IMG/VR virus record: IMGVR_UViG_3300020154_000003
Location: 1-64,000 of that record
DNA from: a virus
Strand: one strand, 5' to 3'
DNA: 64,000 nucleotides
Below the pieces are notes generated by a model, which saw nothing but the letters and a program-made list of their open reading frames with translations, made no database searches and was not told the DNA's origin. A program made the translations under genes and the position numbers. This document shows positions 1-64,000 of this stretch, piece after piece; positions within the stretch are counted from its first letter, which is position 1, and each line of letters opens with the position of its first letter.

Positions 1-1422
1 TTTAGTCAAAAATTCACTTTTCATCTGCCTATCCAAATCTGAATCTAAAGAACCAGTAGTATTTTTAGTGATTGTTGCGTTAGGCTTCGAATGTTCGATA
101 CACCTAATCTCCAATGTATCATTATTAAAAATAGCATTCTCGAATTTGAAACCATCTTTAGCAAAACGTGCTTTCAAAATTTGCATGTTGGCTAAATTGT
201 CCTGTTTCTGTTCTGGTGAACGTGCAATCGACATCAAGAAGTGTGTTTTTTGTGCTCTCTTAATACTTCCACCCATTTGATCTGATTGAACAAACTCAGA
301 ACTAACTGAACTACGATTACCTTGCACTGCAGTCCAGCACGGAATTTTAAATTCAGCAGCCATCGATTCGAAGGCTTTGATAACTATCAATTCTCCTTTC
401 AAATCATCTCCACCCGTAGCTTTATGTGCTTCAACACAATCGATATAATCGAGAACGATCATATCAAATTTAATGCTGAAATTTTTCTGATAATTAAGAA
501 TCCAATTTTTAATATAAGGTATTGTAATGTCTTCCTGAGGAAGTTTCTTAACAATCAATTTACCACCCTTATTTCTATTTTGGTGCTCGATTACCTTCTC
601 TCTAACTTCATCAGAACGAGTATCGAATTGACTCAAAGGCACTTTAGACCATATTGCATAGTGCTTTCTCCGCACTTCATCAACCTTATCTTCGAATACT
701 ATTTGAAGCACATTCTTTTCAACTTCGAATGCAGTGTTTGCTATTTTTGTTAGGATAGTTGTTTTACCAACACCGAATGGTGCTAATATAATACCCATTT
801 CTTCCCTACCAAGACCACCACCCATTGCTTGATCAATAGCCTTAATCCCTGTTGGAATTGGATGTCTGAATTCTTTCTCTAGTGCAGAATCAATATCTTC
901 AAAGATGTCTTTACCGAAATCATCTTGAAGACCTAATTGACCGATACGCTTTATAGATTCTTCAAATTCATTAACATTTTCTTCTAATGAACCTGTTTTA
1001 ATTTTATCGTAAATCTTATCAGCAAATTTTTTATATTCTTGCTGTTTTACGAATAACCATACGTTTCGTTGAATTATTTCACCATCATCGTCAGTGGAAC
1101 CAGTATGAGTGGCTTTGTCCCATGCCATGATGCGTTTTACCGTACCGTGTAATTCTTCTTTTTCTGTTGCGCTGTAGTGTGAAGCATTAATTGCTTCAAC
1201 AATACTTCTGTTTGAAAGTTGAGGGACTTTCTTATTGGCTTCCAAATATTTTCTAACAATACTTAGAAGTTTCTTTTGAATTACAATGTCAAAATATTGA
1301 CTATTCAGGTTAGGTACGATCTCATTTCCAAATTCTGTATTTGTTAAGATTTGCCATAGAACTTTTAGTTGAAAAGATGGCCCTAAATAGCCAAGGGTTT
1401 CCTTGCTATTATTTTCACTCAT
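1..1422 (-). CDS. Replicative DNA helicase, DnaB/T4 gp41-like (3' end outside window)
   Basis: Predicted hexameric 5'-3' helicase that unwinds the phage replication fork. The frame is open from an ATG at 1422 to the window edge (474 residues visible). The RecA-type core is clear: Walker A APFGVGKTT at about residues 214-222 and a Walker B-like hydrophobic strand ending in LDYID about 80 residues later. The region before it fits a DnaB-type N-terminal domain. It is the last visible gene of a minus-strand replication block (gp32, UvsX, exonuclease, unknown, helicase), matching the functional grouping in T4-like phages. The C-terminus is not in view, so completeness cannot be judged. Confidence 0.88.
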   Translation of the reverse strand, partial: MSENNSKETLGYLGPSFQLKVLWQILTNTEFGNEIVPNLNSQYFDIVIQKKLLSIVRKYLEANKKVPQLSNRSIVEAINASHYSATEKEELHGTVKRIMAWDKATHTGSTDDDGEIIQRNVWLFVKQQEYKKFADKIYDKIKTGSLEENVNEFEESIKRIGQLGLQDDFGKDIFEDIDSALEKEFRHPIPTGIKAIDQAMGGGLGREEMGIILAPFGVGKTTILTKIANTAFEVEKNVLQIVFEDKVDEVRRKHYAIWSKVPLSQFDTRSDEVREKVIEHQNRNKGGKLIVKKLPQEDITIPYIKNWILNYQKNFSIKFDMIVLDYIDCVEAHKATGGDDLKGELIVIKAFESMAAEFKIPCWTAVQGNRSSVSSEFVQSDQMGGSIKRAQKTHFLMSIARSPEQKQDNLANMQILKARFAKDGFKFENAIFNNDTLEIRCIEHSKPNATITKNTTGSLDSDLDRQMKSEFLTK

Positions 1423-1440
1423 ATCTAAATTTATTTAAGG

Positions 1441-2115
1441 TTATCCTGCAAACTCTGTTTGCTTATTATAATCGAATCGAACTTGCTCGACAAAATTATA
1501 ATCACCCTTGTTCTTTAGAAGTTCTTCTCTCCTTTCACGAGAAAGTTCTCTAACTTGTTGAATATTCAAATCAAATACGTTTATGAGTGTATGATCATCC
1601 CACATTTGATTTTTGTCAGTCTTCGCTAAATGGTTCGCCAAATTTTTAACAATCTCACGTACTGTTTTCATAAGTTCGATGGAGAATCTGGCTTCAGGAT
1701 TGTAATTATCCACATAGAAATTTCTTTCTACAATAGGATTATGGTTAATGTACAAACCGAATTTAAATTCAGTACCGCCTTTCATTGGATACGGCTTACC
1801 ACTAACAGGATTGTTTTTTTGGTGTTGTGCAGGCACTTTAAGTTTGAAGTAGCTGAGATCATTTACATCACAAAGCATTTTGTAATAGTTCAATGCGCTA
1901 GACCAACCGTCATTATTTTCAAATGTCAAATCTAAACTACCAGACTGTAGTACAGTTTGAATATCTGAAATAATACTAGGTATCATTTCACGAATATTTA
2001 CTGAATATCTAACTACTGGATTGTATTGATCTGCACTAAAAATTCTTTCCGCGATCACTTCGTTTCTCAAATATATACCAAACTTAAAGTTGTTCTCTTG
2101 TTTTCTTTCTTCCAT
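1441..2115 (-). CDS. Unknown protein made of two copies of one domain
   Basis: Not recognised. The 224-residue protein carries two copies of the same segment: residues ~10-43 (FKFGIYLRNEVIAERIF, then DQYNPVVRYSVNIRE) and ~118-150 (FKFGLYINHNPIVERNF, then DNYNPEARFSIEL). The shared pattern FKFG-Y-(I/V)-ER-F-(A/V)D-YNP-RFS indicates an internal duplication of a compact alpha/beta unit. The C-terminal ~60 residues are charged and helical. It lies 18 nt before the helicase gene on the same strand, inside the replication block. A helicase-loading or fork-associated role is possible from position alone but is not shown by sequence. Confidence 0.7.
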   Translation of the reverse strand: MEERKQENNFKFGIYLRNEVIAERIFSADQYNPVVRYSVNIREMIPSIISDIQTVLQSGSLDLTFENNDGWSSALNYYKMLCDVNDLSYFKLKVPAQHQKNNPVSGKPYPMKGGTEFKFGLYINHNPIVERNFYVDNYNPEARFSIELMKTVREIVKNLANHLAKTDKNQMWDDHTLINVFDLNIQQVRELSRERREELLKNKGDYNFVEQVRFDYNKQTEFAG

Positions 2116-2173
2116 AAAGATTATTAATTACTATCTACAGCAAAGTTATCAATTTATAATTCTATTGCTAGAA

Positions 2174-3223
2174 TTATTGATTATTTTTTTGATATAGTTT
2201 ATACTTTTCTTTTTCTTTCGCAATCACTGTGTAAAATGGTTCAACATAACTGTTGAAATTTCCGTAGTTTGAATACAATGATAAAAAATCATCTTGTTGC
2301 ATCAATTTAAAGAGGTTACTACTTCCTCTATTTTCATCTACCAACGGCATGTCTAGCTGTTCAAGAGCCTCATTAGCTTCATCACTTAAAAAAGGTTTGC
2401 TCAGGTTAATTAGTTGGTAATTAAGTTTTAATCTTTCGACTCCTTCAACAAGATTTTTTAATGCAGCAATTGGCTTTTTCTTACTATTTATTCTTTCCTT
2501 ATTTAAATTATCAGCCAACCCACACAAATCTCGAACACTCATTGGTTTAGTATGCAAGTCCGGGAAATATTTAAATAGTGTTGTTTCTTGCAAACCTTTA
2601 ATTCCTTGAATATTGTCACTTGTATCTCCACAAATAATTTTAAGTGTCAATGCATTCTTGTAATGGAACGGAAAATACATGAAAAAATTACCAGCACTAA
2701 TCAATGCTTTTTTGGAGTGTAACCTTATTTTAATTCCATAATCAAGCAATTGCAAAAAATCTTGATCATTTGTGAATAATATAATATCCTCCGTCTTGCA
2801 TTTCTTCATACAGTACGCTGCGATCAAATCATCAGCTTCAATATCGTCTACCTGTATCTGTCTGAGGTACAATTCTTCAGCATATGACTGTATCTTTACT
2901 TTTTGAAAAAGAATAGATTGTTGTTTTTCCTTTTCTCGCTGAATTTCCTCATCTGTCAACTCTATTTTTTCGTACCACGATTTATTCTTGCGATTGGCCT
3001 TATATTGATTGTCTAGTCTATGCCTATGAATACCACCATTCTCACCATCCCACACTAATACGACTTTATTGATTTGGTATTCCTTAATTAACATTCTTAC
3101 GGTTGTAAGAAAGCCATATAATCCACCCATGAAACCGGATTTAGTATAGGCATTCTTAGAACCGTCAAATGATCTCTTTAGGAGATAAGAACTGTCAATC
3201 AGTAAGGTTTTCGTTGAACTCAC
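2174..3223 (-). CDS. 5'-3' exonuclease / RNase H of the FEN family
   Basis: Predicted flap endonuclease-type nuclease, the counterpart of T4 RNase H (rnh), which removes RNA primers and 5' flaps on the lagging strand. Metal-binding acidic motifs are in the expected order: LLIDSSYLL near the N-terminus, VWDGENGG (~58-65), DDIEADDL (~122-129), TNDQDF (~150-155) and a helix-hairpin-helix-like GDTSDNIQGIKG (~199-210). The length, 349 residues, is a little above T4 RNase H (305). The start is GTG; no in-frame ATG occurs before residue 32, which would delete the first catalytic aspartate. It lies 11 nt downstream of the recombinase gene. Confidence 0.85.
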   Translation of the reverse strand: MSSTKTLLIDSSYLLKRSFDGSKNAYTKSGFMGGLYGFLTTVRMLIKEYQINKVVLVWDGENGGIHRHRLDNQYKANRKNKSWYEKIELTDEEIQREKEKQQSILFQKVKIQSYAEELYLRQIQVDDIEADDLIAAYCMKKCKTEDIILFTNDQDFLQLLDYGIKIRLHSKKALISAGNFFMYFPFHYKNALTLKIICGDTSDNIQGIKGLQETTLFKYFPDLHTKPMSVRDLCGLADNLNKERINSKKKPIAALKNLVEGVERLKLNYQLINLSKPFLSDEANEALEQLDMPLVDENRGSSNLFKLMQQDDFLSLYSNYGNFNSYVEPFYTVIAKEKEKYKLYQKNNQ

Positions 3224-3234
3224 TATTTGTTATT

Positions 3235-4287
3235 TTAATCGTTACTCTCAATATCAACCAATCTGGTCTCAATGTCTTCCGCATTAACATCCTTACCAAG
3301 TTTGTCTCTGAAGAAACTAATGTTTTGCTTCTTATAAGCATCAATATCAGCTTTCTCTGAACCAATAAAACCATGTGGTGTTGAAATTAATGATCCCTCC
3401 AATGAGATACCTCCTAGCGGGCCATCAACTTGATTCTTAAACACTGACACATTTGTTTTGATACCGTAAAGAATATCATTACCTGCGAACGTTGCACCAA
3501 TTGCTTTTGTACCGTGACCCATGATACCACCGTGGTGATAAATAAGTCTTGCACCGTATGCAAATGCTTCTCCACCTTTGTGCTTCACAGTAATCATAGG
3601 TGCTGAACCTTGAGTCCAGATTTTCTGAACTGCAATCATTGTGTTGGTATAAGGTTTATTTACTTTACGTGAATTCGGGATACGGTAGTTCACAAGAGAT
3701 TTGAACGCTCTTTCGAAAGCACCTGCGTTCCACATATTGTTCTGGTTGGTATCATTAGATTTTGCCTCAATTGTCATATTGCAATCAAGCGTACCCAATG
3801 AGTCAATCATGAACAACAAATCGAAAGGCAATTCACCAGCATCTTGAAGATCAAGTAAGTGGTGACATGCATCCGCAAGGTCTTCAATACTCGCTTCTTG
3901 CTTATCCTTTTTCTTTCTTCTACCGTAGTTTTCAAGAAGATAATCGTTGTCAATATCAATGTAATCTGCTTCCCAATTAAAACCAATGTTGGCTAATCGT
4001 TCACGACCAAGGTTATTTTCAGTATCGATCAAAATAGGTAACACACCCATTTTTTGGGCTGCAACTACTGCCTCACTTACTGATGTTGATTTACCAGTAT
4101 TTGTGAATCCTCTACTTAATGATACATATCCTTTAGGAAATCCGGGAAGTCCTGTTGCTTTTTGAAAAGCAGGTGAGCATTGGAACCATTCTAATGGTTT
4201 ATCTGGTACATCTGCACCATTTATTTTCTTTTTAAAATTCTCTAATGAAAATTGTTTTTTTGCTGTTGGTTTCTTTTGTAATTCCAT
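3235..4287 (-). CDS. uvsX: UvsX/RecA-type recombinase
   Basis: Predicted RecA-family strand-exchange protein for recombination-dependent replication and repair. Walker A GFTNTGKST lies at ~60-68, a PILIDTENN strand follows, and a Walker B-like LLFMIDSLGTLD lies mid-protein. A MAW-like region and glycine-rich DNA-binding loops follow (GGEAFAYGARL, HHGGIMGHGTKAIGA). The frame extends upstream to a GTG at 4302, but the ATG at 4287 gives a natural start (MELQKKP). Of 350 residues, it is close to T4 UvsX (391). It follows gp32 across a terminator-like hairpin and precedes the exonuclease. Confidence 0.87.
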   Translation of the reverse strand: MELQKKPTAKKQFSLENFKKKINGADVPDKPLEWFQCSPAFQKATGLPGFPKGYVSLSRGFTNTGKSTSVSEAVVAAQKMGVLPILIDTENNLGRERLANIGFNWEADYIDIDNDYLLENYGRRKKKDKQEASIEDLADACHHLLDLQDAGELPFDLLFMIDSLGTLDCNMTIEAKSNDTNQNNMWNAGAFERAFKSLVNYRIPNSRKVNKPYTNTMIAVQKIWTQGSAPMITVKHKGGEAFAYGARLIYHHGGIMGHGTKAIGATFAGNDILYGIKTNVSVFKNQVDGPLGGISLEGSLISTPHGFIGSEKADIDAYKKQNISFFRDKLGKDVNAEDIETRLVDIESND

Positions 4288-4323
4288 GTAATTTACATGC
4301 ACTAAAAATAAGATTATGAAAAA

Positions 4324-4345
4324 GAAGGGAGCCTTTGCTCCCTTC
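4324..4345 (-). terminator. Intrinsic terminator after gp32
   Basis: The arms GAAGGGAGC (4324-4332) and GCTCCCTTC (4337-4345) form a 9-bp GC-rich stem with a 4-nt loop. On the minus strand it is followed by a run of five T. It sits between the stop of gp32 (4371) and the start of uvsX (4287), so gp32 can be expressed apart from the genes below it, as in T4. Confidence 0.85.
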
Positions 4346-4370
4346 CTTATTTATTCTATGATTTACTCAA

Positions 4371-5642
4371 TTAGAAAGGTAGATCATCGTAGCTGTCATT
4401 CCCTGCAGCAATTGGTTGCTGTTGAGTTGTTTGTGGTTGCGCTGGTTGTTGTACTGGCGCAGCACCGATGTCACTTGAATTGTGATTGAAGGTTTTGACA
4501 TCTGCTTCAGTGATAGTTGTTATATCAGGCTTTGAACTTTCGTTCACAGTTGATATTGCAGCACCTGCGTATGATGAGTCATCTTCATCGTAGTTGCTAT
4601 ATTCATCTTCTGCATCCAAATTGTCATCTCTTCTATTAGCTGCGGCTTCAAGTTCAGGATGATTAGGGAAAACCCATCTCTTGTTATTGGAATCGCTATC
4701 ATCCCAATAAGGTGCATTACCCTCTGCTGCCAATTCCAAGAATTGCAACGGTGTAATACCTCTAGCTACTGCTGGTTTGAACACATCTCTCCATTCAGTT
4801 TTATCTTCGAGCCATTCTTTTTCCTTCATAGGATCAGTGCTCAATTTAGATGGGCCTCTTGCGATAACCGCAGACACATCCTTGTATGTATATGTTTTTC
4901 CGGGCATTTGACTGTCAACCACAATGATTGTGAAGTCAGTACCAGTATTAACATCGGTGAAATCTCCATGTTGTAATGAATATTCTTCAGTTACTGACAT
5001 GAGCGTATCGAATACTCCTTTGTTTTTGAAGTTGTGCTTAAATCTCCAGAATTTTTTACCGTCTTTTTCAACGCCTCTGTCGATACCACTAAGAATATAA
5101 AATTTCTTAGCTTCCATTTTGCTGGCTTCACTCCAAATTTCCTTATTCTTGTTGAATATTCTCAATTCGTCAGAAGTCAAATCTCTTTCAATTTGCTCTT
5201 TCTTTTTACCTTTTACTTTCGCTTGGATTGAACGATCTTGAGTAGCCAAATGTACTTTAGCTTTCTTACACAAAGGGCAATGTGCTGCAACCAAAACAGG
5301 TTTACCGTTCTGATCAACTACTGGTTGTCCGTTTTTGTCAATTGCTTGAACCTTAGGATCGTTGAATTGAGGACAGTAAATTTTTTTCCAGTTCTTACCT
5401 ACTTTTACTTCGTGGAAGTATGCAGGTTGGAAAAGTCTGTCGATGAGAGGAACTTTAATGTCCTTGTTAGTTGGGGGGAGGGGTCTAAAATATTCTTTAT
5501 CCCTTCTAGGAGTGAAGTATTTAGCTAATTTTTCTTCTTTAGAAACAAACTTTTTTACTTCTTTTCGCTTCTTGTAGTGAGCGAACATACTTTGTAAGTT
5601 CTCAGAGCCTTGCTGAGATGTTACTTCATTGCTATCTGCCAT
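4371..5642 (-). CDS. Single-stranded DNA-binding protein, T4 gp32-like
   Basis: Predicted ssDNA-binding protein that coats replication and recombination intermediates. A basic N-terminus (residues ~23-47, many K/R) fits the cooperativity domain. The core contains a zinc-site candidate (C90, H121, C122, C125; HCPLC). The ~100-residue C-terminal tail is acidic and Q/P-rich and ends in DSYDDLPF, like the acidic protein-interaction tips of SSBs. The length is 423 residues against 301 in T4, mainly from the long tail. It is bracketed by its own promoter region (5677-5772) and a strong terminator, consistent with separate high-level expression. Confidence 0.86.
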   Translation of the reverse strand: MADSNEVTSQQGSENLQSMFAHYKKRKEVKKFVSKEEKLAKYFTPRRDKEYFRPLPPTNKDIKVPLIDRLFQPAYFHEVKVGKNWKKIYCPQFNDPKVQAIDKNGQPVVDQNGKPVLVAAHCPLCKKAKVHLATQDRSIQAKVKGKKKEQIERDLTSDELRIFNKNKEIWSEASKMEAKKFYILSGIDRGVEKDGKKFWRFKHNFKNKGVFDTLMSVTEEYSLQHGDFTDVNTGTDFTIIVVDSQMPGKTYTYKDVSAVIARGPSKLSTDPMKEKEWLEDKTEWRDVFKPAVARGITPLQFLELAAEGNAPYWDDSDSNNKRWVFPNHPELEAAANRRDDNLDAEDEYSNYDEDDSSYAGAAISTVNESSKPDITTITEADVKTFNHNSSDIGAAPVQQPAQPQTTQQQPIAAGNDSYDDLPF

Positions 5643-5676
5643 GATTTAATCTATTTATTATTTAATCGTTGTATCG

Positions 5677-5707
5677 TAAACATATATGACTTTCATGTAA
5701 AAGTCAA
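5677..5707 (-). promoter_or_regulatory. Bacteroidota-type promoter for gp32
   Basis: On the minus strand TTG (5707-5705) is followed after exactly 20 nt by TATGTTTA (5684-5677). This matches the Bacteroidota primary-sigma pattern TTG-N19/20-TAnnTTTG except for the last base. The element ends 34 nt before the gp32 start codon. The same arrangement with identical spacing occurs before the gene at 37404. Confidence 0.65.
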
Positions 5708-5764
5708 CTTATTCACGCTATTTATTTTCTAATCCTTAATTAATTTTTAATCGTTCCGTACTGT

Positions 5765-5772
5765 ATAAATAC
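5765..5772 (-). promoter_or_regulatory. Late-promoter-like motif upstream of gp32
   Basis: GTATTTAT on the minus strand, preceded by CA rather than the usual TA/AA and lacking the GAAAA extension. It lies 122 nt upstream of gp32, farther than the other copies. It could add late expression to gp32 or be a chance match. Confidence 0.35.
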
Positions 5773-5776
5773 TGCT

Positions 5777-7159
5777 TTACGCAGAAAAAGCTTCATCATT
5801 TACAATGGTAAATCCGATAGGAGATTTTACACTAAAAATTGAATTATTTGACAATTTTAACTCTAAAAAATAATCCTGAGGAACTAACCAACTGGTATCC
5901 AACTCGAACTCATACCCTCTGAATGTTCTATTTACTTGAGTAAAGGGAATTATCTCCATATGAGTTCTACCACCTTGTTTAATGTACAATCTATATGAAA
6001 TATCTAACGGCAAATTGTCATCCTGACTACCATATAATTGTTTAATTAATACTTCAATCTTACGCTTGTCACCTCTTTTGAGATATTCGCCAGATTTTAA
6101 ACCGTGGTAGCTAAAATGGAAATTTTCAGGGTTAATAGTGTTCGACAGATCAAAACTGTAATACTTATCAGAATTAATTAAATAAAAATCCTGTGAGATG
6201 ACTTTAATTTTACTGTTCTGAATTATTGTCCATTGATCATTGAAAATAACTGCATCAGGATATACTGAAGAATCAACACTCAACTCTATTTTATAAACTC
6301 CCTTTTTAACTCTTGTGATATTGTCGCCTGTTATTGTTGTCAACACTTCACCTTCATAATCATAAATGGTTACTGCACTAACTGTCACGTCACCAGCACT
6401 ACTATATAAGTAAAGACTATTCGTCTTATCCATGTAGAAGTATTTTCTATCATCCGTAATTACGTCATCGACAATTGTTTCTATGTAAGGTTCAAATACT
6501 GTGTTAGTGTGACGTAAATGGAATGCTACTGCTTGTCTATATAATGTGGTTAATGCTTCAATGGCATCAGTGAATTTAATTCCTAAACCATAATTAGTTT
6601 CACCGCTGAACAGTATTGCATTTACATAATCAGTAACATCAATTGAAAAATCTTCATTTCCTTTAGGAAAAGATTGAGTCCCAATCACTGTTGATCCTGT
6701 ACTGTTGAATGCTCCTTCACTCTCCCATAACTGACCAGTCTTTCCAGAGTACCAGTTACTCGCCATTGGTGTGATACCAAAATTCATTAAGCTTTCATCA
6801 CTATAAAGCAAATCATAACCAGCACCTTCATCCCAATCCTCTGCTAACGTAAATAACTCAAGCTGGAAACTACTTGCTCGTTCAATTGCCTCACTATATG
6901 ATTTTTTACCTAATAAATCAGGTCTGTTAGCAATTGTATTTTTTAAAACTAATTTGTGTGATGTAATTTGAGATTCGGTAATGCCTTCATTGGATATTTT
7001 AGTAGTTAAGTCATCCAAACCTAATTTGAAGATGATTCTACTGACAGATGCATCAGCAGTACCGTAAGAAACTTCTCCAACAGGATTTTGAGAATTGTTA
7101 GATTCATTACCCTCTATAAGCGTATTGTTTTTCTCAAAATATGATCTGAAAATTGACAT
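5777..7159 (-). CDS. Probable virion protein with DNRLRE-like beta-sandwich region
   Basis: Predicted structural protein of 460 residues. The N-terminal half reads like the DNRLRE/stalk beta-sandwich of surface and virion proteins: a repeated hydrophobic-strand pattern with LAEDWDEGAGYD (~106-117), ASNWYSG, then a DVTDYVNAIL strand and NYGLGIKF. The C-terminal half is beta-rich with Ig-like spacing and ends in FTIVNDEAFSA. A late-promoter motif lies 16 nt before the ATG, which supports a late virion role. Its position in the particle (baseplate, fibre or head decoration) cannot be told from sequence. Confidence 0.6.
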   Translation of the reverse strand: MSIFRSYFEKNNTLIEGNESNNSQNPVGEVSYGTADASVSRIIFKLGLDDLTTKISNEGITESQITSHKLVLKNTIANRPDLLGKKSYSEAIERASSFQLELFTLAEDWDEGAGYDLLYSDESLMNFGITPMASNWYSGKTGQLWESEGAFNSTGSTVIGTQSFPKGNEDFSIDVTDYVNAILFSGETNYGLGIKFTDAIEALTTLYRQAVAFHLRHTNTVFEPYIETIVDDVITDDRKYFYMDKTNSLYLYSSAGDVTVSAVTIYDYEGEVLTTITGDNITRVKKGVYKIELSVDSSVYPDAVIFNDQWTIIQNSKIKVISQDFYLINSDKYYSFDLSNTINPENFHFSYHGLKSGEYLKRGDKRKIEVLIKQLYGSQDDNLPLDISYRLYIKQGGRTHMEIIPFTQVNRTFRGYEFELDTSWLVPQDYFLELKLSNNSIFSVKSPIGFTIVNDEAFSA

Positions 7160-7175
7160 CTATATTAGTTTTCTA

Positions 7176-7183
7176 ATAAATAC
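7176..7183 (-). promoter_or_regulatory. Late promoter motif
   Basis: The minus strand reads TAGTATTTATTAGAAAA, a full match to the late consensus. It ends 16 nt before the start codon at 7159. Confidence 0.75.
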
Positions 7184-7202
7184 TAAAATGGTTAAAATAA
7201 AA

Positions 7203-7222
7203 CCGCACCCTTTACGGTGCGG
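7203..7222 (-). terminator. Intrinsic terminator after the 7263-8003 gene
   Basis: CCGCACC (7203-7209) pairs with GGTGCGG (7216-7222) around a 6-nt loop. The minus strand continues TTTTATTTT. It ends the 8191-7263 transcription unit just upstream of the next late promoter. Confidence 0.85.
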
Positions 7223-7262
7223 AAGTGTTATTTAAGGTTATCTGGTATTCAGAACCTTCCAA

Positions 7263-8003
7263 TTAAAACTTATCGAAGCTATCTTTAACTTCGTATGGAG
7301 ATAATTTAGGAAGTTGATCAAAATCAGCCATATACCCACCATCCTGAGTCTTAACTATCCCTTTGCTATTCATACTATCCATTCTACCTTGGAATGTGTT
7401 GTTATTCCACATGTCATTTAAATTGAAGTAGTATGGGTGACTATCCATTTTTCTATTGTCAAATTTTTCAACATCAGTAGGTTCCTTAACCTTTTCAACT
7501 TCTTTTGAAAATTGAGCCAATTGTGAATTAAGACTTAAAACCAAACCTTCCAGTTCATCCATCTTTCTTGACATTCCTCTCATTGCGTCCAATTGATATT
7601 CCATTACCTTTTTCTGTAATTCTTCTTTGCTCGGCCCTAGATCAGGTGCTGGAGCAATTGGGGCAGATGTTGCATCCATTGCAGGAGCAGGGGAAGGTAC
7701 TGGTTCAGGTGCTGGCGCAGCAGTTGTTGCTGTTCCTTGAGGGGCAGCAGCAGGGTCAGGAGTAGGTTGTGTTGGTGCCGCAGTTCCCACAGGCTGTGCT
7801 GCAGGGTCTGGTGCTGTAGATGCTGACGTTTGACCAGAAGCAGGTGATATTGCGCCCTCAGCTTCCTTCATGTTCCATCCTTCAGGAATTGGATCAAATG
7901 ACTTGTCATCCATTACCGCACGATAAATCGGACTTTCATTTATAACATACTTACTTTTATAGAGCATTTTTTGAATATGCTCATTAAGTTCTGGCTTCTG
8001 CAT
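7263..8003 (-). CDS. Late protein with LNEHI N-terminal tag and Ala/Pro-rich linker
   Basis: Not recognised as a family. The 246 residues divide into an N-terminal tag (LNEHIQKMLYKSKYVINES, residues 6-24), a low-complexity A/P/T/Q-rich linker (~50-120), a coiled-coil-like segment (~125-170) and a C-terminal tail. The tag closely resembles the N-terminus of the otherwise unrelated protein at 46364-47134 (LNEHIDRMIKISEYKIPET). Both genes are in late transcription units. A packaged internal head protein with a targeting/cleavage peptide, as for T4 internal proteins, is an inference. It lies 11 nt downstream of the small gene 8015-8191, which shares its promoter. Confidence 0.6.
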   Translation of the reverse strand: MQKPELNEHIQKMLYKSKYVINESPIYRAVMDDKSFDPIPEGWNMKEAEGAISPASGQTSASTAPDPAAQPVGTAAPTQPTPDPAAAPQGTATTAAPAPEPVPSPAPAMDATSAPIAPAPDLGPSKEELQKKVMEYQLDAMRGMSRKMDELEGLVLSLNSQLAQFSKEVEKVKEPTDVEKFDNRKMDSHPYYFNLNDMWNNNTFQGRMDSMNSKGIVKTQDGGYMADFDQLPKLSPYEVKDSFDKF

Positions 8004-8014
8004 GTCAGAAATAA

Positions 8015-8191
8015 TTAATATTGTTCTCTCAATAATTGCTTACCATCTTTGGTTACAAAAACCTTGTCAACTCTTTCGATCAAACCTTCGCGGTCGCTCA
8101 ATATCATTTTCTTAGCGTTTTTCGCTTTTCTTTTTGAAGAGTCATTCAAGAAATTGTCCAAAGCATTAGTATTTTTTTCTACGTTGTCCAT
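8015..8191 (-). CDS. Small basic late protein, unknown
   Basis: A 58-residue open frame with ATG at 8191 and TAA at 8015. The protein is charged, with a central lysine-rich helix (SSKRKAKNAKKM) and the C-terminal motif DKVFVTKDGKQLL. A full late-promoter motif ends 14 nt upstream of the start, the best support that it is a real gene. It is the first gene of a two-gene late unit with 7263-8003. No family was recognised; a scaffold, core or regulatory role is open. Confidence 0.6.
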   Translation of the reverse strand: MDNVEKNTNALDNFLNDSSKRKAKNAKKMILSDREGLIERVDKVFVTKDGKQLLREQY

Positions 8192-8205
8192 AGTAATATT
8201 TTCTC

Positions 8206-8213
8206 ATAAATAC
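8206..8213 (-). promoter_or_regulatory. Late promoter motif
   Basis: The minus strand reads TAGTATTTATGAGAAAATA, a full consensus match ending 14 nt before the ATG at 8191. It touches the stop codon of the upstream glycan cassette. Confidence 0.75.
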
Positions 8214-8818
8214 TATGAAAATAAGAAAACAACAATACTACGCTTTAATAAGCCAAATTCGGGGAATAATTTATAGAACTTTTGGTATTCTGTAGAATCG
8301 TCCAGTAGGTGATTTTTGGACTTAGATACCATTACATTAATGATGTCATCCACATGATGACCTAAATATTCGTAGATAGATAATTTTAACCCACATATAA
8401 CATGGCCCTTGCGATAATATAGTATATCCTTTTTATAAACATACAAATCACCATTGGGTTTGAAGAAGTTATGAAGTTGTTCAACTGTGTATAGGTTGTG
8501 GAAAAATGGGTCGATATTAACATATTTGTATTTAGATATATAATACTCAGGAATCCTTTTTACAAAGTTTTCCAGTCCCTGCGAGTACTGAACAATATCC
8601 TCTTCCGGGGAAAACTCCCAATACCTTTGATTGACCATATTTTTGGTCAAAATATCAGCTTCGCCACCAGTATTTGTACTTTTGAAGTAATTCCAACCGA
8701 CAATTAAGGTGGGTAACTGGTTTCTAACCTCAGAAACGTCCTTGTAGTAATTAAGGAACTCAACTTCTTTATGATTTATCAGCCGTTCGGGAGAAACAAC
8801 GTTACCTATCTTGATCAT
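8213..8818 (-). CDS. Unknown protein, last gene of the glycan cassette
   Basis: Not recognised. The 201-residue protein is rich in aromatic residues (many Y, F, W) and has no clear signal peptide, membrane segment or nucleotide-binding motif. The N-terminal part has an alternating pattern (LPTLIVGWNYFKSTN) and the C-terminus is hydrophobic (IVVFLFS). Its start overlaps the stop of the UDP-GlcNAc 2-epimerase gene by one base, so it is translationally coupled to the sugar genes and probably serves the same pathway. Confidence 0.55.
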   Translation of the reverse strand: MIKIGNVVSPERLINHKEVEFLNYYKDVSEVRNQLPTLIVGWNYFKSTNTGGEADILTKNMVNQRYWEFSPEEDIVQYSQGLENFVKRIPEYYISKYKYVNIDPFFHNLYTVEQLHNFFKPNGDLYVYKKDILYYRKGHVICGLKLSIYEYLGHHVDDIINVMVSKSKNHLLDDSTEYQKFYKLFPEFGLLKRSIVVFLFS

Positions 8819-9837
8819 TAAACTATTTTTGTCTTTTCCAGTATTTTAACAATTTTTTTAGCGGAAAATCCATCGCCAAAGGGACAAATACTATCCTTGA
8901 CCTCAAAATCGATCATCGTTTCCTTAATTAAGGATTCAAGATGTGCTGGTGAGGGGCATAAGGTACTGGTTTGACCCAAAGCTTCTGGCCTTTCCGTCTC
9001 TTTTCGACAAACTATGGTCTTTTTCTGAAAAAATGACGATTCTTCCTGCAATCCACCACTATCAGTCACGACAAATTTACATTTTACTAGAATATTAAGC
9101 AAATCTTCATGATTTAATGGTGGAATCACCTTCACATGAGTCAAAATATCACGATGCTTCATGACATTAGGGTTTGGATGGATCGGTAGAATAAATTCAT
9201 AGTCAGGATATGCTGCTGCGATCCTATTTATCTGTTCAAACCACACATCAATTGAATCGTGGTTCTCGCGCCTATGTAACGTAACCAGTACTTTGTTTGT
9301 ATATTCACACAAATCTTTAAAAGGTAATAAATTATCAAGCACCGTATTCCCCACAATCCATTTTTCACCTCCCACCTGCTCAGATACTAAATTCAGTTCA
9401 TTACTAGGCGTTGGACACAAATGAATGGAGGCTATTTTAGAAATCATCAACCTGTTTGCTTCCTCAGGGAAAGGGTTTTGAAGATCGAATGTGCGCAATC
9501 CAGCTTCAAGGTGAATTACTTTAATTCCGTTGTGAAACGCAGCCAAGGCGACACCTAAAGCAGATGTGGTATCCCCTTGTACCATCACATATTTGTAATC
9601 AAAGTCCTGAAACAATTTAGATGCAGCCACCATTACCGATGACAACACGTTAGTCAAGCGATCAACACGATGAGTTGGTGGTATGTGTAATGAAACATCC
9701 GCACGAACAACATTCAATAAATCCCTATGTTGACCAGTAAATAATGTCTCAAACAAAAATTTTTGATTTACTAATTCATCAATAACAGGCTTAACTTTCA
9801 ACCACTCCGGTCTAGTCCCAAACGCAATGAGAAGCAT
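8818..9837 (-). CDS. wecB: UDP-N-acetylglucosamine 2-epimerase (WecB family, non-hydrolysing)
   Basis: Predicted to interconvert UDP-GlcNAc and UDP-ManNAc, supplying ManNAc for surface polysaccharide. Family motifs are intact: FGTRPEWLKVKPVI at the N-terminus, TGQHRDLL (~34-41), GDTTS with D89, HLEAGLRT with E111, PEEANR with E125/E126 and R129, H188 in TLHRREN, and the UDP-binding DSGGLQEE near 258-265. These correspond to the known catalytic and substrate residues of E. coli WecB. The length, 339 residues, is slightly shorter than cellular homologues (~375). It is embedded in the phage glycan cassette with 1-nt overlaps to both neighbours. Confidence 0.92.
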   Translation of the reverse strand: MLLIAFGTRPEWLKVKPVIDELVNQKFLFETLFTGQHRDLLNVVRADVSLHIPPTHRVDRLTNVLSSVMVAASKLFQDFDYKYVMVQGDTTSALGVALAAFHNGIKVIHLEAGLRTFDLQNPFPEEANRLMISKIASIHLCPTPSNELNLVSEQVGGEKWIVGNTVLDNLLPFKDLCEYTNKVLVTLHRRENHDSIDVWFEQINRIAAAYPDYEFILPIHPNPNVMKHRDILTHVKVIPPLNHEDLLNILVKCKFVVTDSGGLQEESSFFQKKTIVCRKETERPEALGQTSTLCPSPAHLESLIKETMIDFEVKDSICPFGDGFSAKKIVKILEKTKIV

Positions 9838-10319
9838 TATTCTTTTATAAATTTACCTTTATATGTTTCAATTATGTCACTACATATCCCCACTAAGGAT
9901 TCATTGAGAAAAGCATTATGTAGCTTATCGAAAGTCACGTTCTCGCTTTCAGGCAACACTGCAATACTATTTGCTACCGCACGATTGCCCGGATAAACCC
10001 AAACAAATCCTTTTGAAGTTATTGTATACCAATCCGTATTGTGCCAAAAATAATGGAATCGCTCACCGTTATTAACTAAGTAATTCAATGCCTCCTTATT
10101 TTTTGCGTGAATCCAGAAATGTGAATTAGATAAAAATTCAGGTGAGACTTCATATGTCGGTTCATCATGTCCTAAATAAGGCTTGTCCTTATGCAACCAC
10201 AAATCAATTTCAACATCATAACCTGCCATCAAAGCAGTTACGATATAGTTTGGGGAATTCTCCCAACCACTTTTCCCATTAATATTCCCGCGATGTGAAA
10301 TATATTTAAATTGTTCCAT
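9837..10319 (-). CDS. Short glycerophosphodiester phosphodiesterase-like protein
   Basis: Resembles the GDPD/PI-PLC TIM-barrel family. The catalytic signature is visible: ISHRG with H9-R10-G11, EIDLW with E37 and D39, and GHD with H51. The full-length family is usually ~240 residues or more; this protein has 160, so the barrel is compact or incomplete. Such short GDPD-like proteins also occur in capsule clusters, where they may act on phosphodiester-linked sugar modifications. It overlaps the cupin gene by 14 nt and the epimerase by 1 nt. Confidence 0.7.
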   Translation of the reverse strand: MEQFKYISHRGNINGKSGWENSPNYIVTALMAGYDVEIDLWLHKDKPYLGHDEPTYEVSPEFLSNSHFWIHAKNKEALNYLVNNGERFHYFWHNTDWYTITSKGFVWVYPGNRAVANSIAVLPESENVTFDKLHNAFLNESLVGICSDIIETYKGKFIKE

Positions 10320-10638
10320 CTACCACATATTTATCATCTTGTACAGATGGGAGTTTAATCGCAACAATAGCTGCATCAGTTATTGCGCGGAACTCGATTA
10401 TTTCATTTTGAAAAACTTCAATAATATCACCCTCTCCAAAGATTTTATCATTCATTTGCACCTGTCCTGACACCACCACAGTATATTCTTTCGCTATCTT
10501 ATGATAATGTGCGTTATCGACATCGCCCTTCTGATAGTATTTTACAGCAATCTCAAAATCCTTACTATTAACCAGCACCGGATTAAAATTTCCCATGAAC
10601 CAGCCATTAGTAAAGTTTTTCAATTGATGTTTTAGCAT
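10306..10638 (-). CDS. Small cupin-domain protein
   Basis: The 110-residue protein fits a single cupin beta-barrel: motif 1-like KGDVDNAHYHKIAKEYTVVVSG with histidines and a glutamate for metal binding, then motif 2-like FGEGDIIEVFQNEIIEF. Cupins in sugar clusters are often epimerases, isomerases or sensors. The frame extends to a TTG at 10650, but the ATG at 10638 (MLKHQLKNF) is the more natural start. It lies 21 nt downstream of the nucleotidyltransferase. Confidence 0.65.
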   Translation of the reverse strand: MLKHQLKNFTNGWFMGNFNPVLVNSKDFEIAVKYYQKGDVDNAHYHKIAKEYTVVVSGQVQMNDKIFGEGDIIEVFQNEIIEFRAITDAAIVAIKLPSVQDDKYVVDGTI

Positions 10639-10659
10639 ATTATTTAACAAATATACAAT

Positions 10660-11403
10660 TTAATCTAATATTTTAGAGTGTTTTAAAAAATAGTCAAGGT
10701 CTTCGGGTACACCAATACCCCACATCTTTTTAACATCATAAACCGATATTTTATGATTTTCGGGAATAGCTTCATTATATACTGGTGCCACGTAAAATTC
10801 TCCGTTTACACGAATGTTTTTGTTGATCATTTGCTCCGCATATTTGACATAATCTCTTCCCTCTCTCCAAACATATATTCCAACCGTTGCAACTGTCGAT
10901 ATAGGTTCTTTTTCAGCAACCCTTTTTACAAGACCTTCATCGTTCAACTCCACAAAACTCCATTTAGGATGGGTCGATTCAAACGTTAGTACTACACCAC
11001 TTAATTTATTTGACTCGTCAAACTGTATTTCTAAGTAATTAAGGAACTTCGTTGAGTTATATTGAATAATTTGATCTGAATTGGCAATGATTAATGGTCG
11101 ATCATTATTAATATACTCTTTCGCAAGTAATGTTGTACAAGCTGCACCCTCAGTCAGTGAATCTACTACAACTATTGAGCATCCCGGCTTAATTAAATTC
11201 AAAACCATATCCAACTTATATTTTTCATGATGTTCTTTTTGAACTATAAAAACATAGTCACCATTAATAGATATGTTTTCAACAACAACCTGAATCATTG
11301 GCTTATTATTGATCGGTATTAATGGTTTGGGAAAAGTATAACCAGCATTGGCGAACCGTGAGCCTGCGCCAGCCATTGGGATGAGAATAATAGGTTTTTT
11401 CAT
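10660..11403 (-). CDS. Sugar-phosphate nucleotidyltransferase
   Basis: Predicted to activate a sugar or polyol phosphate with an NTP. The diagnostic nucleotide-binding signature IPMAGAGSRFANAGY followed by FPKPLIPI is at residues 8-31, with the substrate lysine K26. Later motifs include a metal-site-like IIANSDQI and WSFVELNDEG. The length, 247 residues, matches the small capsule-cluster group of this family. Its start overlaps the HAD phosphatase gene by 4 nt (ATGA), suggesting consecutive steps of one pathway. The exact substrate cannot be read from sequence. Confidence 0.85.
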   Translation of the reverse strand: MKKPIILIPMAGAGSRFANAGYTFPKPLIPINNKPMIQVVVENISINGDYVFIVQKEHHEKYKLDMVLNLIKPGCSIVVVDSLTEGAACTTLLAKEYINNDRPLIIANSDQIIQYNSTKFLNYLEIQFDESNKLSGVVLTFESTHPKWSFVELNDEGLVKRVAEKEPISTVATVGIYVWREGRDYVKYAEQMINKNIRVNGEFYVAPVYNEAIPENHKISVYDVKKMWGIGVPEDLDYFLKHSKILD

Positions 11404-12044
11404 CTATAAAATCCCTTTGATGCTTGAATGTAATCCAAACGGAATTTTATTGGTTCGTAACGAATTTCACTACTATCTTTTACCTCATACAAATATGCTC
11501 CTGATTTTTTGGCAGCATCGATACCATATTTTGAATCTTCAAAAATCATTGTTTCAAGTGCATCACAACGACCTATTTCCATAGCCAATTCAAACATCTC
11601 AGGATCAGGTTTAGGGTGAATTACATTTTCATTTGAAAGATAATGATCTACATAATCCATCAAACCAGTCTTTTCAAGTGCTGCGCGAATAGTTGCATGT
11701 ATTGAATTTGATGCCACCATTATTTGATACCCATCTTCTTTCAATTTGCGTAATGCTTCGTTAACGTGTTCATCAGGTAATAGAGTGTCCTCAATTACTT
11801 GTGCTGTAATTGCTTGCTTACGATCCCAAACACGTTCATGTTCACTGAGTGGCAACCCTCTTTCCTCTGTAAGCATGTATAATTTTTGTTTTGTTGGAAG
11901 TCCATCATATCTACTTTCATGGTCTTCACGGTTGATGATGAATTTAGGATCAACTTCACCCAATGCCCGATTAAGTGCTTCATAGTGTACGTCCTTCAAT
12001 TCAATCAACGTACCATCCATATCAAATATTAATAATTTTATCAT
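11400..12044 (-). CDS. HAD-superfamily phosphatase/phosphoglucomutase-like
   Basis: Haloacid dehalogenase-like hydrolase. Motif I is DMDGT with D8 and D10, motif II lies around VASNS, the conserved lysine is in HPKPDPEMF, and motif III is FEDSKYGIDAAKKSG. The cap lies between residues ~15 and 90, typical of the beta-phosphoglucomutase/phosphatase subfamily (214 residues, normal length). Paired with the nucleotidyltransferase, it probably acts on a sugar or polyol phosphate. It overlaps that gene by 4 nt and lies 14 nt below the 12059 gene. Confidence 0.85.
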   Translation of the reverse strand: MIKLLIFDMDGTLIELKDVHYEALNRALGEVDPKFIINREDHESRYDGLPTKQKLYMLTEERGLPLSEHERVWDRKQAITAQVIEDTLLPDEHVNEALRKLKEDGYQIMVASNSIHATIRAALEKTGLMDYVDHYLSNENVIHPKPDPEMFELAMEIGRCDALETMIFEDSKYGIDAAKKSGAYLYEVKDSSEIRYEPIKFRLDYIQASKGFYR

Positions 12045-12058
12045 TTGGTTAAATTTAA

Positions 12059-12784
12059 CTAACTATTAGTCCCTCTTGTATAAGGGTTAATTCCATATTT
12101 TTTAAACAATTCCTTCAACTCATTAGAATATTCATCAGTATTCCACTTACCCTTTACTACGGCAGTTGCTATATAGGGATATATCGAACTATCAAAATGA
12201 CTAGTACCCTTTCGTGAAGAGCCACCATCATCAATATAGTAACCGAAGATTTTTCTTTCTATACAAACTCGTTTTGCGTCAACCTCAAACTCCCATACGT
12301 TCCTACCTTTAGAATTATCATATACTTCTCTAAGTTTTTCAAAATTCCAGATTGTCGGTTGTATTGCGAACACACAATCAAACTTATTGGTGATTATTTT
12401 TAATTCAGGATAAGTCGCATCAGATAAGCCAAACGTAATCCCTCCTTTAATCAGTTTAACAAAATACTTATCCTCAATATTTGCTTTTAAATATTCAGTA
12501 AATACTTTAAGCTTATCATGGTTTGGAGTATCATACAAAAACATATCTTCATGTTGGAAAATACAATAATCGACAGTATTAATCTTTTTCAATGCTGATG
12601 ACATCCTTTCTCTATATGTGAGTTTATCATCATATAAAATAACTTCATAATTGATGGGAATACCAGCGACCCATTTATCTACTATGATGTAATGTTTATC
12701 CTCAGGGAAATACTTATTCATCTGACCAAAATATAATGGCCAAATGTCTTTGTAATCGCTATGAGTATAAACTATGAAATTCAT
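12059..12784 (-). CDS. Glycosyltransferase-like protein (GT-A fold suspected)
   Basis: Divergent glycosyltransferase candidate. The 241-residue protein begins with a beta-strand (MNFIVYTHSDY) and has a possible metal site in CIFQHEDMFLYD, where the DxD motif would stand, followed by a W-rich acceptor region. No exact family match was recognised. Its position, overlapping the clear GT2 gene at 12781-13440 by 4 nt, is the main support for a role in glycan assembly. Confidence 0.55.
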   Translation of the reverse strand: MNFIVYTHSDYKDIWPLYFGQMNKYFPEDKHYIIVDKWVAGIPINYEVILYDDKLTYRERMSSALKKINTVDYCIFQHEDMFLYDTPNHDKLKVFTEYLKANIEDKYFVKLIKGGITFGLSDATYPELKIITNKFDCVFAIQPTIWNFEKLREVYDNSKGRNVWEFEVDAKRVCIERKIFGYYIDDGGSSRKGTSHFDSSIYPYIATAVVKGKWNTDEYSNELKELFKKYGINPYTRGTNS

Positions 12785-13440
12785 TGTTTTAATGTGTCTT
12801 TGGCTTTTCTACCCCAACCAAGATGTCTCACATAACCTTGATCAAATATAGCTGCACGGAAACCTAATTCACCATACTTGACACTAACCCAAGGCTCTCC
12901 ATCAAATTGTTCTATTGGTTTAATTAATTCATAATCACGTAATCTTCTCAAACCCGGATTGAAGCTAAACCCATTCCACACACTGAAGTAATGCATTGCA
13001 AGCAGTCTAAATTTCTTACCTCCAATGCTACTGGCATAGTATTGCGGATCAAGAGGATGTCCATTAGTATCATTGACTTCCCTCAACCATACTTGGATAA
13101 TTTTTTTATTAGACTCCAGAACTTCTAAACTGTCCTCAATGAACCCACTTCGATAAAATTCCCAATCTTCTTCACAATGAAAGATGTATTCAGTATCGAC
13201 ATGAGCATATGCCAAGTCAATAGATTTCATTTGACCTAGATTTTTAGGATTGTCAATCCACACAAAATTATGATCTTTATACTTCTCTTTTAAATGATCG
13301 TTAATATTTGGTTTACCTGAATCTTCAATTACCACATACTTTTTAATTGGATATGTGTTAAACTTGAAAAAGGAATCAAGAGTTTTTTCTAACAAGTCAG
13401 GTCTATTGCACGATGTCAAAACGAATGTTACTTCTTTCAT
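12781..13440 (-). CDS. Family 2 glycosyltransferase
   Basis: GT-A inverting glycosyltransferase. The N-terminal nucleotide-binding strand VTFVLTSCNRPDLLEKTLDS is characteristic, followed by YVVIEDSG, NPKNLGQMKS and an acidic metal-binding site at FHCEEDWEF (~100-110). The C-terminus ends in RHLGWGRKAKDTLKQ. The length is 219 residues. Its stop abuts the start of the 12059 gene, and its own start overlaps the next GT by 1 nt. Donor and acceptor are unknown. Confidence 0.8.
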   Translation of the reverse strand: MKEVTFVLTSCNRPDLLEKTLDSFFKFNTYPIKKYVVIEDSGKPNINDHLKEKYKDHNFVWIDNPKNLGQMKSIDLAYAHVDTEYIFHCEEDWEFYRSGFIEDSLEVLESNKKIIQVWLREVNDTNGHPLDPQYYASSIGGKKFRLLAMHYFSVWNGFSFNPGLRRLRDYELIKPIEQFDGEPWVSVKYGELGFRAAIFDQGYVRHLGWGRKAKDTLKQ

Positions 13441-14180
13441 TAAATAACTGGTTTACTTTTAGTTAAATACTCATTGAAGGCTTTTGTTACTTCCTGATCT
13501 TCATAGAAATAGTGTCTACCAATACCAACTTTTCTATTTGCATCAGGTATTCGAGATTTCGATCTATGAACTTTAAATAGTAGATACTCTAAAGACAATC
13601 CTTTATAGTGTAATAATTTTAATCCACCATAAGCAGTAGCTTTCACATTCCCCTTGGGATCAGAATAGTGACATCCCATACCATAATCGATTTCATCTAA
13701 ATCGTCAGGGGAGAATATTACTTGCTTATCCATCATTTCAAATTTGCATCCGTTTTTTACTCGCTCAGTTAGCTGCAAATCTGGTTTAAATTCAGGAAAC
13801 ACGTTGCTATACATATTATATCCTTCTGGTTTGAAGATTGTTATTCCTGCCTTCTTTTTTTCATCCAAAAATTGATGAATATTCTCGTGGTATAAGAATT
13901 CATCCAAATCACAAACAATCACATAATCCACGTTCTGATTTTTAGAATCTTTCCATGCATTATTTTTTATTTTTGTGAACACAAGATCATCTTGTTTGTT
14001 ATTCGACTCATATTGTCTGATTTCATGATCTACACCAGAATTTTTGATGATCTCAATACTACTATCAGTGCTAAAATTGTCGTAGAAAAAGAACTTTGAT
14101 ACGAAAGTTCTGTAGTGATTTATAAAAAACGGAAGTAAATCTTCCTCGTTATAAAGAATTGTATATAGATGTATTTTCAT
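13440..14180 (-). CDS. Glycosyltransferase, GT2/GT92-like
   Basis: The N-terminus IHLYTILYNEEDLLPFFINHY, an IYDNFSTD-like FFYDNFSTDSS, and the metal site CDLDEFLYH (~109-117) mark the group of 'YNE' glycosyltransferases related to GT2 and GT92. A histidine-containing GMGCHYS and a C-terminal HYKGLSLEYLLFKVHRSKSR fit this group, which is common in LPS and capsule clusters. The length is 246 residues. One-base overlaps on both sides indicate translational coupling. Confidence 0.75.
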   Translation of the reverse strand: MKIHLYTILYNEEDLLPFFINHYRTFVSKFFFYDNFSTDSSIEIIKNSGVDHEIRQYESNNKQDDLVFTKIKNNAWKDSKNQNVDYVIVCDLDEFLYHENIHQFLDEKKKAGITIFKPEGYNMYSNVFPEFKPDLQLTERVKNGCKFEMMDKQVIFSPDDLDEIDYGMGCHYSDPKGNVKATAYGGLKLLHYKGLSLEYLLFKVHRSKSRIPDANRKVGIGRHYFYEDQEVTKAFNEYLTKSKPVI

Positions 14181-14986
14181 TAAACAAATTTTGATTTTTC
14201 ATATAATCCAACTCTCATAAAAAACCATTTATGATATAGATGATTGTTAATTATCTGCCAAGTAGGATATTTTATTAAGTTGGTTGTTTTTGTTGGTTGA
14301 AAAAATTCATTACTAAATTCATCGTTTGCATTACTGTCGGGCCAACCATTAATTAATGCCTTGTGGTATTCACTCCCAATTTTGAAGTCATGCATAGCAT
14401 GTTCTTGCATCATGATGAGAATATTCATATTTTTTGAATTAGAATAAAACCATTGATCAGCATACCCTGCATTCAATTGTGCCCACATTGAAGAATAAAT
14501 GTACTGCATATCGGCCTCAGGCATAAAATTCATTAAAGAAACATTATATCCTCTGTGCAAACCACTTCTATGTCCCAAATCAAAACGAGCAGTGACAACC
14601 ACATCATATTCAAAATCATATTCCAATTCGTGAGTATATTTAAATATGATTGACGCACCTCTACTGGTATAAAAGCTTAATGACGATTGGATAGTACAAT
14701 CTTTGAAGATTGTTTCTGATCTGTTGAAATCTTTATCAATATCACTTTGAGACAACCCCCTTTTTTTAGCTAAAGCTTCGAAGTCAGCTTGTTTATCGAA
14801 AACAGCAAATTTTGGATTATAAAGACCTCTAATTTTATCTTCATTCTCCAAATCCCATGAATGTATAAAGACATCAACGTTAGGATATTTAAGTATATTA
14901 TCCTTAATGTAATTATACCCCTTCATTCCAGCATTAGAATCTCCCTTATTGTTGAAGTACCCGTACAAACAAAGTGCTATTTTCAT
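14180..14986 (-). CDS. Glycosyltransferase-like protein of the 'VDVFIHSWD' type
   Basis: The N-terminal MKIALCLYGYF strand and the NVDVFIHSWDLEN motif near residue 40 resemble a poorly characterised family of LPS/capsule-associated putative glycosyltransferases. Further features are YNPKFAVFDKQADF and a possible acidic site VTARFDLGHRSGL at ~130. The length is 268 residues. It overlaps the aminotransferase gene by 4 nt. An enzymatic role is inferred from family resemblance and context only. Confidence 0.6.
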   Translation of the reverse strand: MKIALCLYGYFNNKGDSNAGMKGYNYIKDNILKYPNVDVFIHSWDLENEDKIRGLYNPKFAVFDKQADFEALAKKRGLSQSDIDKDFNRSETIFKDCTIQSSLSFYTSRGASIIFKYTHELEYDFEYDVVVTARFDLGHRSGLHRGYNVSLMNFMPEADMQYIYSSMWAQLNAGYADQWFYSNSKNMNILIMMQEHAMHDFKIGSEYHKALINGWPDSNANDEFSNEFFQPTKTTNLIKYPTWQIINNHLYHKWFFMRVGLYEKSKFV

Positions 14987-15621
14987 ATTGTTCTATATTT
15001 TTTAAAAACATCAAATTCAGTCAAGTCTCTATATCCCAATCCATCATTTTCCCCAAGATCGGGCATAGACGCAGGGTAATTAAGCATTAACGTCAATCCC
15101 CTTGCAGCTTCTTCAGGAGTCATATAGAAATTATAACCAGTTAATTTGATATTATCTTCCATGTAATTCTTTTCAGAGCGTCCTTCATATCTCATCTGCT
15201 TGAACCATTCAATTGCATTCGGATCATCGAATAGTATAGCACCACCCTTACCGATTGGTAATTGTTTCTTTATGTGGAATGAGAGACACATCATTGATCC
15301 GGGGATATACATGTCTGAGGTAAGCCGCTTTGCACTATCGTAAATCGGATATGGATCAAGTCTATACAATCCACTCCATTCCATATCTTTAAAAACAGGT
15401 ATACCACCAGACAAAATCACAGCTTGCGCTACAGATAGATATGTGCGCTTAGGTACAATAACGTCCTTTCCTTGCACTTTATGATAAAGTAATGAGAGTA
15501 AGAGTGCGTTAGTACAACTATCTACTACAACACAATATGGTGCCCCTGTATACTCGCACAGTTCTTCCTCAAACATTTGATTAACTTTGAAAGGATTATG
15601 TTTTATACTTTTAAGTGACAT
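14983..15621 (-). CDS. Short DegT/DnrJ/EryC1-type sugar aminotransferase
   Basis: PLP-dependent nucleotide-sugar aminotransferase relative. Conserved elements are CVVVDSCTNALLLSL, an aspartate in IYDSAKRL (D95) and the PLP-lysine motif SFHIKK (K119) followed by LPIGKGGAI; NFYMTPEEAARGL also matches the family. The protein has only 212 residues against ~370, and nothing beyond this last motif is present: the usual C-terminal domain is missing. No remnant is seen downstream, where the next gene starts inside its stop. It may be a compact active form or have lost activity. Confidence 0.7.
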   Translation of the reverse strand: MSLKSIKHNPFKVNQMFEEELCEYTGAPYCVVVDSCTNALLLSLLYHKVQGKDVIVPKRTYLSVAQAVILSGGIPVFKDMEWSGLYRLDPYPIYDSAKRLTSDMYIPGSMMCLSFHIKKQLPIGKGGAILFDDPNAIEWFKQMRYEGRSEKNYMEDNIKLTGYNFYMTPEEAARGLTLMLNYPASMPDLGENDGLGYRDLTEFDVFKKYRTI

Positions 15622-16047
15622 TTATCTATTAACAATTTTATAATATTTGAATTCCTCATCCTGTCCAACTTGAGTAAAACCAGATGAAATAAACATTTTA
15701 TGACTTGGAATATTATTGTGTTTAACTTTGGCGACAGCGGTAGGGTGTACTTCCTTAATTTTATCTAACATAAAACTACCTACTCCTTTACCATGAATGT
15801 CAGGTATGACTGCGATTCGGATGTCGTTATCAACAACACCCACAAAACCTACTGGAATTTGATAATCAATACCTTCTAGGTGGGCCAAACAGATGAAATA
15901 ACCATCGTTATGCTTTTCCATGTAAGCATTCTGTTGTTCGACAGTTATTTTAACTTGTTCTACAAAAGAATCCTTTATTCGATCATCGCTTCTGAGCGTT
16001 CTTATGAAATCCCAATACTTTGGTTCATTTTTTACGAATTGTAACAT
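15622..16047 (-). CDS. GNAT-family N-acetyltransferase
   Basis: Predicted acetyl-CoA-dependent acyltransferase, 141 residues. The GNAT fold is visible: VGFVGVVDNDIRIAVIPDIHGKGVG with the acetyl-CoA loop (Q/R-x-x-G-x-G/A type, here IHGKGVG), then AKVKHNNIPSHKMFISSGF, the usual C-terminal signature. It immediately follows the aminotransferase (no gap), suggesting that an amino sugar made there is N-acetylated here. That pairing is an inference from order. Confidence 0.8.
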   Translation of the reverse strand: MLQFVKNEPKYWDFIRTLRSDDRIKDSFVEQVKITVEQQNAYMEKHNDGYFICLAHLEGIDYQIPVGFVGVVDNDIRIAVIPDIHGKGVGSFMLDKIKEVHPTAVAKVKHNNIPSHKMFISSGFTQVGQDEEFKYYKIVNR

Positions 16048-16048
16048 T

Positions 16049-16816
16049 CTACCATATGCAAGTTTTTTTAAGTGATTCCCCGCCAGTTAAGTAACCTCTT
16101 AAACCCTTCATACCCATATATGGATTTAATGTTGTACCAATATCAATATATGTATTATCTGGTGCTATCTTAAAAAGTTCATACTGCAATACATTGCTCA
16201 ATGATGATGCTGAAAATAGGAAAATATGGTTTTTAATCTCATTATCCATCACCCATTTTTTCATCGTCTCAATGAGATCATAGTTATTTATTATGCAGTT
16301 TGCTCCTACTCTAAAATCTTTTTTTACTTTGAAAGGAAGTGTATCTAGGGTTGCATTTTCATTGACCACATACACAATACCGTCATTTTCTCTTTTCTTT
16401 AAAAGAGGAACAATGTGTTCCATGAAGAGAGGATAATTTGAATTAACCCACAAATTCGACCACGTTAGATTTTGATGATCGCCACCATACCAATCAACCA
16501 TTTCCTGAAAATCGCTATATCCAACGCAGCATCGACAACTCAGACCTACAAAATAATTATCAGCCTTGTGCTGGTATGATTGCATTAAATGATCGCTAAA
16601 AAATTTATGCTGTTTAGGGTGAAAGTGTTTATGATCTTCAGGAGCATATCTGCCCGGACTCTTTGAGTTACCTATCACAAAATGATCATCAGCTAACTTC
16701 AATTCTTGTTCTTGAAGTATTCTAAGTTCACCATCGCTAAAGCGTAGGAATGCGAAATTTTCTTTATTTGCAATCTTACCATGAAGCAACCAAAAATGTT
16801 TTTTAAAATCTTTCAT
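16049..16816 (-). CDS. GT-D-type glycosyltransferase (DUF1792-like)
   Basis: The N-terminal FLRFSDGELRIL (residues 23-34, with D28 and E30 as the D-x-E metal site) matches the GT-D fold family first recognised from DUF1792 proteins. Later motifs are VVNENATLDTLPF, a helix with VGANCIINNYD, and YIDIGTTLNPY near the C-terminus, also typical. The length, 255 residues, is normal. It lies between the GNAT and a GT2 gene with 1-nt gaps. Confidence 0.75.
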   Translation of the reverse strand: MKDFKKHFWLLHGKIANKENFAFLRFSDGELRILQEQELKLADDHFVIGNSKSPGRYAPEDHKHFHPKQHKFFSDHLMQSYQHKADNYFVGLSCRCCVGYSDFQEMVDWYGGDHQNLTWSNLWVNSNYPLFMEHIVPLLKKRENDGIVYVVNENATLDTLPFKVKKDFRVGANCIINNYDLIETMKKWVMDNEIKNHIFLFSASSLSNVLQYELFKIAPDNTYIDIGTTLNPYMGMKGLRGYLTGGESLKKTCIW

Positions 16817-16817
16817 A

Positions 16818-17552
16818 TTAATGGTTTTTTATTATCCAACCATTATTACAACATTCCCGAACAATATGATCTCGAACATTATTATGATTGTTATTATGTA
16901 GCCAGCTTGCAGATGCATCATTACCGTGCTTAAATCCAAAAGCAGGATCACAACTCCATAAAGTAGTGTCATCTTCAGGATGAGGTGGAACCCATGTTTT
17001 TATTTTTCCATATTTTTGAAGTAAATATGAAAACATAATGTCCTCACCATTTTCCCAAGAAACAGGTTTTTCATACCACATGTATTTACTCCACGTTGAT
17101 TTCCAAAACCAAGCATGTCCTACCAGATCAACATCAGTAGGTATAGTACGTCTCACGCCATTCCACCCTATCTTTTGATTAGGGCCATACGAAGTAGTGT
17201 TAGGTAACACCACACCACTACCTCCAAGTAAACCATCGACTTGATCCATTGTCTCAAGGCAGTTTTTAAACCAATTTACTCCGGGCAGAACGTCATCGTC
17301 AAAGAGCGCAACATATTCAGTTTGCACCAACATTGCTGCAGCAAATCTGCCGTGGAATTTTGTATTTTGGTTACAAACAAAGATTCTATGACTAGAATTT
17401 TTAGGTGCAGCCTGCTTGGCAGTTCCTTTATTGTACCAAACCCATATATTTTCATCCCGTACTGGAACTGATTGATTCTTTATTGCCTCAATCTGAGCCT
17501 CAAGAGTATGTGCCCTGTTGTAAACATTCAAAATGACGGTTATCTCGCTCAC
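16818..17552 (-). CDS. Family 2 glycosyltransferase
   Basis: N-terminal TVILNVYNRAHTLEAQIEAI is a standard GT2 nucleotide-binding start, and ALFDDDVLPG (~94-103) is the DxD-type metal site. Downstream, VSWENGEDIMFSYLLQKYG carries the acidic ED motif of the acceptor/catalytic base region. The length is 244 residues. The start codon is GTG at 17552; no alternative ATG precedes the first strand. A 13-nt gap separates it from the next GT. Confidence 0.82.
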   Translation of the reverse strand: MSEITVILNVYNRAHTLEAQIEAIKNQSVPVRDENIWVWYNKGTAKQAAPKNSSHRIFVCNQNTKFHGRFAAAMLVQTEYVALFDDDVLPGVNWFKNCLETMDQVDGLLGGSGVVLPNTTSYGPNQKIGWNGVRRTIPTDVDLVGHAWFWKSTWSKYMWYEKPVSWENGEDIMFSYLLQKYGKIKTWVPPHPEDDTTLWSCDPAFGFKHGNDASASWLHNNNHNNVRDHIVRECCNNGWIIKNH

Positions 17553-17565
17553 TACTACCTATCCT

Positions 17566-18219
17566 TTATATAAGATTATGCTTTCTCATCACTATCATCG
17601 GTGCTTCATTTTCATTATTTGCCAATGAAGTAATTCCTTCATCCAGATAATATGCATAAAACATATTATTCTCTCCACCGAGTGCTATTCCTTCATGACC
17701 GTTTTTAACCATGCTCAAATACATATCCCAATCTTGAAGTCTTTTCAATGATTCGTCAAATCTTGGAAATGCTTCACGCTTCATTAATGACATTGTTGAG
17801 ATGTAATTACCTCTTTTCAATTGAGTGCTATTGAACGCCAACGTAGGTATTTTAAAATTACCTCTCATTGGATGTGTTTGAGGATGAAGAACTATTCCAT
17901 GATAACCAGTATAGGCAAATGATTTATCGGGATTATCTTGTAATAAATTGAATAGATTTTCTAAATAATCTTTACGCAAGACAATATCATCATCACAAAA
18001 GAATATATATGGTTGTGTTGATAGATCAAAACCATCATTTCTTTTCTTAGGCGCACCACCTATATTGTCATTTACGATAATTTCTGCAGGTCTATTTGCC
18101 TCAAGCATGGGCAACACAATATTTTCAAAAAAATCCCTTCTCTTGGAACCTAATGGAACAATAAACGATACTGGTAAACAGTCATCAAAATCCTCAAATA
18201 ATTTATCAACCGTAATCAT
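17566..18219 (-). CDS. Family 2 glycosyltransferase
   Basis: PVSFIVPLGSKRRDFFENIVLP forms the first strand and helix. EIIVNDNIGGAPKKRNDG and FFCDDDIVL give the nucleotide- and metal-binding sites of the GT2 family, and RLQDWDMYLSMVKNG matches the conserved (Q/E)DWD acceptor motif. The length is 217 residues. It overlaps the upstream gene by 4 nt counted from the longest upstream frame, so it is translated as part of the same message. Substrates are unknown. Confidence 0.82.
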   Translation of the reverse strand: MITVDKLFEDFDDCLPVSFIVPLGSKRRDFFENIVLPMLEANRPAEIIVNDNIGGAPKKRNDGFDLSTQPYIFFCDDDIVLRKDYLENLFNLLQDNPDKSFAYTGYHGIVLHPQTHPMRGNFKIPTLAFNSTQLKRGNYISTMSLMKREAFPRFDESLKRLQDWDMYLSMVKNGHEGIALGGENNMFYAYYLDEGITSLANNENEAPMIVMRKHNLI

Positions 18220-18932
18220 AGTATTATTTTTGCAGGCAAGTCATCTTTATATAATTCAACAAATAACTGTCTATTCTCTTCCCACTCTGAATTGGTCTCA
18301 CCAACTGATTTATGCATCACACTAATACGATCAACAACACCAATATTGCAGCCTTCCAAATAATTCCTAAAACAGAAAGAGATGTCGTATAAATGAAATC
18401 CCTTAAACCTTTCGTCAAACATCTCTGCGACAGTTCTACCATTAACAGCCATAAAAAGACCATCGATGGTAACAACTTCTTTAACCCCTGAGATTTTTTC
18501 TGAATATATGCTTTCCCATTCACGTAACCCGTTGGTGTGCCATACACGACCAAACATTTTACTGTGATTCATTTCCTTTCCATCAGGAGTTAGCCACCAA
18601 CATCCATGTGAATTAAGTTCAGTCGTACCAGCAATACCTATGATGTCGAAATATTGATATTTAAACAATCCAAGCAGTATGCGACCCCAATCTTTAGTTT
18701 TGAAAACAATATCATTGTGACAAAACACAATAATTCCATCGCCTCTACCAATTTCTTTGATATGGTTCCAACCTAAATTATAAGCTTCAGTCAAAGAGTA
18801 TTGACGTTTATTTACAATACAATGTACATAAACATCGACCTGACCGACTGTTTCTTTAACATGTTTAATGAATTCATTATTTTCATCATCGGAAAGATGA
18901 CTACTGAATATTATTGATAATTTACTTCTCAT
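18216..18932 (-). CDS. Glycosyltransferase with StrF/GT2-like fold, first gene of the cassette
   Basis: Begins MRSKLSIIFSSHLSDDENN and contains SLTEAYNLGWNHI, an FCHNDIVF metal-site region, GLFMAVNG and GFHLYDISFCFRN, the pattern of the GT2-like group that includes the StrF domain. The frame extends to a TTG at 18950, but the ATG at 18932 is preferred (238 residues). It is the first gene of the sugar cassette; a Bacteroidota-like -7 element and a small hairpin lie just upstream. Confidence 0.72.
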   Translation of the reverse strand: MRSKLSIIFSSHLSDDENNEFIKHVKETVGQVDVYVHCIVNKRQYSLTEAYNLGWNHIKEIGRGDGIIVFCHNDIVFKTKDWGRILLGLFKYQYFDIIGIAGTTELNSHGCWWLTPDGKEMNHSKMFGRVWHTNGLREWESIYSEKISGVKEVVTIDGLFMAVNGRTVAEMFDERFKGFHLYDISFCFRNYLEGCNIGVVDRISVMHKSVGETNSEWEENRQLFVELYKDDLPAKIIL

Positions 18933-18947
18933 TGTTTGCCTTAAAAG

Positions 18948-18955
18948 CAAACATA
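18948..18955 (-). promoter_or_regulatory. Possible -7 element of the glycan cassette promoter
   Basis: The minus strand reads TATGTTTG, an exact TAnnTTTG match, 15 nt before the ATG at 18932. No TTG stands at the expected upstream distance, so it is only half a promoter. The following GTTTGC-ttttaag-GCAAAC forms a 6-bp hairpin directly before the start codon and could modulate translation. Confidence 0.35.
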
Positions 18956-18965
18956 GTTAAACTAT

Positions 18966-19277
18966 TTAAGATTCCATATATTTTCTTAAACTATTTTCAA
19001 AAATCATTTTCGCTTTCTCTAAAGGGAAAGGAATGCGAATAATAGTGCCATCAGGAATATCAAATTCACTGATATACTGCGGATTAGCATACATAATTAA
19101 AAAGTCATACATCGGACTACTGTAATAATCTGATGAAATAATATCCATTCTACTAAATCCTTCTCTCCATTCTTCATATTTATCTGAGGAACTAACTGGA
19201 ATATTTACAAAAGGAGGCATATCAATACTTCCATCGTTATTTTTTAGTATTTGGTATCTATCGTAATCTGCTTGCAT
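18966..19277 (-). CDS. Small tail/baseplate protein with LysM-like segment
   Basis: The 103-residue protein follows the layout of small phage tail proteins with a LysM-like fold (gpX type): an N-terminal DYDRYQIL, a strand-helix unit with MDIISSDYYSSPMYDFLIMYAN and a closing FDIPDGTIIRIPF that matches the LysM end pattern (PxGtxixIP). T4 gp53 baseplate wedge proteins share comparable features in some phages. It lies 6 nt downstream of the large OmpA-domain protein and presumably shares its late promoter. The baseplate assignment is provisional. Confidence 0.55.
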   Translation of the reverse strand: MQADYDRYQILKNNDGSIDMPPFVNIPVSSSDKYEEWREGFSRMDIISSDYYSSPMYDFLIMYANPQYISEFDIPDGTIIRIPFPLEKAKMIFENSLRKYMES

Positions 19278-19282
19278 CTTAA

Positions 19283-22198
19283 TTAAGGTTTAATGGCTTC
19301 AGTGTTAGCATTTGACTGACCACCTGTTTGAGATGAATCAGTTATTTTTGATCCATTATTGGCTTCTATTTGTGCGGATTCAGCGATTCTAGCAGTCTTG
19401 TAAACACCAACAGGATAATATGTCGAATTTGCGTAGTAGTTGAAACTTTCAGCATTCTGTAGAACATCAATGGCAGACTTCAACGATTGTCCACCAATTA
19501 CACGCATAGTAATGCTTATGTCAGCAATCATAAACTGCATACCCATGCCTTCAGGATTCATGTCCCAAGGAGCGTCAGTATAATCAAAATCAATACTATC
19601 AATGATCACCTTCGTGTGAAAGAAATCACCAATTCTCAACACGCATACTGGTGGTCTTCCGAATACTGAATTACGAGCAGCAGGAATACCCTGACTTTCG
19701 GTCGAATCCAATACTGTTGCGTTACCCTGACGTGTACACTGTTGTAAGAATGTTAATCTTCTATGAAAATCTTCGGGTGTCTGCGAATGAAATACTGGTG
19801 ACAGTGTGCGTTTTTCTGCAGCTTCGAATCCAGTATATTCTTTATCGTTAACATTTTTCAAAACAAACAACCCATCGTTGTTTTGGAAGTTTTCAGCTTC
19901 AGCAATTAATCTCTTATTTGCTTCAATCTGTTCAAGAATTTTATTTCTATCGTTTTTCTGTTGTTCAGTTAATTCAACCTCCTTATATCTAACCGCTCCG
20001 TTTCTAACCAGTACTACCTTTGCATTTCTCTCTGGTTTAACATCCGATGCATACGCAAATTCTGCTTGCGCACCTCTGTCTGAACCATTGGTTGAACCTG
20101 ATGCAACTTTAATTACTTTCACACCAGCTTCTTCCAGCGTTTTACCATGTTCAGTTTTAAACTTTGTTTGAATATATTCATACAACGCCTCAACCCTTCT
20201 TCTTGATAAATCTAAATTATATTGATACTGTTTTGTTTTATCCACATATAGTTTCGATGCAGAACCAACAAAATTTAATGTTACTAAGTCCAATTCACCA
20301 GTATTTGGGTTAAGTACTGATTGAACGAAGTCAGTCACTGTAGAATCGAAACCAACATTTAATCCATCATCGTTGGGTTCGTTACCATCGTCAGTACCGT
20401 TTTCATACGAGCCATCAGGATCAACAACATCCACGTCATTAGGGAAATAATACGTAACATATGTTCCAGATTTAATTACTGGTGTCTGTTGAATTTTATT
20501 TGGTGTAATGGTCTGTAATTGTGCCTCAAGCCTAGAATTTTCAACTTTCTTAGCTTCAATGTCAACGTTCTTCAACTCAGAAGCACTTAATCTACCACCG
20601 AAAGCAAAAAATTTAGCAGCCTCATTATGGCTTCTACCTCTAATCTGTGGTGGATAATCGATAATTAATTTAAATCCTAATCTTGCTATACGCTCTGATG
20701 AACTATATGTATATATAGGTTCACCTCTACCGATGAAGGTTGTAGTTTCATGCTTCGCAATCGAACTTTCACTTAATTGGATGCCGTAAGGAGGAAACCA
20801 CATCACTCTCCCCATATTTTCACCTACTTCGCTCAACGGAACTTTTGTTCCGAAGGCATCACCCAAATATCCTTTGCTGTTTAATCTAAATGCAAGGTTT
20901 TCGATACTAAACATCATGTTCCTGTTGTCGATAACATTTTTCTCTTTATCGAAAATTGGATGCATCTTAGGAATCACATATCTATTTATCACCGATTCTT
21001 TAGGCCCATCATAAATGTTGTTACCATTAAATCTGATCGCTTTTTTATAATTGTTGTAAGGGTCGATAATATTTTGCTGTCTTTCAGTACGAACGTTACC
21101 ATCATTGTCTCTTGTAAGTGGCGAACCATTGTACATAGGATTTCCGTCCTTGTCATACCACTTCTTTTTCGTCTGGTCGATAGATGAGTTACCACCTCTG
21201 GCTTGCATCAAGGCTCTGGTATAAGCCAGCATACCCGTTCTAATGCCGAATTTAGAGGCCATCGTATTTGCACCGTCTCTACCCCAAACAACCTGACCAT
21301 TGACGTTATCCACGCCAAAGCCATAGCTATTATCAACAAAGTCAAAATCTTTGTCCTTAGGTTGATTTGGTAAGTTCTGAGCAGTGTTTCCAACGTAGTT
21401 GGTAGTCTTACCCAACCTACTTTTGTGATTTGCACTACCATATTCAAGATTGTTCTGGCCTTCGATACTTTTAAGATCGGGTATTTGATATTCATCAACC
21501 ACCGTCATAGATGCCTCAAACCCGTTAGGGAAATTTTCAGGGTCATCAGTAGGAAATAATACACGCTCATACCATTCACGGCCAGCAGGGATTATTGACA
21601 AACCTTGACCGTTGGTTGTAGATATAAATGCACTATCACTAGGCTTATATAGGTTTTTATTTAAACTTTCATAAAGAAAATTCAACACCCCTTTACCTGT
21701 GTTTCTCACCAACTCGTTACGCATCATTCGGAATTCTTCGTTGGTTCTGGTTGGGCTTAATGGTGAGGTCACTCGTTGATTACCAGCAATTCTTTCAATG
21801 ATATTTTCAACTGTGGTATTATCCTCATCACGAGTAATACGATAATCTACACGTTTTGTAAATAATTTTGTATTTGGATTACCATCAAAAAGATTGTTGA
21901 AATTTATAGATGGTAAACCAGCAGTAAGGGCGTTTTGTGTCACTCTTTGAGCAAATTGCTTACCTAATTGCTCGATTCCGATCTGTGCAATAGGTGTATT
22001 TGGCCCAATCATCCTACCGATAACCGTATTTTTAAGGTCAAAAGACTTGGTTGGGTTGAAAACAGCAGAAATTCCGTTAATAGCCTTAATTAATAACGGG
22101 TTGTCAATCGCATAAGGATCATTTGGAGTGTATAAGTTTCTGGCTACCAAATTTTCCCTTAAATTTTTTAATTCTTGGCTGTCTTTTAATCCGGGCAT
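19283..22198 (-). CDS. Large late tail/baseplate protein with an internal OmpA-like domain
   Basis: A 971-residue protein, not matched to a T4 gene by eye. The N-terminal ~600 residues are beta-rich and contain many YSS/GR/RxG-type segments typical of phage tail proteins. At about 626-730 there is an OmpA/MotB-like peptidoglycan-binding pattern: LNFVGSASKLYVDK, then YNLDLSRRRVEALYEYI, an ASGS segment and ERNAKVVLV where OmpA has NRRVE. The C-terminal ~200 residues resemble a structural domain (VCVLRIGDFF, DFDYTDAPWDM). A late-promoter motif lies 16 nt upstream. A cell-wall contact role during infection is inferred. Confidence 0.65.
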   Translation of the reverse strand: MPGLKDSQELKNLRENLVARNLYTPNDPYAIDNPLLIKAINGISAVFNPTKSFDLKNTVIGRMIGPNTPIAQIGIEQLGKQFAQRVTQNALTAGLPSINFNNLFDGNPNTKLFTKRVDYRITRDEDNTTVENIIERIAGNQRVTSPLSPTRTNEEFRMMRNELVRNTGKGVLNFLYESLNKNLYKPSDSAFISTTNGQGLSIIPAGREWYERVLFPTDDPENFPNGFEASMTVVDEYQIPDLKSIEGQNNLEYGSANHKSRLGKTTNYVGNTAQNLPNQPKDKDFDFVDNSYGFGVDNVNGQVVWGRDGANTMASKFGIRTGMLAYTRALMQARGGNSSIDQTKKKWYDKDGNPMYNGSPLTRDNDGNVRTERQQNIIDPYNNYKKAIRFNGNNIYDGPKESVINRYVIPKMHPIFDKEKNVIDNRNMMFSIENLAFRLNSKGYLGDAFGTKVPLSEVGENMGRVMWFPPYGIQLSESSIAKHETTTFIGRGEPIYTYSSSERIARLGFKLIIDYPPQIRGRSHNEAAKFFAFGGRLSASELKNVDIEAKKVENSRLEAQLQTITPNKIQQTPVIKSGTYVTYYFPNDVDVVDPDGSYENGTDDGNEPNDDGLNVGFDSTVTDFVQSVLNPNTGELDLVTLNFVGSASKLYVDKTKQYQYNLDLSRRRVEALYEYIQTKFKTEHGKTLEEAGVKVIKVASGSTNGSDRGAQAEFAYASDVKPERNAKVVLVRNGAVRYKEVELTEQQKNDRNKILEQIEANKRLIAEAENFQNNDGLFVLKNVNDKEYTGFEAAEKRTLSPVFHSQTPEDFHRRLTFLQQCTRQGNATVLDSTESQGIPAARNSVFGRPPVCVLRIGDFFHTKVIIDSIDFDYTDAPWDMNPEGMGMQFMIADISITMRVIGGQSLKSAIDVLQNAESFNYYANSTYYPVGVYKTARIAESAQIEANNGSKITDSSQTGGQSNANTEAIKP

Positions 22199-22214
22199 GT
22201 AGTTTACTTTTCAC

Positions 22215-22222
22215 ATAAATAC
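22215..22222 (-). promoter_or_regulatory. Late promoter motif
   Basis: The minus strand reads AAGTATTTATGTGAAAAGT, ending 16 nt before the ATG at 22198. Full consensus match. Confidence 0.75.
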
Positions 22223-22270
22223 TTGACTTATTTTTTAATAAAATTTGCATTATTCAAATTCTTTAAATAA

Positions 22271-22527
22271 GATTGCGAGACATAGTGGGCGGGTAAACAC
22301 CATTGGCACTATGTGATTAGTTCAAAGTATGCTACCAAGGGGGAATTAAGATAAGCATACACCCACTCCTAAATCCTGAAGGGTTCTTAATCGGTAAATA
22401 GGAAATTATCGTAAGTAGCAGGAGAGAGTTTGATACCTATATACAAACTTGAATACGGATACCTCGTAATTCACAGGACTAACCTATAATAGAATATTAT
22501 ATATTTTTTTATAGGGGAGTCCTACCT
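22271..22527 (+). ncRNA. Candidate structured non-coding RNA
   Basis: The 389-nt gap between divergent genes (22199-22587) has no credible ORF but is dense in inverted repeats: CATAGTG 22281-22287 with CACTATG 22307-22313; GTATGCT 22327-22333 with AGCATAC 22354-22360; TCCTG 22374-22378 with CAGGA 22419-22423 enclosing CGGTAA 22392-22397 with TTATCG 22406-22411; GTTTG 22428-22432 with CAAAC 22444-22448; AGGACT 22475-22480 with AGTCCT 22518-22523 enclosing CCTATAA 22483-22489 with TTATAGG 22509-22515. One G-T pair favours the plus strand. AGTGGG (22284-22289) can instead pair with CCCACT (22362-22367), an alternative fold. The sequence is visibly less AT-rich than its edges. No known RNA class was recognised. 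Confidence 0.5.
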
Positions 22528-22587
22528 ATGAAGCCGTTTCCTTTAATCCTTATTAATCTTATATAGTTATATAATACTCAAAAACAT

Positions 22588-23046
22588 ATGTTAAAAGTAT
22601 ATACTGATGGTTCTTGTTGGCCAAACACTGGTGAAGGTAATGGAACATATGGTTTTTTAGTTGTTGATAACAATGAAAACGTCATCCACTCGCACATTGA
22701 TGGTCGGGAGAAAACGACAAACAACCGAATGGAATTGCTTGGAATTATCTCGGCATTTAAATACTTAAATGCTAATCACGGAAGTGTATCAAACATAACG
22801 ATTTTTTCTGATTCGCAATATTGCGTAAAAGGATTCAACACTTGGTATTTTGGATGGATAAAATCTGAAACTAAATTAAGTAAAATTAAAAATTTGGATA
22901 TGTGGCATTATCTGCACGGCCTGCGTTCTCCAAACATTGAATTGAAATGGGTAAAAGGTCATGCATCAAATAAATTTAATAACCTTATCGATGAATTGAT
23001 AAGTGAAGAATTTGCGAAACGATATGGAACAAAACCTAAGTACTGA
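22588..23046 (+). CDS. rnhA: Ribonuclease HI
   Basis: Predicted to cleave the RNA strand of RNA-DNA hybrids. It has the complete active-site set of the family: D7 (YTDGS), E49 (RMEL), D75 (FSDSQY), H125 (VKGHAS) and D135 (LIDEL). With 152 residues it is the normal length of bacterial RNase HI. It is distinct from the FEN-type RNase H at 2174-3223, so the phage has two unrelated enzymes able to remove primers. It is the first plus-strand gene after the structured gap. Confidence 0.9.
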   Translation: MLKVYTDGSCWPNTGEGNGTYGFLVVDNNENVIHSHIDGREKTTNNRMELLGIISAFKYLNANHGSVSNITIFSDSQYCVKGFNTWYFGWIKSETKLSKIKNLDMWHYLHGLRSPNIELKWVKGHASNKFNNLIDELISEEFAKRYGTKPKY

Positions 23047-23332
23047 AAAAATATTTCGAAAGGTATTATTATCTGAAAAATTACCTCCTTTAGATAAATA
23101 TGTTCCCATGATTGATGATCATGATGAAATTATTATGTATAGAAGAATTGAAGTCCCTATACTTGGAAGTAGTAATATGTCAACTTTTTATAATATGCGA
23201 GATTTGGCAGGGGATAATACTCCACATGATAACCATCCGATGATTTATTGGCTTGAAGAAGTAACTATTGATGAGTTACTTACAACTTCCTCGCGGCTGA
23301 AGTACCTTGTTGATGTCTTACGGACTGAATAA
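23024..23332 (+). CDS. Small unknown protein overlapping RNase HI
   Basis: A 102-residue frame from the ATG at 23024; the frame extends to a GTG at 23003. No family was recognised. It has no signal peptide or membrane segment; a central EVPILGSSNMSTFYNMRDL segment looks ordered. It overlaps the end of the RNase HI gene by 23 nt, so it is likely coupled to it. Its last 53 nt are antisense to the 3' end of the tape measure gene. Confidence 0.6.
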   Translation: MEQNLSTEKIFRKVLLSEKLPPLDKYVPMIDDHDEIIMYRRIEVPILGSSNMSTFYNMRDLAGDNTPHDNHPMIYWLEEVTIDELLTTSSRLKYLVDVLRTE

Positions 23333-25793
23333 CTGCTTCCCTACCAATATCGAGAACCTTAACCAATCTTTCACGGTTAATCTCAAGAGTAATATCACTC
23401 TTAATTGAAACATTTTTATCCGCAAACTCAACTTGCAGAGGTTTGCTTAATAATGATTTTAACTCAGCGAACATGCTGTTGGAATCGATCTTAGTATTTG
23501 CAATATTTTTTATTGCACTTTCCACTTTTTCAAATTGTCCTGCATTAGCATTAAGAACGACACCGATGTTTTTGAAAGCATCGCCAACCCTTTCAATATT
23601 TTTAGCTTGTGTTCCGATTGCAAGTATCATTGCTAACGCACCTCCACCACCGATAGCACCTAAAATTCCACCAGCAGCTAATGACATTGTGGCAGCACCA
23701 ATCGCAGCAATACCTCCTGCAATTCCAAGTAATTGTTCACCACTTGTAGACTTCGAAAGATCGGCTAACCCTTTCGACATATATCCGATACCAGCACCAG
23801 CGATACCGATAGCAACGCCAATACCTAAGAGAGCACCAGTTATGATTGCAATACCGACCACAGATGTTTCTGCAGCCTTACCTAAAAGTACCAAGCTTAC
23901 AGCCATTAATGGTACTGCAATGCTAATTCCTATTATGGAAAATTTAAGTGCATCTAATTGTTCGGGATTTAAGTCCTTCAAGCTTTTCGCTAAAAATCCA
24001 AACCCTGCTGCGGCAGCACCAATTCCAATACCTGCACCAGCAGCAGCTAAACCAATTGCTTTAAGATTACCAGCCATTGCGCTACCGCCTTTACCAGCAA
24101 CTTTTTGCATACCTCCACCCATGAGACCGCCACCACCTGCAGGAGATGGTGAACTACCTCCTTTTGATTTAAGCATCCCACCGATACCACTCATCATCGG
24201 GCCAACGGTGTTGAATAACTTACCAGCAGCAAGTAAAGTGATCGCTGCACCACCGATGCCTTTGATCCAGCCTTCACCCATCCAATCCTTTAACTTATTG
24301 ATCTTTTGTAGAACCCAATTAACTCCCTCCAGTACAGGAAGAAGAACAGATTTCATTTCGAGCATAGTATTTTTCATCACTTCCTCGAAATTCTGTGAGT
24401 CAATACCTCTTTGTTCTAAAGTTTTTTGTTCTTGCTTTAAAAGTTTAATATCGGACGTAGCTAACTTTGAAATGTCTTTTTGCGCACCATTAACCATCGC
24501 AAAGAACTTACCAGTCTTACTATCGAATTTTGCAATACCTTCGATGTACTCTTGCTCATCCTTAGTTAAGTTCAAACCTAAAGTTTGCTTTTTCATGGCC
24601 TGAACCTGTGCGACTCTACGGGCAGATTCTGCTAAATTTTCATATGACACTCCGAGAGCATCAGCAGCCTGACGTAATCTGTCCTGATCCTGTGCAGTTA
24701 CTGCGAAATCGAATCCGTCTTCAGTTTTACGCATCGTAGCCATACCCTTTGTTAGTTGGGTCAACTTCTTAGCATATTCTGCAGGATCATTTCTTGAAAG
24801 GAATAGTAATTCAAATGGGTCTGACTTTGCAAACTCACCACCTAACACATTTAATTGTGAAGCCATCTCAATAGCACCTTCCAAGCTTCTGGCCATCTTT
24901 GCACTATTGATCGAATCATTAATATCTAGCTTGAATTTCTCTGAGTATTCACTCATTTTAGCCATACCTTTAATACCATCTCTGAAAGAGAACGTGTTAA
25001 GGGTTTTGAAGTTCTGACTTATATTTTTTAATACTTTGGTTGCATTAATACCTAGTCGCTCTGATGAGTCAACAACTCCTTGTACAAATTTTTGACTTCT
25101 TTCAATACTGACACCTAAATTATCAAATTGTCCAACAAGTTTTCCAGCTTGATCAACACCTAAGGCTGTACCCTTTCCAATACTTGAAACTAACTTGAAT
25201 TCTTTCTCAGAAAGTGCTACTGTTCTACTTGTTTCTTCTGAATATGCTGCTTGAGCCTTTGCTAATTCAGCAATAGAAACACCCAATCTTTGAGAATACG
25301 TTGCAGCATTCTGCATGTTTTGTCTTAAGTCGTCTGCCTTACCTGCTGACAACCCTAATTCAAGCGTTACACCTCTGATTGCTTTATCGGCATCCATGAT
25401 GTAACCAGTCATCGCACCAAAACCAAAGTTTCTATCTCCAAAACTGGCAATGGAGTTCTTTATATCTCCAACGACTTTTTCTTGTTTTCTATAAGTTTTT
25501 AGTTGGTTTTCTAGTTGCTTATCAAGACCTTTTGCAGCAATGATTTGCTGTTTTAGATTAGCTAAAGCAGTTTGAGATAGTTTACCCCTACCGCTAACGT
25601 GTCGATTTAATCTATTCTCTAACTTTTCAAGTTCTCTGGCGACTGATAGTCTTTCAAGTTCAGTATTGGCAATATTTTTCTGGAAACTACTCTCAAAGCC
25701 TAAGCTTTCGTTAATCTCCTTCATTATCCGTGCCTTTTCCTCCAACGCATTAGTTGATAGTGGAGTGCCTGAAACTTTTTGCTTTTTAGCCAT
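23280..25793 (-). CDS. Tail tape measure protein
   Basis: Sets tail length and occupies the tail tube lumen. The 837-residue protein has the usual build: an N-terminal helical, Q/K/E-rich region (~1-130) with coiled-coil character, a central helical part, and a long glycine/alanine-rich hydrophobic stretch with several possible membrane segments (~515-735; for example LAAAGAGIGIGAAAAGFGF). A short beta-rich tail follows. It lies directly downstream of the frameshifting chaperone gene, the classic place for a tape measure, and is preceded by a late promoter. T4 gp29 has 590 residues. Confidence 0.85.
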   Translation of the reverse strand: MAKKQKVSGTPLSTNALEEKARIMKEINESLGFESSFQKNIANTELERLSVARELEKLENRLNRHVSGRGKLSQTALANLKQQIIAAKGLDKQLENQLKTYRKQEKVVGDIKNSIASFGDRNFGFGAMTGYIMDADKAIRGVTLELGLSAGKADDLRQNMQNAATYSQRLGVSIAELAKAQAAYSEETSRTVALSEKEFKLVSSIGKGTALGVDQAGKLVGQFDNLGVSIERSQKFVQGVVDSSERLGINATKVLKNISQNFKTLNTFSFRDGIKGMAKMSEYSEKFKLDINDSINSAKMARSLEGAIEMASQLNVLGGEFAKSDPFELLFLSRNDPAEYAKKLTQLTKGMATMRKTEDGFDFAVTAQDQDRLRQAADALGVSYENLAESARRVAQVQAMKKQTLGLNLTKDEQEYIEGIAKFDSKTGKFFAMVNGAQKDISKLATSDIKLLKQEQKTLEQRGIDSQNFEEVMKNTMLEMKSVLLPVLEGVNWVLQKINKLKDWMGEGWIKGIGGAAITLLAAGKLFNTVGPMMSGIGGMLKSKGGSSPSPAGGGGLMGGGMQKVAGKGGSAMAGNLKAIGLAAAGAGIGIGAAAAGFGFLAKSLKDLNPEQLDALKFSIIGISIAVPLMAVSLVLLGKAAETSVVGIAIITGALLGIGVAIGIAGAGIGYMSKGLADLSKSTSGEQLLGIAGGIAAIGAATMSLAAGGILGAIGGGGALAMILAIGTQAKNIERVGDAFKNIGVVLNANAGQFEKVESAIKNIANTKIDSNSMFAELKSLLSKPLQVEFADKNVSIKSDITLEINRERLVKVLDIGREAVIQSVRHQQGTSAARKL

Positions 25794-25808
25794 TTAAACT
25801 CGTTTCAG

Positions 25809-25816
25809 ATAAATAC
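25809..25816 (-). promoter_or_regulatory. Late promoter motif for the tape measure gene
   Basis: The minus strand reads AGGTATTTATCTGAAACG, ending 15 nt before the ATG at 25793. It lies just below a terminator hairpin, so the tape measure is transcribed separately from the chaperone. Confidence 0.72.
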
Positions 25817-25820
25817 CTAT

Positions 25821-25848
25821 AAAAAAAATAACCACGATTAGTGGTTAT
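25821..25848 (-). terminator. Intrinsic terminator after the tail assembly chaperone
   Basis: ATAACCAC (25828-25835) pairs with GTGGTTAT (25841-25848) around a 5-nt loop. The minus strand continues in a run of eight T. The stem includes the stop codon of the chaperone extension. Confidence 0.82.
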
Positions 25849-26042
25849 CTTCTTTTTTTCGAGAATCCAGTACTGGTTTGACTTTTCCTTCTGGCCTTTT
25901 CTAGTTCTTCCTTTTGTTTTTCGAATTCATCATTCAATTTATACAAATAGTATCTCCTTTTCCACGTAGGCATTTGTGCTACTTCATTTATCGAGCCTAT
26001 TTGTCCGTGTCTACTCAGATAATAAACCTCATCGGTTATCAT
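25845..26042 (-). CDS. Tail assembly chaperone extension, reached by -1 frameshift
   Basis: The 65-residue frame has an ATG (MITDEVYYLSRHG) but is most likely the second half of the upstream protein. Its frame is open without stops back through the T-run at 26073-26081, in the -1 frame relative to 26060-27010. The sequence QMPTWKRRYYLYKLNDEFEKQ is the 'MP...RR.Y..KL..E' pattern at the C-terminus of T4-like hub/chaperone proteins. A fusion would be about 388 residues. Frameshifted chaperones immediately before tape measure genes are known widely in tailed phages. Independent translation from the ATG cannot be excluded. Confidence 0.65.
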   Translation of the reverse strand: MITDEVYYLSRHGQIGSINEVAQMPTWKRRYYLYKLNDEFEKQKEELEKARRKSQTSTGFSKKRR

Positions 26043-26059
26043 CCTTTTGTATCTATCCG

Positions 26060-27010
26060 CTAAATGAAGGGGAAAAAAAAATCTACGCCTACGCTAATTT
26101 TAGCTTTAAATTTGTATCCATCTGCTGCAGTGAATTCATAATTCATATCAACGTCAGGAGTAACTTCTTGAATTCTTTTCTTCAATTCTGCAGAATCTCT
26201 AGCAGGCATTGCGTCAACGAAGCTTACGATGTAATCTTTTGTTCGATTTCCTGCAACTTCAACAATTTCAGCCTTTAATTTCAAAGAAGCGAATTGACTG
26301 TATGATTCGCTATAAGCGTCCTGTATTGCTTCAGCAGTTTTCAACACATGATTGATCTCTCTGTAGTTTAGGATTTTGAATTTAACCAATAATTTTCTGA
26401 CAGGTAACAAATATGAGAACTCGCCTCTTTCATCAGGTACATGTTTAATTTCCTTTGGTTTAAGTTGGGTTAAATCAACTTTATCAGGAAAACTATTGCC
26501 ATTTCTAGGGTCAGTAACATTTACCTCATACTCAGCACCATAGGATGACGCTCTAAGGAAAAGTAATATTGCGTTCCTATCACCAACGAGCAATTCATCA
26601 GTGTTTATACCCGGAGTCTTTATTTTTTGCTTCAATAAAATATCCAGTACCGTACCATTTTCGATCAAAGATGATGTTGAAAGAATGTCTTCATCTTTTG
26701 AAGTCATATATTCAACTGTTACTTCAGATATTTTATTGGAATAGTAAAGTCCTTTTGATGGTAATTGAACTATCTCATATCCTACGGTAAGGTTAGGATC
26801 AACATTAGTTTGCTGCGCTTGGGTTTGTTTTTGGAATGCTTCTTCAGACTTGAAGCCTGAGAGTGTTACTGGTTCAACAGCTTCTGGAGTGATAGCTTTG
26901 TTGATGGTTTGGTTAACATCCGCACCTGATTTATTAGCATAAAAATTATTCAATGCATCTTTCAGTGCTTTCTGTTCTATCGGGTCAACTACTTCTTTTC
27001 TATTTGCCAT
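26060..27010 (-). CDS. T4 gp26-like baseplate/tail assembly chaperone (short form)
   Basis: A 316-residue protein of the T4 baseplate hub gp26-like family. Diagnostic features are QLPSKGLYY (~84-92), VEYMTSKDEDIL, a DELLVGDRNAILLFLRASSYGAEYEV block (~145-172) and the C-terminal KFKAKISVGVDFFFPFI. The last residues are encoded across a nine-T run that fits a -1 slippery site; ribosomes that slip would read on into 25845-26042. The N-terminal ~75 residues are polar and Q/A-rich. A late-type motif lies 28 nt upstream. Confidence 0.75.
   Translation of the reverse strand: MANRKEVVDPIEQKALKDALNNFYANKSGADVNQTINKAITPEAVEPVTLSGFKSEEAFQKQTQAQQTNVDPNLTVGYEIVQLPSKGLYYSNKISEVTVEYMTSKDEDILSTSSLIENGTVLDILLKQKIKTPGINTDELLVGDRNAILLFLRASSYGAEYEVNVTDPRNGNSFPDKVDLTQLKPKEIKHVPDERGEFSYLLPVRKLLVKFKILNYREINHVLKTAEAIQDAYSESYSQFASLKLKAEIVEVAGNRTKDYIVSFVDAMPARDSAELKKRIQEVTPDVDMNYEFTAADGYKFKAKISVGVDFFFPFI
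26069..26081 (-). other. Probable -1 ribosomal frameshift site
   Basis: The minus strand reads GA, nine T, then CCCC (T-run 26081-26073). Zero-frame codons are GAT TTT TTT TTC CCC TTC ATT TAG. A -1 slip on T-TTT-TTT gives TTT CCC CTT CAT TTA GCG, open for 10 more codons to the 25845-26042 ATG and on to its stop. The frame difference was checked: the two starts are 968 nt apart, i.e. -1. Confidence 0.65.
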
Positions 27011-27038
27011 AATTATAATTTTTTATTATTCTTTATAA

Positions 27039-27046
27039 TTAAATAC
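27039..27046 (-). promoter_or_regulatory. Degenerate late promoter motif
   Basis: The minus strand reads CTGTATTTAATTATAAAG, one mismatch in the core (GTATTTAA), 28 nt before the ATG at 27010. Confidence 0.45.
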
Positions 27047-27094
27047 AGTGTTTTTGAAATTTTTCTCTAAAAAATCAAGATTTCCCTGACTTTC

Positions 27095-27107
27095 CTGTAT
27101 AATACAG
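27095..27107 (+). promoter_or_regulatory. Palindrome upstream of phoH
   Basis: CTGTAT-A-ATACAG is a perfect 6-bp inverted repeat centred 25 nt before the phoH ATG. It could be an operator or an early/middle promoter element. Only one copy was noticed. Confidence 0.3.
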
Positions 27108-27125
27108 TAGGAGAATATTTTTTTA

Positions 27126-27866
27126 ATGGCTAAAAAAAGTAAGAAAAGTAGCGAGTCGTTCGAAATCTCGAAAATCGAGAAGAACGAACAAGAGAAAGAG
27201 AGGATTAATCAAATACTACATGAGAGAGTATCACTGAACGCCAAAAATGATAGTCAAAAAAGATTAATAAAGTCAATAAAAGAGAATCAAATAACCATTT
27301 GTAATGGTGTTGCTGGTTCTGGTAAGACAATATGCTCGATATACATGGCACTGTCACTACTGAAGGATGCTAACAATGCTTATCGCAAAATTTATTTAGT
27401 TAAATCAGTAACAACACTAAAAGGTGAGGAACTAGGATTTTTGAAAGGAGATTTGAGGGAGAAAGTTGACCCTTTTATTGAGAGTTTTAGAATTAATGCT
27501 GAAAAGTTATTTCACGTAACTAATGTAAAAGCATTATTTGAGACTAGCATTATTGAATTCTTACCGTTGGCTTACATCAGAGGAAGAAACTTTGATAATT
27601 GTATTGTTATCCTTGATGAGACTCAAAACGTCAGTATCGACAACACCAGAACCCTATTAACTAGGATTGGCGAAAGTTGTAAGATGATACTTCTAGGTGA
27701 TACTAATCAGATCGACTTGAAACTAAAGAAGGACAGTTCGTTAGAACCAGTGCTTCGCATCTTCAACGATGTTTCTGATATTGGTTGTGTTACAATGGAC
27801 GAAAACGAAGAAAATCTACGTAATCCAATCATTAAAACAATCGAAAGAAAGTTTAAAGAGTTATGA
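27126..27866 (+). CDS. phoH: PhoH-like ATPase
   Basis: P-loop ATPase of the PhoH family, common in large phages. Walker A GVAGSGKT lies at 61-68, LKGEELGFLKGDLREKVDPF at ~101-120 is a family signature, and Walker B CIVILDETQN follows at ~157-166, then ILLGDTNQID. The N-terminal ~45 residues are charged. The length, 246 residues, is close to phage homologues. It opens a plus-strand operon that ends with the late sigma factor. The cellular function of PhoH in phages remains uncertain (RNA helicase/nuclease association is known for relatives). Confidence 0.9.
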   Translation: MAKKSKKSSESFEISKIEKNEQEKERINQILHERVSLNAKNDSQKRLIKSIKENQITICNGVAGSGKTICSIYMALSLLKDANNAYRKIYLVKSVTTLKGEELGFLKGDLREKVDPFIESFRINAEKLFHVTNVKALFETSIIEFLPLAYIRGRNFDNCIVILDETQNVSIDNTRTLLTRIGESCKMILLGDTNQIDLKLKKDSSLEPVLRIFNDVSDIGCVTMDENEENLRNPIIKTIERKFKEL

Positions 27867-28159
27867 GTGAAAAAATAATTTTAGTGTTTTACATAGGTAT
27901 TGCTGATATGAATGAATATCAAGTTGCACAATACGTGCAACGTGTTCAGCAAAGATTCTTTACTGAAGAATTTATTAAATCTAATAATGCTGAAATAATT
28001 TTATTACCAACCAGAGAAACGAATAGTAGAATTGAATGTATTAATCCAAAATATATTAATGATGCTGAATTAATTAAAGAACATCAAGAAAAAATGACCA
28101 GCTACCATAATGAATTTCAAAAATTTGTTGAAGAGTATGGTTTTAAGAAAGCGGAATAA
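27863..28159 (+). CDS. Unknown small protein in the phoH operon
   Basis: A 98-residue protein overlapping phoH by 4 nt (ATGA). It starts with a beta-strand (KIILVFYIGIADM) and continues with amphipathic helices and a charged C-terminus. It resembles small hypothetical proteins often found in T4-like phages, but no family can be named. Coupled translation with PhoH is suggested by the overlap. Confidence 0.6.
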   Translation: MSEKIILVFYIGIADMNEYQVAQYVQRVQQRFFTEEFIKSNNAEIILLPTRETNSRIECINPKYINDAELIKEHQEKMTSYHNEFQKFVEEYGFKKAE

Positions 28160-28162
28160 AAA

Positions 28163-28552
28163 ATGGATGAAGACGAATACAGAAGAAGGTTCGAAGAAGT
28201 AAACAAAAAAATTTCAGACCCTAAAATAAGTAAGAAGATAGATAATTTTCTGAAAAAAATTGCTGAATTGGTGGACTGTAATGTTGAGTTGAATTTTTCG
28301 ATAACACCACATATAGAACATTATGCGGAATTACAAGGTTCGGATGATTTTATAATTCCTGATGCACCAACAATGAAATTACAAGATTTTATGGAGCATT
28401 TGAGGAAGGAAGAAGGCCATAATTTCGATGTTTATATTGATCCAATTTATTTGAATAAGGGTGTTAATGAGATAATTGATGTGTTAATAAGTACGGTTGA
28501 CAACAAACTTATTGTTGTACCAATATCAAATAAAAAACAAGTAAAACTTTAA
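28163..28552 (+). CDS. Unknown acidic protein in the phoH operon
   Basis: A 129-residue protein beginning with a charged helix (MDEDEYRRRFEEVNKKI), then beta-strands including VELNFSITPHIEHY and a terminal KLIVVPISNKKQV strand. No domain was recognised. It starts 3 nt after the preceding gene and ends 6 nt before the next, so it belongs to the same message. Confidence 0.6.
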   Translation: MDEDEYRRRFEEVNKKISDPKISKKIDNFLKKIAELVDCNVELNFSITPHIEHYAELQGSDDFIIPDAPTMKLQDFMEHLRKEEGHNFDVYIDPIYLNKGVNEIIDVLISTVDNKLIVVPISNKKQVKL

Positions 28553-28558
28553 AATAAA

Positions 28559-29305
28559 ATGAGTAAAAAAATAGTATTAGCGATAGACCTTGATGAAGTG
28601 ATCAGATCAAAATGGTTGCAATTCGATAGATTCTACGCACAAGAATTTGGTGAAGAAGGTATTAAAATGCCTTTTGATACATATGACCTAAGAAATCATT
28701 ATGAGTTCAATGATCGTACAGACATTGTAAATTATTTGAATGAAGACCTGCCTGATGATATTTCACCAATAGAATATATGTTGGATGAAAACGGTAATGC
28801 ACCTGTCGATCATGATGCATTCAGGAAAAAAGAAGAAAAAATGACCGCAGATGAGGCATTTAATAAATTCCTGTACGAAGATTTCCTTGTTGAAATTTTT
28901 GGTACTGCACCTCCACTTTATAGAGGACTTGACTTACATCTAAGAGAGTTTACACAGGAATTTGATCAATATGTTGAAATTGCAATTTTCTCAAAAGAGC
29001 AGAATCCAAGCATTTCTCCAACACTTTTTTTCCTTTCAAAACTTAGACCTACTGTTAGGACATATTTTTTCCCTAAAACTAATGAAGAGGTTTGGGAAAA
29101 GGCAGATATAGTAATTACTACTGACCCTGAAATTATTAAAATCGCCCCGAACAATAAAATGATTATTGTCTTGGATAGGCCGCATAATGCGGGTCTTGAT
29201 TGTGACTATTCTGCATTGAATTTTATTGATTTAATAAAAAATAATGAATTTAGAAGTGAGATCGGTGCTCCAGCATACGTAGAGAAAGAAAGTACAACCG
29301 AATAA
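28559..29305 (+). CDS. HAD-like protein, possible nucleotidase
   Basis: The N-terminal VLAIDLDEVIRSKW carries the D-x-D nucleophile motif of the HAD superfamily in the form used by phage and bacterial 5'(3')-deoxyribonucleotidases. AIFSKEQNPS (motif II serine) and ADIVITTDPE (motif III-like) follow in order. The length is 248 residues with a long helical insertion at ~60-120. The lysine of motif II is not certain, so activity is unproven. It is followed by two glycosyltransferases, so a sugar-phosphate substrate is also possible. Confidence 0.6.
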   Translation: MSKKIVLAIDLDEVIRSKWLQFDRFYAQEFGEEGIKMPFDTYDLRNHYEFNDRTDIVNYLNEDLPDDISPIEYMLDENGNAPVDHDAFRKKEEKMTADEAFNKFLYEDFLVEIFGTAPPLYRGLDLHLREFTQEFDQYVEIAIFSKEQNPSISPTLFFLSKLRPTVRTYFFPKTNEEVWEKADIVITTDPEIIKIAPNNKMIIVLDRPHNAGLDCDYSALNFIDLIKNNEFRSEIGAPAYVEKESTTE

Positions 29306-29333
29306 TTTAAAGAAAATACATAAGAAAAATAAA

Positions 29334-30506
29334 ATGGCTCAAGAATCGGCTCCACAAGAATTATCTAACGAACAGAAATTACAAATTTCAATAGATAATA
29401 TTAAAAACAAGAAAAATAAGATTATGTTCTTCGTACCTGATCTCGGTAAAGTTCCATCAGGTGCTGTGTATGAGATTTATTCTCATGCAACATTAGTGAA
29501 ATCATTGGGATATGATGTAAAAGTTTTGTTAGAGACTACAAAATCTACCAAACCAGAATACGTAGAACCTGAATTGTTAAATCTTGAACACATCACAATG
29601 GAAACTGCAAAACTTACTGTTTCACCAGAAGATTTGCTGATTATCCCTGAGATTTTTACAAACGTTATGGAACAAGCTAAAACATTACCTTGTGGTAGAG
29701 TAGTATTGTTTCAATCGCTTGATAATGCTACCAGAGCACTTCTTCCCGGAACTGACTGGTCTAGCTTTGGAATTAAAGATGTGATTACAACAAGTAATAT
29801 TATGCAACTATTCATCGAAGAATTCTTCGGCAAGAATAAGTTCAATGTTCGCACTTATAATGTTCCTGTACCGGATTATTTCCAAAAAACTACCGAACTT
29901 AAGAGACCTGTTGTATCAGTGTTTGTTAGAAATGAAGGTGATCTTGAGAAAGTCATCAAGTTATTCTACAGCAAGTACCCTCAATACAGATGGATTACTT
30001 TTGAACCTATGCAAACTGATTCAAAGCCACCGCAATATTTGAGAAGAAGAGATTTTGCAGATAAGCTTGGTAAGAACTTCGCAGCTATTTGGATTGATCG
30101 ATTGGCAACTCACGCCCAATTTCCGCTTGAGTGTATGAGAGTTGGTACTATACCTATTGCATTGAAACCTGATGTAACTCCTGAGTACATTATTAAAGAT
30201 GATAAGTTTGTAGAAAATTCAGGAGTTTGGACATCTGATCTATATGCAATGCCTTCATTGCTTGCAGATACATTGAGACGATTCTTAGATGACGAAGTTC
30301 CGCAAGAGTTGTGGGATACTATGGATTCAATTGCAGCTAACTACACCACTGAAATTGCGAAAAAGCAATTAACTAAAATCTACAGAGATTTGATCGGTGA
30401 AAAACTGTTACTGTTGGAGAAAACTTTGGAAGCTATAACTCCTAAGGTTGAGACACCTGCAAGCGTAGATGAAGTTAAACCATTAACTGATCAATTATTA
30501 AGCTAA
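29334..30506 (+). CDS. GT-B-like glycosyltransferase
   Basis: The 390-residue protein has the two-lobed layout of GT-B enzymes. The first lobe begins IMFFVPDLGKVPSGAVYEIY with the glycine-containing loop, and the second contains VVSVFVRNEGDLEKVIKLF and FPLECMRVGTIPIALKPD (~275-290), the place of the conserved E-x7-E donor site (E279 visible). The C-terminal ~35 residues are a P/V-rich tail. It sits in the phoH-to-gp55 operon outside the main glycan cassette. Confidence 0.65.
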   Translation: MAQESAPQELSNEQKLQISIDNIKNKKNKIMFFVPDLGKVPSGAVYEIYSHATLVKSLGYDVKVLLETTKSTKPEYVEPELLNLEHITMETAKLTVSPEDLLIIPEIFTNVMEQAKTLPCGRVVLFQSLDNATRALLPGTDWSSFGIKDVITTSNIMQLFIEEFFGKNKFNVRTYNVPVPDYFQKTTELKRPVVSVFVRNEGDLEKVIKLFYSKYPQYRWITFEPMQTDSKPPQYLRRRDFADKLGKNFAAIWIDRLATHAQFPLECMRVGTIPIALKPDVTPEYIIKDDKFVENSGVWTSDLYAMPSLLADTLRRFLDDEVPQELWDTMDSIAANYTTEIAKKQLTKIYRDLIGEKLLLLEKTLEAITPKVETPASVDEVKPLTDQLLS

Positions 30507-30534
30507 TTAATTTAAGAAGAAAATATATATAACA

Positions 30535-31362
30535 ATGAGTAATATAACAATTATTATACCTGTACACGAATTTAACGAAAAGGTTAAAGGGTATTTGACT
30601 AAAGCATTGGATTCTATTAAACTTCAAATAGGAGTTTCCATACCAAAAATTAAAGTAGTATACACAAATTCTGCCGAGGAAGGTGGAATATTGACTTTCT
30701 TATCTGAGTATGCTACATCATCAAACATTCAAATTGATTCGGTGAAGAATGAAGGTAAGACTGATTTTTGTGGTCAAATAAATTTTGGAGTTCAAAATAC
30801 TACAACAGATTATTTTTCAATCCTTGAATATGATGATGAATATAGTACTATCTATTTCAAGAATGTTGAAAAGCACATTGCCGCAATGCCAGAGGTTGGT
30901 ATGTTCCTACCCTTCACAATTGATGTCGATGATAAAACTTCAACTCCAGCACAAATCGTAAATCAAACCATATGGTCTAAAGGGTATGTTGGCGAAAATG
31001 GTGTGTTAGGATTTTTGAATGTTAAATCTCTTAACGATTATTCATTCTATACAATTGGTGGGTCGGTTCTAAAAAAATCTGAGTTTGAAGCTGTTGGTGG
31101 ATTGAAGTCTAATATTAAACTTGCTTTCACTTATGAGTTCATTTTGAGATTTCTTGAGAATACAAATAAAATATACTCACTACCTAAATTCGGTTACAAA
31201 CATATTATCAATCGTGAAGGTAGCTTATTTCAAAACTACAGTGTTTTGATGCCTAAGCATGAGAGAAAATTCTGGTTCGAAACAGCTAAAAAAGAATGTC
31301 ATTTTTGGAATGATAGAGTTATAGATACGAAAGCACTGAAGGGCACAATCGTGGAGGCTTAA
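30535..31362 (+). CDS. Family 2 glycosyltransferase
   Basis: The N-terminus ITIIIPVHEFNEKVKGYLTKA and the metal site ILEYDDEYS (~101-109) identify a GT2 enzyme. SFYTIGGSVLKKSEFEAVGGL in the C-terminal half is the usual acceptor-side segment. The length is 275 residues. It is 28 nt downstream of the GT-B-like gene and 37 nt upstream of the late sigma gene, so two glycosyltransferases are co-transcribed with the late-transcription switch. Confidence 0.78.
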   Translation: MSNITIIIPVHEFNEKVKGYLTKALDSIKLQIGVSIPKIKVVYTNSAEEGGILTFLSEYATSSNIQIDSVKNEGKTDFCGQINFGVQNTTTDYFSILEYDDEYSTIYFKNVEKHIAAMPEVGMFLPFTIDVDDKTSTPAQIVNQTIWSKGYVGENGVLGFLNVKSLNDYSFYTIGGSVLKKSEFEAVGGLKSNIKLAFTYEFILRFLENTNKIYSLPKFGYKHIINREGSLFQNYSVLMPKHERKFWFETAKKECHFWNDRVIDTKALKGTIVEA

Positions 31363-31399
31363 TTAATAACCTTAAAAGTAATAGTGTGAGTTTCCAGAC

Positions 31400-32173
31400 A
31401 TGGCCAAAAAGAGTGTTAAGTTAAAAGATAATTATTTCGGTGAGATAGAAGAAATGGCTGTTATTGCATATAATAATGCAAAATCAATAGAAGAAAAACA
31501 TAGGATATACAACAGTATACTTAAGAAGCCTTTTGAAAAGATGGCTGAAATTGTGTACAAAAGGTATCGCTCAAGGGATAATAAGGGTGGATATGAAATA
31601 GAAGACATCATATCCAACGCCTTGGCTCATCTGATCGAGAATATGCATAAATATGACCCTAACCGAATTAATAAAAACGGTGTAAAAACAAAGGCATATA
31701 GTTATTATCAAACTGTAATTCATAACTACTATAAAGATCATGGTAGGAATAGTTACAAAGAAATGATTAATAATCTTGCGTTCGAAGATCATTTCGATGA
31801 AATAGAATCCAGAGAGGAAAATATGTATGAGATTGATGCAGTTAATGAGGCTGAAATGAATGAACAATTAATTGAATTAATTGTTGAGAAGTTCAGGCAT
31901 AGAATCGACACAGACACAAGCCTTAAGAAGAATGAAATAATTGTCGGTGAAGCAATCATCAATGTTCTAAAAAATTGGCACAGTCTATTCATGGAGGAAA
32001 CTGCTATAGGTAATTATAATAAGAAAATATCCAACAATTTCGCAAAAAATAAGATATTATTCTTCCTTAAAGAAATTACAAATCTTTCAACTAAGGAGAT
32101 ACGATCTTCAATGAAACAGTATAAAGACCTTTATTTTTTGGAAAAAAACCTATTCTTCAAGGAAGAATCCTAA
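31400..32173 (+). CDS. Late-gene RNA polymerase sigma factor, T4 gp55-like
   Basis: Predicted to direct host RNA polymerase to late promoters. The protein (257 residues; T4 gp55 has 185) has the gp55 pattern: PFEKMAEIVYKRY, IEDIISNALAHLIENMHKYDP, then KTKAYSYYQTVIHNYYKD, corresponding to sigma region 2 with the aromatic/basic -10 recognition helix. The C-terminal ~100 residues are helical and charged. The gene ends the phoH operon, directly before the first late-promoter motif of the hub cluster (32189). Confidence 0.85.
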   Translation: MAKKSVKLKDNYFGEIEEMAVIAYNNAKSIEEKHRIYNSILKKPFEKMAEIVYKRYRSRDNKGGYEIEDIISNALAHLIENMHKYDPNRINKNGVKTKAYSYYQTVIHNYYKDHGRNSYKEMINNLAFEDHFDEIESREENMYEIDAVNEAEMNEQLIELIVEKFRHRIDTDTSLKKNEIIVGEAIINVLKNWHSLFMEETAIGNYNKKISNNFAKNKILFFLKEITNLSTKEIRSSMKQYKDLYFLEKNLFFKEES

Positions 32174-32188
32174 ATTTTCGCCCATCTA

Positions 32189-32196
32189 CTATTTAT
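32189..32196 (+). promoter_or_regulatory. Late promoter motif (one mismatch)
   Basis: CTATTTAT in the context CTACTATTTATAGTTAAAAA ends 16 nt before the ATG at 32213. The spacing is typical of the late set. Confidence 0.6.
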
Positions 32197-32212
32197 AGTT
32201 AAAAATAACGGT

Positions 32213-32587
32213 ATGGCAAGAATTAAGCGTAAACGAATCAAATTTACTGAAGAAAGCCTTAATGAACTTTATCAAGAAGTTTATAACGACACATTCAACT
32301 TCAAAGCGAAGATTGAATCTCTGATCTCAAAATGGTCAATCCACATCAAAGATGAGGGTAATATCGCTGCATTGGGTAAGGAAATTGTAGCCTTAATGAA
32401 CGGTATAGGTAAAACAAATGATCAAAAAATAGTTCTTCTTAAAATCTTAAAGGATATTGTTTACAATAAGGATGGTAAACAATCCGAAACTAAAGATAAT
32501 GATGGACAAACATCAATTAGTGATGAGGCTAAGGAAGAATTAATGAGAATGGCTGAAGAAGCCAGAAAAGGCATGGAAAATAACTAA
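32213..32587 (+). CDS. Small basic-to-acidic late protein, unknown
   Basis: The 124-residue protein starts with a strongly basic MARIKRKRIKF, continues with an amphipathic helical core (~12-85) and ends in an acidic, helical tail (AKEELMRMAEEARKG). No family was recognised. It is the first gene under a late promoter and lies 39 nt after the gp55-like sigma gene. A T4 gp33-like co-activator role can be imagined from size and position but no motif supports it over a structural role. Confidence 0.55.
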   Translation: MARIKRKRIKFTEESLNELYQEVYNDTFNFKAKIESLISKWSIHIKDEGNIAALGKEIVALMNGIGKTNDQKIVLLKILKDIVYNKDGKQSETKDNDGQTSISDEAKEELMRMAEEARKGMENN

Positions 32588-32592
32588 TCAAA

Positions 32593-33888
32593 ATGGGCTT
32601 AATTGATGATAAAAAAAGTATTATTAAGCAAATCAGTGTCTTTAACTCGATGGGTAAGGAGGTTAATGTCGCTGAAGAGAATAATACATTACCATCAATA
32701 AACAATAAAAATGAACCCATACCATTCATGTTAGATACCCTAACGGTAATGGTGGGTAGCCAAGCCCTCGAAAGAGTTACAGGCCAAGTCATGACTGACT
32801 TTGTTAAAGGAGTTGAACCCCAACTCAAAACCAGCTTAATAAAGCAAAATACTACATTTAATTCCAACCAAATATTATCGTCTGGATTCGCTGCAGGATA
32901 CACAGTACCTGTGAGTGATATTGATTTATATGGGAAATTGAAAACTGATCCATCAAGTCAAACTGGTGGATTACTATATGGCGATGATGCAAATGATTTT
33001 GATAAAGCAGTATATAGTGCGATAAATGCCCCCGGAACTGATGTTACTGCAAGTAATGTCAAATTAAATTATAATGAGGTTACAGATGAAATAACCATTA
33101 CGCCACAGAACTCAAGTCAATCAATTGGAACTTTTGTTTCTCAATATGTCGATGGATTAACATTGATTAATGAAAAGGCATTTACAACCAGAATTGTTGA
33201 TTTAATATTTGGAACTGCATCGAAACAGCAAAATAAAACACTAAGTAATATTGAACTTGAACAGAAAATTACAAAACTCCTAAAGAAAATTAGTGATGAC
33301 GAGAGTGATCTTGAGTTTACGAAGGATGATTTGAATTTGATTGAGAAAGAGTCAGTAGAAAAATTAGAAGGAGTAAAAAAGGTAGATGTTGGGTGTAGCA
33401 TCATTGATAGTGATGTAAGTATTTCGGATTTAGAAAATTTAGTGATATTGAATAGTGGTAGCACTGACCCTGTAAAGGTTGGGCAAAATTTTGGTTCATT
33501 AATCGATAATAGCTTCGGTAAAAATTCTTCTCAAACTAATCCTACCAATAAAAATGCAATTAAAGATGGTTTCTTTAAAAGAATTATCGAAGCCATCCAA
33601 GCATCGTTAATTGAAGCAGTGACAGTAACACCTCAAATTAGGGTGTTATTAATAATTGTTAAGGGTTTGAAAAATGGTGATGTTATAGGATTAACAAATC
33701 CATTAGATGATATAAGAAATCAAAAAAACTTGGTAAAATGTTTATCTGATTCAGCGAAAGTATCGTTGAATGAATTCATATTCAATTTATTAAAGGCTGA
33801 ATTGATAAAGATATTAGTGCCTGTAACTAAAATCATATTACGAGAAAAACTTAAAGCGTTTATAAGTATTTTAAAATCATTAGTGTAA
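32593..33888 (+). CDS. Unknown virion protein in the hub cluster
   Basis: The 431-residue protein is not recognised. The N-terminal half is beta-rich with polar turns (PVSDIDLYGKL, DEITITPQNSS); the middle (~200-260) is helical and charged; and the C-terminal ~90 residues are strongly helical and hydrophobic (TPQIRVLLIIVKGL, LIKILVPVTKIIL). It lies 5 nt after the 32213 gene and overlaps the next gene by one base, in the late transcription unit that contains the gp5-like hub gene. A baseplate or tail-tip component is likely. Confidence 0.55.
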   Translation: MGLIDDKKSIIKQISVFNSMGKEVNVAEENNTLPSINNKNEPIPFMLDTLTVMVGSQALERVTGQVMTDFVKGVEPQLKTSLIKQNTTFNSNQILSSGFAAGYTVPVSDIDLYGKLKTDPSSQTGGLLYGDDANDFDKAVYSAINAPGTDVTASNVKLNYNEVTDEITITPQNSSQSIGTFVSQYVDGLTLINEKAFTTRIVDLIFGTASKQQNKTLSNIELEQKITKLLKKISDDESDLEFTKDDLNLIEKESVEKLEGVKKVDVGCSIIDSDVSISDLENLVILNSGSTDPVKVGQNFGSLIDNSFGKNSSQTNPTNKNAIKDGFFKRIIEAIQASLIEAVTVTPQIRVLLIIVKGLKNGDVIGLTNPLDDIRNQKNLVKCLSDSAKVSLNEFIFNLLKAELIKILVPVTKIILREKLKAFISILKSLV

Positions 33889-34295
33889 TGGCAGTAGATT
33901 TCGGGAATTTTACATCAATTTTAAATGGGATAAAATCCATTCTCAAAATCCAGAATGCTGGTGGTAATACGGTTGTGCCTACTCCTTTGATTTTGGTTGG
34001 TGCTCAAAAACGCCCCGGATTATCAGCAACAAAAATAGCTAGTGCTATCATTCAAAGAAAGAGTGAAGCAGGTCTACCTATAGGTGCATTACCTTCGGGA
34101 GGTGTTAGTCCCGATGAGATTATGGAAAGAATAAGGGTAGAAGAAATAATTAAAGCGATTCAGGAGGATGCTAAATTAACTATAGCAATACCTCCCGGCA
34201 CGACATTAAGTGCCTCAGGAGCCTCACCATCTGGCCCTGTAACCGTGTTTGGAAGCACGATAACTTTAACCACTGGATACGGTGTCATACAATAA
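33888..34295 (+). CDS. Unknown small late protein
   Basis: A 135-residue protein with TAATG overlaps on both sides. The N-terminus is amphipathic (FGNFTSILNGIKSIL) and the C-terminus is a glycine/serine/threonine-rich beta segment (LSASGASPSGPVTVFGSTI). No domain was recognised. The overlaps tie its translation to the virion genes around it. Confidence 0.55.
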   Translation: MAVDFGNFTSILNGIKSILKIQNAGGNTVVPTPLILVGAQKRPGLSATKIASAIIQRKSEAGLPIGALPSGGVSPDEIMERIRVEEIIKAIQEDAKLTIAIPPGTTLSASGASPSGPVTVFGSTITLTTGYGVIQ

Positions 34296-34468
34296 TGGAC
34301 GTAGAATATTATACTTGGGATAGTTGGACTAGCTGTAATACATATAGTATTGCATATTTGAAAAAACATAAAATACAAAAAATTAAAACAAGCTTTGACG
34401 AATCAAAGGGAATGGTTCGTGTAGAGATTCAATACGAAAATGATGAGCAAAACGGAAGCGTTGGTTAA
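34295..34468 (+). CDS. Very small unknown protein
   Basis: A 57-residue frame, ATG overlapping the previous stop by one base (TAATG) and TAA at 34466. The start is aromatic (MDVEYYTWDSWTSCNTYS), then a basic helix and an acidic end. The overlap with both neighbours (26 nt with the next frame) and the absence of another gene in the gap support it as real. No function can be assigned. Confidence 0.5.
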   Translation: MDVEYYTWDSWTSCNTYSIAYLKKHKIQKIKTSFDESKGMVRVEIQYENDEQNGSVG

Positions 34469-34613
34469 GATTAATAGTTTAAAAACTAAGCATGAACTGC
34501 TTAAGAAAGAAATTATTGACCTGACTTATCAAATTGAAAATAAACAATCAGAACTCGCGGAAATTGAAGATGAGTACATTAAGCTGATTGAGATTTTAAC
34601 ACAGGACGAATAA
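34443..34613 (+). CDS. Small coiled-coil protein
   Basis: A 56-residue frame from the ATG at 34443 to TAA at 34611. Nearly the whole protein reads as one heptad-patterned helix (LVKINSLKTKHELLKKEI, then IENKQSELAEIEDEYIKLI), i.e. a coiled coil. It overlaps the preceding frame by 26 nt and is followed after one base by the hub gene. A chaperone or assembly-factor role would fit, but nothing in the sequence proves it. Confidence 0.55.
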   Translation: MSKTEALVKINSLKTKHELLKKEIIDLTYQIENKQSELAEIEDEYIKLIEILTQDE

Positions 34614-34614
34614 C

Positions 34615-35487
34615 ATGGAACCTAAATATATTCAAACCAGTAGACCATACAGTAAAGATACGAATAAGGAAACTTCTATTCGTAATATTTACTATGGTGA
34701 GGTTGTGAGTATTGATGATCAATATGATGGCGGTAGAATAAAAGTAAGAATTGCTGATCTTGACAATAAAACAATCGACAACAACTTACCGTATGCGTAT
34801 CCTGCAATTCCAAAATTCATGCATATCTATCCACAGGTAGGTGAAATTGTTAGAGTGTTAATTGAAGATGTACGATACCCTCAAAGAGGAAGACATTGGA
34901 TTGGTAGTGTAATTTCACAACTACATAAGATTGGTAGAGATGGTTATTTAACTGCATTATCAACAACAAATGTTGGTTTAAGTACGCCCGATAAAGCACC
35001 ATCAACATATCCTGATGCCGCAGGAGTATTCCCTTCAATTAATGATATTGGTTTAATTGGTAGAGATAATACCGATATTCTTTTAAAGGAAAGACAGGTT
35101 ATGATTCGTGCAGGTAAACACGAAGTTGGTAATATTCTTTCGTTGAATAAAAAGAATCCAGCTACAATTCAGTTGGATATAAATAAAACAGGTGATCGTT
35201 CATCAATCATCCAACTTGCGGACAAAATTGCTTTGATCTCGCATGAGGGCAATCCGAAATTACCTACAATAAATTATGACGAAGAAACAATTACAAAACT
35301 ATTCAATGAAGCACATCCATTGGGAAGAGGGGACGTAATTGTACAGGCTCTCGAATTATTAAGAAAAGCAATTATTCAACATATACATGCTTACTCTGGA
35401 ATGCCAGTCGATAAGAGCGGTGTGATTATTGATTTGGAAAAAGTGGATTTCACACAAATACTACAAAATAATATTAGAATAAATTAA
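34615..35487 (+). CDS. Baseplate hub protein, gp5-type OB-fold, without lysozyme domain
   Basis: The N-terminal region resembles the OB-fold of T4 gp5: IYYGEVVSIDDQYDGGRIKVRI (~25-46, short pieces of a five-stranded barrel), LPYAYPAIPKFMHIYPQVGEIVRVL and HWIGSVIS. In T4 this fold is followed by a lysozyme domain and a beta-helix spike. Here the remaining ~190 residues have no lysozyme catalytic pattern, and the C-terminus is a short polar/helical segment. The length is 290 residues against 575 in T4. Confidence 0.65.
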   Translation: MEPKYIQTSRPYSKDTNKETSIRNIYYGEVVSIDDQYDGGRIKVRIADLDNKTIDNNLPYAYPAIPKFMHIYPQVGEIVRVLIEDVRYPQRGRHWIGSVISQLHKIGRDGYLTALSTTNVGLSTPDKAPSTYPDAAGVFPSINDIGLIGRDNTDILLKERQVMIRAGKHEVGNILSLNKKNPATIQLDINKTGDRSSIIQLADKIALISHEGNPKLPTINYDEETITKLFNEAHPLGRGDVIVQALELLRKAIIQHIHAYSGMPVDKSGVIIDLEKVDFTQILQNNIRIN

Positions 35488-35494
35488 CTTATTC

Positions 35495-35695
35495 ATGGGC
35501 AGAACATGGAAAGATAGCCAAGGGAACGCTAAACGTAAGGCGAAACACATCCCGTATGGTGGAAAAAGGGGAGAAACCTTCCCTATGATTAAAGAAAATG
35601 ACTTAATTAAGGAGGGATCAGCAATTCCGGTCAATAAAAGAGGGGAAAGACAAAAAAATAGAATAGATTTGCGAGATATTGAATTTGATGACTAA
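35495..35695 (+). CDS. Small basic protein, unknown
   Basis: A 66-residue protein with about one-third K/R (WKDSQGNAKRKAKHIPYGGKRG) ending in an acidic tip (DLRDIEFDD). No family was recognised; nucleic-acid binding is possible from charge. It starts 8 nt after the hub gene and its stop overlaps the next start by 8 nt. Confidence 0.5.
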   Translation: MGRTWKDSQGNAKRKAKHIPYGGKRGETFPMIKENDLIKEGSAIPVNKRGERQKNRIDLRDIEFDD

Positions 35696-36542
35696 TATCG
35701 AAATTCCAGTACCTGCGGAGATTTATTATAAATTCAATGGAATTAAATTCCATGATGATATACATAAGTATTATGTTGGAGAAAAAAATTTAATTTCCGT
35801 AACAACAATACTTCATGCATATGAGCAGCCTTTTGATGATGCTTATTGGGCAGAAATTAAAGGCAATGAATATGGTATGTCTCAGCTTGATGTAATGGAA
35901 ATGTGGGGTGCTTGGAATTTGAAGTCTCAAATCAGAGGTTCTGCCGTTCACAATTATGCTGAATTATTATTCAACAATAAGATATATAAAATATCACAGG
36001 ATGAAATTGATCAGAAGCTAGGGCCACGAAACATTGAAATTCTCAAAACATATCCTAGAAAATATCAACACCTTTTAGAGAGCGGAATTATGTCCAAGAT
36101 GGAAGGTTACACCATCATGGAAGAATATGAAACGCTGAAAGGATATGTTCAAAATTTTTATCGGGATACCTATAACAGGTTAATTCCGATTCGAACCGAG
36201 TATGTCATGTATGACGAACTTTGGGGTTTGTCAGGGATGCTTGATATTTTGTTTTGGAATGTAAAAAAGCAGTGCTTTCAAATTTGGGATTACAAAACCA
36301 ATAAAGAATTGCGGAAAAGCAGTGACTTCGGTACTAAGATGAAATATCCATTAAATAAGCTAGATAATTGCGAGTATAATACGTATTCTTTACAATTGTC
36401 AGCCTATAAGACTATTTTGGAGAGAAATCTACCCATTAAAATTGAAGGAATGTATCTTATTTGGCTTCATGAAGGAAATCCAAATTATGAAATCATCGAA
36501 TGTCAGGATTTAAGCACGGAAATCCTTAAAATTATGCAGTAG
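35688..36542 (+). CDS. PD-(D/E)XK-family nuclease (RecB/Cas4-like)
   Basis: Predicted nuclease of 284 residues. The fold's elements are in order: RGSAVHNYAELL (conserved G-x-x-H-x-x-x-E), ELWGLSGMLDILFW (catalytic D), IWDYKTNKEL (D-x-K) and LQLSAYKTIL (Q-x-x-x-Y). No cysteine cluster of Cas4/AddB type is seen. The frame extends to a TTG at 35679; the ATG at 35688 overlaps the previous stop. It is the last gene of the hub operon, an unusual place for a nuclease; recombination or genome maturation are both plausible roles. Confidence 0.75.
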   Translation: MTNIEIPVPAEIYYKFNGIKFHDDIHKYYVGEKNLISVTTILHAYEQPFDDAYWAEIKGNEYGMSQLDVMEMWGAWNLKSQIRGSAVHNYAELLFNNKIYKISQDEIDQKLGPRNIEILKTYPRKYQHLLESGIMSKMEGYTIMEEYETLKGYVQNFYRDTYNRLIPIRTEYVMYDELWGLSGMLDILFWNVKKQCFQIWDYKTNKELRKSSDFGTKMKYPLNKLDNCEYNTYSLQLSAYKTILERNLPIKIEGMYLIWLHEGNPNYEIIECQDLSTEILKIMQ

Positions 36543-36557
36543 GATTCCCTTAATTTA

Positions 36558-36565
36558 GTATTTAT
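36558..36565 (+). promoter_or_regulatory. Late promoter motif for the ClpP-like gene
   Basis: TTTAGTATTTATATATGAAAT; the core GTATTTAT ends 36 nt before the ATG at 36602, somewhat farther than usual. Confidence 0.6.
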
Positions 36566-36601
36566 ATATGAAATAAGCTGAATTTTGTATATTTTAGGGT
36601 A

Positions 36602-37327
36602 ATGGTAGAGAAGCGTAATTACAAACTTGATCATAAATTAAAGATTAAACAAGATGATCCTCTATATTACCTACTTGAAGGTGATTTAGACTTAAAATCC
36701 AATCATATTTATCTTTTCGGAATTGAAACTTACGGTTACGGTGCTGGTGCTGATGGTGGAATTGAACCCGGAGTGGAATATGCAATGGCAAACCGCTTTA
36801 TCCGAAATATCAATCTTTGCATGAGAGTTAATCCTGAGACTCCATTGCTCATCCATATGAAAACTAATGGTGGTGACTGGAATGAAGGGATGGCTATATA
36901 CGATGCGATACGCTCATTTCCTTGGCCTGTAACGATACTTAACTATACCCACGCTAGATCGATGTCATCTTTGATCTTCCAAGCCGCTAACAAGCGTGTA
37001 ATGATGCCACACAGTACATTCATGTTTCATGATGGTACTATGGAAATCGGTGGTACTGGAAAACAGGTTAGTTCCTACGTCAAATTCAGCCGGAAAACTG
37101 CCGATAAAATCATGCTTGAAATTTACGCAAAGTCAATGCGTGAAGCAGGTAAGCTATCCGATAAGAGTCAGGAATACATAAAAAGATGGCTTAGAAACAG
37201 GATGGATAAGGAGGAAGATGTTTACTTAACTGCCAAAGAAGCAGTAGATTACGGTCTTGCGGATGAAATCTTTGATGCCGACTGGAAAAACCTTACAGAT
37301 TATACTCCGGCCCAACTCGAAAGATAA
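36602..37327 (+). CDS. ClpP-like serine protease
   Basis: Crotonase/ClpP-fold peptidase. The catalytic serine is S120 in THARSMSSLIFQAA and the histidine H143 in FMFHDG; MKTNGGDWNEGMAIYDAI corresponds to the oxyanion/strand-helix region. The length, 241 residues, is slightly above host ClpP (~200), with an N-terminal extension and a C-terminal DYGLADEIFDADW, as in ClpP and SppA-type proteases. It stands alone under a late-promoter motif. In other phages ClpP-like enzymes process the prohead; here a role in virion maturation or host protein turnover are both possible. Confidence 0.8.
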   Translation: MVEKRNYKLDHKLKIKQDDPLYYLLEGDLDLKSNHIYLFGIETYGYGAGADGGIEPGVEYAMANRFIRNINLCMRVNPETPLLIHMKTNGGDWNEGMAIYDAIRSFPWPVTILNYTHARSMSSLIFQAANKRVMMPHSTFMFHDGTMEIGGTGKQVSSYVKFSRKTADKIMLEIYAKSMREAGKLSDKSQEYIKRWLRNRMDKEEDVYLTAKEAVDYGLADEIFDADWKNLTDYTPAQLER

Positions 37328-37338
37328 TCGGCCAAAAA

Positions 37339-37369
37339 CTTGCATTTCTTGAATAAGTTATATATGTTT
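37339..37369 (+). promoter_or_regulatory. Bacteroidota-type promoter
   Basis: TTG (37339-37341), 20 nt, TATGTTTA (37362-37369), identical in spacing and -7 sequence to the gp32 promoter. It lies 34 nt before the ATG at 37404, the same distance as at gp32. Confidence 0.65.
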
Positions 37370-37403
37370 ACGTTTTAACGTTTAATAAAAAAACATATAT
37401 TTT

Positions 37404-37625
37404 ATGAGAAAAAACAATGTAAAGGCACTGCCTAAACAACAAAAGGTATTGACTTACCTTCAGAACAATAAGGGTAAAACTCTTACCCCGACAACAGCAA
37501 AAACTCGTTTTAACGTTGGTAATTTGAGAGCAACTGTATCTGATCTTCGTGATCTTTATGGTAGCGACATCATTACCACAACTAAGAATACTAAAGGTGT
37601 GCTTGCGTACACTTACGGTAAATAA
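37404..37625 (+). CDS. Small winged-helix/HTH DNA-binding protein
   Basis: The 73-residue protein has a helix-turn-helix followed by a beta-wing: KQQKVLTYLQNNKGKTLT, then TAKTRFNVGNLRATVSDLRD as the recognition helix and VLAYTYGK as the wing end. Similar small proteins occur in T4-like phages. It has its own host-type promoter and a hairpin terminator downstream, so it is a stand-alone unit, probably early and possibly regulatory. Its targets are unknown. Confidence 0.65.
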   Translation: MRKNNVKALPKQQKVLTYLQNNKGKTLTPTTAKTRFNVGNLRATVSDLRDLYGSDIITTTKNTKGVLAYTYGK

Positions 37626-37647
37626 GTTTAGAATAGAGATAAAAAAT

Positions 37648-37673
37648 AAGGGTTACGGTCACACGTAACCCTT
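37648..37673. terminator. Bidirectional hairpin terminator
   Basis: AAGGGTTACG (37648-37657) pairs with CGTAACCCTT (37664-37673), loop of 6 nt. On the minus strand it is followed by TTATTTTTT, serving the tail tube gene; on the plus strand the T-tract is weak. Confidence 0.75.
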
Positions 37674-37715
37674 TAAGGTTTCTAAGGTAAAAATCTTAAT
37701 ATTTTTGAATTATGA

Positions 37716-38204
37716 TTAGTAATTCAAAATACATCTCCAAGGCTGGAGAGTAAGAGTAACTGTTTGTACTTCATCATCATCTTGTGCGTTATCGCCAAAG
37801 TCGATGTTAGTGATCATACACTGCTGAAGAACCCATTTTTCAACTTCAACACCAGTAGGATCGAGTGCCTTGATAGTTACAGTTTTCTTGTAACCTGCAG
37901 CATAACCCATTCTACCTGTTAATGATTCTGCGTGTAAACGTACCCACTCCATCAATTTGGTTGATGTTGATGGGCCGATAGTGTCGATGAAAGTTACTTC
38001 AACTGGTTCCCACTTATATTTACCAGCAACGTAGTTAACTTCATTCAACCAATGAATTTCAACAGGGTTGATACTCATTTTTGGTCTTGCGATGGTTTGA
38101 ACTTTCCATACTTCAATTCCAAGTTCATCAGCGAATTCCACAAAGAATCTATTCTTCTTTTTTGGTTCGTAATCGAAAGGGATGCCTCTTAATAAATCAG
38201 CCAT
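37716..38204 (-). CDS. Tail tube protein, T4 gp19-like
   Basis: Forms the inner tube of the contractile tail. The 162-residue protein has the gp19 length (T4: 163) and layout: MADLLRGIPFDYEPKKKNRFFVEF at the N-terminus (in short pieces), RPKMSINPVEIHWLNEVNYVAGKYKWEPVEVTF-type strands, WVRLHAESLTGRMGYAAGYK, and the C-terminal VQTVTLTLQPWRC. It is transcribed from two late-motif sites upstream, convergent to the small plus-strand HTH gene. Confidence 0.87.
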   Translation of the reverse strand: MADLLRGIPFDYEPKKKNRFFVEFADELGIEVWKVQTIARPKMSINPVEIHWLNEVNYVAGKYKWEPVEVTFIDTIGPSTSTKLMEWVRLHAESLTGRMGYAAGYKKTVTIKALDPTGVEVEKWVLQQCMITNIDFGDNAQDDDEVQTVTLTLQPWRCILNY

Positions 38205-38243
38205 TTTTCTTATATTTTTTTAAATAATTTTATCTCGTTTCTT

Positions 38244-38251
38244 GTAAATAC
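38244..38251 (-). promoter_or_regulatory. Late promoter motif (one mismatch), proximal to tail tube gene
   Basis: The minus strand reads AAGTATTTACAAGAAACG, 39 nt before the ATG at 38204. Confidence 0.5.
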
Positions 38252-38296
38252 TTAAATCTTGATATTTGTCTATATTTCAGACTAAATCATTTTCTA

Positions 38297-38304
38297 ATAA
38301 ATAC
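38297..38304 (-). promoter_or_regulatory. Late promoter motif, distal to tail tube gene
   Basis: The minus strand reads AAGTATTTATTAGAAAATG, a full consensus match 92 nt before the tail tube ATG. With the nearer copy it gives this highly expressed gene two possible late starts. Confidence 0.65.
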
Positions 38305-38358
38305 TTGAAATAATGGAAATTTCTTATAATATTTACGCTTTCCAAAACCCCACAAAAA

Positions 38359-38763
38359 ATGGTATATAAAAGTAAGTTTGCAGTACTTCTCGATGATGAA
38401 GCAGTACTTTTCAATAATGAGGGTGATTTTAAATACTCACCAGATTATAATAATGTTGTTGTTTACATAAAAGATAATGCACTTCTTTTTGAAGGGTATA
38501 GATATAAAAAACAAAGATTGACTGATAAAAGATATTATATTGATAATATCACTGACATGAATGAATTGGGTGAATTCGTTTATTTGGATTACTATTTTGT
38601 TCGTAAAAAAGAGTTCTTTTCAAAGAAAGAGTACTACAAAGCAAAGGGTTGTTGGGTAGATGATTTTGCTGAAATCAAACAAACGACTCTTATCAAAAAG
38701 TATTTGCCCAACTTCAAAATAACATATATTGGAGAGGCATTAGAAATTCTCGAAAAGCATTAA
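38359..38763 (+). CDS. Unknown protein between tube and sheath genes
   Basis: A 134-residue protein with an alternating beta-strand N-terminus (KFAVLLDDEAVLFNNEGDF) and a charged, aromatic-rich middle (YYFVRKKEFFSKKEYYKAKG). No family was recognised. It is on the plus strand between two minus-strand tail genes and ends at a bidirectional terminator. No late-motif copy lies upstream on its strand, so it is probably not a late virion gene. Confidence 0.55.
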   Translation: MVYKSKFAVLLDDEAVLFNNEGDFKYSPDYNNVVVYIKDNALLFEGYRYKKQRLTDKRYYIDNITDMNELGEFVYLDYYFVRKKEFFSKKEYYKAKGCWVDDFAEIKQTTLIKKYLPNFKITYIGEALEILEKH

Positions 38764-38768
38764 AAAAT

Positions 38769-38803
38769 AAAAAAAAGCCTCTTTTTTAAGGAGGCTTTTT
38801 TTT
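38769..38803. terminator. Bidirectional intrinsic terminator
   Basis: An A-run plus GCCTC (38777-38781) pairs with GAGGC (38791-38795) plus a run of eight T. It works for the plus-strand gene ending at 38763 and, read in reverse, for the sheath gene ending at 38823. Confidence 0.85.
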
Positions 38804-38822
38804 GAAAGGAGAGGGTGATTAA

Positions 38823-41546
38823 TTAGTTCTCGAAAGAAGCACCTGAAGGAGAGATTGTGAAGTTCAATCCAATGTATTCTACTGATTTAGTAGGTACGAT
38901 TGAGATTTCGCCATACAATTCATTTCTGTCTCTGCTCTCAGGGGTATTATTAGTATCATCCATTTTAACTTGGAATTGCTCTAATCCTCTTTCTCTCTTA
39001 ACAGTATCCAATATTGGATTAACTTTGTTCAAGAAGCTGTCGATTGTAGTTTGATCATTTTGTTCGAAAACAAGTCTAACCGCGATGTTAGAGATCAATA
39101 CTTTCAATTGCAACAACAATCTTCTAACGTTAACTCTGTCAAGAGCAGATTGTCTCTTTTGTAATGTCTTCTGTCCGAAGATAGCAACGCCAGTTTCAGG
39201 GAATGTTGCCATAGGGTTAATTCTACCGTTGTAAAGCGTGTCTCTTTCTTCAAGAGAAAGTTTTCTTCTTGCTCTCTTAGCATCGGTAACACCTCTTTGT
39301 AAACCTGCAGGAGCGAACCAAGGGAATGCAATGTTGTCATTGAATGCGATTGATTTAACAACCTCAGCAGTTGGAGGAATGTATACGTTTTGATTATTTG
39401 TTGTATCTCTAATTTGAATCCAAGGATAGTAGATTGCAGCGTAGCTAGAATCAATATCTGCAGCATCAAGTAAGTCAACAATGTCTTCAGCTAAAGTAGC
39501 TGTATCAGGCTGATCAGGAGCATCAATGATGTACAATGAGTCTGCTCTTCTTTCTTCAACCAATTCGATACCTGAATTAATAAGTGATAAGTTATCACTG
39601 AAGTTAATACCCGGAGTTGCGAATAAGTTGATAGTTACTTGCTCAGGATTTGCAAAAGTTTCAATTGCATTTGCCCATGCTTGGTAATCAGTAGCTACAG
39701 CAGATGCACTTGCAGCACCGTCATAAATCTGACCACTTGCGTAAAGGTCACCATTGCTTCTTCTTACTCTATGTTCATCCCAACCATCGAAACCACCATA
39801 AGGTACGAAAGTGAATTTTCTACTATTTTTAGCGAAGTATGCGTTTGAATTATCAGCCACATCACTTGCAGTTTGGAATGCTGATTCACCAACTTCGAAT
39901 TCACCGATGATTGTTGCACCATCAGAATATGAACCAGTTGCACCTGAATCTAAGTGGAAACCTTTTGTTTTAAGATAGCCACTAGGAGCGTTACCATTGC
40001 TAGTGCTAATATCTAAACCAGCAAAATTGAATAAGTTTTGGTTGATGCCAGTACCTTCCAAGTTTGCTGCATCATAAGCTTTTTCAGACACACCAAGATA
40101 AGTTCTGTTAACTCTGTCAGTAGTTTCGTAAGATGTTTTATAGAACATTGCAGGTGCTTTAGCGTCACTTCCAAAAGAAGTTGCAGAAGCTGCGAAATCG
40201 TAATAAACATATCCTTCAAAACCAGCAGGGAACGCATCGTTAGGAGCATTAGCATCAAGTTCAAGCATGATGAAATTGCTCTGAATATCGAAATCACCAT
40301 CCGATGTACCGATTCTGTTACCAATATAGTTGTTTAAACCTTTCTGCATTGAGCATCTTAAGAATGACTCAAGAGGCACCATATTATCGTCAGTATCATT
40401 GAAATCACGGACAATAATGTCGAATTCTTTTGAAACTGGATCGATGTTTTGGATTGAAATTTTAATCTCTCTGTTAGCTGCGTTACCGTCAGAAATAGAG
40501 ATGAATTTGAATAATCTCTCAACAGTGTTACCACGCAATTCAGAAACAACCCAAGGAGTCTCAGGAGTTTTAAATGCATCTCTGTAATCTGTGAAGGCTG
40601 AAGATGTTGCTTTAACAAGGGTGCTAGAAACACCATATGCAACGCCATCAGCATCTAATTTCTTAATTAAATCAGGAAATACTGATTCAACATATATTTT
40701 TGTGTTTTTACCTTTTGGTTTATTACCAAGTACATTCGAGATGAAGTCTCTTGAATCAGGATTCAATGATACTACATATTCTTCAGAGCCATCAGCACCA
40801 GTTGCAGTGATTGTGAATTTACCAAACAAGTCACCAGTGCCTGTGTTGGTTGCATTTGAAGTAATTGTTACTGCACTCGCATCAAAAGTTGTTTCAGGAG
40901 AAGCATCTTCAACATCTTCAACAGATGCTCTTGATCTGATGAGAGCAACTACCATGTTTTCGTAGTCAGAAAGAGTGTTAGCAGTAATTGTTCTTGTGAA
41001 ATCTGTAACAGTTCCGCTACCACTAGAGTAAGTAAGAACACTTATTTCGTGTTGGACTGTAGTGAAAAAGCTTCCAGTTTTTGTGTAACCAGTATTAACA
41101 ATGCCAGTCTCTCCAGTTGCTGTGATAGACATACCCAAATATGAGCCATTACTATATGCTTCAACTGTTGATCCTGTTGCTGTTTGTCCTGTTGTTGATG
41201 TGTCAACACCTGCACTAAGCGTTACTGCCCATGCTGGCCCTGCCTGATAACCAGACAAACCAAGAACTCTAGTAACGTAAAGTTGATTTGATTGATCCAA
41301 ATAAGAATTTGCCACATAAGGTAGTTGATATTTCAAATCACCTGAAGGGAATTTCTCAATAGATTGTTCACCAAATCTCGCTCTAAATTGTCCTTTGTCC
41401 TCAATCGCTACTGGTTGAAATGCTGGCCCTTTAGGAGTTTCGCCAACCAAACCAAGGGTGGTTACACCAACTGTTTTGGTTACGAATGATAAGTCTTGTT
41501 CTCTAAATTTTACTCCGGGGCTAACGAATACAAAGTTATTTGCCAT
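38823..41546 (-). CDS. Tail sheath protein, T4 gp18-like
   Basis: Contractile sheath subunit of 907 residues. The N-terminus FVSPGVKFREQDLSF and LGLVGETPKGPAFQPVAI match sheath proteins, and the C-terminal domain holds the typical IFGQKTLQ, RVNVRRLLLQLK and SIVPTKSVEYIGLNFTI segments of gp18/Mu-type sheaths. The protein is long (T4 gp18: 659); the extra length is mainly a T/S/G-rich beta segment at ~115-270 that probably forms surface-exposed domains. The gene has its own late promoter and is followed by a bidirectional terminator. Confidence 0.9.
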   Translation of the reverse strand: MANNFVFVSPGVKFREQDLSFVTKTVGVTTLGLVGETPKGPAFQPVAIEDKGQFRARFGEQSIEKFPSGDLKYQLPYVANSYLDQSNQLYVTRVLGLSGYQAGPAWAVTLSAGVDTSTTGQTATGSTVEAYSNGSYLGMSITATGETGIVNTGYTKTGSFFTTVQHEISVLTYSSGSGTVTDFTRTITANTLSDYENMVVALIRSRASVEDVEDASPETTFDASAVTITSNATNTGTGDLFGKFTITATGADGSEEYVVSLNPDSRDFISNVLGNKPKGKNTKIYVESVFPDLIKKLDADGVAYGVSSTLVKATSSAFTDYRDAFKTPETPWVVSELRGNTVERLFKFISISDGNAANREIKISIQNIDPVSKEFDIIVRDFNDTDDNMVPLESFLRCSMQKGLNNYIGNRIGTSDGDFDIQSNFIMLELDANAPNDAFPAGFEGYVYYDFAASATSFGSDAKAPAMFYKTSYETTDRVNRTYLGVSEKAYDAANLEGTGINQNLFNFAGLDISTSNGNAPSGYLKTKGFHLDSGATGSYSDGATIIGEFEVGESAFQTASDVADNSNAYFAKNSRKFTFVPYGGFDGWDEHRVRRSNGDLYASGQIYDGAASASAVATDYQAWANAIETFANPEQVTINLFATPGINFSDNLSLINSGIELVEERRADSLYIIDAPDQPDTATLAEDIVDLLDAADIDSSYAAIYYPWIQIRDTTNNQNVYIPPTAEVVKSIAFNDNIAFPWFAPAGLQRGVTDAKRARRKLSLEERDTLYNGRINPMATFPETGVAIFGQKTLQKRQSALDRVNVRRLLLQLKVLISNIAVRLVFEQNDQTTIDSFLNKVNPILDTVKRERGLEQFQVKMDDTNNTPESRDRNELYGEISIVPTKSVEYIGLNFTISPSGASFEN

Positions 41547-41601
41547 TTGCTATTGATATTTTAGTTTATAATTATAATTTGCTTAGTTTGAAACTTTTTT
41601 T

Positions 41602-41609
41602 ATAAATAC
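41602..41609 (-). promoter_or_regulatory. Late promoter motif for the sheath gene
   Basis: The minus strand reads TAGTATTTATAAAAAAAGT, 55 nt before the sheath ATG at 41546. It is divergent from the plus-strand copy at 41645, with 35 nt between the cores. Confidence 0.65.
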
Positions 41610-41644
41610 TATTCTTTCCGTCAAAATCAATATTTTTCGACATT

Positions 41645-41652
41645 GTATTTAT
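41645..41652 (+). promoter_or_regulatory. Late promoter motif
   Basis: TTGTATTTATAAAAAATAA; the core ends 22 nt before the ATG at 41675. Confidence 0.7.
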
Positions 41653-41674
41653 AAAAAATAATAAGTACTCATTT

Positions 41675-43813
41675 ATGGGAAATAAGTCATACAGGATAAA
41701 AACTACCGCAGGTGGTAGTGATAAATACTTGAAAGTTAAGCTAGAGCAAGAAACTGACCTCGTAGAAATTTTATCGTTGAAAATAACCCAAAAGGACATT
41801 TACGCTAGTTTTAACGCTGATTTTGGGGTTCTGGTCGGTAGAGTGCTTGCAAATGGAGGAATAGGGATTCCGAATGCCAAAATTTCAATTTTTATACCGA
41901 TTACGGATGACGATAAGACCAATTCAGAAATAGCTTCAATTTACCCATATACCAATCCAAGGGATAAAAATGCTGATGGGGTTCGATATAATCTTCTTCC
42001 ACGGGTTGCAGTTAATAACCCATTCAATACCGCAGGTCAATTCACACCAGCCGTGCCAGTAGGTACTTTCCCTACAAAAGAGGAAATCACGACAAATGAG
42101 ACATTCTTAGAGGTTTACAAGAAGTATTTTAAATACACCACCGTAACTAACACCTCAGGAGATTATATGATCTACGGGGTTCCTGTGGGCCTCCACACAG
42201 TTCATATGTCTGTGGATGTAACTGACATTGGGGATTATTCAATGACTCCCGGAACTATGGTGAGCCAGCTTGGTTATTCGCCAGTACTGTTCGAAAATAA
42301 TAAGGTAAAGTTCAGTACTGACTTAGATACTATACCAAATATTGAAACCCAAAATATAAGTGTGGACATTCGACCTTTTTGGGGTGATCGAGATAATTTC
42401 GAGATTGGTATAACCAGACAAGATTTTAAAATTCGTGCTACGTTGGTTTCAAGCGTGACAGTATTTGGTGCTGGATTCACCGATAATTTTTATGCTTCAT
42501 ATGGTAGAGACGATTATTTTGGGGATAGAGATGATTCAGCATCAGCGATGTCTCAAAATGAAGGGGAATATCCTCAACCTGCTAGTGGTGATGCTGGCGT
42601 TCGTGATGGTGTTAAGTATAACGTTGGTGTTGCATCAAGAAGAAATGGATTATTTGAGATTGAAGTGTATACAATTCCAAATACTGTCACGATGAATGAA
42701 ATTCAGAGTGGTGATTTTAATACGACAACGGACATACAGCTATTAGATAAGTCTCAATATAATGAAATTTTAGATGATGGTATGTTTATTCTAACATTAC
42801 CTTGCAATAGAGCCAAAAAAGTAGTAAATGAGTTTGGTGAGTTGGTTGATACAACTGATGATGATCCTAATGGTATTTTTACGCAATTCGTTGGTATGTT
42901 TATTATTGATTATGGGCCAGAATTGTCACAATATCAAATAAATAATGTGACTGATAGAAGTCAAAGAAGTAGACAAGACAGAACAAGAATTAAAATTCCT
43001 CAATCTGCTCCAGACCCTGTGTTGGAGGAAATTTTTGGACTTACTTTTGAAGCTTCAGACACGTTTTCCACTGAAAGAGATGGAAATTTTGGTGGAAAAA
43101 CTAAAGAACAACGAATAGAATTGAATGAGCGATGGAGAAAACAAGCATTCAATTTTGAGGGAGGTAAAATATATAGTGTTGCAAAATTCTATGGAACTGC
43201 TTACGAAGATCAGGCTGGTGCTAGAGTTAGATACTCGATGACTGGCGATACTACAAATAAAAATCTTGACGTTTGGAGAAATGCTGGTGGCTTACCTCAA
43301 TTAAGTAGTGGCGACACGGCGCAGGAATTTCCATATAACGTTACTAATGCGACATACAATTTTAATTGGAGTAATGCTCCTGAGCCATTAATATCAAACG
43401 TAAAAACTTTTGCTGGTGAATGGTTAAATATGTGTATTTATTTCCCGCAAATATTTAATTATACTGGTGGTGAACAAGATGTTACACGTATGTTAACTAC
43501 TGATTATGCTGGTCATACCGATATGACTATTGAAAATACTTACAATGTGGTAGGTACAAGAAAAGATACGTCTTACTTCTTGAGATCGGACATTCATCAA
43601 TCAACATTTATTGAAGTACCTAAAGCGGATTTAGTTAATATAATTCAGAATGCACCCGATAAAAAAGGATTTACTAGTGCTGATCCTGAATTTCTTTCAA
43701 ATCCATTAAGTGGTTCATACCAAGGATTGGCCGACACAAAATACTTTTATCGAGGTTTACATGATGCTGATGTTATCACATTTTTGCAACAAAATGGTAT
43801 TATATCGGCATAA
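41675..43813 (+). CDS. Large virion protein with carboxypeptidase-regulatory-like domain
   Basis: A 712-residue predicted virion protein. Near the N-terminus GVLVGRVLANGGIGIPNAKI (~50-69) and NTSGDYMIYGVPVGLHTVHM (~155-174) are the opening and closing strands of a carboxypeptidase-regulatory/CNA-B-like beta-sandwich, split by a ~75-residue insertion. The remainder is beta-rich with many aromatic and G/D turns. Late promoter upstream, terminator downstream. It might be a baseplate wedge or tail-tip component; no T4 counterpart was recognised. Confidence 0.6.
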   Translation: MGNKSYRIKTTAGGSDKYLKVKLEQETDLVEILSLKITQKDIYASFNADFGVLVGRVLANGGIGIPNAKISIFIPITDDDKTNSEIASIYPYTNPRDKNADGVRYNLLPRVAVNNPFNTAGQFTPAVPVGTFPTKEEITTNETFLEVYKKYFKYTTVTNTSGDYMIYGVPVGLHTVHMSVDVTDIGDYSMTPGTMVSQLGYSPVLFENNKVKFSTDLDTIPNIETQNISVDIRPFWGDRDNFEIGITRQDFKIRATLVSSVTVFGAGFTDNFYASYGRDDYFGDRDDSASAMSQNEGEYPQPASGDAGVRDGVKYNVGVASRRNGLFEIEVYTIPNTVTMNEIQSGDFNTTTDIQLLDKSQYNEILDDGMFILTLPCNRAKKVVNEFGELVDTTDDDPNGIFTQFVGMFIIDYGPELSQYQINNVTDRSQRSRQDRTRIKIPQSAPDPVLEEIFGLTFEASDTFSTERDGNFGGKTKEQRIELNERWRKQAFNFEGGKIYSVAKFYGTAYEDQAGARVRYSMTGDTTNKNLDVWRNAGGLPQLSSGDTAQEFPYNVTNATYNFNWSNAPEPLISNVKTFAGEWLNMCIYFPQIFNYTGGEQDVTRMLTTDYAGHTDMTIENTYNVVGTRKDTSYFLRSDIHQSTFIEVPKADLVNIIQNAPDKKGFTSADPEFLSNPLSGSYQGLADTKYFYRGLHDADVITFLQQNGIISA

Positions 43814-43816
43814 AAA

Positions 43817-43840
43817 AAAAGCCTCCATATGGAGGCTTTT
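43817..43840. terminator. Bidirectional intrinsic terminator
   Basis: The perfect palindrome AAAAGCCTCCAT/ATGGAGGCTTTT separates two convergent genes. The A/T ends serve as T-tracts on either strand. Confidence 0.85.
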
Positions 43841-43859
43841 CGGTTTAGGTCTGGTTAGG

Positions 43860-44360
43860 TTATTTTAATGTGAATGTCATGACAACCTTCTCAACGTCTT
43901 GAAGCCGCATACCCGAATTAACTTGTACGGTCTTCTTACTTAAATCTTTTGCTGGTGTTATGATCTCGAATTCCCATCCATTACTTGTGGTGACCAGTAA
44001 CTTTCCGTTGGTTTCCTTCACTTCATATGTTGATTCTACAGTTTTCGATTGACAATTTAATATTTGTGATGCTTTTGCACCTGCAGCAAATTTAAAGTCA
44101 ATATCTTCAAGGTTGGCTTTTACTGCTTGAGGAAAGCCTGTTTCATCACAACCTCCATTGAAGGTGTAATCAACGGAATTATCGGTAACTACAATGGATT
44201 GAAGTTCCCATGTTCCAATAATCCCTTCTTTCACCAATTCCAGATTGGTTTTAGTAGGTTCTTTTGGTTGCGGGTCTTCCGACTCATCTCCACACGAAGT
44301 GAAAGACAGGGCTACAACGGCCAAAACCATTGTAAAAAGGCTGAATTTAAGGTTTTTCAT
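43860..44360 (-). CDS. Surface lipoprotein of Bacteroidota type
   Basis: The N-terminal signal peptide (residues 1-22, basic start MKNLK, hydrophobic core, LSFTSC lipobox with lipidated C23) is followed by an acidic stretch GDESEDPQPKE. That resembles the lipoprotein export signal that sends Bacteroidota lipoproteins to the cell surface. The mature part (~140 residues) begins NLELVKEGIIGTWELQSI, reminiscent of lipocalin-like domains in Bacteroidota lipoproteins, with strands ending in VVMTFTLK. It is a lone minus-strand gene bracketed by a terminator and a divergent late gene, without a late motif. A role in surface exclusion is possible. Confidence 0.75.
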   Translation of the reverse strand: MKNLKFSLFTMVLAVVALSFTSCGDESEDPQPKEPTKTNLELVKEGIIGTWELQSIVVTDNSVDYTFNGGCDETGFPQAVKANLEDIDFKFAAGAKASQILNCQSKTVESTYEVKETNGKLLVTTSNGWEFEIITPAKDLSKKTVQVNSGMRLQDVEKVVMTFTLK

Positions 44361-44448
44361 AATATTAAAGTTTATTTAAGTGTCTGTTAATCAATTATAC
44401 GTAAATAAGTTAAAAATGTTTTGGTTTATTGAAAAAATCATTTATTAG

Positions 44449-44456
44449 CTATTTAT
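44449..44456 (+). promoter_or_regulatory. Late promoter-like motif (one mismatch)
   Basis: TTAGCTATTTATACGT, only 4 nt before the ATG at 44461. If used as a promoter it would give a nearly leaderless or internally starting transcript, so its use is doubtful. Confidence 0.35.
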
Positions 44457-44460
44457 ACGT

Positions 44461-45603
44461 ATGAATGAGCCAATTCAGATTCAGTTAGGAAGTAGTAGAA
44501 GTGTAAACAGTATAAATGTTGACGAATACGTAAATATAGGTCTTCAAAGTAATGAAGTCACGATTTTACCATATAGTCAAACCTCAGTTATAAATGTGGC
44601 TGAAATATTTGATAACGAAAGACAGGCGAGTTTAAATTATAGAATATATGGTGACGTGGATTTTTTGAGTGTTGTTAATGGATTGTTAAAAACTTATACA
44701 AAAGTCTCTGATTTTTTCACAAGGCCATTAATAGGATCGGAACAGCTTGGGCTAACACGGAATCTTTTGAATTGTTTTGATATTTATCTTTGTAAATTAT
44801 CAACTGGTCATACTTCGGGTGCATCGTCATTATATAATACAAGATACGAAATTTTAACAAATCTATCTGACATTGAACTTTACAATTCAGGTTACGGTAA
44901 GAATATCTTCAACGATCAAAAGTATTCCTTTAATTTTAATATAGACGTTGATGTTACTGATATGTGGGACAGTTTCGGTAAACCGATAATGAATCTTTAT
45001 CTGTTCTTTAATTTTAAGCCTGTGATTGAAAAAGGAGAAACAGTTTCAAAAAAATTCTTCATACCTTCTGCTCCAGATCAACCAATAACGTATCAAGTTT
45101 ATAGTAAAGGTGACGTTGTAGATGGTGATTTGGTTTTTTATGAAAAATCGAATTTTGAAGAAGTTCTCATTGAAAGGCAAGAATATTTTGTCACTTTCCC
45201 TTGTACCGATGTGGGCATAAACGTCTTACAATTTAAATATTATCCTTTTGTTCCAGTAAAGTTAAGAGATTTTTCAGATGTTATTGTGAGTGCCAATATT
45301 AGTGGAACTAGTATAAACGATACTGAAATACCTTCATATGCAGTGAAAATCGATAATGATGGTAATTATATTTGGAAAAACATTTTAGAAAATGGATATA
45401 TTGACCCCATCTCAAACTTGGGTGTTAATCATCCCTTTGTTAACAACACACACTATGTATTTACTAATGTAATACTGGATTTAGTACCTGATTTAGACAA
45501 CTCATTTACTCAAACTGCATTTACTAACATTAAGTTTGGCCCGAATACTTTACTTAACAGCAAGCCAATAACTTCACTTAACAACCTTGGGACAAAATGT
45601 TAA
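44461..45603 (+). CDS. Unknown virion protein
   Basis: The 380-residue protein is beta-rich with alternating hydrophobics (QIQLGSSRSVNSINVDEYV, EVTILPYSQTSVINV) and no recognised domain. It overlaps the next gene by 7 nt and follows the large virion gene at 41675 on the same strand. Tail or baseplate membership is inferred from the neighbourhood. Confidence 0.55.
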   Translation: MNEPIQIQLGSSRSVNSINVDEYVNIGLQSNEVTILPYSQTSVINVAEIFDNERQASLNYRIYGDVDFLSVVNGLLKTYTKVSDFFTRPLIGSEQLGLTRNLLNCFDIYLCKLSTGHTSGASSLYNTRYEILTNLSDIELYNSGYGKNIFNDQKYSFNFNIDVDVTDMWDSFGKPIMNLYLFFNFKPVIEKGETVSKKFFIPSAPDQPITYQVYSKGDVVDGDLVFYEKSNFEEVLIERQEYFVTFPCTDVGINVLQFKYYPFVPVKLRDFSDVIVSANISGTSINDTEIPSYAVKIDNDGNYIWKNILENGYIDPISNLGVNHPFVNNTHYVFTNVILDLVPDLDNSFTQTAFTNIKFGPNTLLNSKPITSLNNLGTKC

Positions 45604-46331
45604 AATATAATGTTCGTATATCGCCAGTTGGTAATGATTTAAATTTAACATTTCCCCTTTCCAGTAAATCAAACTTGAGTGGGTTAAGTCAGGATATTCA
45701 AGACCTTGTGACTGATCAGTCGGATAACAGTATTAATTTAGGTACGGATGGAGAAAAAACTCGGTTTACTCCTAACGGATTTACAGGTATCACATTTTGG
45801 AATGGTATTATGACTGGTTTTACCACGTTAGAAGTTAAAACTCAAGCATATGTTAATAGTTTCTTCATCATTCAAATCTATGATACACCAGTAAGCGATA
45901 CTCAAACCTTGCTGCATACCAGTTTCATTAATGGTTATTATTTTACAACAGGAGTGACTGCCATTTTTGATTGGACGAACGTGTTTGAATACACTGACCT
46001 TCACATACCTACTGATTATTTGGCAACTTTTTCAGGTAATACTGTTAATGTATATTGTAAAACTAATTTTTATAATGCTAAATTAGGTAAAATTGATCCG
46101 TTTTACGATGTGTATGCAACTGGCAATACAGAATCGAAACTTTATAAAATGATGACTTTGAATAAAACGAATAGAACCTATTCAATTACTGGAAATATGC
46201 ATTTTGCCAAGATCAATAATCCAGAATATGTAGAATTGATCAATGACAGCATTGAATCCTTTAATGTTGAGAAGCCAACTTACCCTACAGGGAATACTTT
46301 CAATCCAAACGGTACGTATACAATCATTTAA
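45597..46331 (+). CDS. Unknown virion protein
   Basis: A 244-residue beta-rich protein starting YNVRISPVGNDLNLTFPLSS. It contains segments with a jelly-roll-like alternation (FTGITFWNGIMTGFTTLEV, FFIIQIYDTPVSD). No family was recognised. Its 7-nt overlap with the preceding gene makes a two-gene unit. A late promoter for the next gene starts right after its stop. Confidence 0.55.
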   Translation: MLKYNVRISPVGNDLNLTFPLSSKSNLSGLSQDIQDLVTDQSDNSINLGTDGEKTRFTPNGFTGITFWNGIMTGFTTLEVKTQAYVNSFFIIQIYDTPVSDTQTLLHTSFINGYYFTTGVTAIFDWTNVFEYTDLHIPTDYLATFSGNTVNVYCKTNFYNAKLGKIDPFYDVYATGNTESKLYKMMTLNKTNRTYSITGNMHFAKINNPEYVELINDSIESFNVEKPTYPTGNTFNPNGTYTII

Positions 46332-46341
46332 GAAAGTTTTA

Positions 46342-46349
46342 GTATTTAT
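46342..46349 (+). promoter_or_regulatory. Late promoter motif
   Basis: TTTAGTATTTATTATAAAGT; the core ends 14 nt before the ATG at 46364. Confidence 0.72.
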
Positions 46350-46363
46350 TATAAAGTATTTTT

Positions 46364-47134
46364 ATGGAAAAAAAGTCACTAAATGAGCATATTGATAGAA
46401 TGATAAAAATTTCGGAATACAAAATTCCTGAAACCAAAAGAACTTTGGTTGAAATGTCGTTACCTATCGGTGAAGTGGCCCCAATGGGACAACAACCACA
46501 GCAACAAAATCCTGCTCAGGTAGATCAAGCCTTCGAAAGAGAGGTTGATGCAGCACTTAATCAAATAATGCAGACTTTACCACAAGAATTACAGAAAATA
46601 GCGACCACACAAGGTGATAAAGACGGTCAAATTGAACCAATAGGTCAGGAAAATCAACAACCTGCTGCCCAACCACAAGGTAATCCTGTAGCTGAAGCTG
46701 AATTAAATGAAGCAGTGGGAGCACTGATCGCAGGTGGAGCCTTGGCATTGCCCGCAATAGGTAATTTAGTAGGAAAAGCGATCTCTTTTTTAGGTAAAAG
46801 AGCCGATAGTCAAGTAATTCAAAAGATGGGTGATCGTGTAACCCATGCTGCGGAGCATTTACATCATAAATATGAATCTATTATTGATAGAATTCTCAGT
46901 CCCTTAACGAAAAATCTCGATCCAAACACCAGAAAGTTAATTAACAAAGGCGTTTTTTACGCGATTGTTGCTGCTTTAGGTGGTGCTGGTGCAATTGGAG
47001 CCACACACGCAGTACAAGGAGGTAACATTGGCCTTGCTGCCGTTGAAGGTGGATTGACAGGAGTGAAAGCCAGCGAGTTAGTTGCTGCAGCCCGCACAAT
47101 TATCCCAAGAATTTTGAGCCAAGTAGTTGCGTAA
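46364..47134 (+). CDS. Late protein with LNEHI N-terminal tag and hydrophobic helices
   Basis: A 256-residue protein whose N-terminus (LNEHIDRMIKISEYKIPET, residues 6-24) matches that of the 7263-8003 protein. A TLVE motif follows at about 27-30, similar to the L-x-E sites cut by T4-type prohead proteases. A Q/P-rich linker (~40-110) leads into a G/A-rich hydrophobic segment (ALIAGGALALPAIGNLVG) and a second one (YAIVAALGGAGAIGATHAV). The hydrophobic C-terminal half could insert into membranes. A late promoter lies 14 nt upstream. An internal or ejected virion protein is the favoured guess. Confidence 0.6.
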   Translation: MEKKSLNEHIDRMIKISEYKIPETKRTLVEMSLPIGEVAPMGQQPQQQNPAQVDQAFEREVDAALNQIMQTLPQELQKIATTQGDKDGQIEPIGQENQQPAAQPQGNPVAEAELNEAVGALIAGGALALPAIGNLVGKAISFLGKRADSQVIQKMGDRVTHAAEHLHHKYESIIDRILSPLTKNLDPNTRKLINKGVFYAIVAALGGAGAIGATHAVQGGNIGLAAVEGGLTGVKASELVAAARTIIPRILSQVVA

Positions 47135-47137
47135 TTG

Positions 47138-47174
47138 TTAACTTTTGTTAGATTTGCTATTCTAACAAAGTTAA
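47138..47174 (+). promoter_or_regulatory. Long imperfect hairpin before the DnaQ-like gene
   Basis: TTAACTTTTGTTAGA (47138-47152) pairs with TCTAACAAAGTTAA (47161-47174), a 14-bp stem with one bulged T and an 8-nt loop. It ends three nt before the ATG at 47178. No T-run follows, so it may affect translation or RNA processing rather than termination. Confidence 0.45.
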
Positions 47175-47177
47175 ATA

Positions 47178-47867
47178 ATGAAATATGTATCCATTGACAT
47201 CGAAACTACTGGTCTCGATGAAAATCAACATCAAATACTTGAATTTGCTGCAATAATTGAGGACACTCAACTTAATCTTTCCTACGAAGACATCCCTAAA
47301 TTCAGAAGGGTAATTATCAATCCAGATGATAAATATGTTTTTTCTTCATATGCATGTAGTTTAAATACACGTCTCGTTAAAATTATATCGAGAATTGTCG
47401 AAAATAATTCTTTTGATAAAATTAATCTCCCTAACATGGATGATGGGTATTGTTATCCCGACAATCTAATTGTTTCATTTGCAGATTTTTTAACATCTAA
47501 TGATGATAAATGGGCAAGATCGTTTCAAAAAGAAATTATTCCAGTAGGGAAAAATTTTAAAGGCTTTGACCAGAAATTTATTACACGATTGAAGCACTTC
47601 AACGAGTTTATAAAGTTTGAATATAGAACCTTAGACCCTGCCTCACTTTTTGTTAATTGGGATGAAGACGCTTCAGTACCATCTACGAGTACATGTAAAA
47701 AAAGAGCGGGATTAGGAAATTCAGTATCTCACGAAGCATTGGCAGATGCTTGGGATGTAATTCAATTATTTCGGTTCGACAGAGAACAAAAAAATGAATT
47801 CAAAAGATTAAAAAAATTGAATGAACCTAATTTTGATGTGTATAATGGTAAAACACTATTGGGATGA
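47178..47867 (+). CDS. DEDDh 3'-5' exonuclease, DnaQ/RNase T-like
   Basis: The ExoI motif SIDIETTGLD (D7, E9), an ExoII-like KNFKGFDQKF and an ExoIII-type SHEALADAWDV (H...D) identify a DEDDh exonuclease. The length, 229 residues, fits stand-alone proofreading or oligonucleotide-trimming enzymes. An insertion of ~45 residues after the first motif holds an RIV-rich strand. The gene overlaps the following small gene by 4 nt. It could degrade DNA or RNA; the substrate is not evident. Confidence 0.8.
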   Translation: MKYVSIDIETTGLDENQHQILEFAAIIEDTQLNLSYEDIPKFRRVIINPDDKYVFSSYACSLNTRLVKIISRIVENNSFDKINLPNMDDGYCYPDNLIVSFADFLTSNDDKWARSFQKEIIPVGKNFKGFDQKFITRLKHFNEFIKFEYRTLDPASLFVNWDEDASVPSTSTCKKRAGLGNSVSHEALADAWDVIQLFRFDREQKNEFKRLKKLNEPNFDVYNGKTLLG

Positions 47868-48103
47868 AAGCAATAATTCACAAACCAACGGGTAGTTGGG
47901 TACAATTCGTAGGATTAGAAGTAGGTATTTCCGAACTACCACAGTTATTTCCAACTTCTTCATCTTTAGAAGGATTGGTAGAATACAATAAAGTCTTCAA
48001 TCACGAATTGGACATCACTGACCTTGAAATGATTGATGTGGTTATCGTCACGAAGAGTGAATACGATAGATTAAGGAGCAATTGCAGCCCAAGTTCCACC
48101 TAA
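47864..48103 (+). CDS. Small unknown protein coupled to the exonuclease
   Basis: A 79-residue protein sharing ATGA with the DnaQ-like gene. Alternating strand-helix pattern (AIIHKPTGSWVQFVGLEV), ending VVIVTKSEYDRLRSN. No family was recognised. Its last 33 nt are antisense to the end of the large fibre gene. Confidence 0.55.
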   Translation: MKAIIHKPTGSWVQFVGLEVGISELPQLFPTSSSLEGLVEYNKVFNHELDITDLEMIDVVIVTKSEYDRLRSNCSPSST

Positions 48104-51010
48104 TGCAACGTCAACCCATGATGTAGTTGATATAGCAACCAATGTCATCGTGTTTCCAATTGTATTACTGATCAAATATCCTGCTGGTTCAGTAACAATA
48201 CCGCCACTCCTAACAGTTTGACCTGTATTTCCTTTCACCCTCAAGTTTTGATTTGCAACAATATAGAAAGTATATGTCATACCAATATCACTACTAGTTA
48301 TTACTGGCAAGTTATATGTTTCCGTACCAGTAGCACCTGAGTTTGTAAATATTTTTCCAATGTCATTAAATGTTAAGGTTTTACCTAAAACGTTTTCAAC
48401 GATTCTCTTTTTAGGTTTATTTGCATATGCCTTATCAACTAATGAACGATCACTATAATTGTCTGCAAAATCATATGCATATTGAATGCCTGTAAATTGT
48501 AAAGGATCGCCTAATACAGAAATACTGTTTTCACTAAAATAAATAGAACTTTCGTTACCATTTGTTGCACTTAAGTACCCAATTGCAATAGAGGAACTAA
48601 ATCCAAAAACTGCACCACCATCTCGTGATACTGCAACACCATCACCCTCCCCAATATTCCAGTTTGTTGATCCTAAATTAATGTCGGTGTCCTGAGTTAT
48701 TGTTGTGATACCATTACTTTTCCAAAAACTATCTGATGTAATTGACTTAACTTTTCTACTTGATGCTTCATACACAAGAATTCTATCCGTAGACGACCCA
48801 CCTGTTGGTGTATTCCAAAGAACTAAGCTAGGAACTGCAACGTGATCCACATATGATGTGCCTGTTAATTTGATTCTGTTACCACCAATAATGGCAGCAC
48901 GAGTATTACCAACTGCAATATGGTGATCATCACCACCAAGAATTGCGGAATAGTCAGCAATAGCACCATGTCCTGTTTCCTGTGTCCCACTCGTTCTTGA
49001 AAAGTTGAATGAGGATATACCCGCTGCTAAAGTGTTTTTTATGTCAAAACCAGTACCTCCTGCGAATGAAGAATTTCCTGAAGCAACTGACCAAGTACCA
49101 ATTGCAGTTGAAGATTGTCCATAGGCTCTACTTTGAAAGTTTTGTGCGTGAGAGTAATTTCCAATTGCTTGAGTTCCTGAATTTTGTGCAAATGATAAAG
49201 TACCGATTGCTTTAGAATTGTTAAAAGCGGCTGACGAGGAACCAGATGCTGCTGAACCAGTCCCACTTGCAAATGAATCAGAACCAGCAGCTTTATTTGC
49301 TCTACCCAAAGTGGAGCCATATTCACCAGTTACTATATTTCCAAGTCCTGAAGAAAATGTATAATTATTTCTACTCTCATTTCCTCTACCAAAAATTGCA
49401 TTATAGTTTCCGACTGAAATTAAAGTAGAACCATATACAATGGACGTGTTTCCTGTAGTACCAACTAATGACCCGCCACCAAATGCATATGTGCCTTGAA
49501 CTTTAACGCTTGATCCCATTGCAGTTGAATTTGTTCCACCTGTAACTACATTATTCTCATCATGAATTTTAAATCTTCTATTATTTACATCATATACAAA
49601 TCTACTACTCCCTTCAAAACTGCTATTGTTTTTTAGTTGTATTGAACCTTGTTCACCTGTAGGTAGTTTGGCAGATAGGTCAACATATTTTTTAGTGGGT
49701 ATTAAAGTGTCTGCTGTTGATAATGGTTCGGAATTATAATGTAAACCAGTTTTACTGAAAATTATTCCCGATGTTGAATTGAATATATTTACAACACCAA
49801 CTCCGCTTGATGCAGTGATTCTACCAACTAAGAATGTACCACTACCAATATTACTTCCAGTGCCAACATATAAAACTCTATCAGAAGTTGTTGGATTACC
49901 ATTAACATAATTACTTATTGCTCCGGTATATTGATTTCGCATTATGTTTAAGTCGAATTTACTTATACCATCACTAATAGAAGTTCCGTATATGGTATTT
50001 GATTCACTATCATATATCGGTGCGTTGATGGCAGATAATTTAAATACATCACCACTATAATTTCCTGATGTGTTGGAATATCTTGTTCCGACATTAGTTA
50101 ATGTGTTTAATTTCCAATATCCACCCAAACTACCACTAACATGTGATAACCATAACTCATCTCCAATAGGTAGTAAATAACCAGCACCACTAATGGGGAT
50201 CACGTCACCAGTATAATTCCCTGAAGAAGCGTTATATAATACAACATTTGATTGGTCATCCATTCTAAATAATGCAGAAGTTGTTAAAAGCCACGTATAA
50301 CCATTCAAACTAACAACGTCTCTTCCATTATTTGTCAATGCAGCACCAGTATAATTACCTGAAGTTGAAGTATATCTTGTAACTACATTTGTTATTGTAT
50401 TAAATTTTATAAAACCTTGTGTGCTTGAACCAAACCAAATATGAATACCATCACTATCAACATTTGCAGATGTAAATGCGATGGCAGGTAATGTATCACC
50501 ACTGTAATTGGACGTTAAATTAGTATAGTCTACAGCAACGTTACTATCAATATTGAATTTAGTAAAACCGAATAATGAGCTGCTAGTAAGATATAGATGT
50601 CCATTTAAATATACACCAGTAATTAAATTATTTTGAATTAATCCTTCAGAATCATCATAATTTCCGCTAGTAGCATTATAAGTTATTGGAGTAAAAAATA
50701 GAAAATCTGCCTTCCATAATCCACCACCGAAAGTAATAAAAAATAAAGTAAAATCGTCTATAGGTATAATTTTTCTAACATTATTACTTGGTAAAAGGTC
50801 ACCATTCATGAAACTAAAAACAGATTCGAAACTGCTTCCTAATGATGTGGTGTCTATAGTATCATAAGCATTAGAAATGATGTCATCATTTTTAATACTT
50901 AATGTTTTACCTGTGTATGTTCCTAAATATGTTGAACCAGATAAATTTAATGCTTTATTATTTTCTTGAAAAAATTTACTATTTTCTAGCTGTTGTCTTG
51001 TTCTTAACAT
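48071..51010 (-). CDS. Large tail fibre/adhesin with propeller-like repeats and Hep/Hag repeats
   Basis: A 979-residue fibre. Residues ~110-370 contain six repeats of ~45-52 residues, each with an S-x-N-Y-x-G-x element (SGNY or SNY at about 115, 167, 218, 263, 315 and 366), suggesting a beta-propeller. Residues ~490-660 hold YadA-type Hep/Hag head repeats of 14-16 residues (A-x-G-x-x-S-x-A-x-G/N, e.g. SGSSSAAFNNSKAIGTLSFA). The C-terminal ~300 residues resemble the sibling fibre at 51038. It is the last gene of the late unit starting at 53880. Probable receptor-binding adhesin. Confidence 0.75.
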   Translation of the reverse strand: MLRTRQQLENSKFFQENNKALNLSGSTYLGTYTGKTLSIKNDDIISNAYDTIDTTSLGSSFESVFSFMNGDLLPSNNVRKIIPIDDFTLFFITFGGGLWKADFLFFTPITYNATSGNYDDSEGLIQNNLITGVYLNGHLYLTSSSLFGFTKFNIDSNVAVDYTNLTSNYSGDTLPAIAFTSANVDSDGIHIWFGSSTQGFIKFNTITNVVTRYTSTSGNYTGAALTNNGRDVVSLNGYTWLLTTSALFRMDDQSNVVLYNASSGNYTGDVIPISGAGYLLPIGDELWLSHVSGSLGGYWKLNTLTNVGTRYSNTSGNYSGDVFKLSAINAPIYDSESNTIYGTSISDGISKFDLNIMRNQYTGAISNYVNGNPTTSDRVLYVGTGSNIGSGTFLVGRITASSGVGVVNIFNSTSGIIFSKTGLHYNSEPLSTADTLIPTKKYVDLSAKLPTGEQGSIQLKNNSSFEGSSRFVYDVNNRRFKIHDENNVVTGGTNSTAMGSSVKVQGTYAFGGGSLVGTTGNTSIVYGSTLISVGNYNAIFGRGNESRNNYTFSSGLGNIVTGEYGSTLGRANKAAGSDSFASGTGSAASGSSSAAFNNSKAIGTLSFAQNSGTQAIGNYSHAQNFQSRAYGQSSTAIGTWSVASGNSSFAGGTGFDIKNTLAAGISSFNFSRTSGTQETGHGAIADYSAILGGDDHHIAVGNTRAAIIGGNRIKLTGTSYVDHVAVPSLVLWNTPTGGSSTDRILVYEASSRKVKSITSDSFWKSNGITTITQDTDINLGSTNWNIGEGDGVAVSRDGGAVFGFSSSIAIGYLSATNGNESSIYFSENSISVLGDPLQFTGIQYAYDFADNYSDRSLVDKAYANKPKKRIVENVLGKTLTFNDIGKIFTNSGATGTETYNLPVITSSDIGMTYTFYIVANQNLRVKGNTGQTVRSGGIVTEPAGYLISNTIGNTMTLVAISTTSWVDVALGGTWAAIAP

Positions 51011-51037
51011 TATATTTTAATTTAAATATTTTTCTTA

Positions 51038-53026
51038 TTATGAAATAAAACCTGAACCTATCCAATTAAAGCCGTTATAGACAAATAATAATGTACCATA
51101 ATTACTGTCTATTAATGCAGTGGAATTACCATTGATTGTTTTTCCATTACCATAAACGGTTATATTATTTGTAAATGCATTTCCCTTTGCATCCGATACA
51201 ACTATTTGTTGTCTGTCTTTAGGAGATGCTGGCAAGTATATATTACCTGCGGTGCTCCCGGAGTAATGTATGTAATGAGAATCTGTCGTTGCAGTGATGG
51301 AACTACTAGTAACCAAATCCAATCCAACCTGATTTGAAGATGAACCTCCCGTAATGTCTGAAACGTATGCTAATGTTTTTATTTCTGTTCCAGTTGAAAC
51401 ACGGAAGACCCCATCTGTCGTATTATACCAAATATCACCACCAATTGTCGCAGCAATACCTATATCGGAAGTTATTCTACCAACGTTTAAACCCACAACA
51501 CCATCACCACCCTGTTTTCTAGGACTAAACATATGTCTACCAAAACTATAAGTCTTAGCTTCCAAAACATAATTTTTGTTAACTAGTGCTTGACCACTAC
51601 TTCCAGTTGTGATGGTTCCAGTAAATAGAATTGGAGCATCAGTTCCGATTCCTGAATCGTTGAACTTCAAAGTATTTCCATTTGGGGCTTTAATATTAAA
51701 TTCATTAGCCCAACTTTCTATTTTAAGTCCGTACCAACTTGTACCTGTGTTTGCGTAAATACCAACAATACCATCTGTCTTAGCACGTATACCTGCATCG
51801 ACTTCACTACTTCCATCATTTAGGAAAATTAAACTTCCGAATGTATTTTCAACCGTTACGTCAGAACTCAAAGAAGTACTACCCGTTGTTTTCCAAAAAC
51901 TCCCCACACTGCCAATTGTCGAAGCTTGTCTGATCTCAATTTCACCCGTACTAGGGTTTCTAACAAGGACATTATCGTTTGAATTGTTTGTTACAGTTGT
52001 TGCACCAGTACCTAAACCGAATCTAATTTTAGGGAAGTGTGCAGTATACTGTACTCCTGAACCAACCTTTATCCCTCTACCACCAAGGATTGCTGACCAA
52101 GGAGCATTGGCCGGTATATTATGATCTTGTCCACCAAGAATTGCTGTACGAGCACCTAACGCACCATGTCCTAGAGTTTGAAACGTAGTGTTGACGGAGA
52201 AATTAAATGAAGCTTCACCAGATGCTTTAATTCTTTTGTCGAAACCAGTACCGACACTACCCCAACCACCAGCAAAAGATTTATTACCGGATGCTAAAGT
52301 CTGCATCCCCATAGCGAATGATTGAGCACCACTGGCTTGTGAGAAAAAACCACAAGCGAATGATGTCTGACCGTTTGCAATAGAACTACCACCAAAGGCA
52401 GTTCCGAAATTGGTTGCATATGATTTATTACCAAAACTTATTGAAAACAAACCTCTTGCTGTATTAGTAACTATTTTAAAAGGATATGTTCCAGTTGCAC
52501 CAGTAAATATATTATTACCAGTACTAATAATTGCACCACCAGCTAAAAGCTGTCTCTCTGAGAACACTTCCAGTATTGTTGCTTGAGTAGCCGATTGAAA
52601 TGATGATAAATCAATTCTATATGAAACGTTATTGGAGTCAACAACATGCATTGAATACCAATATGATAAACCAAGACCTGTTGTCGCATCAAGAAAATTA
52701 GTACCATTACCAAGGACTGTTGCAGAACCATTAGTTAAAGTAACAAGACCTTCACCAACAATATCGACATTTGATTTTATGGCTCGTACTGCATCATTAT
52801 GTTCTGTAGCTTTGATTAGTCCTACATAATCATTTAACCCTGCTTGGCTAACTATTTTTGTCGTGCCAGTACCGCCAGTCTGTACAATTTGATCATACAT
52901 AACGGCACTATCCACTAAATCATTTATAAGGTTGTAAACCCTAGTCTTCGTATTTCTACCTTTTCTGGTTTCATTACGTAGTATAAGTGCATTTTCTTTT
53001 TGTTGTTCTCTACTAGTTTGGCTCAT
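51038..53026 (-). CDS. Tail fibre with Hep/Hag repeats, paralogue of the 48071 fibre
   Basis: A 662-residue fibre. The N-terminus is helical and charged (~1-40), suited to attach to the baseplate. Residues ~205-300 carry Hep/Hag-type repeats (GTAFGGSSIANGQTSFACG and following). The segment SGEASFNFSVNTTFQTLGHG with ILGGQDHNI parallels SSFNFSRTSGTQETGHG and ILGGDDHHI in the larger fibre, showing common descent. The C-terminus ends in a beta-rich tip (TVYGNGKTINGNSTALI). It lies 27 nt upstream of the larger fibre gene. Likely paired fibre components. Confidence 0.75.
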   Translation of the reverse strand: MSQTSREQQKENALILRNETRKGRNTKTRVYNLINDLVDSAVMYDQIVQTGGTGTTKIVSQAGLNDYVGLIKATEHNDAVRAIKSNVDIVGEGLVTLTNGSATVLGNGTNFLDATTGLGLSYWYSMHVVDSNNVSYRIDLSSFQSATQATILEVFSERQLLAGGAIISTGNNIFTGATGTYPFKIVTNTARGLFSISFGNKSYATNFGTAFGGSSIANGQTSFACGFFSQASGAQSFAMGMQTLASGNKSFAGGWGSVGTGFDKRIKASGEASFNFSVNTTFQTLGHGALGARTAILGGQDHNIPANAPWSAILGGRGIKVGSGVQYTAHFPKIRFGLGTGATTVTNNSNDNVLVRNPSTGEIEIRQASTIGSVGSFWKTTGSTSLSSDVTVENTFGSLIFLNDGSSEVDAGIRAKTDGIVGIYANTGTSWYGLKIESWANEFNIKAPNGNTLKFNDSGIGTDAPILFTGTITTGSSGQALVNKNYVLEAKTYSFGRHMFSPRKQGGDGVVGLNVGRITSDIGIAATIGGDIWYNTTDGVFRVSTGTEIKTLAYVSDITGGSSSNQVGLDLVTSSSITATTDSHYIHYSGSTAGNIYLPASPKDRQQIVVSDAKGNAFTNNITVYGNGKTINGNSTALIDSNYGTLLFVYNGFNWIGSGFIS

Positions 53027-53028
53027 TC

Positions 53029-53880
53029 TTAACTGAAGGTTTCATCAAATGTCGAGTCGAACGTATTTCCACCTGTGGCTTTAGTTTGGTTGACATCTAA
53101 TTTCATATTATTTTTACTTACTGCAAGACCAACTGATAATTTTGGTACTCTTGAAGTTTTAACTATTTCAAAGTTTTTTTCATTTTGTACAAAAGCAAGC
53201 ACCTTCAACTGGTATACATTAACGTACATTCTATCTCCCTTAATATCCTGAATGTGTTCTTCCTCTAATGTATCACAATGAATTGCGAAAGGATTACCTT
53301 TAATCCAGCAATATGATTGTCTGCTTGAAAAAATATCCAATACTAATTCATCAAGAAGATTCATGTCGTTCTGATATTTTGAGAATAAGCGAACTTCGTA
53401 TGTCATATCGACTGAAGTTGGTTGTGGTACTTTAAATCTAAGATTAACTACTTGTCCATCATCAAAGATGGGAACATCTAAATATGTGAATCTTTTATGT
53501 TGGGCAACCGTATATTTCTTATTACCCATTCTCGTCCCAAACTCCCTTTTAATTCTTCTAACCGTCATGTACGGGGTGAGAACGTTTTGATCATTATCAG
53601 TGAATTGCCATGTTTTTGCGAATTCACCCCATCTTTCCTTTGTCAAATAAAATACTGGAACGTCTTTTCCATCAAGTATTAATTTCATATCTTTGTTTTT
53701 GACAAAATCAAACATTGCAGCATCTATATCCCTAAGTTTGATAGTTCTTGGTAAATAGTTTGTCTTTTGATTGGTTTTGAGCATAAGTTCCTCAATACGG
53801 TCTAAACCGTATTTTAAGTACTCATTTCCTACTTTTATAGGGTTCAAAACCAGATCAATCTTCTTTTTTGGAAGTGCCAT
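53029..53880 (-). CDS. Tail terminator/sheath stabiliser, T4 gp15-like
   Basis: The 283-residue protein (T4 gp15: 272) resembles gp15 in its central part: VPQPTSVDMTYEVRLFSKYQ, then DMNLLDELVLDIF and a long beta segment with RMYVNVYQLKVLAFVQ, as in the T4 'MIYELSIFTRYEDDM' region. The N-terminus begins KKKIDLVLNPIKVGNEYL. Its late promoter lies 12 nt upstream, and two fibre genes follow in the same unit. The gp15 call is based on a partial pattern match and should be checked by profile search. Confidence 0.55.
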   Translation of the reverse strand: MALPKKKIDLVLNPIKVGNEYLKYGLDRIEELMLKTNQKTNYLPRTIKLRDIDAAMFDFVKNKDMKLILDGKDVPVFYLTKERWGEFAKTWQFTDNDQNVLTPYMTVRRIKREFGTRMGNKKYTVAQHKRFTYLDVPIFDDGQVVNLRFKVPQPTSVDMTYEVRLFSKYQNDMNLLDELVLDIFSSRQSYCWIKGNPFAIHCDTLEEEHIQDIKGDRMYVNVYQLKVLAFVQNEKNFEIVKTSRVPKLSVGLAVSKNNMKLDVNQTKATGGNTFDSTFDETFS

Positions 53881-53892
53881 GATAATTTTATT

Positions 53893-53900
53893 ATAAATAC
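53893..53900 (-). promoter_or_regulatory. Late promoter motif
   Basis: The minus strand reads TTCGTATTTATAATAAAAT, ending 12 nt before the ATG at 53880. It drives the gp15-like and both fibre genes. Confidence 0.7.
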
Positions 53901-53908
53901 GAATAGAT

Positions 53909-54262
53909 ATGATATTAGAAAGAAAAGAAACAAAGAAGGATAATGGAGATATTGTGATTGAGGGGTATTATGATTCGAGCAATATAATCAAAACAATGTA
54001 CGTCCCAAGTCAAAACCACTTATTCATTTTTTTCAAGAATAAGCATGTTTATTCTTATTCCGGGATCGATAAGCAATTGTTTGAAAATTTTGAAAAGGCT
54101 GAGTCCCAAGGAAAATTTTTCATCAGTGAAATCAGGAATAAGTCCAAGGAATACAATTATTTCCGCGAGTATAAATTGTATGATTTTGAGCAGCAGGACA
54201 TTATGGATATTATCGAACAGTTGAAGTCTACCGAAAAGCCAGAGAATAAGAACATTTTATAG
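53909..54262 (+). CDS. KTSC-domain-like protein
   Basis: The 117-residue protein matches the KTSC pattern: YDSSNIIKTMYVPSQNHLFI, FFKNKHVYSYSGIDKQLFEN, then EKAESQGKFFISEIRN, i.e. the S-S-x-I, Y-x-Y and A-x-S-x-G-x-F positions. KTSC is a small domain named after a conserved motif and found in phage and bacterial proteins; in some contexts it is linked to RNA or nucleotide metabolism. It opens the plus-strand early/auxiliary block divergently from the fibre unit. Confidence 0.65.
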   Translation: MILERKETKKDNGDIVIEGYYDSSNIIKTMYVPSQNHLFIFFKNKHVYSYSGIDKQLFENFEKAESQGKFFISEIRNKSKEYNYFREYKLYDFEQQDIMDIIEQLKSTEKPENKNIL

Positions 54263-54298
54263 AAATCTGCGTATAAGTGGGTAAATAGGAAGATTTTT

Positions 54299-54667
54299 AT
54301 GGAAAGTACTATAAAGAAAAGTATCTTAATTAAGGAATTCAAACATCAAATAAAAAACAAAAAAACTGTAGATTTACGCAAACTCGATAAGTCCTTTTTT
54401 GCAATAGTAAACAGGGTTTATAGGAATAAGCCACTTGATCTGAAGTTTCACATTACCAAAAGCAATACCATCGCATTTAACATTGAATACCCGGACGATA
54501 AGAACGTGTATTTGGAGCATTTCATAGATAAAACTCCGAACACGTTACTGTCATTCAGTATGAGAAACGATAATTTCGATACCCAAGATGATTTATTTCA
54601 TGGGGATTTGGACATTGCACTGGATAAAATTGATCAAAATTTAGTAAGAAGGAATGTCCCAAATTAA
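54299..54667 (+). CDS. Unknown protein
   Basis: A 122-residue basic protein (KKSILIKEFKHQIKNKKTVD) with alternating strands in the middle (LDLKFHITKSNTIAFNIEY). No domain was recognised. It overlaps the next gene by 14 nt. Confidence 0.55.
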   Translation: MESTIKKSILIKEFKHQIKNKKTVDLRKLDKSFFAIVNRVYRNKPLDLKFHITKSNTIAFNIEYPDDKNVYLEHFIDKTPNTLLSFSMRNDNFDTQDDLFHGDLDIALDKIDQNLVRRNVPN

Positions 54668-54926
54668 AGAAAATATTAATTCGCTCTTGTTGAAATGTGC
54701 CGAATTTTATTCGGATGAAAGTAACTACGAGAAAAAACTAGCAAACAATCAAAGCCAAATTGATCTGGATAAGGGTTTCGTTGCAAAAGAGACTATTAAA
54801 ATGGTTAAGCTTTTAATGGAACAGGAAGAGAAATTTGATCAACTTGCCAGCCAGCTAGAGGAAGATGGTTCCCCTGAAGATTTGTTGAAGCAAATTGAAG
54901 ACATAACAAGTAAATATGGGAGGTAA
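54654..54926 (+). CDS. Unknown helical protein
   Basis: A 90-residue, largely helical protein (IKENINSLLLKCAEFYSDES, then ETIKMVKLLMEQEEKFDQLA) with possible coiled-coil character. It overlaps both neighbours (14 nt and 11 nt), so all three genes are probably translated together. Confidence 0.55.
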   Translation: MSQIKENINSLLLKCAEFYSDESNYEKKLANNQSQIDLDKGFVAKETIKMVKLLMEQEEKFDQLASQLEEDGSPEDLLKQIEDITSKYGR

Positions 54927-55932
54927 TTTATTTAAGGTCGGTAGAGTTTCAAAGGAACGGTATCTCGAAATTGTCGCTTCGTTACAACCCTTCCTTGATA
55001 AGCATTTTACTGAAAAGGATTTAGGAGGTGAATTTAAGCAGCACTATCGAATTCCTTCTGCTTATCGCAGCAAGCCTGACTATGGGGATGTAGACGTTAT
55101 TTTGAATGCAACCTACCTTCAAAACCGAGAATGGGTTGAACCCTTAATTAAGGATTTAGGTATAACGAAGGTAAAAAAGGTTGGAAATGTTGTCTCGACC
55201 TTGTATATGGATTTTCAGGTTGATTTCTTTACTGTTGGTCAAGGAAGATTTGAGTCCACATACACATTTATGAGTTACAACATCCTTGGTAATCTGTTGG
55301 GTAGAATCTTTCATAAGTTCAATTTGAAGTATGGTCAGGATGGATTGCACTATGTTCTTCGCGGTTTTAATAACCATATCTCAAAACAAATCGTACTCAC
55401 TAGAGACATTAAACAATCGCTCGAATTTCTTGAACTTGATTATGTAAGATGGGTTCAAGGGTTTGACACACTTGAAGAGATTTTTGAATATGTAATATCC
55501 TGCAAGTACTTCTGTTCTAATTCTTACTTGAACGACTATTTCAACGTAAGAAAAAGAGCAACGGAACGGCCAGACTTCAACAAATTTTTGGATTACCTTC
55601 ACGAGCGAAACATTAATAAGAATTATCCTTTCCTAAAGGATAAATCAGTATACGTTCCGATGATAGAATCCTATTTTCCTGAGAGTAAATTATGCAGGCG
55701 AGTTAATGAACATCAGGCACTGCAAATCAAACTCGAAAAAATATCCGAGAAATTTAACGGCAGGATTGTGATGTCCTTACTTAATTATGAGGGTGAAGTA
55801 TTGGGTAGATTCATCGGTATGTTCAAAGCTTTCTATGGTAAGAGGTTTGACGATCTTATTCTTAATTCAACACAAGAAGCCATCAATGACGCAATAGTAA
55901 ATTTTAATGAACAATATTTCTTCGCAAAATGA
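54916..55932 (+). CDS. Nucleotidyltransferase-fold protein (Pol beta-like)
   Basis: The 338-residue protein has the G-x-x-D-x-D-type active site of the Pol-beta/NT superfamily: RSKPDYGDVDVIL with D58 and D60, then DFQVDFFTVG with the third carboxylate D103. The C-terminal two-thirds are mostly helical with no further motifs recognised. Proteins of this superfamily add nucleotides to RNA, DNA, small molecules or proteins; the substrate is unknown. It has 4-nt overlap with the following membrane gene. Confidence 0.65.
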   Translation: MGGNLFKVGRVSKERYLEIVASLQPFLDKHFTEKDLGGEFKQHYRIPSAYRSKPDYGDVDVILNATYLQNREWVEPLIKDLGITKVKKVGNVVSTLYMDFQVDFFTVGQGRFESTYTFMSYNILGNLLGRIFHKFNLKYGQDGLHYVLRGFNNHISKQIVLTRDIKQSLEFLELDYVRWVQGFDTLEEIFEYVISCKYFCSNSYLNDYFNVRKRATERPDFNKFLDYLHERNINKNYPFLKDKSVYVPMIESYFPESKLCRRVNEHQALQIKLEKISEKFNGRIVMSLLNYEGEVLGRFIGMFKAFYGKRFDDLILNSTQEAINDAIVNFNEQYFFAK

Positions 55933-56381
55933 AAACCATGACAGTATCACATCTTATCTTAATTGGAACATTACTCATTGTAACGGCAATTGCAATTATC
56001 GCAATCAGAACCCTTAAAGAAAAACTAAGAAGGGCTGAATTGACGAATGAATGGTATTCTAATAAGTATCTTCGTAAAGCAGGATACACCGCATTGTGGA
56101 GCGGTAGCGATGGTCTGAATTATGATCTTCGTTCCTTCGATGGAGGCAAAACATGGTATGCCATTGATCATAAAAGTACAATAGATTTCGATAAGGTGGT
56201 TATTTTGGGGAAGGCTGAAGAGGTGTATCCGGGCCTCATTGAATCGATGGAGGCAGTCGATAGACTAGTTGACTATGCAAAAAAGAATGGGCCTATTGGC
56301 TCCAAAATGACTCCAGAACTAGAAACCTTAATTGAGGATGTGAATGAGTCTGAATCATTACTTAAATTTGAGAAAAAGTAA
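55929..56381 (+). CDS. Membrane-anchored unknown protein
   Basis: The 150-residue protein has one N-terminal membrane helix (HLILIGTLLIVTAIAIIAI, residues ~8-26) followed by a basic stretch, so the ~120-residue soluble part faces the cytoplasm by the positive-inside rule. The soluble part contains WSGSDGLNYDLRSFDGGKTW, a compact beta-hairpin-like unit, and an acidic C-terminal helix. No family was recognised. Confidence 0.6.
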   Translation: MKTMTVSHLILIGTLLIVTAIAIIAIRTLKEKLRRAELTNEWYSNKYLRKAGYTALWSGSDGLNYDLRSFDGGKTWYAIDHKSTIDFDKVVILGKAEEVYPGLIESMEAVDRLVDYAKKNGPIGSKMTPELETLIEDVNESESLLKFEKK

Positions 56382-56411
56382 CATTTTTCAGTCTTTTCCG
56401 TATAAATTTGT

Positions 56412-56939
56412 ATGAAAGTGAGAACCATAACACATTATAACCCTGATTTAGTTGTAAAAGCAATCAAACTTGCAACGACAGGCCACATTGAAAGCAACCA
56501 TCGCTATGGTGATTTTTCGTATGTTGTTCATTTGGCACATGTCGTTGATGTTCTCTATCGATATATAGATTTGGTGCCAGTACAATCCAGACCAGATGTT
56601 ATTGCTGCAGGATGGTTACACGACAGCATTGAGGATGCTAGATTGTCCTACAATGACGTTAAAAAGGGGACAAACAAGAATGTTGCGGAAATGGTTAGAG
56701 CCGTTACCAACTATACCCGTGGACGTAACAGAATGGAACGGATGCCTGATTTCGTGTACGAAGATATTCGTAATACTGACGGTGCAACATTTCTTAAATT
56801 AGGTGATAGAATCGCCAATATCGAAAGTGGAGGTAAGAGTGAAATGTATAAAAAAGAACAACCTCACTTTAAGGAATTACTTTATAATGCTCAATATGAT
56901 GTAATGTTCGATTATATTGAAACGCTTTTTTTAGAATAA
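56412..56939 (+). CDS. HD-domain hydrolase of the (p)ppGpp hydrolase (SpoT/MESH1) type
   Basis: The 175-residue single-domain protein has the RelA/SpoT hydrolase signature: YVVHLAHV (H40), AAGWLHDSIEDA (H70, D71, E74, D75), and KLGDRIANIES, which parallels the KLADRLHN motif of SpoT. No synthetase, TGS or ACT domain is present, as in small alarmone hydrolases. It could degrade host (p)ppGpp or a related nucleotide. It is separated from the preceding gene by 30 nt and from the next by 8 nt. Confidence 0.75.
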   Translation: MKVRTITHYNPDLVVKAIKLATTGHIESNHRYGDFSYVVHLAHVVDVLYRYIDLVPVQSRPDVIAAGWLHDSIEDARLSYNDVKKGTNKNVAEMVRAVTNYTRGRNRMERMPDFVYEDIRNTDGATFLKLGDRIANIESGGKSEMYKKEQPHFKELLYNAQYDVMFDYIETLFLE

Positions 56940-56947
56940 GAAATTGA

Positions 56948-57145
56948 ATGGATGAAAGTAAACCTGTAGAGGTAAATGAAAAAATAGAAAACGCTGATGT
57001 AATTTGTAACAATTGTACTTGCGAGTTTCAGGAAGAAAGAATCAAAAATCAAGCCCATGTTTTTAATTTAAAGCTGTTTAAAAAATGGCGATTTAGATCA
57101 AAGTGCGGGTTCATTTCTAAAGAGTATATAACCAAACTAAAATAA
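56948..57145 (+). CDS. Small cysteine-containing protein
   Basis: A 65-residue protein with an ICNNCTCEFQ motif and a single later cysteine (RSKCGFIS), a possible zinc site. The remainder is charged. No family was recognised. It sits between the alarmone-hydrolase-like and BI-1 genes with 8-nt and 1-nt gaps. Confidence 0.5.
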   Translation: MDESKPVEVNEKIENADVICNNCTCEFQEERIKNQAHVFNLKLFKKWRFRSKCGFISKEYITKLK

Positions 57146-57146
57146 A

Positions 57147-57830
57147 ATGTCACATTATCATTCTGCACGTATCGGTAGAAGCAACAGTACCTACAATAGC
57201 GAATTCATGACCAAAGTTTATGGTTGGATGACGTTCGCTTTGTTTATCACGGGCTTCGTTTCAATTTTTGTGTCAGCAACACCCGTGATCATGAATACTC
57301 TCATTGAGAATACATGGTTATTTTATGGTCTCTTGATTGGAGAAATTATTCTTGTAATTTATCTTGCTGCCAGCATTGATGATCTTTCATATGAAAGTGC
57401 ATTCATGCTATTTTTCATATACTCAGCATTGAATGGTGTTACGTTATCGATAGTTTTTCTGATCTATACTGCAGAATCAGTTGCAACGACTTTCTTCATT
57501 ACGGGAGGGACGTTCGGGGCAATGTCGCTATGGGGTTTGACCACAAAACAAGATTTAAGTTCGTGGGGTAATATTCTATTTATGGGTCTGATAGGACTGA
57601 TAATTGCTGGTGTGGCAAACGTCTTTATTGGTAGCGAAACCTTTCAATATGTAATCTCATTCATTGGTGTAATCGTGTTCGTAGCTTTGACTGCATATGA
57701 TACCCAAAAGATAAAAAATCTAAGTCATAATGGAGATTCTAAAGACGCTCTAATGGGTGCGCTGACATTGTACTTGGACTTCATCAATTTATTCCTTTAT
57801 TTGTTGAGGTTTTTAGGAAATAAAAAATAA
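57147..57830 (+). CDS. Bax inhibitor-1 family membrane protein (YccA/YbhL-like)
   Basis: A 227-residue polytopic inner-membrane protein with about seven hydrophobic segments. Family landmarks are the N-terminal SEFMTKVYGWMTFALFITGF, a central FFITGGTFGAMSLWGLTTKQDLSS and the C-terminal VALTAYDTQKIKNL with LTLYLDFINLFLYLLRFLG. The bacterial relatives YccA and YbhL are small membrane proteins; YccA modulates the FtsH protease. Found in host genomes and rarely in phages, so it looks like an acquired auxiliary gene. Confidence 0.88.
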   Translation: MSHYHSARIGRSNSTYNSEFMTKVYGWMTFALFITGFVSIFVSATPVIMNTLIENTWLFYGLLIGEIILVIYLAASIDDLSYESAFMLFFIYSALNGVTLSIVFLIYTAESVATTFFITGGTFGAMSLWGLTTKQDLSSWGNILFMGLIGLIIAGVANVFIGSETFQYVISFIGVIVFVALTAYDTQKIKNLSHNGDSKDALMGALTLYLDFINLFLYLLRFLGNKK

Positions 57831-58234
57831 TGGAATTAGAATTCTTTAAGAATATGGACAACCCGATACTGGAACTGTACGCAGTCAGAAACAAAGAAGG
57901 TAAATACTTCCGTTCAAAAGGATATGGAGGTTACGGACAAACATGGGTAGATGATCTCAAGTCTGCAAAAATATATGCAAAGCTTGGACAGGCGAGAGCG
58001 AGAGTGACGTGGTTTAGTTCCAACTATCCTGAGTATGGAATTCCAGATGTTTGTCTATTAACTGTAACCACGGTGACGGTACTGGATGAAACAAAACGTG
58101 TACAAAGGGCCATCAAAAATAAGGAGGCTGCGAAACAAAAAAGAGAAGTTAGACACAGAAAATGGCAACTTGAAAGAGCACAACGTGAGTTACAAGCTGC
58201 ACAAGAAAACTTGGAGAAATTAACTAAAGAATAA
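57830..58234 (+). CDS. Unknown protein with basic helical C-terminus
   Basis: A 134-residue protein starting with a beta-rich part (NPILELYAVRNKEGKYFRSK) and ending in a long K/R/Q/E-rich helix (KQKREVRHRKWQLERAQREL), probably coiled coil. It overlaps the BI-1 gene by one base. No family was recognised. Confidence 0.55.
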   Translation: MELEFFKNMDNPILELYAVRNKEGKYFRSKGYGGYGQTWVDDLKSAKIYAKLGQARARVTWFSSNYPEYGIPDVCLLTVTTVTVLDETKRVQRAIKNKEAAKQKREVRHRKWQLERAQRELQAAQENLEKLTKE

Positions 58235-58237
58235 ACT

Positions 58238-58612
58238 GTGGAATTCTTGTCTATAAAGATAGATGATGATCATAGCTTTGAATTTGCACACTTGAAAGAC
58301 CCATCCTTTTGGGCCAAGCAACAGGTGGTCAATAGCAGGTATCCTGAACTTATCAGTAGACCAATATTTCCTCATGACTATTACGTGTACACTCATTTCG
58401 AAGTAATTCCATACTACGAAAGTAACCTCTTCAAATTTTTACCTGACGAGACTAAAATGAGTGATGCGATCTTAGATAGAATCGCGGTTAAATTTTACGT
58501 TAAAGATAATTGTGTTGCTGAACGAACATTAAACATTGAATGGAAAGAAGGGTTTGAGTATCGGATTGTTTATGAAATTGAAAAAATACTATACAGGGAT
58601 TTGACACTATGA
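58238..58612 (+). CDS. Unknown protein, GTG start
   Basis: A 124-residue protein read from GTG at 58238, 3 nt after the previous stop; no in-frame ATG precedes the conserved-looking beginning (EFLSIKIDDDHSFEFAHLK). It is beta-rich with several charged turns. No domain was recognised. It overlaps the next gene by 4 nt. Confidence 0.5.
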   Translation: MEFLSIKIDDDHSFEFAHLKDPSFWAKQQVVNSRYPELISRPIFPHDYYVYTHFEVIPYYESNLFKFLPDETKMSDAILDRIAVKFYVKDNCVAERTLNIEWKEGFEYRIVYEIEKILYRDLTL

Positions 58613-59817
58613 GTTACCTTACCAAAAAATATACACAACAATTTGTGCAGGATAACAACCTGTTTCTGGCTAAGGTTATTATTGGCTCACATGCCTTTGG
58701 ACTGGAAACTCCAAAGTCTGACATCGATCTGTATGGTATTTACTACATGCAGAAGGATGACTTCTATTCACTTCATTATCGTACCGATGCATCCTACAAA
58801 GATGTTGTTGAGAAGCAGAGACCCGAAGATCAGGACATAACCTTCATGGAAATAGGTAAGTTCATGCAATTACTTGCCAATGGTAATCCAAATGCCCTTG
58901 AAATTCTTGCTTCCTTTAGCGAACCCAAAAATGTTGTTACTATTGATCCGCTCGTACAAGACATCGACATCAATAGAGTCTTAAGTAAGAAGTGTCACAA
59001 ATCCTTTGGTGAATACGCAGTAGCCCAAATTAAAAAGGCTCGTGGATTGAATAAAAAAATTGTCAATCCTGTGGCACCTGAACGCAAAACTCCCATTGAT
59101 TTCTGTTACATGATGGAAGAGGGCAGAACAAAGAAATTGAGAACATGGTTGGAAAAACACGGGTATGATCAAAAGTTTTGTGGTGCTGTAGCATTAACAA
59201 ATGCAAGAGATTCATATGGTCTTTATTATGATCGAGTATCGTTTGATTTGTTTGGTAACCCGAATTTGGCTGAATGGGATGTTGAAAATATGAAATCTCA
59301 TCGTAGGGAGAAAGGTTTGCCAATGGGTTATGGATTTAAAGGTATTGAACTGGAAAATTCTAATGAAATACGACTATCTTCTGTCCCCAAACTAGGCAGC
59401 ACCCCTGACGAAATCGAATATTTGGGCACTATTTCCTATAATAAAGACGGATATGTCAAACATTGTAAAGATTACAGGGAATATTGGGAATGGGTTGAAA
59501 AACGCAACCAGAACCGTTATGAGAACAATCTGAAGCAGAACTACGATACCAAGAACATATCACATTGTATAAGGCTTTTAAGTGTGGCTAGAGAGATCGG
59601 GGAAGGCAAGGGTCTAATCCTACATAGAACCCATGATCGTCAATTCCTGCTCGATATAAAGCTTGGAAATGTTGAATATGACGTGGCGATGGAATATGCT
59701 GAAAAGATTACAAATTCCTTGGATGAATTATATAATAATAGTACCTTGCCAGACGAACCAGATTTCCAATATCTGAACGATAAACTTATTGAAATTAGAC
59801 ACAATTTATACAAATGA
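58609..59817 (+). CDS. Predicted nucleotidyltransferase (COG3541/Pol beta-like)
   Basis: A 402-residue protein with a minimal nucleotidyltransferase signature: IGSHAFGLETPKSDIDLYGI (G26-S27, D38-x-D40). A long C-terminal region rich in basic and aromatic residues follows (KKARGLNKKIVNP, NRYENNLKQNYDTKNISHCI), resembling the predicted nucleotidyltransferases of COG3541, some of which are annotated in RNA-repair contexts. Overlaps of 4 nt with both neighbours indicate coupled translation with thymidylate synthase. It is the second NT-fold protein in this block. Confidence 0.75.
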   Translation: MSYLTKKYTQQFVQDNNLFLAKVIIGSHAFGLETPKSDIDLYGIYYMQKDDFYSLHYRTDASYKDVVEKQRPEDQDITFMEIGKFMQLLANGNPNALEILASFSEPKNVVTIDPLVQDIDINRVLSKKCHKSFGEYAVAQIKKARGLNKKIVNPVAPERKTPIDFCYMMEEGRTKKLRTWLEKHGYDQKFCGAVALTNARDSYGLYYDRVSFDLFGNPNLAEWDVENMKSHRREKGLPMGYGFKGIELENSNEIRLSSVPKLGSTPDEIEYLGTISYNKDGYVKHCKDYREYWEWVEKRNQNRYENNLKQNYDTKNISHCIRLLSVAREIGEGKGLILHRTHDRQFLLDIKLGNVEYDVAMEYAEKITNSLDELYNNSTLPDEPDFQYLNDKLIEIRHNLYK

Positions 59818-60986
59818 AGCACATTTTACCTTACCAGATCAGCTATTATGAAATTCTGGTAAACCTTATAAACAACCCCGATAAAGAAATTACCTCACGA
59901 GTAGGCGATGTAAGAAGTAGATTTTCTGAAAAAATTAAGGTTGACCTGAAAAAGGAGTTTCCTTTGATGGACATAAAACAAACATCTTTTAAGAATATTG
60001 CCGTTGAACTTATTTGGTTCATCAATGGTGAAACCAACATCAAATATCTCGTGGATAACAAATGCTTCATCTGGAATGATGATGCCTTTCGTTGGTATAA
60101 TGAAAAGTATGTTCCGCTTGGTGCTCCTACAATTACAAAGGAAGAATTTATTGAAAAAGTTAAAGTAGGGGAAATATTCCGATATGATGACAAGTTCGAT
60201 CAAACTGGTTTGAAGTTATCACATTATACCTATGGTGATCTTGACATCGTTTATGGTCGCCAATGGAGAAGTTTCGGTGGTAAAGTTGATCAGTTGAAAG
60301 ATATGATCAATATGCTCAGGAAGAACCCCGATGATCGTAGGATGATTGTGTTGGGTCATAATCCCGCAGATATTAAAGATGGTAACGTAGGTCTTCCTGC
60401 ATGTCACAATTACATGCAAGTTTATACTCAACCCATCACGGTTAATAGGAGGGCTGAAATTGCTCTCGAAAGAGGTTTGCTTGAAGGCGAATTGAAAGAT
60501 TTAGTTGATGCCAACATCTTCTATAAGAAGGGATACGGTATTCAAATCTCAAAAGACACTCTTAAAGATATTGATGCTCGATTGGATGCACTCGGTATTG
60601 AAAAAAGATACCTCTCATGTTTCCTAAACATTCGAAGCAATGACTTCTTTTTGGGTAATCCATATAACGTTGCTTCTTACGCATTACTCACCAAGATGAT
60701 TGCACAATGCGTAGGTATGCTACCGAATATCCTTTCAATCGAAATGGTTGATTGTCATTTGTATACCCCACATTTGGAAGCTGCTCATGAATGGATTGCT
60801 CGATTTGAGGCAAAATTAGAAGAGAATAACAGTCACAATCCTGCACAGGTTGATAAGACATTCTTCTGTAAGTCTGAAGTTGAACTGAATCCAAGCATCA
60901 AAGAAATTGATGAGTTTATTCTATCTGATTTGAAAATTATAAATTATAGTCACTTAGGTAAAATTCAAGCACCTTTATTGACGTAA
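59814..60986 (+). CDS. thyA: Thymidylate synthase (ThyA family) with internal insertion
   Basis: Predicted to methylate dUMP to dTMP (or hydroxymethylate it). Catalytic C197 lies in GLPACHNYMQ, the phosphate-binding arginines in DDRRMIVL, D277 and N285 in RSNDFFLGNPYNVASYALL (short pieces), and the histidine/tyrosine pair in CHLYTPHLEAAHEW. N285 at the E. coli N177 position indicates a dUMP rather than dCMP substrate. The protein has 390 residues against ~264-316 usually; an extra ~60 residues (about 206-266) separate the catalytic cysteine strand from the next core strand. A second expansion lies at ~105-135. Confidence 0.88.
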   Translation: MKHILPYQISYYEILVNLINNPDKEITSRVGDVRSRFSEKIKVDLKKEFPLMDIKQTSFKNIAVELIWFINGETNIKYLVDNKCFIWNDDAFRWYNEKYVPLGAPTITKEEFIEKVKVGEIFRYDDKFDQTGLKLSHYTYGDLDIVYGRQWRSFGGKVDQLKDMINMLRKNPDDRRMIVLGHNPADIKDGNVGLPACHNYMQVYTQPITVNRRAEIALERGLLEGELKDLVDANIFYKKGYGIQISKDTLKDIDARLDALGIEKRYLSCFLNIRSNDFFLGNPYNVASYALLTKMIAQCVGMLPNILSIEMVDCHLYTPHLEAAHEWIARFEAKLEENNSHNPAQVDKTFFCKSEVELNPSIKEIDEFILSDLKIINYSHLGKIQAPLLT

Positions 60987-61003
60987 AAAAATGAAAACTT
61001 ACA

Positions 61004-61330
61004 ATGTTAGAACTAATATTGGTTGGCGTAATTCTATGCTGCGTTGTATGTTTATATATCGTTAAAAGGAAAAAAGATAATGCTGAGGCAAAAATTGAAT
61101 CCTTATTAGGTGAAATTGAAACTTTAAAAAAGTTAATTCCATCTGATAAGGATTTACAATTTCTTGAATTTACTGTGGATATGTATATCAAGTATGCAAA
61201 GGACTTTGGTATCCATTCGGAAACACAACATGAAAAAATTGTTACAGAGTTGACCAGAGTTCGAGACCAGTACTTGATTAAGAGTTCTTCATCAATCCAA
61301 CAACATCCTCATGAACAGGAGTCGCAGTAA
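61004..61330 (+). CDS. Small membrane-anchored coiled-coil protein
   Basis: A 108-residue protein with an N-terminal membrane helix (LELILVGVILCCVVCLYIV), a basic stop-transfer KRKK and a helical EAKIESLLGEIETLKKLI segment. The arrangement resembles spanin-like or lysis-inhibition membrane proteins only loosely; no family is claimed. Its last 53 nt are antisense to the end of the gp14-like neck gene. Confidence 0.55.
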   Translation: MLELILVGVILCCVVCLYIVKRKKDNAEAKIESLLGEIETLKKLIPSDKDLQFLEFTVDMYIKYAKDFGIHSETQHEKIVTELTRVRDQYLIKSSSSIQQHPHEQESQ

Positions 61331-61817
61331 TTTTCTTCCAATAAGGTTTAAATCCACCACGGCTTCTGGCAGTAGTATCTGAAACATTGTCTGCTGACGT
61401 AATTTCGAAAAACCTTTCCTTTTCTCCAGAGAAGTTAAATGAAACGTAATTACCTGCATTCATGTCAACACCTTTTTCGGTTAATTCCTCAAGATAAATT
61501 CCAAAAACCATATCGCCAGAATCTTCTCGCGCAATACCATCTTCACCGAAGTATTTTCTTTCACCTTCTTCAACGTCAAGCATGACCGCTAACTCCACAA
61601 CTGGTAGGAATTTCTTATCTGCAGGCTTTGCTTCACCATAAAGATCGTCAACATTAGATTTAAGTACATCAACACGATAATATTTAACTCGGAAGGGAGA
61701 ATCAGTATTCAAATACTCACGACCATACATAACGTCAAGATTAAAACTGTTCTCACTCATGAACAATCCGTATCTTTGTTCTTCCAGATCAATATTTTGC
61801 TTTTTCTTTTTAGCCAT
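61278..61817 (-). CDS. Probable neck protein, T4 gp14-like
   Basis: A 179-residue beta-rich protein with the order seen in gp14-type neck proteins: NVDDLYGEAKPADKKF, then VVELAVMLDVEEG, FGEDGIAREDSGDMVFGIYL, AGNYVSFNFSGEKERFFEI, and a C-terminal charged FKPYWKKITATPVHEDVV. T4 gp14 (256 residues) is longer. It overlaps nothing on its strand and lies 1 nt downstream of the gp13-like gene under one late promoter, matching the T4 gene pair. Moderate confidence; a profile search would decide. Confidence 0.5.
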   Translation of the reverse strand: MAKKKKQNIDLEEQRYGLFMSENSFNLDVMYGREYLNTDSPFRVKYYRVDVLKSNVDDLYGEAKPADKKFLPVVELAVMLDVEEGERKYFGEDGIAREDSGDMVFGIYLEELTEKGVDMNAGNYVSFNFSGEKERFFEITSADNVSDTTARSRGGFKPYWKKITATPVHEDVVGLMKNS

Positions 61818-61818
61818 C

Positions 61819-62937
61819 TTATGCGGTCATAATAGGGAACATTGGAGGTTGGAAACCTCTCTCTTTATTTACGTTTGCAGCAATTTCTGCTCTATCTCTA
61901 GTCAATTGAACAAGCGACAATTTATTCAAGGATTCAGTGATCTTAAGAATGGTCTCATCTTTCAACTGCTTGCCTTCTTCCAATAAATGTCTGTAATCCA
62001 TCGTCAATTCCTTCTGCGTTGCACCAACTTCACCACTGTAAAAACCTCTAATTCCACCGATTGCCATTTTACATTTAGCAATAAATAAATCTCTAATCTG
62101 AACTTTGGCAACACTGTTTAATTTTTCCCATTTAATGATGTCGATGGGAGCATCGCTAGGAAGTTTCACAACATCATTATTGGCTTCCAAGCACTTATCT
62201 CTTCCGATATTGTTGGTATTGTAGTAAAAATACCAGACTTTGGTTCCTTCCATCGATTTACTGAAACCGTTGCTGATTTCATTTCTTTCTCCCGGAACAG
62301 GATACAAATACAACAGTTTGGTTCCATTAGGGCCACCTGTTACACGGTATGTTAATTCAGACTGAAGAATACGTCTTTTTGTGCCCCTATCCTGCGCTGA
62401 AAGCAACAATGAGTATGTGGGCTGTGCGTATTGGGCTGGTCTACCTAAATAACTCCATCCGAAGCTATTGGCGTTCCAATTCGACAATGCGAAAGGATCG
62501 ACCAAACCACTGTCTATTTGAGGCGGGGTAGTCCAGAGCACTTCGTTGATCTCTCTATTGGCTGGAATTATGTAAACTTGGGTGTTTGCTGAGATCGTGA
62601 CATAATCCCTATGGAGAACCCAAGAATCGCCAGATGGAGCGTTCATTCCAAGGCCAACCTGCTTAGAGTAGGCGTAGGTGAAACTCTCCATAAAGTCCGT
62701 AGATTTCGTTGTATAGGCTTCAAAGAAATTGGAGCCATCGACCTGTAAACCTTGCAGGGATACCCACTGCTGCTCTATGAGCCAGTTGTTTACGATCATG
62801 CTGTAGTCCTCAACCACCATTTCAAGATAGGAGTCAAGTTGTTCAGTTTTAAGTTCAAAGGGGCGCAATGGATACCCCAATTCGTGTTTAACTTGTTTGT
62901 ATAATTTTTCTTTATCTACCTTTGAAATCAGTGACAT
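61819..62937 (-). CDS. Probable neck protein, T4 gp13-like
   Basis: A 372-residue protein (T4 gp13: 309) beginning YKQVKHELGYPLRPFELKTE, then QLDSYLEMVVEDYSMIVNNWL, the helical opening typical of gp13 head-completion proteins. It has beta-rich central parts and a C-terminal helix NSVAKVQIRDLFIAKCKMAI with GGIRGFYSGEVG. It is the first gene of a late two-gene unit with the gp14-like gene. Pairing and order support the call more than any single motif. Confidence 0.55.
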   Translation of the reverse strand: MSLISKVDKEKLYKQVKHELGYPLRPFELKTEQLDSYLEMVVEDYSMIVNNWLIEQQWVSLQGLQVDGSNFFEAYTTKSTDFMESFTYAYSKQVGLGMNAPSGDSWVLHRDYVTISANTQVYIIPANREINEVLWTTPPQIDSGLVDPFALSNWNANSFGWSYLGRPAQYAQPTYSLLLSAQDRGTKRRILQSELTYRVTGGPNGTKLLYLYPVPGERNEISNGFSKSMEGTKVWYFYYNTNNIGRDKCLEANNDVVKLPSDAPIDIIKWEKLNSVAKVQIRDLFIAKCKMAIGGIRGFYSGEVGATQKELTMDYRHLLEEGKQLKDETILKITESLNKLSLVQLTRDRAEIAANVNKERGFQPPMFPIMTA

Positions 62938-62952
62938 AATTCGTTATTTTAC

Positions 62953-62960
62953 ATAAATAC
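62953..62960 (-). promoter_or_regulatory. Late promoter motif for neck genes
   Basis: The minus strand reads TTAGTATTTATGTAAAATAA, ending 15 nt before the ATG at 62937. Confidence 0.75.
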
Positions 62961-62969
62961 TAAAAAAGT

Positions 62970-63446
62970 ATGTTTTCATTTGAATATAATATAACTACTA
63001 ATGAGCACGGAAGGCCGATAATTGACATTTCCGATAAAACTTTAAAGGAACTCGATTCTATCGAACATAAATTCATGGCATTAGAGATGAGTCGAACTAT
63101 TATAGAAACTTCTGTTATTGCCAATCAGAAAAAACCAGTACTCAGTGAGGAAGAGTTTAATGAGTTAAAATCAGTATTGTTTGGATTACGTAAGATTTCT
63201 GATATATTTGCGCTCACGATAAAAAATCAAAACGCACTCCTAAACACCGTTTGGGACAACTTCGATGTAGAAGTTAAGACAATGGATGATCTTTATAAGT
63301 TAAATTATAATGGGTTCTTCTATAAAGATAGAATCTTCTCCCGGAAGATAGGTCTGAGAGTCAGAGTTATTGAAAACGGAAACGTGTATGAATTGAAGGA
63401 TGGTATTGATAACCAACATTGGGTAGATGTCACAAAAAAAGAATAA
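62970..63446 (+). CDS. Unknown protein
   Basis: A 158-residue protein starting 9 nt from the divergent late promoter. It has a beta-strand start (FSFEYNITTNEHGRPIIDIS), a helical middle (FMALEMSRTIIETSVIANQ) and a C-terminal beta part ending in DNQHWVDVTKKE. No family was recognised. It lies 6 nt before the UvrD/Dda-like helicase gene and is probably co-transcribed with it. Confidence 0.55.
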   Translation: MFSFEYNITTNEHGRPIIDISDKTLKELDSIEHKFMALEMSRTIIETSVIANQKKPVLSEEEFNELKSVLFGLRKISDIFALTIKNQNALLNTVWDNFDVEVKTMDDLYKLNYNGFFYKDRIFSRKIGLRVRVIENGNVYELKDGIDNQHWVDVTKKE

Positions 63447-63452
63447 TCTTAA

Positions 63453-64000
63453 ATGAGCGAAGAATTAGCACAACCACAAATAACACATGATTACGATCCT
63501 AGATCAACGGAGGAACAAGTAACAATATACAATTGGGTAGAATATGGTGAAGGTAATTTAGTAATCAGAGCACGGGCTGGTGCTGGTAAAACAACAACAT
63601 TGGTTGAAATCGCAAAGCTATTACCTGCTGATGCTTCAACCACATTTTTAGCATTCAACGTTCACATTAAGGATGAACTTAAGACCAAGCTTCCAAAAAA
63701 CGTATTTTGCTACACCACACACGGCTTAGGATACTCCGCTATCAAGCGAAAATATAAGGATGCTGAGGTTGATAATTTTAAGGCTGATAAGGTCATTGGT
63801 AAGCAAGCTAAAAAGTGGAATCTCGATGGAATCGACAATAAGCTTGATTACATGACCAACATGAAAAAATTGGTCAGCTTAATTCGATTGTCATTAACTC
63901 ATGATAAAAAGTATGTCCCGGACATTTGTGAACGCCATGATATAAAATTTGATGGTGAAGACATTAATCGTGCATTTCAAGTACTGGAAGAAATGTATAA
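63453..64000 (+). CDS. UvrD/Dda-like superfamily 1 helicase (5' part, cut by window end)
   Basis: Open frame from the ATG at 63453 to the window edge (182 residues visible). A Q-motif-like STEEQ precedes Walker A RARAGAGKTTTL at ~39-50, then TTFLAFNVHIKDELK (motif Ia-like) and CYTTHGLGYSAI, as in UvrD/Rep and related phage helicases. Downstream motifs are outside the window, so polarity and subfamily cannot be settled. Its neighbours suggest an early replication or repair role. Confidence 0.8.
   Translation, partial: MSEELAQPQITHDYDPRSTEEQVTIYNWVEYGEGNLVIRARAGAGKTTTLVEIAKLLPADASTTFLAFNVHIKDELKTKLPKNVFCYTTHGLGYSAIKRKYKDAEVDNFKADKVIGKQAKKWNLDGIDNKLDYMTNMKKLVSLIRLSLTHDKKYVPDICERHDIKFDGEDINRAFQVLEEMY

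Follow-up and report, generated by a model that had tools for sequence, protein, structure and literature searches.

Results

Sites of the octamer in the window

The window, that is, the whole 64,000-nt stretch of phage DNA analysed here, encodes a tail sheath, a tail tube, a ClpP-like prohead protease and a gp55-like sigma factor, and the octamer GTATTTAT lies upstream of genes on both of its strands (Table 1). The initial annotation had placed this octamer before virion genes in both directions, and its eight principal sites are indeed all exact, oriented with the gene and 12-22 nt before the ATG. Among the farther or weaker copies that it listed, those at 5765, 36558, 38297 and 41602 are also exact, while those at 27039, 32189, 38244 and 44449 are variants. 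The 5765 copy, with the next start 122 nt away, and two exact copies missing from that list, at 41721 (-) and 43434 (+), both inside genes, lack the AA found after real sites and are probably chance occurrences.

Table 1. Predicted late promoter sites and associated genes in the window. Distances at principal sites run from the end of the motif to the ATG.
Feature	Positions	Strand	Remarks
Core GTATTTAT, principal	7176..7183	-	16 nt before gene 5777-7159(-)
Core, principal	8206..8213	-	14 nt before small ORF 8015-8191(-)
Core, principal	22215..22222	-	16 nt before gene 19283-22198(-)
Core, principal	25809..25816	-	15 nt before gene 23280-25793(-)
Variant GTATTTAA	27039..27046	-	28 nt before gene 26060-27010(-)
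gp55-like sigma factor	31400..32173	+	257 aa; proposed motif reader; profile evidence
Variant CTATTTAT	32189..32196	+	16 nt before gene 32213-32587(+), adjoining sigma gene
Core	36558..36565	+	36 nt before gene 36602-37327(+), ClpP-like prohead protease
Variant GTATTTAC	38244..38251	-	39 nt before tail tube gene 37716-38204(-)
Exact core	38297..38304	-	92 nt before tail tube gene 37716-38204(-)
Tail sheath, virion gene under motif	38823..41546	-	PHROG tail sheath E=1.5e-65
Core, then AAAAAA	41602..41609	-	55 nt before tail sheath gene
Core, principal	41645..41652	+	22 nt before gene 41675-43813(+); divergent with sheath promoter
Variant CTATTTAT	44449..44456	+	exactly 4 nt before ATG of 44461-45603(+); predicted leaderless
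Core, principal	46342..46349	+	14 nt before gene 46364-47134(+)
Core, principal	53893..53900	-	12 nt before gene 53029-53880(-)
Core, principal	62953..62960	-	15 nt before gene 61819-62937(-)

Several of these sites have counterparts in Flavobacterium phage immuto and phage Mel-JY01. The gene behind the 27039 variant is homologous to one annotated as baseplate hub subunit in immuto, and the hub orthologues of both phages carry ATATTTAT, as do their tail tube orthologues and the Mel-JY01 orthologue of gene 46364-47134(+). The immuto tail sheath orthologue has ATATTTATaataaa 26 nt before its ATG.

Enrichment and extent of the motif

Counting both strands, the window holds 14 copies of GTATTTAT, a number reached by none of 100 dinucleotide shuffles (mean 5.5, sd 2.6). 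Across the whole phage record (366,038 bp) there are 87 copies, 64 of them within the 18% of the DNA that is intergenic, and no other 8-mer is so strongly enriched in front of genes. GTATTTAT lies within 60 nt upstream of 45 genes in the record, against an expectation of 1.5 (Markov-1) or 2.8 (genome density), with the reverse complement preceding only 7. Among the 171 genes whose upstream neighbour is less than 10 nt away, none is preceded by GTATTTAT. A terminator-like hairpin sometimes immediately precedes the motif.

The extension nnGAAAA described earlier did not hold, the third base after the core being G in only about 22-28% of sites. What is conserved is an AA that occupies positions 12-13 when the G is taken as the origin (A in 93% at each), an nnnnAA extension, so the full motif is aGTATTTATnnnnAA. 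There was no sign of a -35 element, the columns from -45 to -1 relative to the core all staying at or below 0.5 bit. Final motif calling used k-mer enrichment, anchored matrices and an FDR-controlled matrix scan; these replaced unconstrained ZOOPS EM, which had drifted to the generic A-rich upstream composition. Applied to T4, the pipeline ranked the late consensus TATAAATA first (20 vs 1.2 expected), and our count of 32 perfect T4 late sites equals the published number (PMC2988020). As a negative control, Flavobacterium phage FCL-2 gave 1 vs 1.4 expected.

Genes preceded by the motif

Virion regions contain 38 of the 45 motif genes but only 5 of the 33 genes of another promoter class (Fisher p=6e-10), with no overlap between the two classes; the other 7 motif genes fall outside virion regions. 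Targets identified by homology are the large terminase, portal, protease, sheath, tube, an endolysin-like protein and the ClpP-like protease. Orthologues of portal and tube carry nTATTTA[TC] in this phage, immuto and Mel-JY01, and those of sheath and terminase do so in this phage and immuto. The expectation that early or replication-type genes would lack the motif was borne out, as it is absent before the recA-like, exonuclease, ssDNA-binding, primase, ThyA and RNR genes. No exact copy belongs to the major capsid gene itself, which has ATATTTAA 6 nt upstream and would depend on read-through from 67410.

The sigma factor and its relatives

The initial annotation also named a gp55-like sigma factor at 31400, and profile-profile comparison with seven gp55s agreed (95%, E 2e-8), with a further profile match at E 1.3e-8. 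Against Sigma70_r2 the protein scored below the cut-off (E=8.6e-4), and its identity to T4 gp55 is 13-19%. In an alignment of 40 family members the tyrosine equivalent to gp55 Y97 is conserved, while conservation at the gp55 N13 position is lost. The predicted structure had no significant match among solved structures (best E 0.14), several of the top matches being sigma factors. A single-sequence search of IMG/VR found nothing, whereas an alignment query recovered at least 468 environmental loci encoding relatives.

All 57 non-redundant environmental loci with a sigma relative also have TATTTAT upstream of genes, where it is the top 7-mer (148 vs 21.6 expected); the T4 consensus occurs 21 times in the clade vs 8.6 expected. 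In a de novo test on the two nearest relatives TATTTAT again ranked first (32 vs 3.1 and 45 vs 3.0 expected). The motif is not peculiar to this phage but common to a large clade in which the base in front of the core is mostly A or C, and mainly G here. This difference accounts for the lack of enrichment of the GTATTTAT 8-mer in immuto and Mel-JY01. The 8-mer was likewise not enriched in the distant relative LR756508, which has few motif copies. We rejected the view that the motif is not conserved in immuto and Mel-JY01, since the core TATTTAT is enriched upstream of genes in both.

Neither a gp45-type clamp (PF02916, PF09116) nor a DnaN-type clamp (PF02767) gave a match over the cut-off, the former in four clade genomes and with a T4 control at 4e-53 (PF09116), so the coupling of activation to the clamp known from T4 may be absent here or have escaped recognition, and a diverged clamp may exist. 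A search for the RNA polymerase beta' N-terminal domain (PF04997) found no phage-encoded copy, and one for AsiA (PF09010) was uninformative, the control itself being unmatched.

Spacing to the start codon

In the relatives, the distance from motif to ATG is cut off sharply at 4 nt and is most often 4-5 nt, a spacing shared by 47 (27+20) of 153 sites; in this phage 8 sites lie exactly 4 nt from the ATG. A start-codon artefact was considered and rejected, since the next Met is usually more than 30 residues downstream, N-termini are conserved in register in 53 of 58 testable genes, and none of 20 control 7-mers of the same composition had more than 5 sites at this spacing.

Other promoter classes

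Two ECF sigma genes and a further promoter class, AAC-N16-CGTA, are also present in the phage. Sites of the host type, TTG-N17-21-TAnnTTTG, are likewise enriched (16 vs 2.9 expected), and the host sigma is therefore probably used early. No Shine-Dalgarno sequence is evident in this phage (9% vs 7% in the control); in Mel-JY01 it occurs at 31%, separate from the TATTTAT motif.

Discussion

We propose, with a probability of about 0.8, that this T4-related jumbo phage, whose hosts are probably Bacteroidota, uses aGTATTTATnnnnAA as its late promoter, and that the promoter is read by the phage's own gp55-like sigma factor. The pairing of factor and motif is inferred from their co-occurrence and from homology. 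The sigma factor would bind the host RNA polymerase core and read TATTTATa from the non-template strand, as a lone -10-like element without a -35 element, and transcription would start at an A or G 12-13 positions into the motif (leading G = 0). Genes for head, tail, baseplate, packaging and lysis would be driven in this way. In the open-access literature we found neither a TATTTAT late promoter nor promoter work on these phages.

The strand read by sigma region 2 is the non-template one, and T4 gp55 inserts A-12 and A-8 into deep pockets. The proposed element may be regarded as the T4 box with AA changed to TT at T4 positions -10/-9, the two pocketed adenines being kept (T-13 A-12 T-11 [AA->TT] A-8 T-7 A-6). 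As in T4, a single AT-rich -10-like octamer with an A/T-rich start region and no -35 element precedes virion genes on both strands and would be paired with a factor of the sigma-region-2 type. The T4 promoter works with gp55, gp33 and gp45 (PMC2988020, PMC7892883), whereas a gp45-type clamp was not detected in the four clade genomes. The present motif further differs in its extra front base, in a distance to the inferred start that is shorter by about 1-2 nt, and in approaching the ATG to 4 nt, T4 having no late site closer than 13 nt. Variant late promoters are known in the T4-like phages KVP40, 44RR and S-PM2 and in Aeh1, which has a/gC at -13/-12 (PMC2988020), so drift of the octamer among T4 relatives has precedent, but here the change is at -10/-9 and clade-wide.

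The promoter may be real but read by the host housekeeping sigma or another phage sigma rather than by the 31400 protein, which we consider improbable. The two ECF genes and the enriched host-type sites lend this some weight; the ECF class, however, has its own motif, AAC-N16-CGTA, and the Bacteroidota housekeeping box TAnnTTTG, at -12 to -5 (PMC9723704), is not matched by TATTTATn, in which A and T stand at positions of the required TTG. The two boxes do share probable hosts and a TA step similarly distant from the start site, and a separate class with the TAnnTTTG box is present in these phages. Moreover, no sigma-70 region 2 scored over the cut-off in immuto, LR756508 or Mel-JY01 (the sole match in LR756508 being the weak one of the gp55-like protein itself), yet immuto and Mel-JY01 carry the motif, and it accompanies the gp55-like gene at every one of the 57 loci and is not found in FCL-2.

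It is very improbable that the motif instead acts on the mRNA, as an A/T-rich leader signal for translation initiation replacing Shine-Dalgarno. Its closeness to the ATG, the A-rich stretch before the ATG and the want of Shine-Dalgarno sequences in this phage would suit such a role, but abutting genes also need translation and never carry the motif, its distance to the ATG ranges over 4-50 nt, it is concentrated in virion regions to the exclusion of the other promoter class, and Mel-JY01 has it in addition to a Shine-Dalgarno.

The initial annotation had described the motif as opposite in orientation to that of T4. While TATTTATA is the exact reverse complement of TATAAATA, the octamer is nearly palindromic, so that TATTTATA also fits TATAAATA at 6 of 8 positions on the same strand, and the same-strand change of AA to TT suffices for a factor that reads the non-template strand, making inversion unnecessary. 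An inverted T4 promoter transcribing away from the gene is hardly credible and was dropped on the strand statistics (45 sense vs 7 reverse complement), the spacing to the sense ATG also being constrained.

If the motif is a late promoter read by the gp55-like factor, it provides a sequence-defined rule for a large, mostly uncultured phage group, and late operons could be annotated from sequence at the 468 or more loci with sigma relatives. It would also offer a natural series on the base preference of the sigma region 2 pockets, from A-9 in T4 to T-9, with A-12 and Y97 unchanged.

In a minority of genes the ATG follows the box at a distance of exactly 4 nt, or 4-5 nt in relatives; here the start site would coincide with the A of AUG, and the late mRNAs of these genes are probably leaderless. 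We lean slightly towards a broader view, in which an entire lineage of T4-related Bacteroidota phages has re-specified its late promoter as TATTTATa and often fused it with the start codon. A considerable share of late mRNAs would then begin at the A of AUG as a regulated leaderless class, possibly without clamp coupling to replication. Such messages would be made in hosts that mostly lack Shine-Dalgarno sequences yet rarely use leaderless mRNAs: these amount to 5.5% in F. psychrophilum (PMC9723704), and 5' UTRs under 10 nt to about 3.7% in B. thetaiotaomicron (PMC7366714).

Motif occurrence and genes served

The motif GTATTTAT, with the core TATTTAT, is real, constrained in position and present across the clade, and probably represents a new form of the T4 late promoter. 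The window spans the first 64,000 bases of the virus record and holds 14 copies (5.5 +/- 2.6 expected), and the principal positions listed in the initial annotation are all exact copies in gene orientation. The late-promoter claim of that annotation is well supported, and its statement that the orientation differs from that of T4 is wrong. When genes were called mechanically over the whole 366,038-bp record (ATG starts plus codon score) and k-mer enrichment was scored in the 60 nt upstream, GTATTTAT ranked first among 8-mers, preceding 45 genes against 2.8 expected by genome density and 1.5 under a Markov-1 model of the upstream regions; its reverse complement preceded 7. A matrix scan at 10% FDR gave 58 sites with the consensus A(71%)-G(90%)-TATTTAT-nnnn-A-A. 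In place of the nnGAAAA extension first proposed, what is conserved downstream is an AA pair at positions 12-13 from the G (each A in 93% of the sites at least 9 nt from the ATG). No -35-like element was seen upstream of the motif.

Most motif genes (38/45) lie within 0-100 kb or beyond 279 kb of the record, the regions with virion genes. They include homologues of the large terminase and portal (PHROGs), the prohead protease, tail tube and baseplate hub (similarity to annotated genes of Flavobacterium phage immuto, NC_055915.1), a ClpP-like protease and an endolysin-like protein, and an exact copy lies 55 nt before the tail sheath gene. As anticipated for early genes, none was found upstream of the RecA-like, exonuclease, ssDNA-binding, primase, ThyA and RNR genes. 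That none of 171 genes with an abutting upstream neighbour carries the motif argues against a translation signal. The phage has two unlike prohead-protease-type genes (Table), and two short ORFs distant from the capsid gene resemble part of the major capsid protein, possibly as paralogues or through shared domains.

Coordinates of features in the phage
Feature	Coordinates	Strand	Numbering
gp55-like sigma (257 aa)	31400-32173	+	window
ClpP-like protease	36602-37327	+	window
gp21-like protease	68995-69729	-	record
Major capsid protein	65670-67340		record
Capsid-similar ORF	121882-122148	+	record
Capsid-similar ORF	139539-140153	+	record
ECF sigma	175356-175919	+	record
ECF sigma	300487-301059	-	record
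Gene after AAC-N16-CGTA	43860-44360	-	window
Gene after AAC-N16-CGTA	54299	+	window
Gene after AAC-N16-CGTA	56412	+	window

Relatives and controls

Both immuto and Mel-JY01 (PP395634.1) carry [A/C]TATTTAT before virion genes. The motif is shared by the portal and tube orthologues of all three phages (the tube copy here being GTATTTAC) and by the sheath and terminase orthologues of this phage and immuto. An alignment search of IMG/VR found at least 468 loci with relatives of the gp55-like sigma; in 57 non-redundant loci TATTTAT was the top upstream 7-mer (148 versus 21.6 expected) and occurred upstream at least once in every locus, and T4's TATAAATA was weak (21 versus 8.6). TATTTAT again came first when the two nearest relatives by the sigma tree were analysed de novo; one had G/A in front of it, the other A/G/C. 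In the T4 control TATAAATA ranked first, 13-34 nt from the ATG plus one at 73, and the 32 perfect sites match the count in the literature (PMC2988020). Flavobacterium phage FCL-2, treated as lacking the system since tblastn found no such sigma there, showed no TATTTAT enrichment. In immuto, a further promoter-like class, TATATTTAGgTATCaATaattAAAAC, precedes small genes at 60-77 kb; its TTG, located some 20 nt upstream, points to a variant of the host-type early promoter.

The gp55-like sigma factor

The sigma matches Sigma70_r2 weakly. The gp55-like assignment made initially was supported: over region 2, the sigma family from four genomes aligned with a set of seven T4-type gp55s at 95% probability (E 2e-8; 1.3e-8 with 40 members). 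In the cryo-EM structure, T4 gp55 Y97 stacks on A-12 and N13 contacts A-9 (PMC7892883). The Y97 equivalent is invariant in 11/11 sequences of the joint alignment; the N13 position, invariant in the seven gp55s, is G/T/D in the family, and that of T99 (A-8 in T4) is Q or another small/polar residue. This pattern agrees with a promoter that retains A-12 and A-8 and has T instead of A-9, although at 13-19% identity the agreement is an inference. The proposed pairing of sigma and motif rests on homology and co-occurrence. Although the motif appears to act like a T4 late promoter, the T4 system is clamp-activated, and no gp45-type clamp was found in four clade genomes (T4 itself was positive), nor any DnaN-type clamp over the cut-off.

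Spacing to the start codon

Across the 57 loci, TATTTAT lies 4 nt from the ATG in 27/153 cases and 5 nt in 20/153, with none at 3 nt and one at 2 nt; among 21 same-composition 7-mers no other exceeded 5 at 4-5 nt. This phage has 8 sites at exactly 4 nt and none at 1-3 or 5-6. Conservation indicates that these start codons are real, with N-termini aligned in register in 53/58 testable genes. At longer-leader sites, purines make up 84-89% of the two matching positions and C about 1%, as would suit a transcription start. On the simplest reading transcription begins there, and the 4-5 nt class would be leaderless. Compared with T4, where the box is numbered -13 to -6, such a start would fall 1-2 nt later; the F. 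psychrophilum -7 box spans -12 to -5 (PMC9723704). The short-spacing class is rare in the two nearest relatives and so varies within the clade. We consider this putative leaderless class the most interesting addition to the late-promoter finding.

A second promoter class

AAC-N16-CGTA(TAAT) precedes 35 genes at exactly spacing 16, against 0-5 at other spacings, and such fixed spacing is an ECF sigma signature. Two ECF sigma factors are encoded by the phage (Table). It shares no gene with the late motif, and 28/33 of its genes lie outside the virion regions (Fisher p=6e-10 for the split). They include homologues of rIIA and polynucleotide kinase, neither of which counts among the late genes of T4. 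This class, absent in the relatives, is possibly the middle-gene regulon of a phage-encoded ECF sigma. The ECF sigma gene at 175356 itself has AAC-N16-CGT upstream; is it autoregulated?

Host and coding signals

We infer a host among the Bacteroidota from the host of immuto, the absence of Shine-Dalgarno sequences in this phage, its host-type TAnnTTTG promoters and the presence, in genome collections, of Flavobacteriia bins among the relatives. Mel-JY01, a Microcystis phage, has 14 Bacteroidota-type TTG-N17-21-TAnnTTTG promoters (2.6 expected); since it also shares the late motif, it may actually infect a Bacteroidota bacterium that accompanied Microcystis in culture. About 52 tRNA genes lie at 89-126 kb of the record, two with the amber suppressor-like anticodon CTA. 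TAG ends only 1/81 long ORFs and may therefore be partly read through or recoded.

Follow-up and report, generated by a model that had tools for sequence, protein, structure and literature searches.

A structured non-coding RNA in a recurrent slot between tail genes of large T4-related phages

An ORF-free gap between two tail genes of a large phage holds a structured RNA with a conserved fold on the plus strand, no open frame and no tie to the RNase HI gene beside it, and most relatives of this phage bear an RNA in the same slot. The DNA that we analyzed, hereafter the window, comprises bases 1-64000 of the 366-kb virus record IMGVR_UViG_3300020154_000003. We favor, with a probability of roughly 0.6, the reading that this RNA, which we term type A, is an independently transcribed, trans-acting non-coding RNA gene of ~270 nt, in a clade of jumbo phages related to T4 that has a dedicated slot for it between two tail genes.

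The genes around the slot encode T4-like tail and baseplate proteins (T4_baseplate, 1.3e-8; sheath). One border is a 971-aa gene with no family match, whose baseplate-like role we infer from its neighbors, and the other is an 837-aa gene whose equivalent in Flavobacterium phage immuto is annotated as the tail tape measure; the RNA runs opposite to both. Because the baseplate-hub protein finds its nearest cultured-phage match in Flavobacterium phages (~35% identity), the window probably belongs to a large phage infecting Bacteroidota. Neither the 971-aa protein nor the RNA has a credible match in INPHARED. A sequence-only reading of this DNA had described an ORF-free gap among short, AT-rich ones, and this description stands: the gap (22199-22587) contains no plus-strand ORF of at least 40 aa, gaps in the window have a median length of 32 nt, and GC is 0.29 in intergenic DNA, compared with 0.42 in the RNA core. 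Elsewhere among the tail genes, at 8213-18950, we noted by eye a run of glycosyltransferase-, nucleotidyltransferase- and sugar-enzyme-like ORFs, which suggests that the phage makes a glycan modification.

Taken singly, the window sequence exceeds chance only modestly. All the inverted repeats listed in the sequence-only reading are present at the helices given in Table 1, including the nested AGGACT/AGTCCT and CCTATAA/TTATAGG pair. The RNA contains five perfect stems of at least 6 bp, whereas dinucleotide shuffles contain 1.5 and reach five in 6 of 300 cases, and its minimum free energy (MFE) corresponds to a z score of -2.46 on the plus strand and -1.12 on the minus strand. It is a homologue, adding to this modest signal, that makes the observation decisive. 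A search with the 971-aa gene yielded three relatives, one of which, IMGVR_UViG_3300035701_004790 (L002; 65% identity to the window in the flanking protein), has an alignable RNA in the same slot.

Positions 22272-22426 of the plus strand align with the L002 slot. In a MAFFT alignment made from sequence only, helices P1, P2, P3 and P3a show 11 two-sided compensatory changes in 26 pairs, with 98% of cells paired, so that the covariation by which the earlier reading had proposed to judge the helices is present. P3 was picked with both sequences in view; nine two-sided changes remain when it is left out. Sliding the pairing partners by 1-3 columns reduces the 11 changes to 0-1, and RNAalifold, unaided, recovers P1, P2 and P3a with nine two-sided changes. 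The L002 RNA also folds better than its shuffles (z = -3.44). The wobble pairs in the alignment comprise three G-U and no A-C on the plus strand, which is therefore the RNA strand, as a wobble in the window had led the sequence-only reading to favor. The type A family consists of these two sequences, which score 167-180 bits against model R1 by construction, and no other members were found: four DNA patterns searched in IMG/VR and two in GTDB genomes returned only L002, the remaining hits being coding or failing R1, and R1 run over 44 whole records of relatives gave nothing credible (one match at E 0.9).

Table 1. Features of the slot and its borders in the window. MFE, minimum free energy.
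Feature	Coordinates	Strand	Evidence or remarks
971-aa baseplate-like structural gene	19283..22198	-	slot border; orthologues in L002, L003, L004 and ~30 loci
ATAAATAC on + (GTATTTAT on -), leader/promoter-like motif of the divergent 971-aa gene	22215..22222	-	marks 5' side of slot
Possible type A promoter, TTG 22223-22225 and TAAAATTTG 22239-22247	22223..22255	+	weak, non-consensus spacing; by positional analogy with type B
Type A non-coding RNA, conserved extent	22272..22540	+	L002 alignment, compensatory changes
5' ATTGCG	22272..22277	+	invariant with L002
P1 hairpin, 22280-22287/22307-22314 (8 bp)	22280..22314	+	8/8 pairs retained; 3 two-sided changes
P1 internal element GGGTAAACACC	about 22291-22301	+	invariant with L002
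P2 hairpin, 22327-22333/22354-22360 (7 bp)	22327..22360	+	4 two-sided changes; 1/7 pairs lost in L002
ACCCACTCCTAA	22361..22372	+	invariant with L002
P3, 22374-22378/22419-22423, encloses P3a	22374..22423	+	2 two-sided changes
P3a, 22392-22397/22406-22411, loop TAGGA	within P3	+	2 two-sided changes; 1 pair lost in L002
P4 hairpin, 22428-22432/22444-22448, loop ATACCTATATA	22428..22448	+	window MFE
P5 hairpin, 22451-22457/22465-22472 (one bulge), loop GATACCT	22451..22472	+	inverted repeat; same motif as P4 loop
P6 two-part hairpin, AGGACT/AGTCCT (22475-22480/22518-22523) enclosing CCTATAA/TTATAGG (22483-22489/22509-22515)	22475..22523	+	window MFE
RNase HI gene	22588..23046	+	PF00075 5.6e-29; missing from L002 slot
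Tape-measure-like 837-aa gene	23280..25793	-	other slot border; orthologues at same place in relatives

Beyond the invariant elements in Table 1, AAGGGT is shared with L002. RNAalifold proposes a pairing of ACCC (22361-22364) with GGGT (22381-22384), both sides of which are invariant, and together with P3 this predicted pairing could form an H-type pseudoknot. Helices P4-P6 are less well supported than P1-P3a. In L002, P4 is formed by TTAATG/CATTAA around the same GATACCTA loop, P5 retains its loop and only part of its stem, and P6 retains the lower stem GGACT/AGTCC with a different upper stem. The extent first proposed, 22271-22527, is mostly right; conserved sequence runs from ~22272 to ~22540 (CCTATG..TTTCCT), slightly past the proposed end. 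The sequence-only reading had also suggested a fold switch at 22284-22289. The alternative pairing of AGTGGG (22284) with CCCACT (22362-22367) does exist in the window, but the corresponding AATGGT of L002 cannot pair with CCCACT, and the competing P1 covaries; we dropped the switch. A closing helix in the window MFE structure, ATTGCGAG/CTCGTAAT, is not retained in L002 and was likewise dropped.

The position of the RNA directly upstream of the RNase HI gene and in the same orientation, as originally described, would suit a cis-acting leader or riboswitch of that gene, which starts 47-60 nt past the last helix. The L002 slot, however, keeps the RNA with no RNase HI gene and no co-oriented ORF of at least 50 aa after it, and the slots of the type B RNA described below have neither RNase HI nor a common downstream gene. 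A leader function is thus very improbable: the adjacency stands, the functional linkage does not, and the RNase HI gene, being missing from L002, is a passenger of the slot. With RNase HI as query, no relatives were found.

No known RNA class accounts for type A, in line with the initial description. Rfam 15, searched with the whole window, returned no family at gathering score, including GOLLD, ROOL, pRNA, introns, RNase P, 6S and riboswitches; for the slot at E up to 10, every match was on the minus strand, far under the gathering score and attributable to chance. ARAGORN found no tRNA or tmRNA gene in the window. With the compensatory changes and the G-U polarity, these searches uphold the proposal of an unclassified, structured plus-strand non-coding RNA. 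Phi29, one of the small podoviruses, has a packaging RNA (pRNA), a small structured RNA of a tailed phage that binds the packaging motor and that DNA packaging needs; cmscan found no counterpart of it in the window. The most similar cases in kind, for which we claim no homology, are GOLLD and ROOL and an RNA of phage ICP1. GOLLD and ROOL are ornate large RNAs of phages and prophages, of unknown function, and GOLLD accumulates in lytic growth (PMC12286853). Like the window RNA they are phage-encoded, ORF-free and highly structured; unlike it, GOLLD often exceeds 800 nt and both often lie near tRNA islands, whereas the window RNA is shorter, has no tRNA in its window and matches nothing in Rfam. 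ICP1 produces an abundant ~800-nt non-coding RNA of unknown role from the ORF-less gap between gp139 and gp140 (PMC7567579). The two RNAs, compared by description, share an origin in an ORF-less phage gap, but the ICP1 RNA is longer, belongs to another host group and adjoins a lysis cluster.

To place the slot in its clade, we used 80 loci from a baseplate-hub alignment search. Nearly all complete slots (~30 relatives) have an ORF-poor gap at the same place, mostly of 300-500 nt, and these gaps have in common a conserved sequence, which we term type B, on the strand that carries the window RNA. Of 22 distinct slots, 18 contain type B as judged by model R2; six of these loci (L066, L068, L079, L081, L082 and L086; E 3.5e-17 to 0.002, the models having short calibration) played no part in building the model. 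The 3' domain of type B (alignment A6) comprises hairpins H1 and H2, the latter enclosed by a closing helix, and stem H3. In a MAFFT alignment whose helices were named after the sequences were seen, 12 pairs are changed on both sides, and none of 500 shuffles reaches the score; shuffle controls for both types ignore relatedness, whereas the slid controls do not. Wobbles again favor this strand (41 G-U vs 10 A-C). Type B has no match in Rfam and none by blastn in INPHARED. In L086, at 8150-8327, the distance from type B to the baseplate-hub gene is retained, with an extra ORF inserted between the RNA and the 971-aa homologue.

Types A and B occupy the same slot on the same strand, are of similar size and have covarying hairpins, among them tandem hairpins with one loop motif. 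They share no alignable sequence or helix set, however. Searches of the type B loci and of their complete records with R1 gave no credible match. R2 reaches at best 11.3 bits in the window slot, where the helices are broken, and at best 7.2 bits in L002. Type A could either have replaced type B or be a far-diverged form of it. Descent of type A from type B as a fast-evolving orthologue, which is compatible with a non-coding RNA gene, is a serious contender at somewhat under even odds. Besides slot, strand and the paired hairpins with their repeated loop, it draws on possible intermediates: L003, about as near to the window as L002 (64-67% vs 65-75%), has neither type whole but carries a motif like the type B core (p 0.002), and the type B 3' motif is present in L065, a close relative of L004 (p 0.002). 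Against it, the window and L002 contain neither motif (p 0.1-0.7), and neither model detects the other type. The L004 and L065 motifs look like decayed type B RNA. The L004 slot holds a GIY-YIG homing endonuclease-like ORF. In L003 (a 371-kb phage), the same slot holds, at 3506-4000 on the minus strand, a stretch of 495 nt that is poor in ORFs and foldable (z -2.0), with an HNH ORF after it; the stretch has no Rfam match and is possibly a third RNA type.

These ORFs, together with RNase HI and the variation of RNA type between near relatives, could instead indicate an insertion-tolerant slot in which a mobile element has left a relic or RNA part, associated with an intron, HEARO or a homing endonuclease. 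Yet the Rfam models of group I and group II introns and of HEARO give no match, no ORF accompanies the RNA in L002 or in most type B slots, and type B is vertically conserved over wide protein divergence. We regard this origin as unlikely, and the HNH and GIY-YIG ORFs are passengers like RNase HI. Retention of an ORF-free RNA slot while the RNA type changes suggests selection for having an RNA there. Because A and B are not alignable, a function common to both is argued from position only; that the slot serves one conserved RNA function tied to the tail genes, such as tail assembly or measuring, with the A, B and L003 forms diverged or swapped, is a long shot.

Orientation against the tape-measure and baseplate-like genes, conserved with the position throughout the clade, also invites an antisense or interference role, in which the RNA would limit read-through of the tail operon or pair with structural-gene mRNA crossing the slot. 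Such a role needs complementarity alone, which is automatic, and leaves a conserved fold with compensatory changes unexplained; moreover, smaller relatives have no gap at all. We consider it improbable. The slot position shows no gap in Flavobacterium phage immuto or Microcystis phage Mel-JY01, and cultured Flavobacterium phages that are related but fall outside the clade do not have the slot.

Independent transcription is suggested for type B by a promoter-like sequence, TTG-N20-TAnnTTTA, upstream of 15 of 17 type B copies with a fixed N20 spacing (background, 0.38 per kb). It resembles the established Flavobacterium sigma-A box TAnnTTTG (PMC9723704). This consensus is absent from the window and L002, where the window offers the weaker candidate in Table 1. 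By extension from most type B copies, host RNA polymerase would transcribe the slot RNA early. Type A would then adopt a compact shape, with the P1 and P2 hairpins, a P3 domain that may include a pseudoknot, tandem GATACCT-loop hairpins and a 3' hairpin, and may act in trans as a scaffold RNA. Its loop motif GATACCT occurs twice, as does UUCGNAGAA in type B, and through such duplicated loops the RNA could hold two molecules of one protein, from phage or host. A CsrA-type sponge, with the GGA loops as binding sites, is another conceivable reading. At least two covariation-supported families outside Rfam are thereby added to the few structured RNAs of large phages, and position offers a rule for finding more: the gap between tape-measure-like and baseplate-like genes, on the opposite strand. 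A 'gap' at 754-1440, considered as a second RNA, looks coding and is conserved as coding in relatives.

We rejected CATAAATAC at 22214 as a T4-like late promoter of the RNA because this motif precedes the start codons of opposite-strand genes by 13-17 nt throughout the window. In coding-strand orientation, AGTATTTAT (TTTC..ATAAATACT on the other strand) stands ~13-17 nt ahead of many phage start codons, with sites at 7176, 8206, 22215, 25809, 41602/41652, 46349, 53893 and 62953 in the window, and it is also present at the start of the 971-aa gene in most relatives. It probably serves the phage as a promoter or leader element and is inverted with respect to the T4 late TATAAATA.
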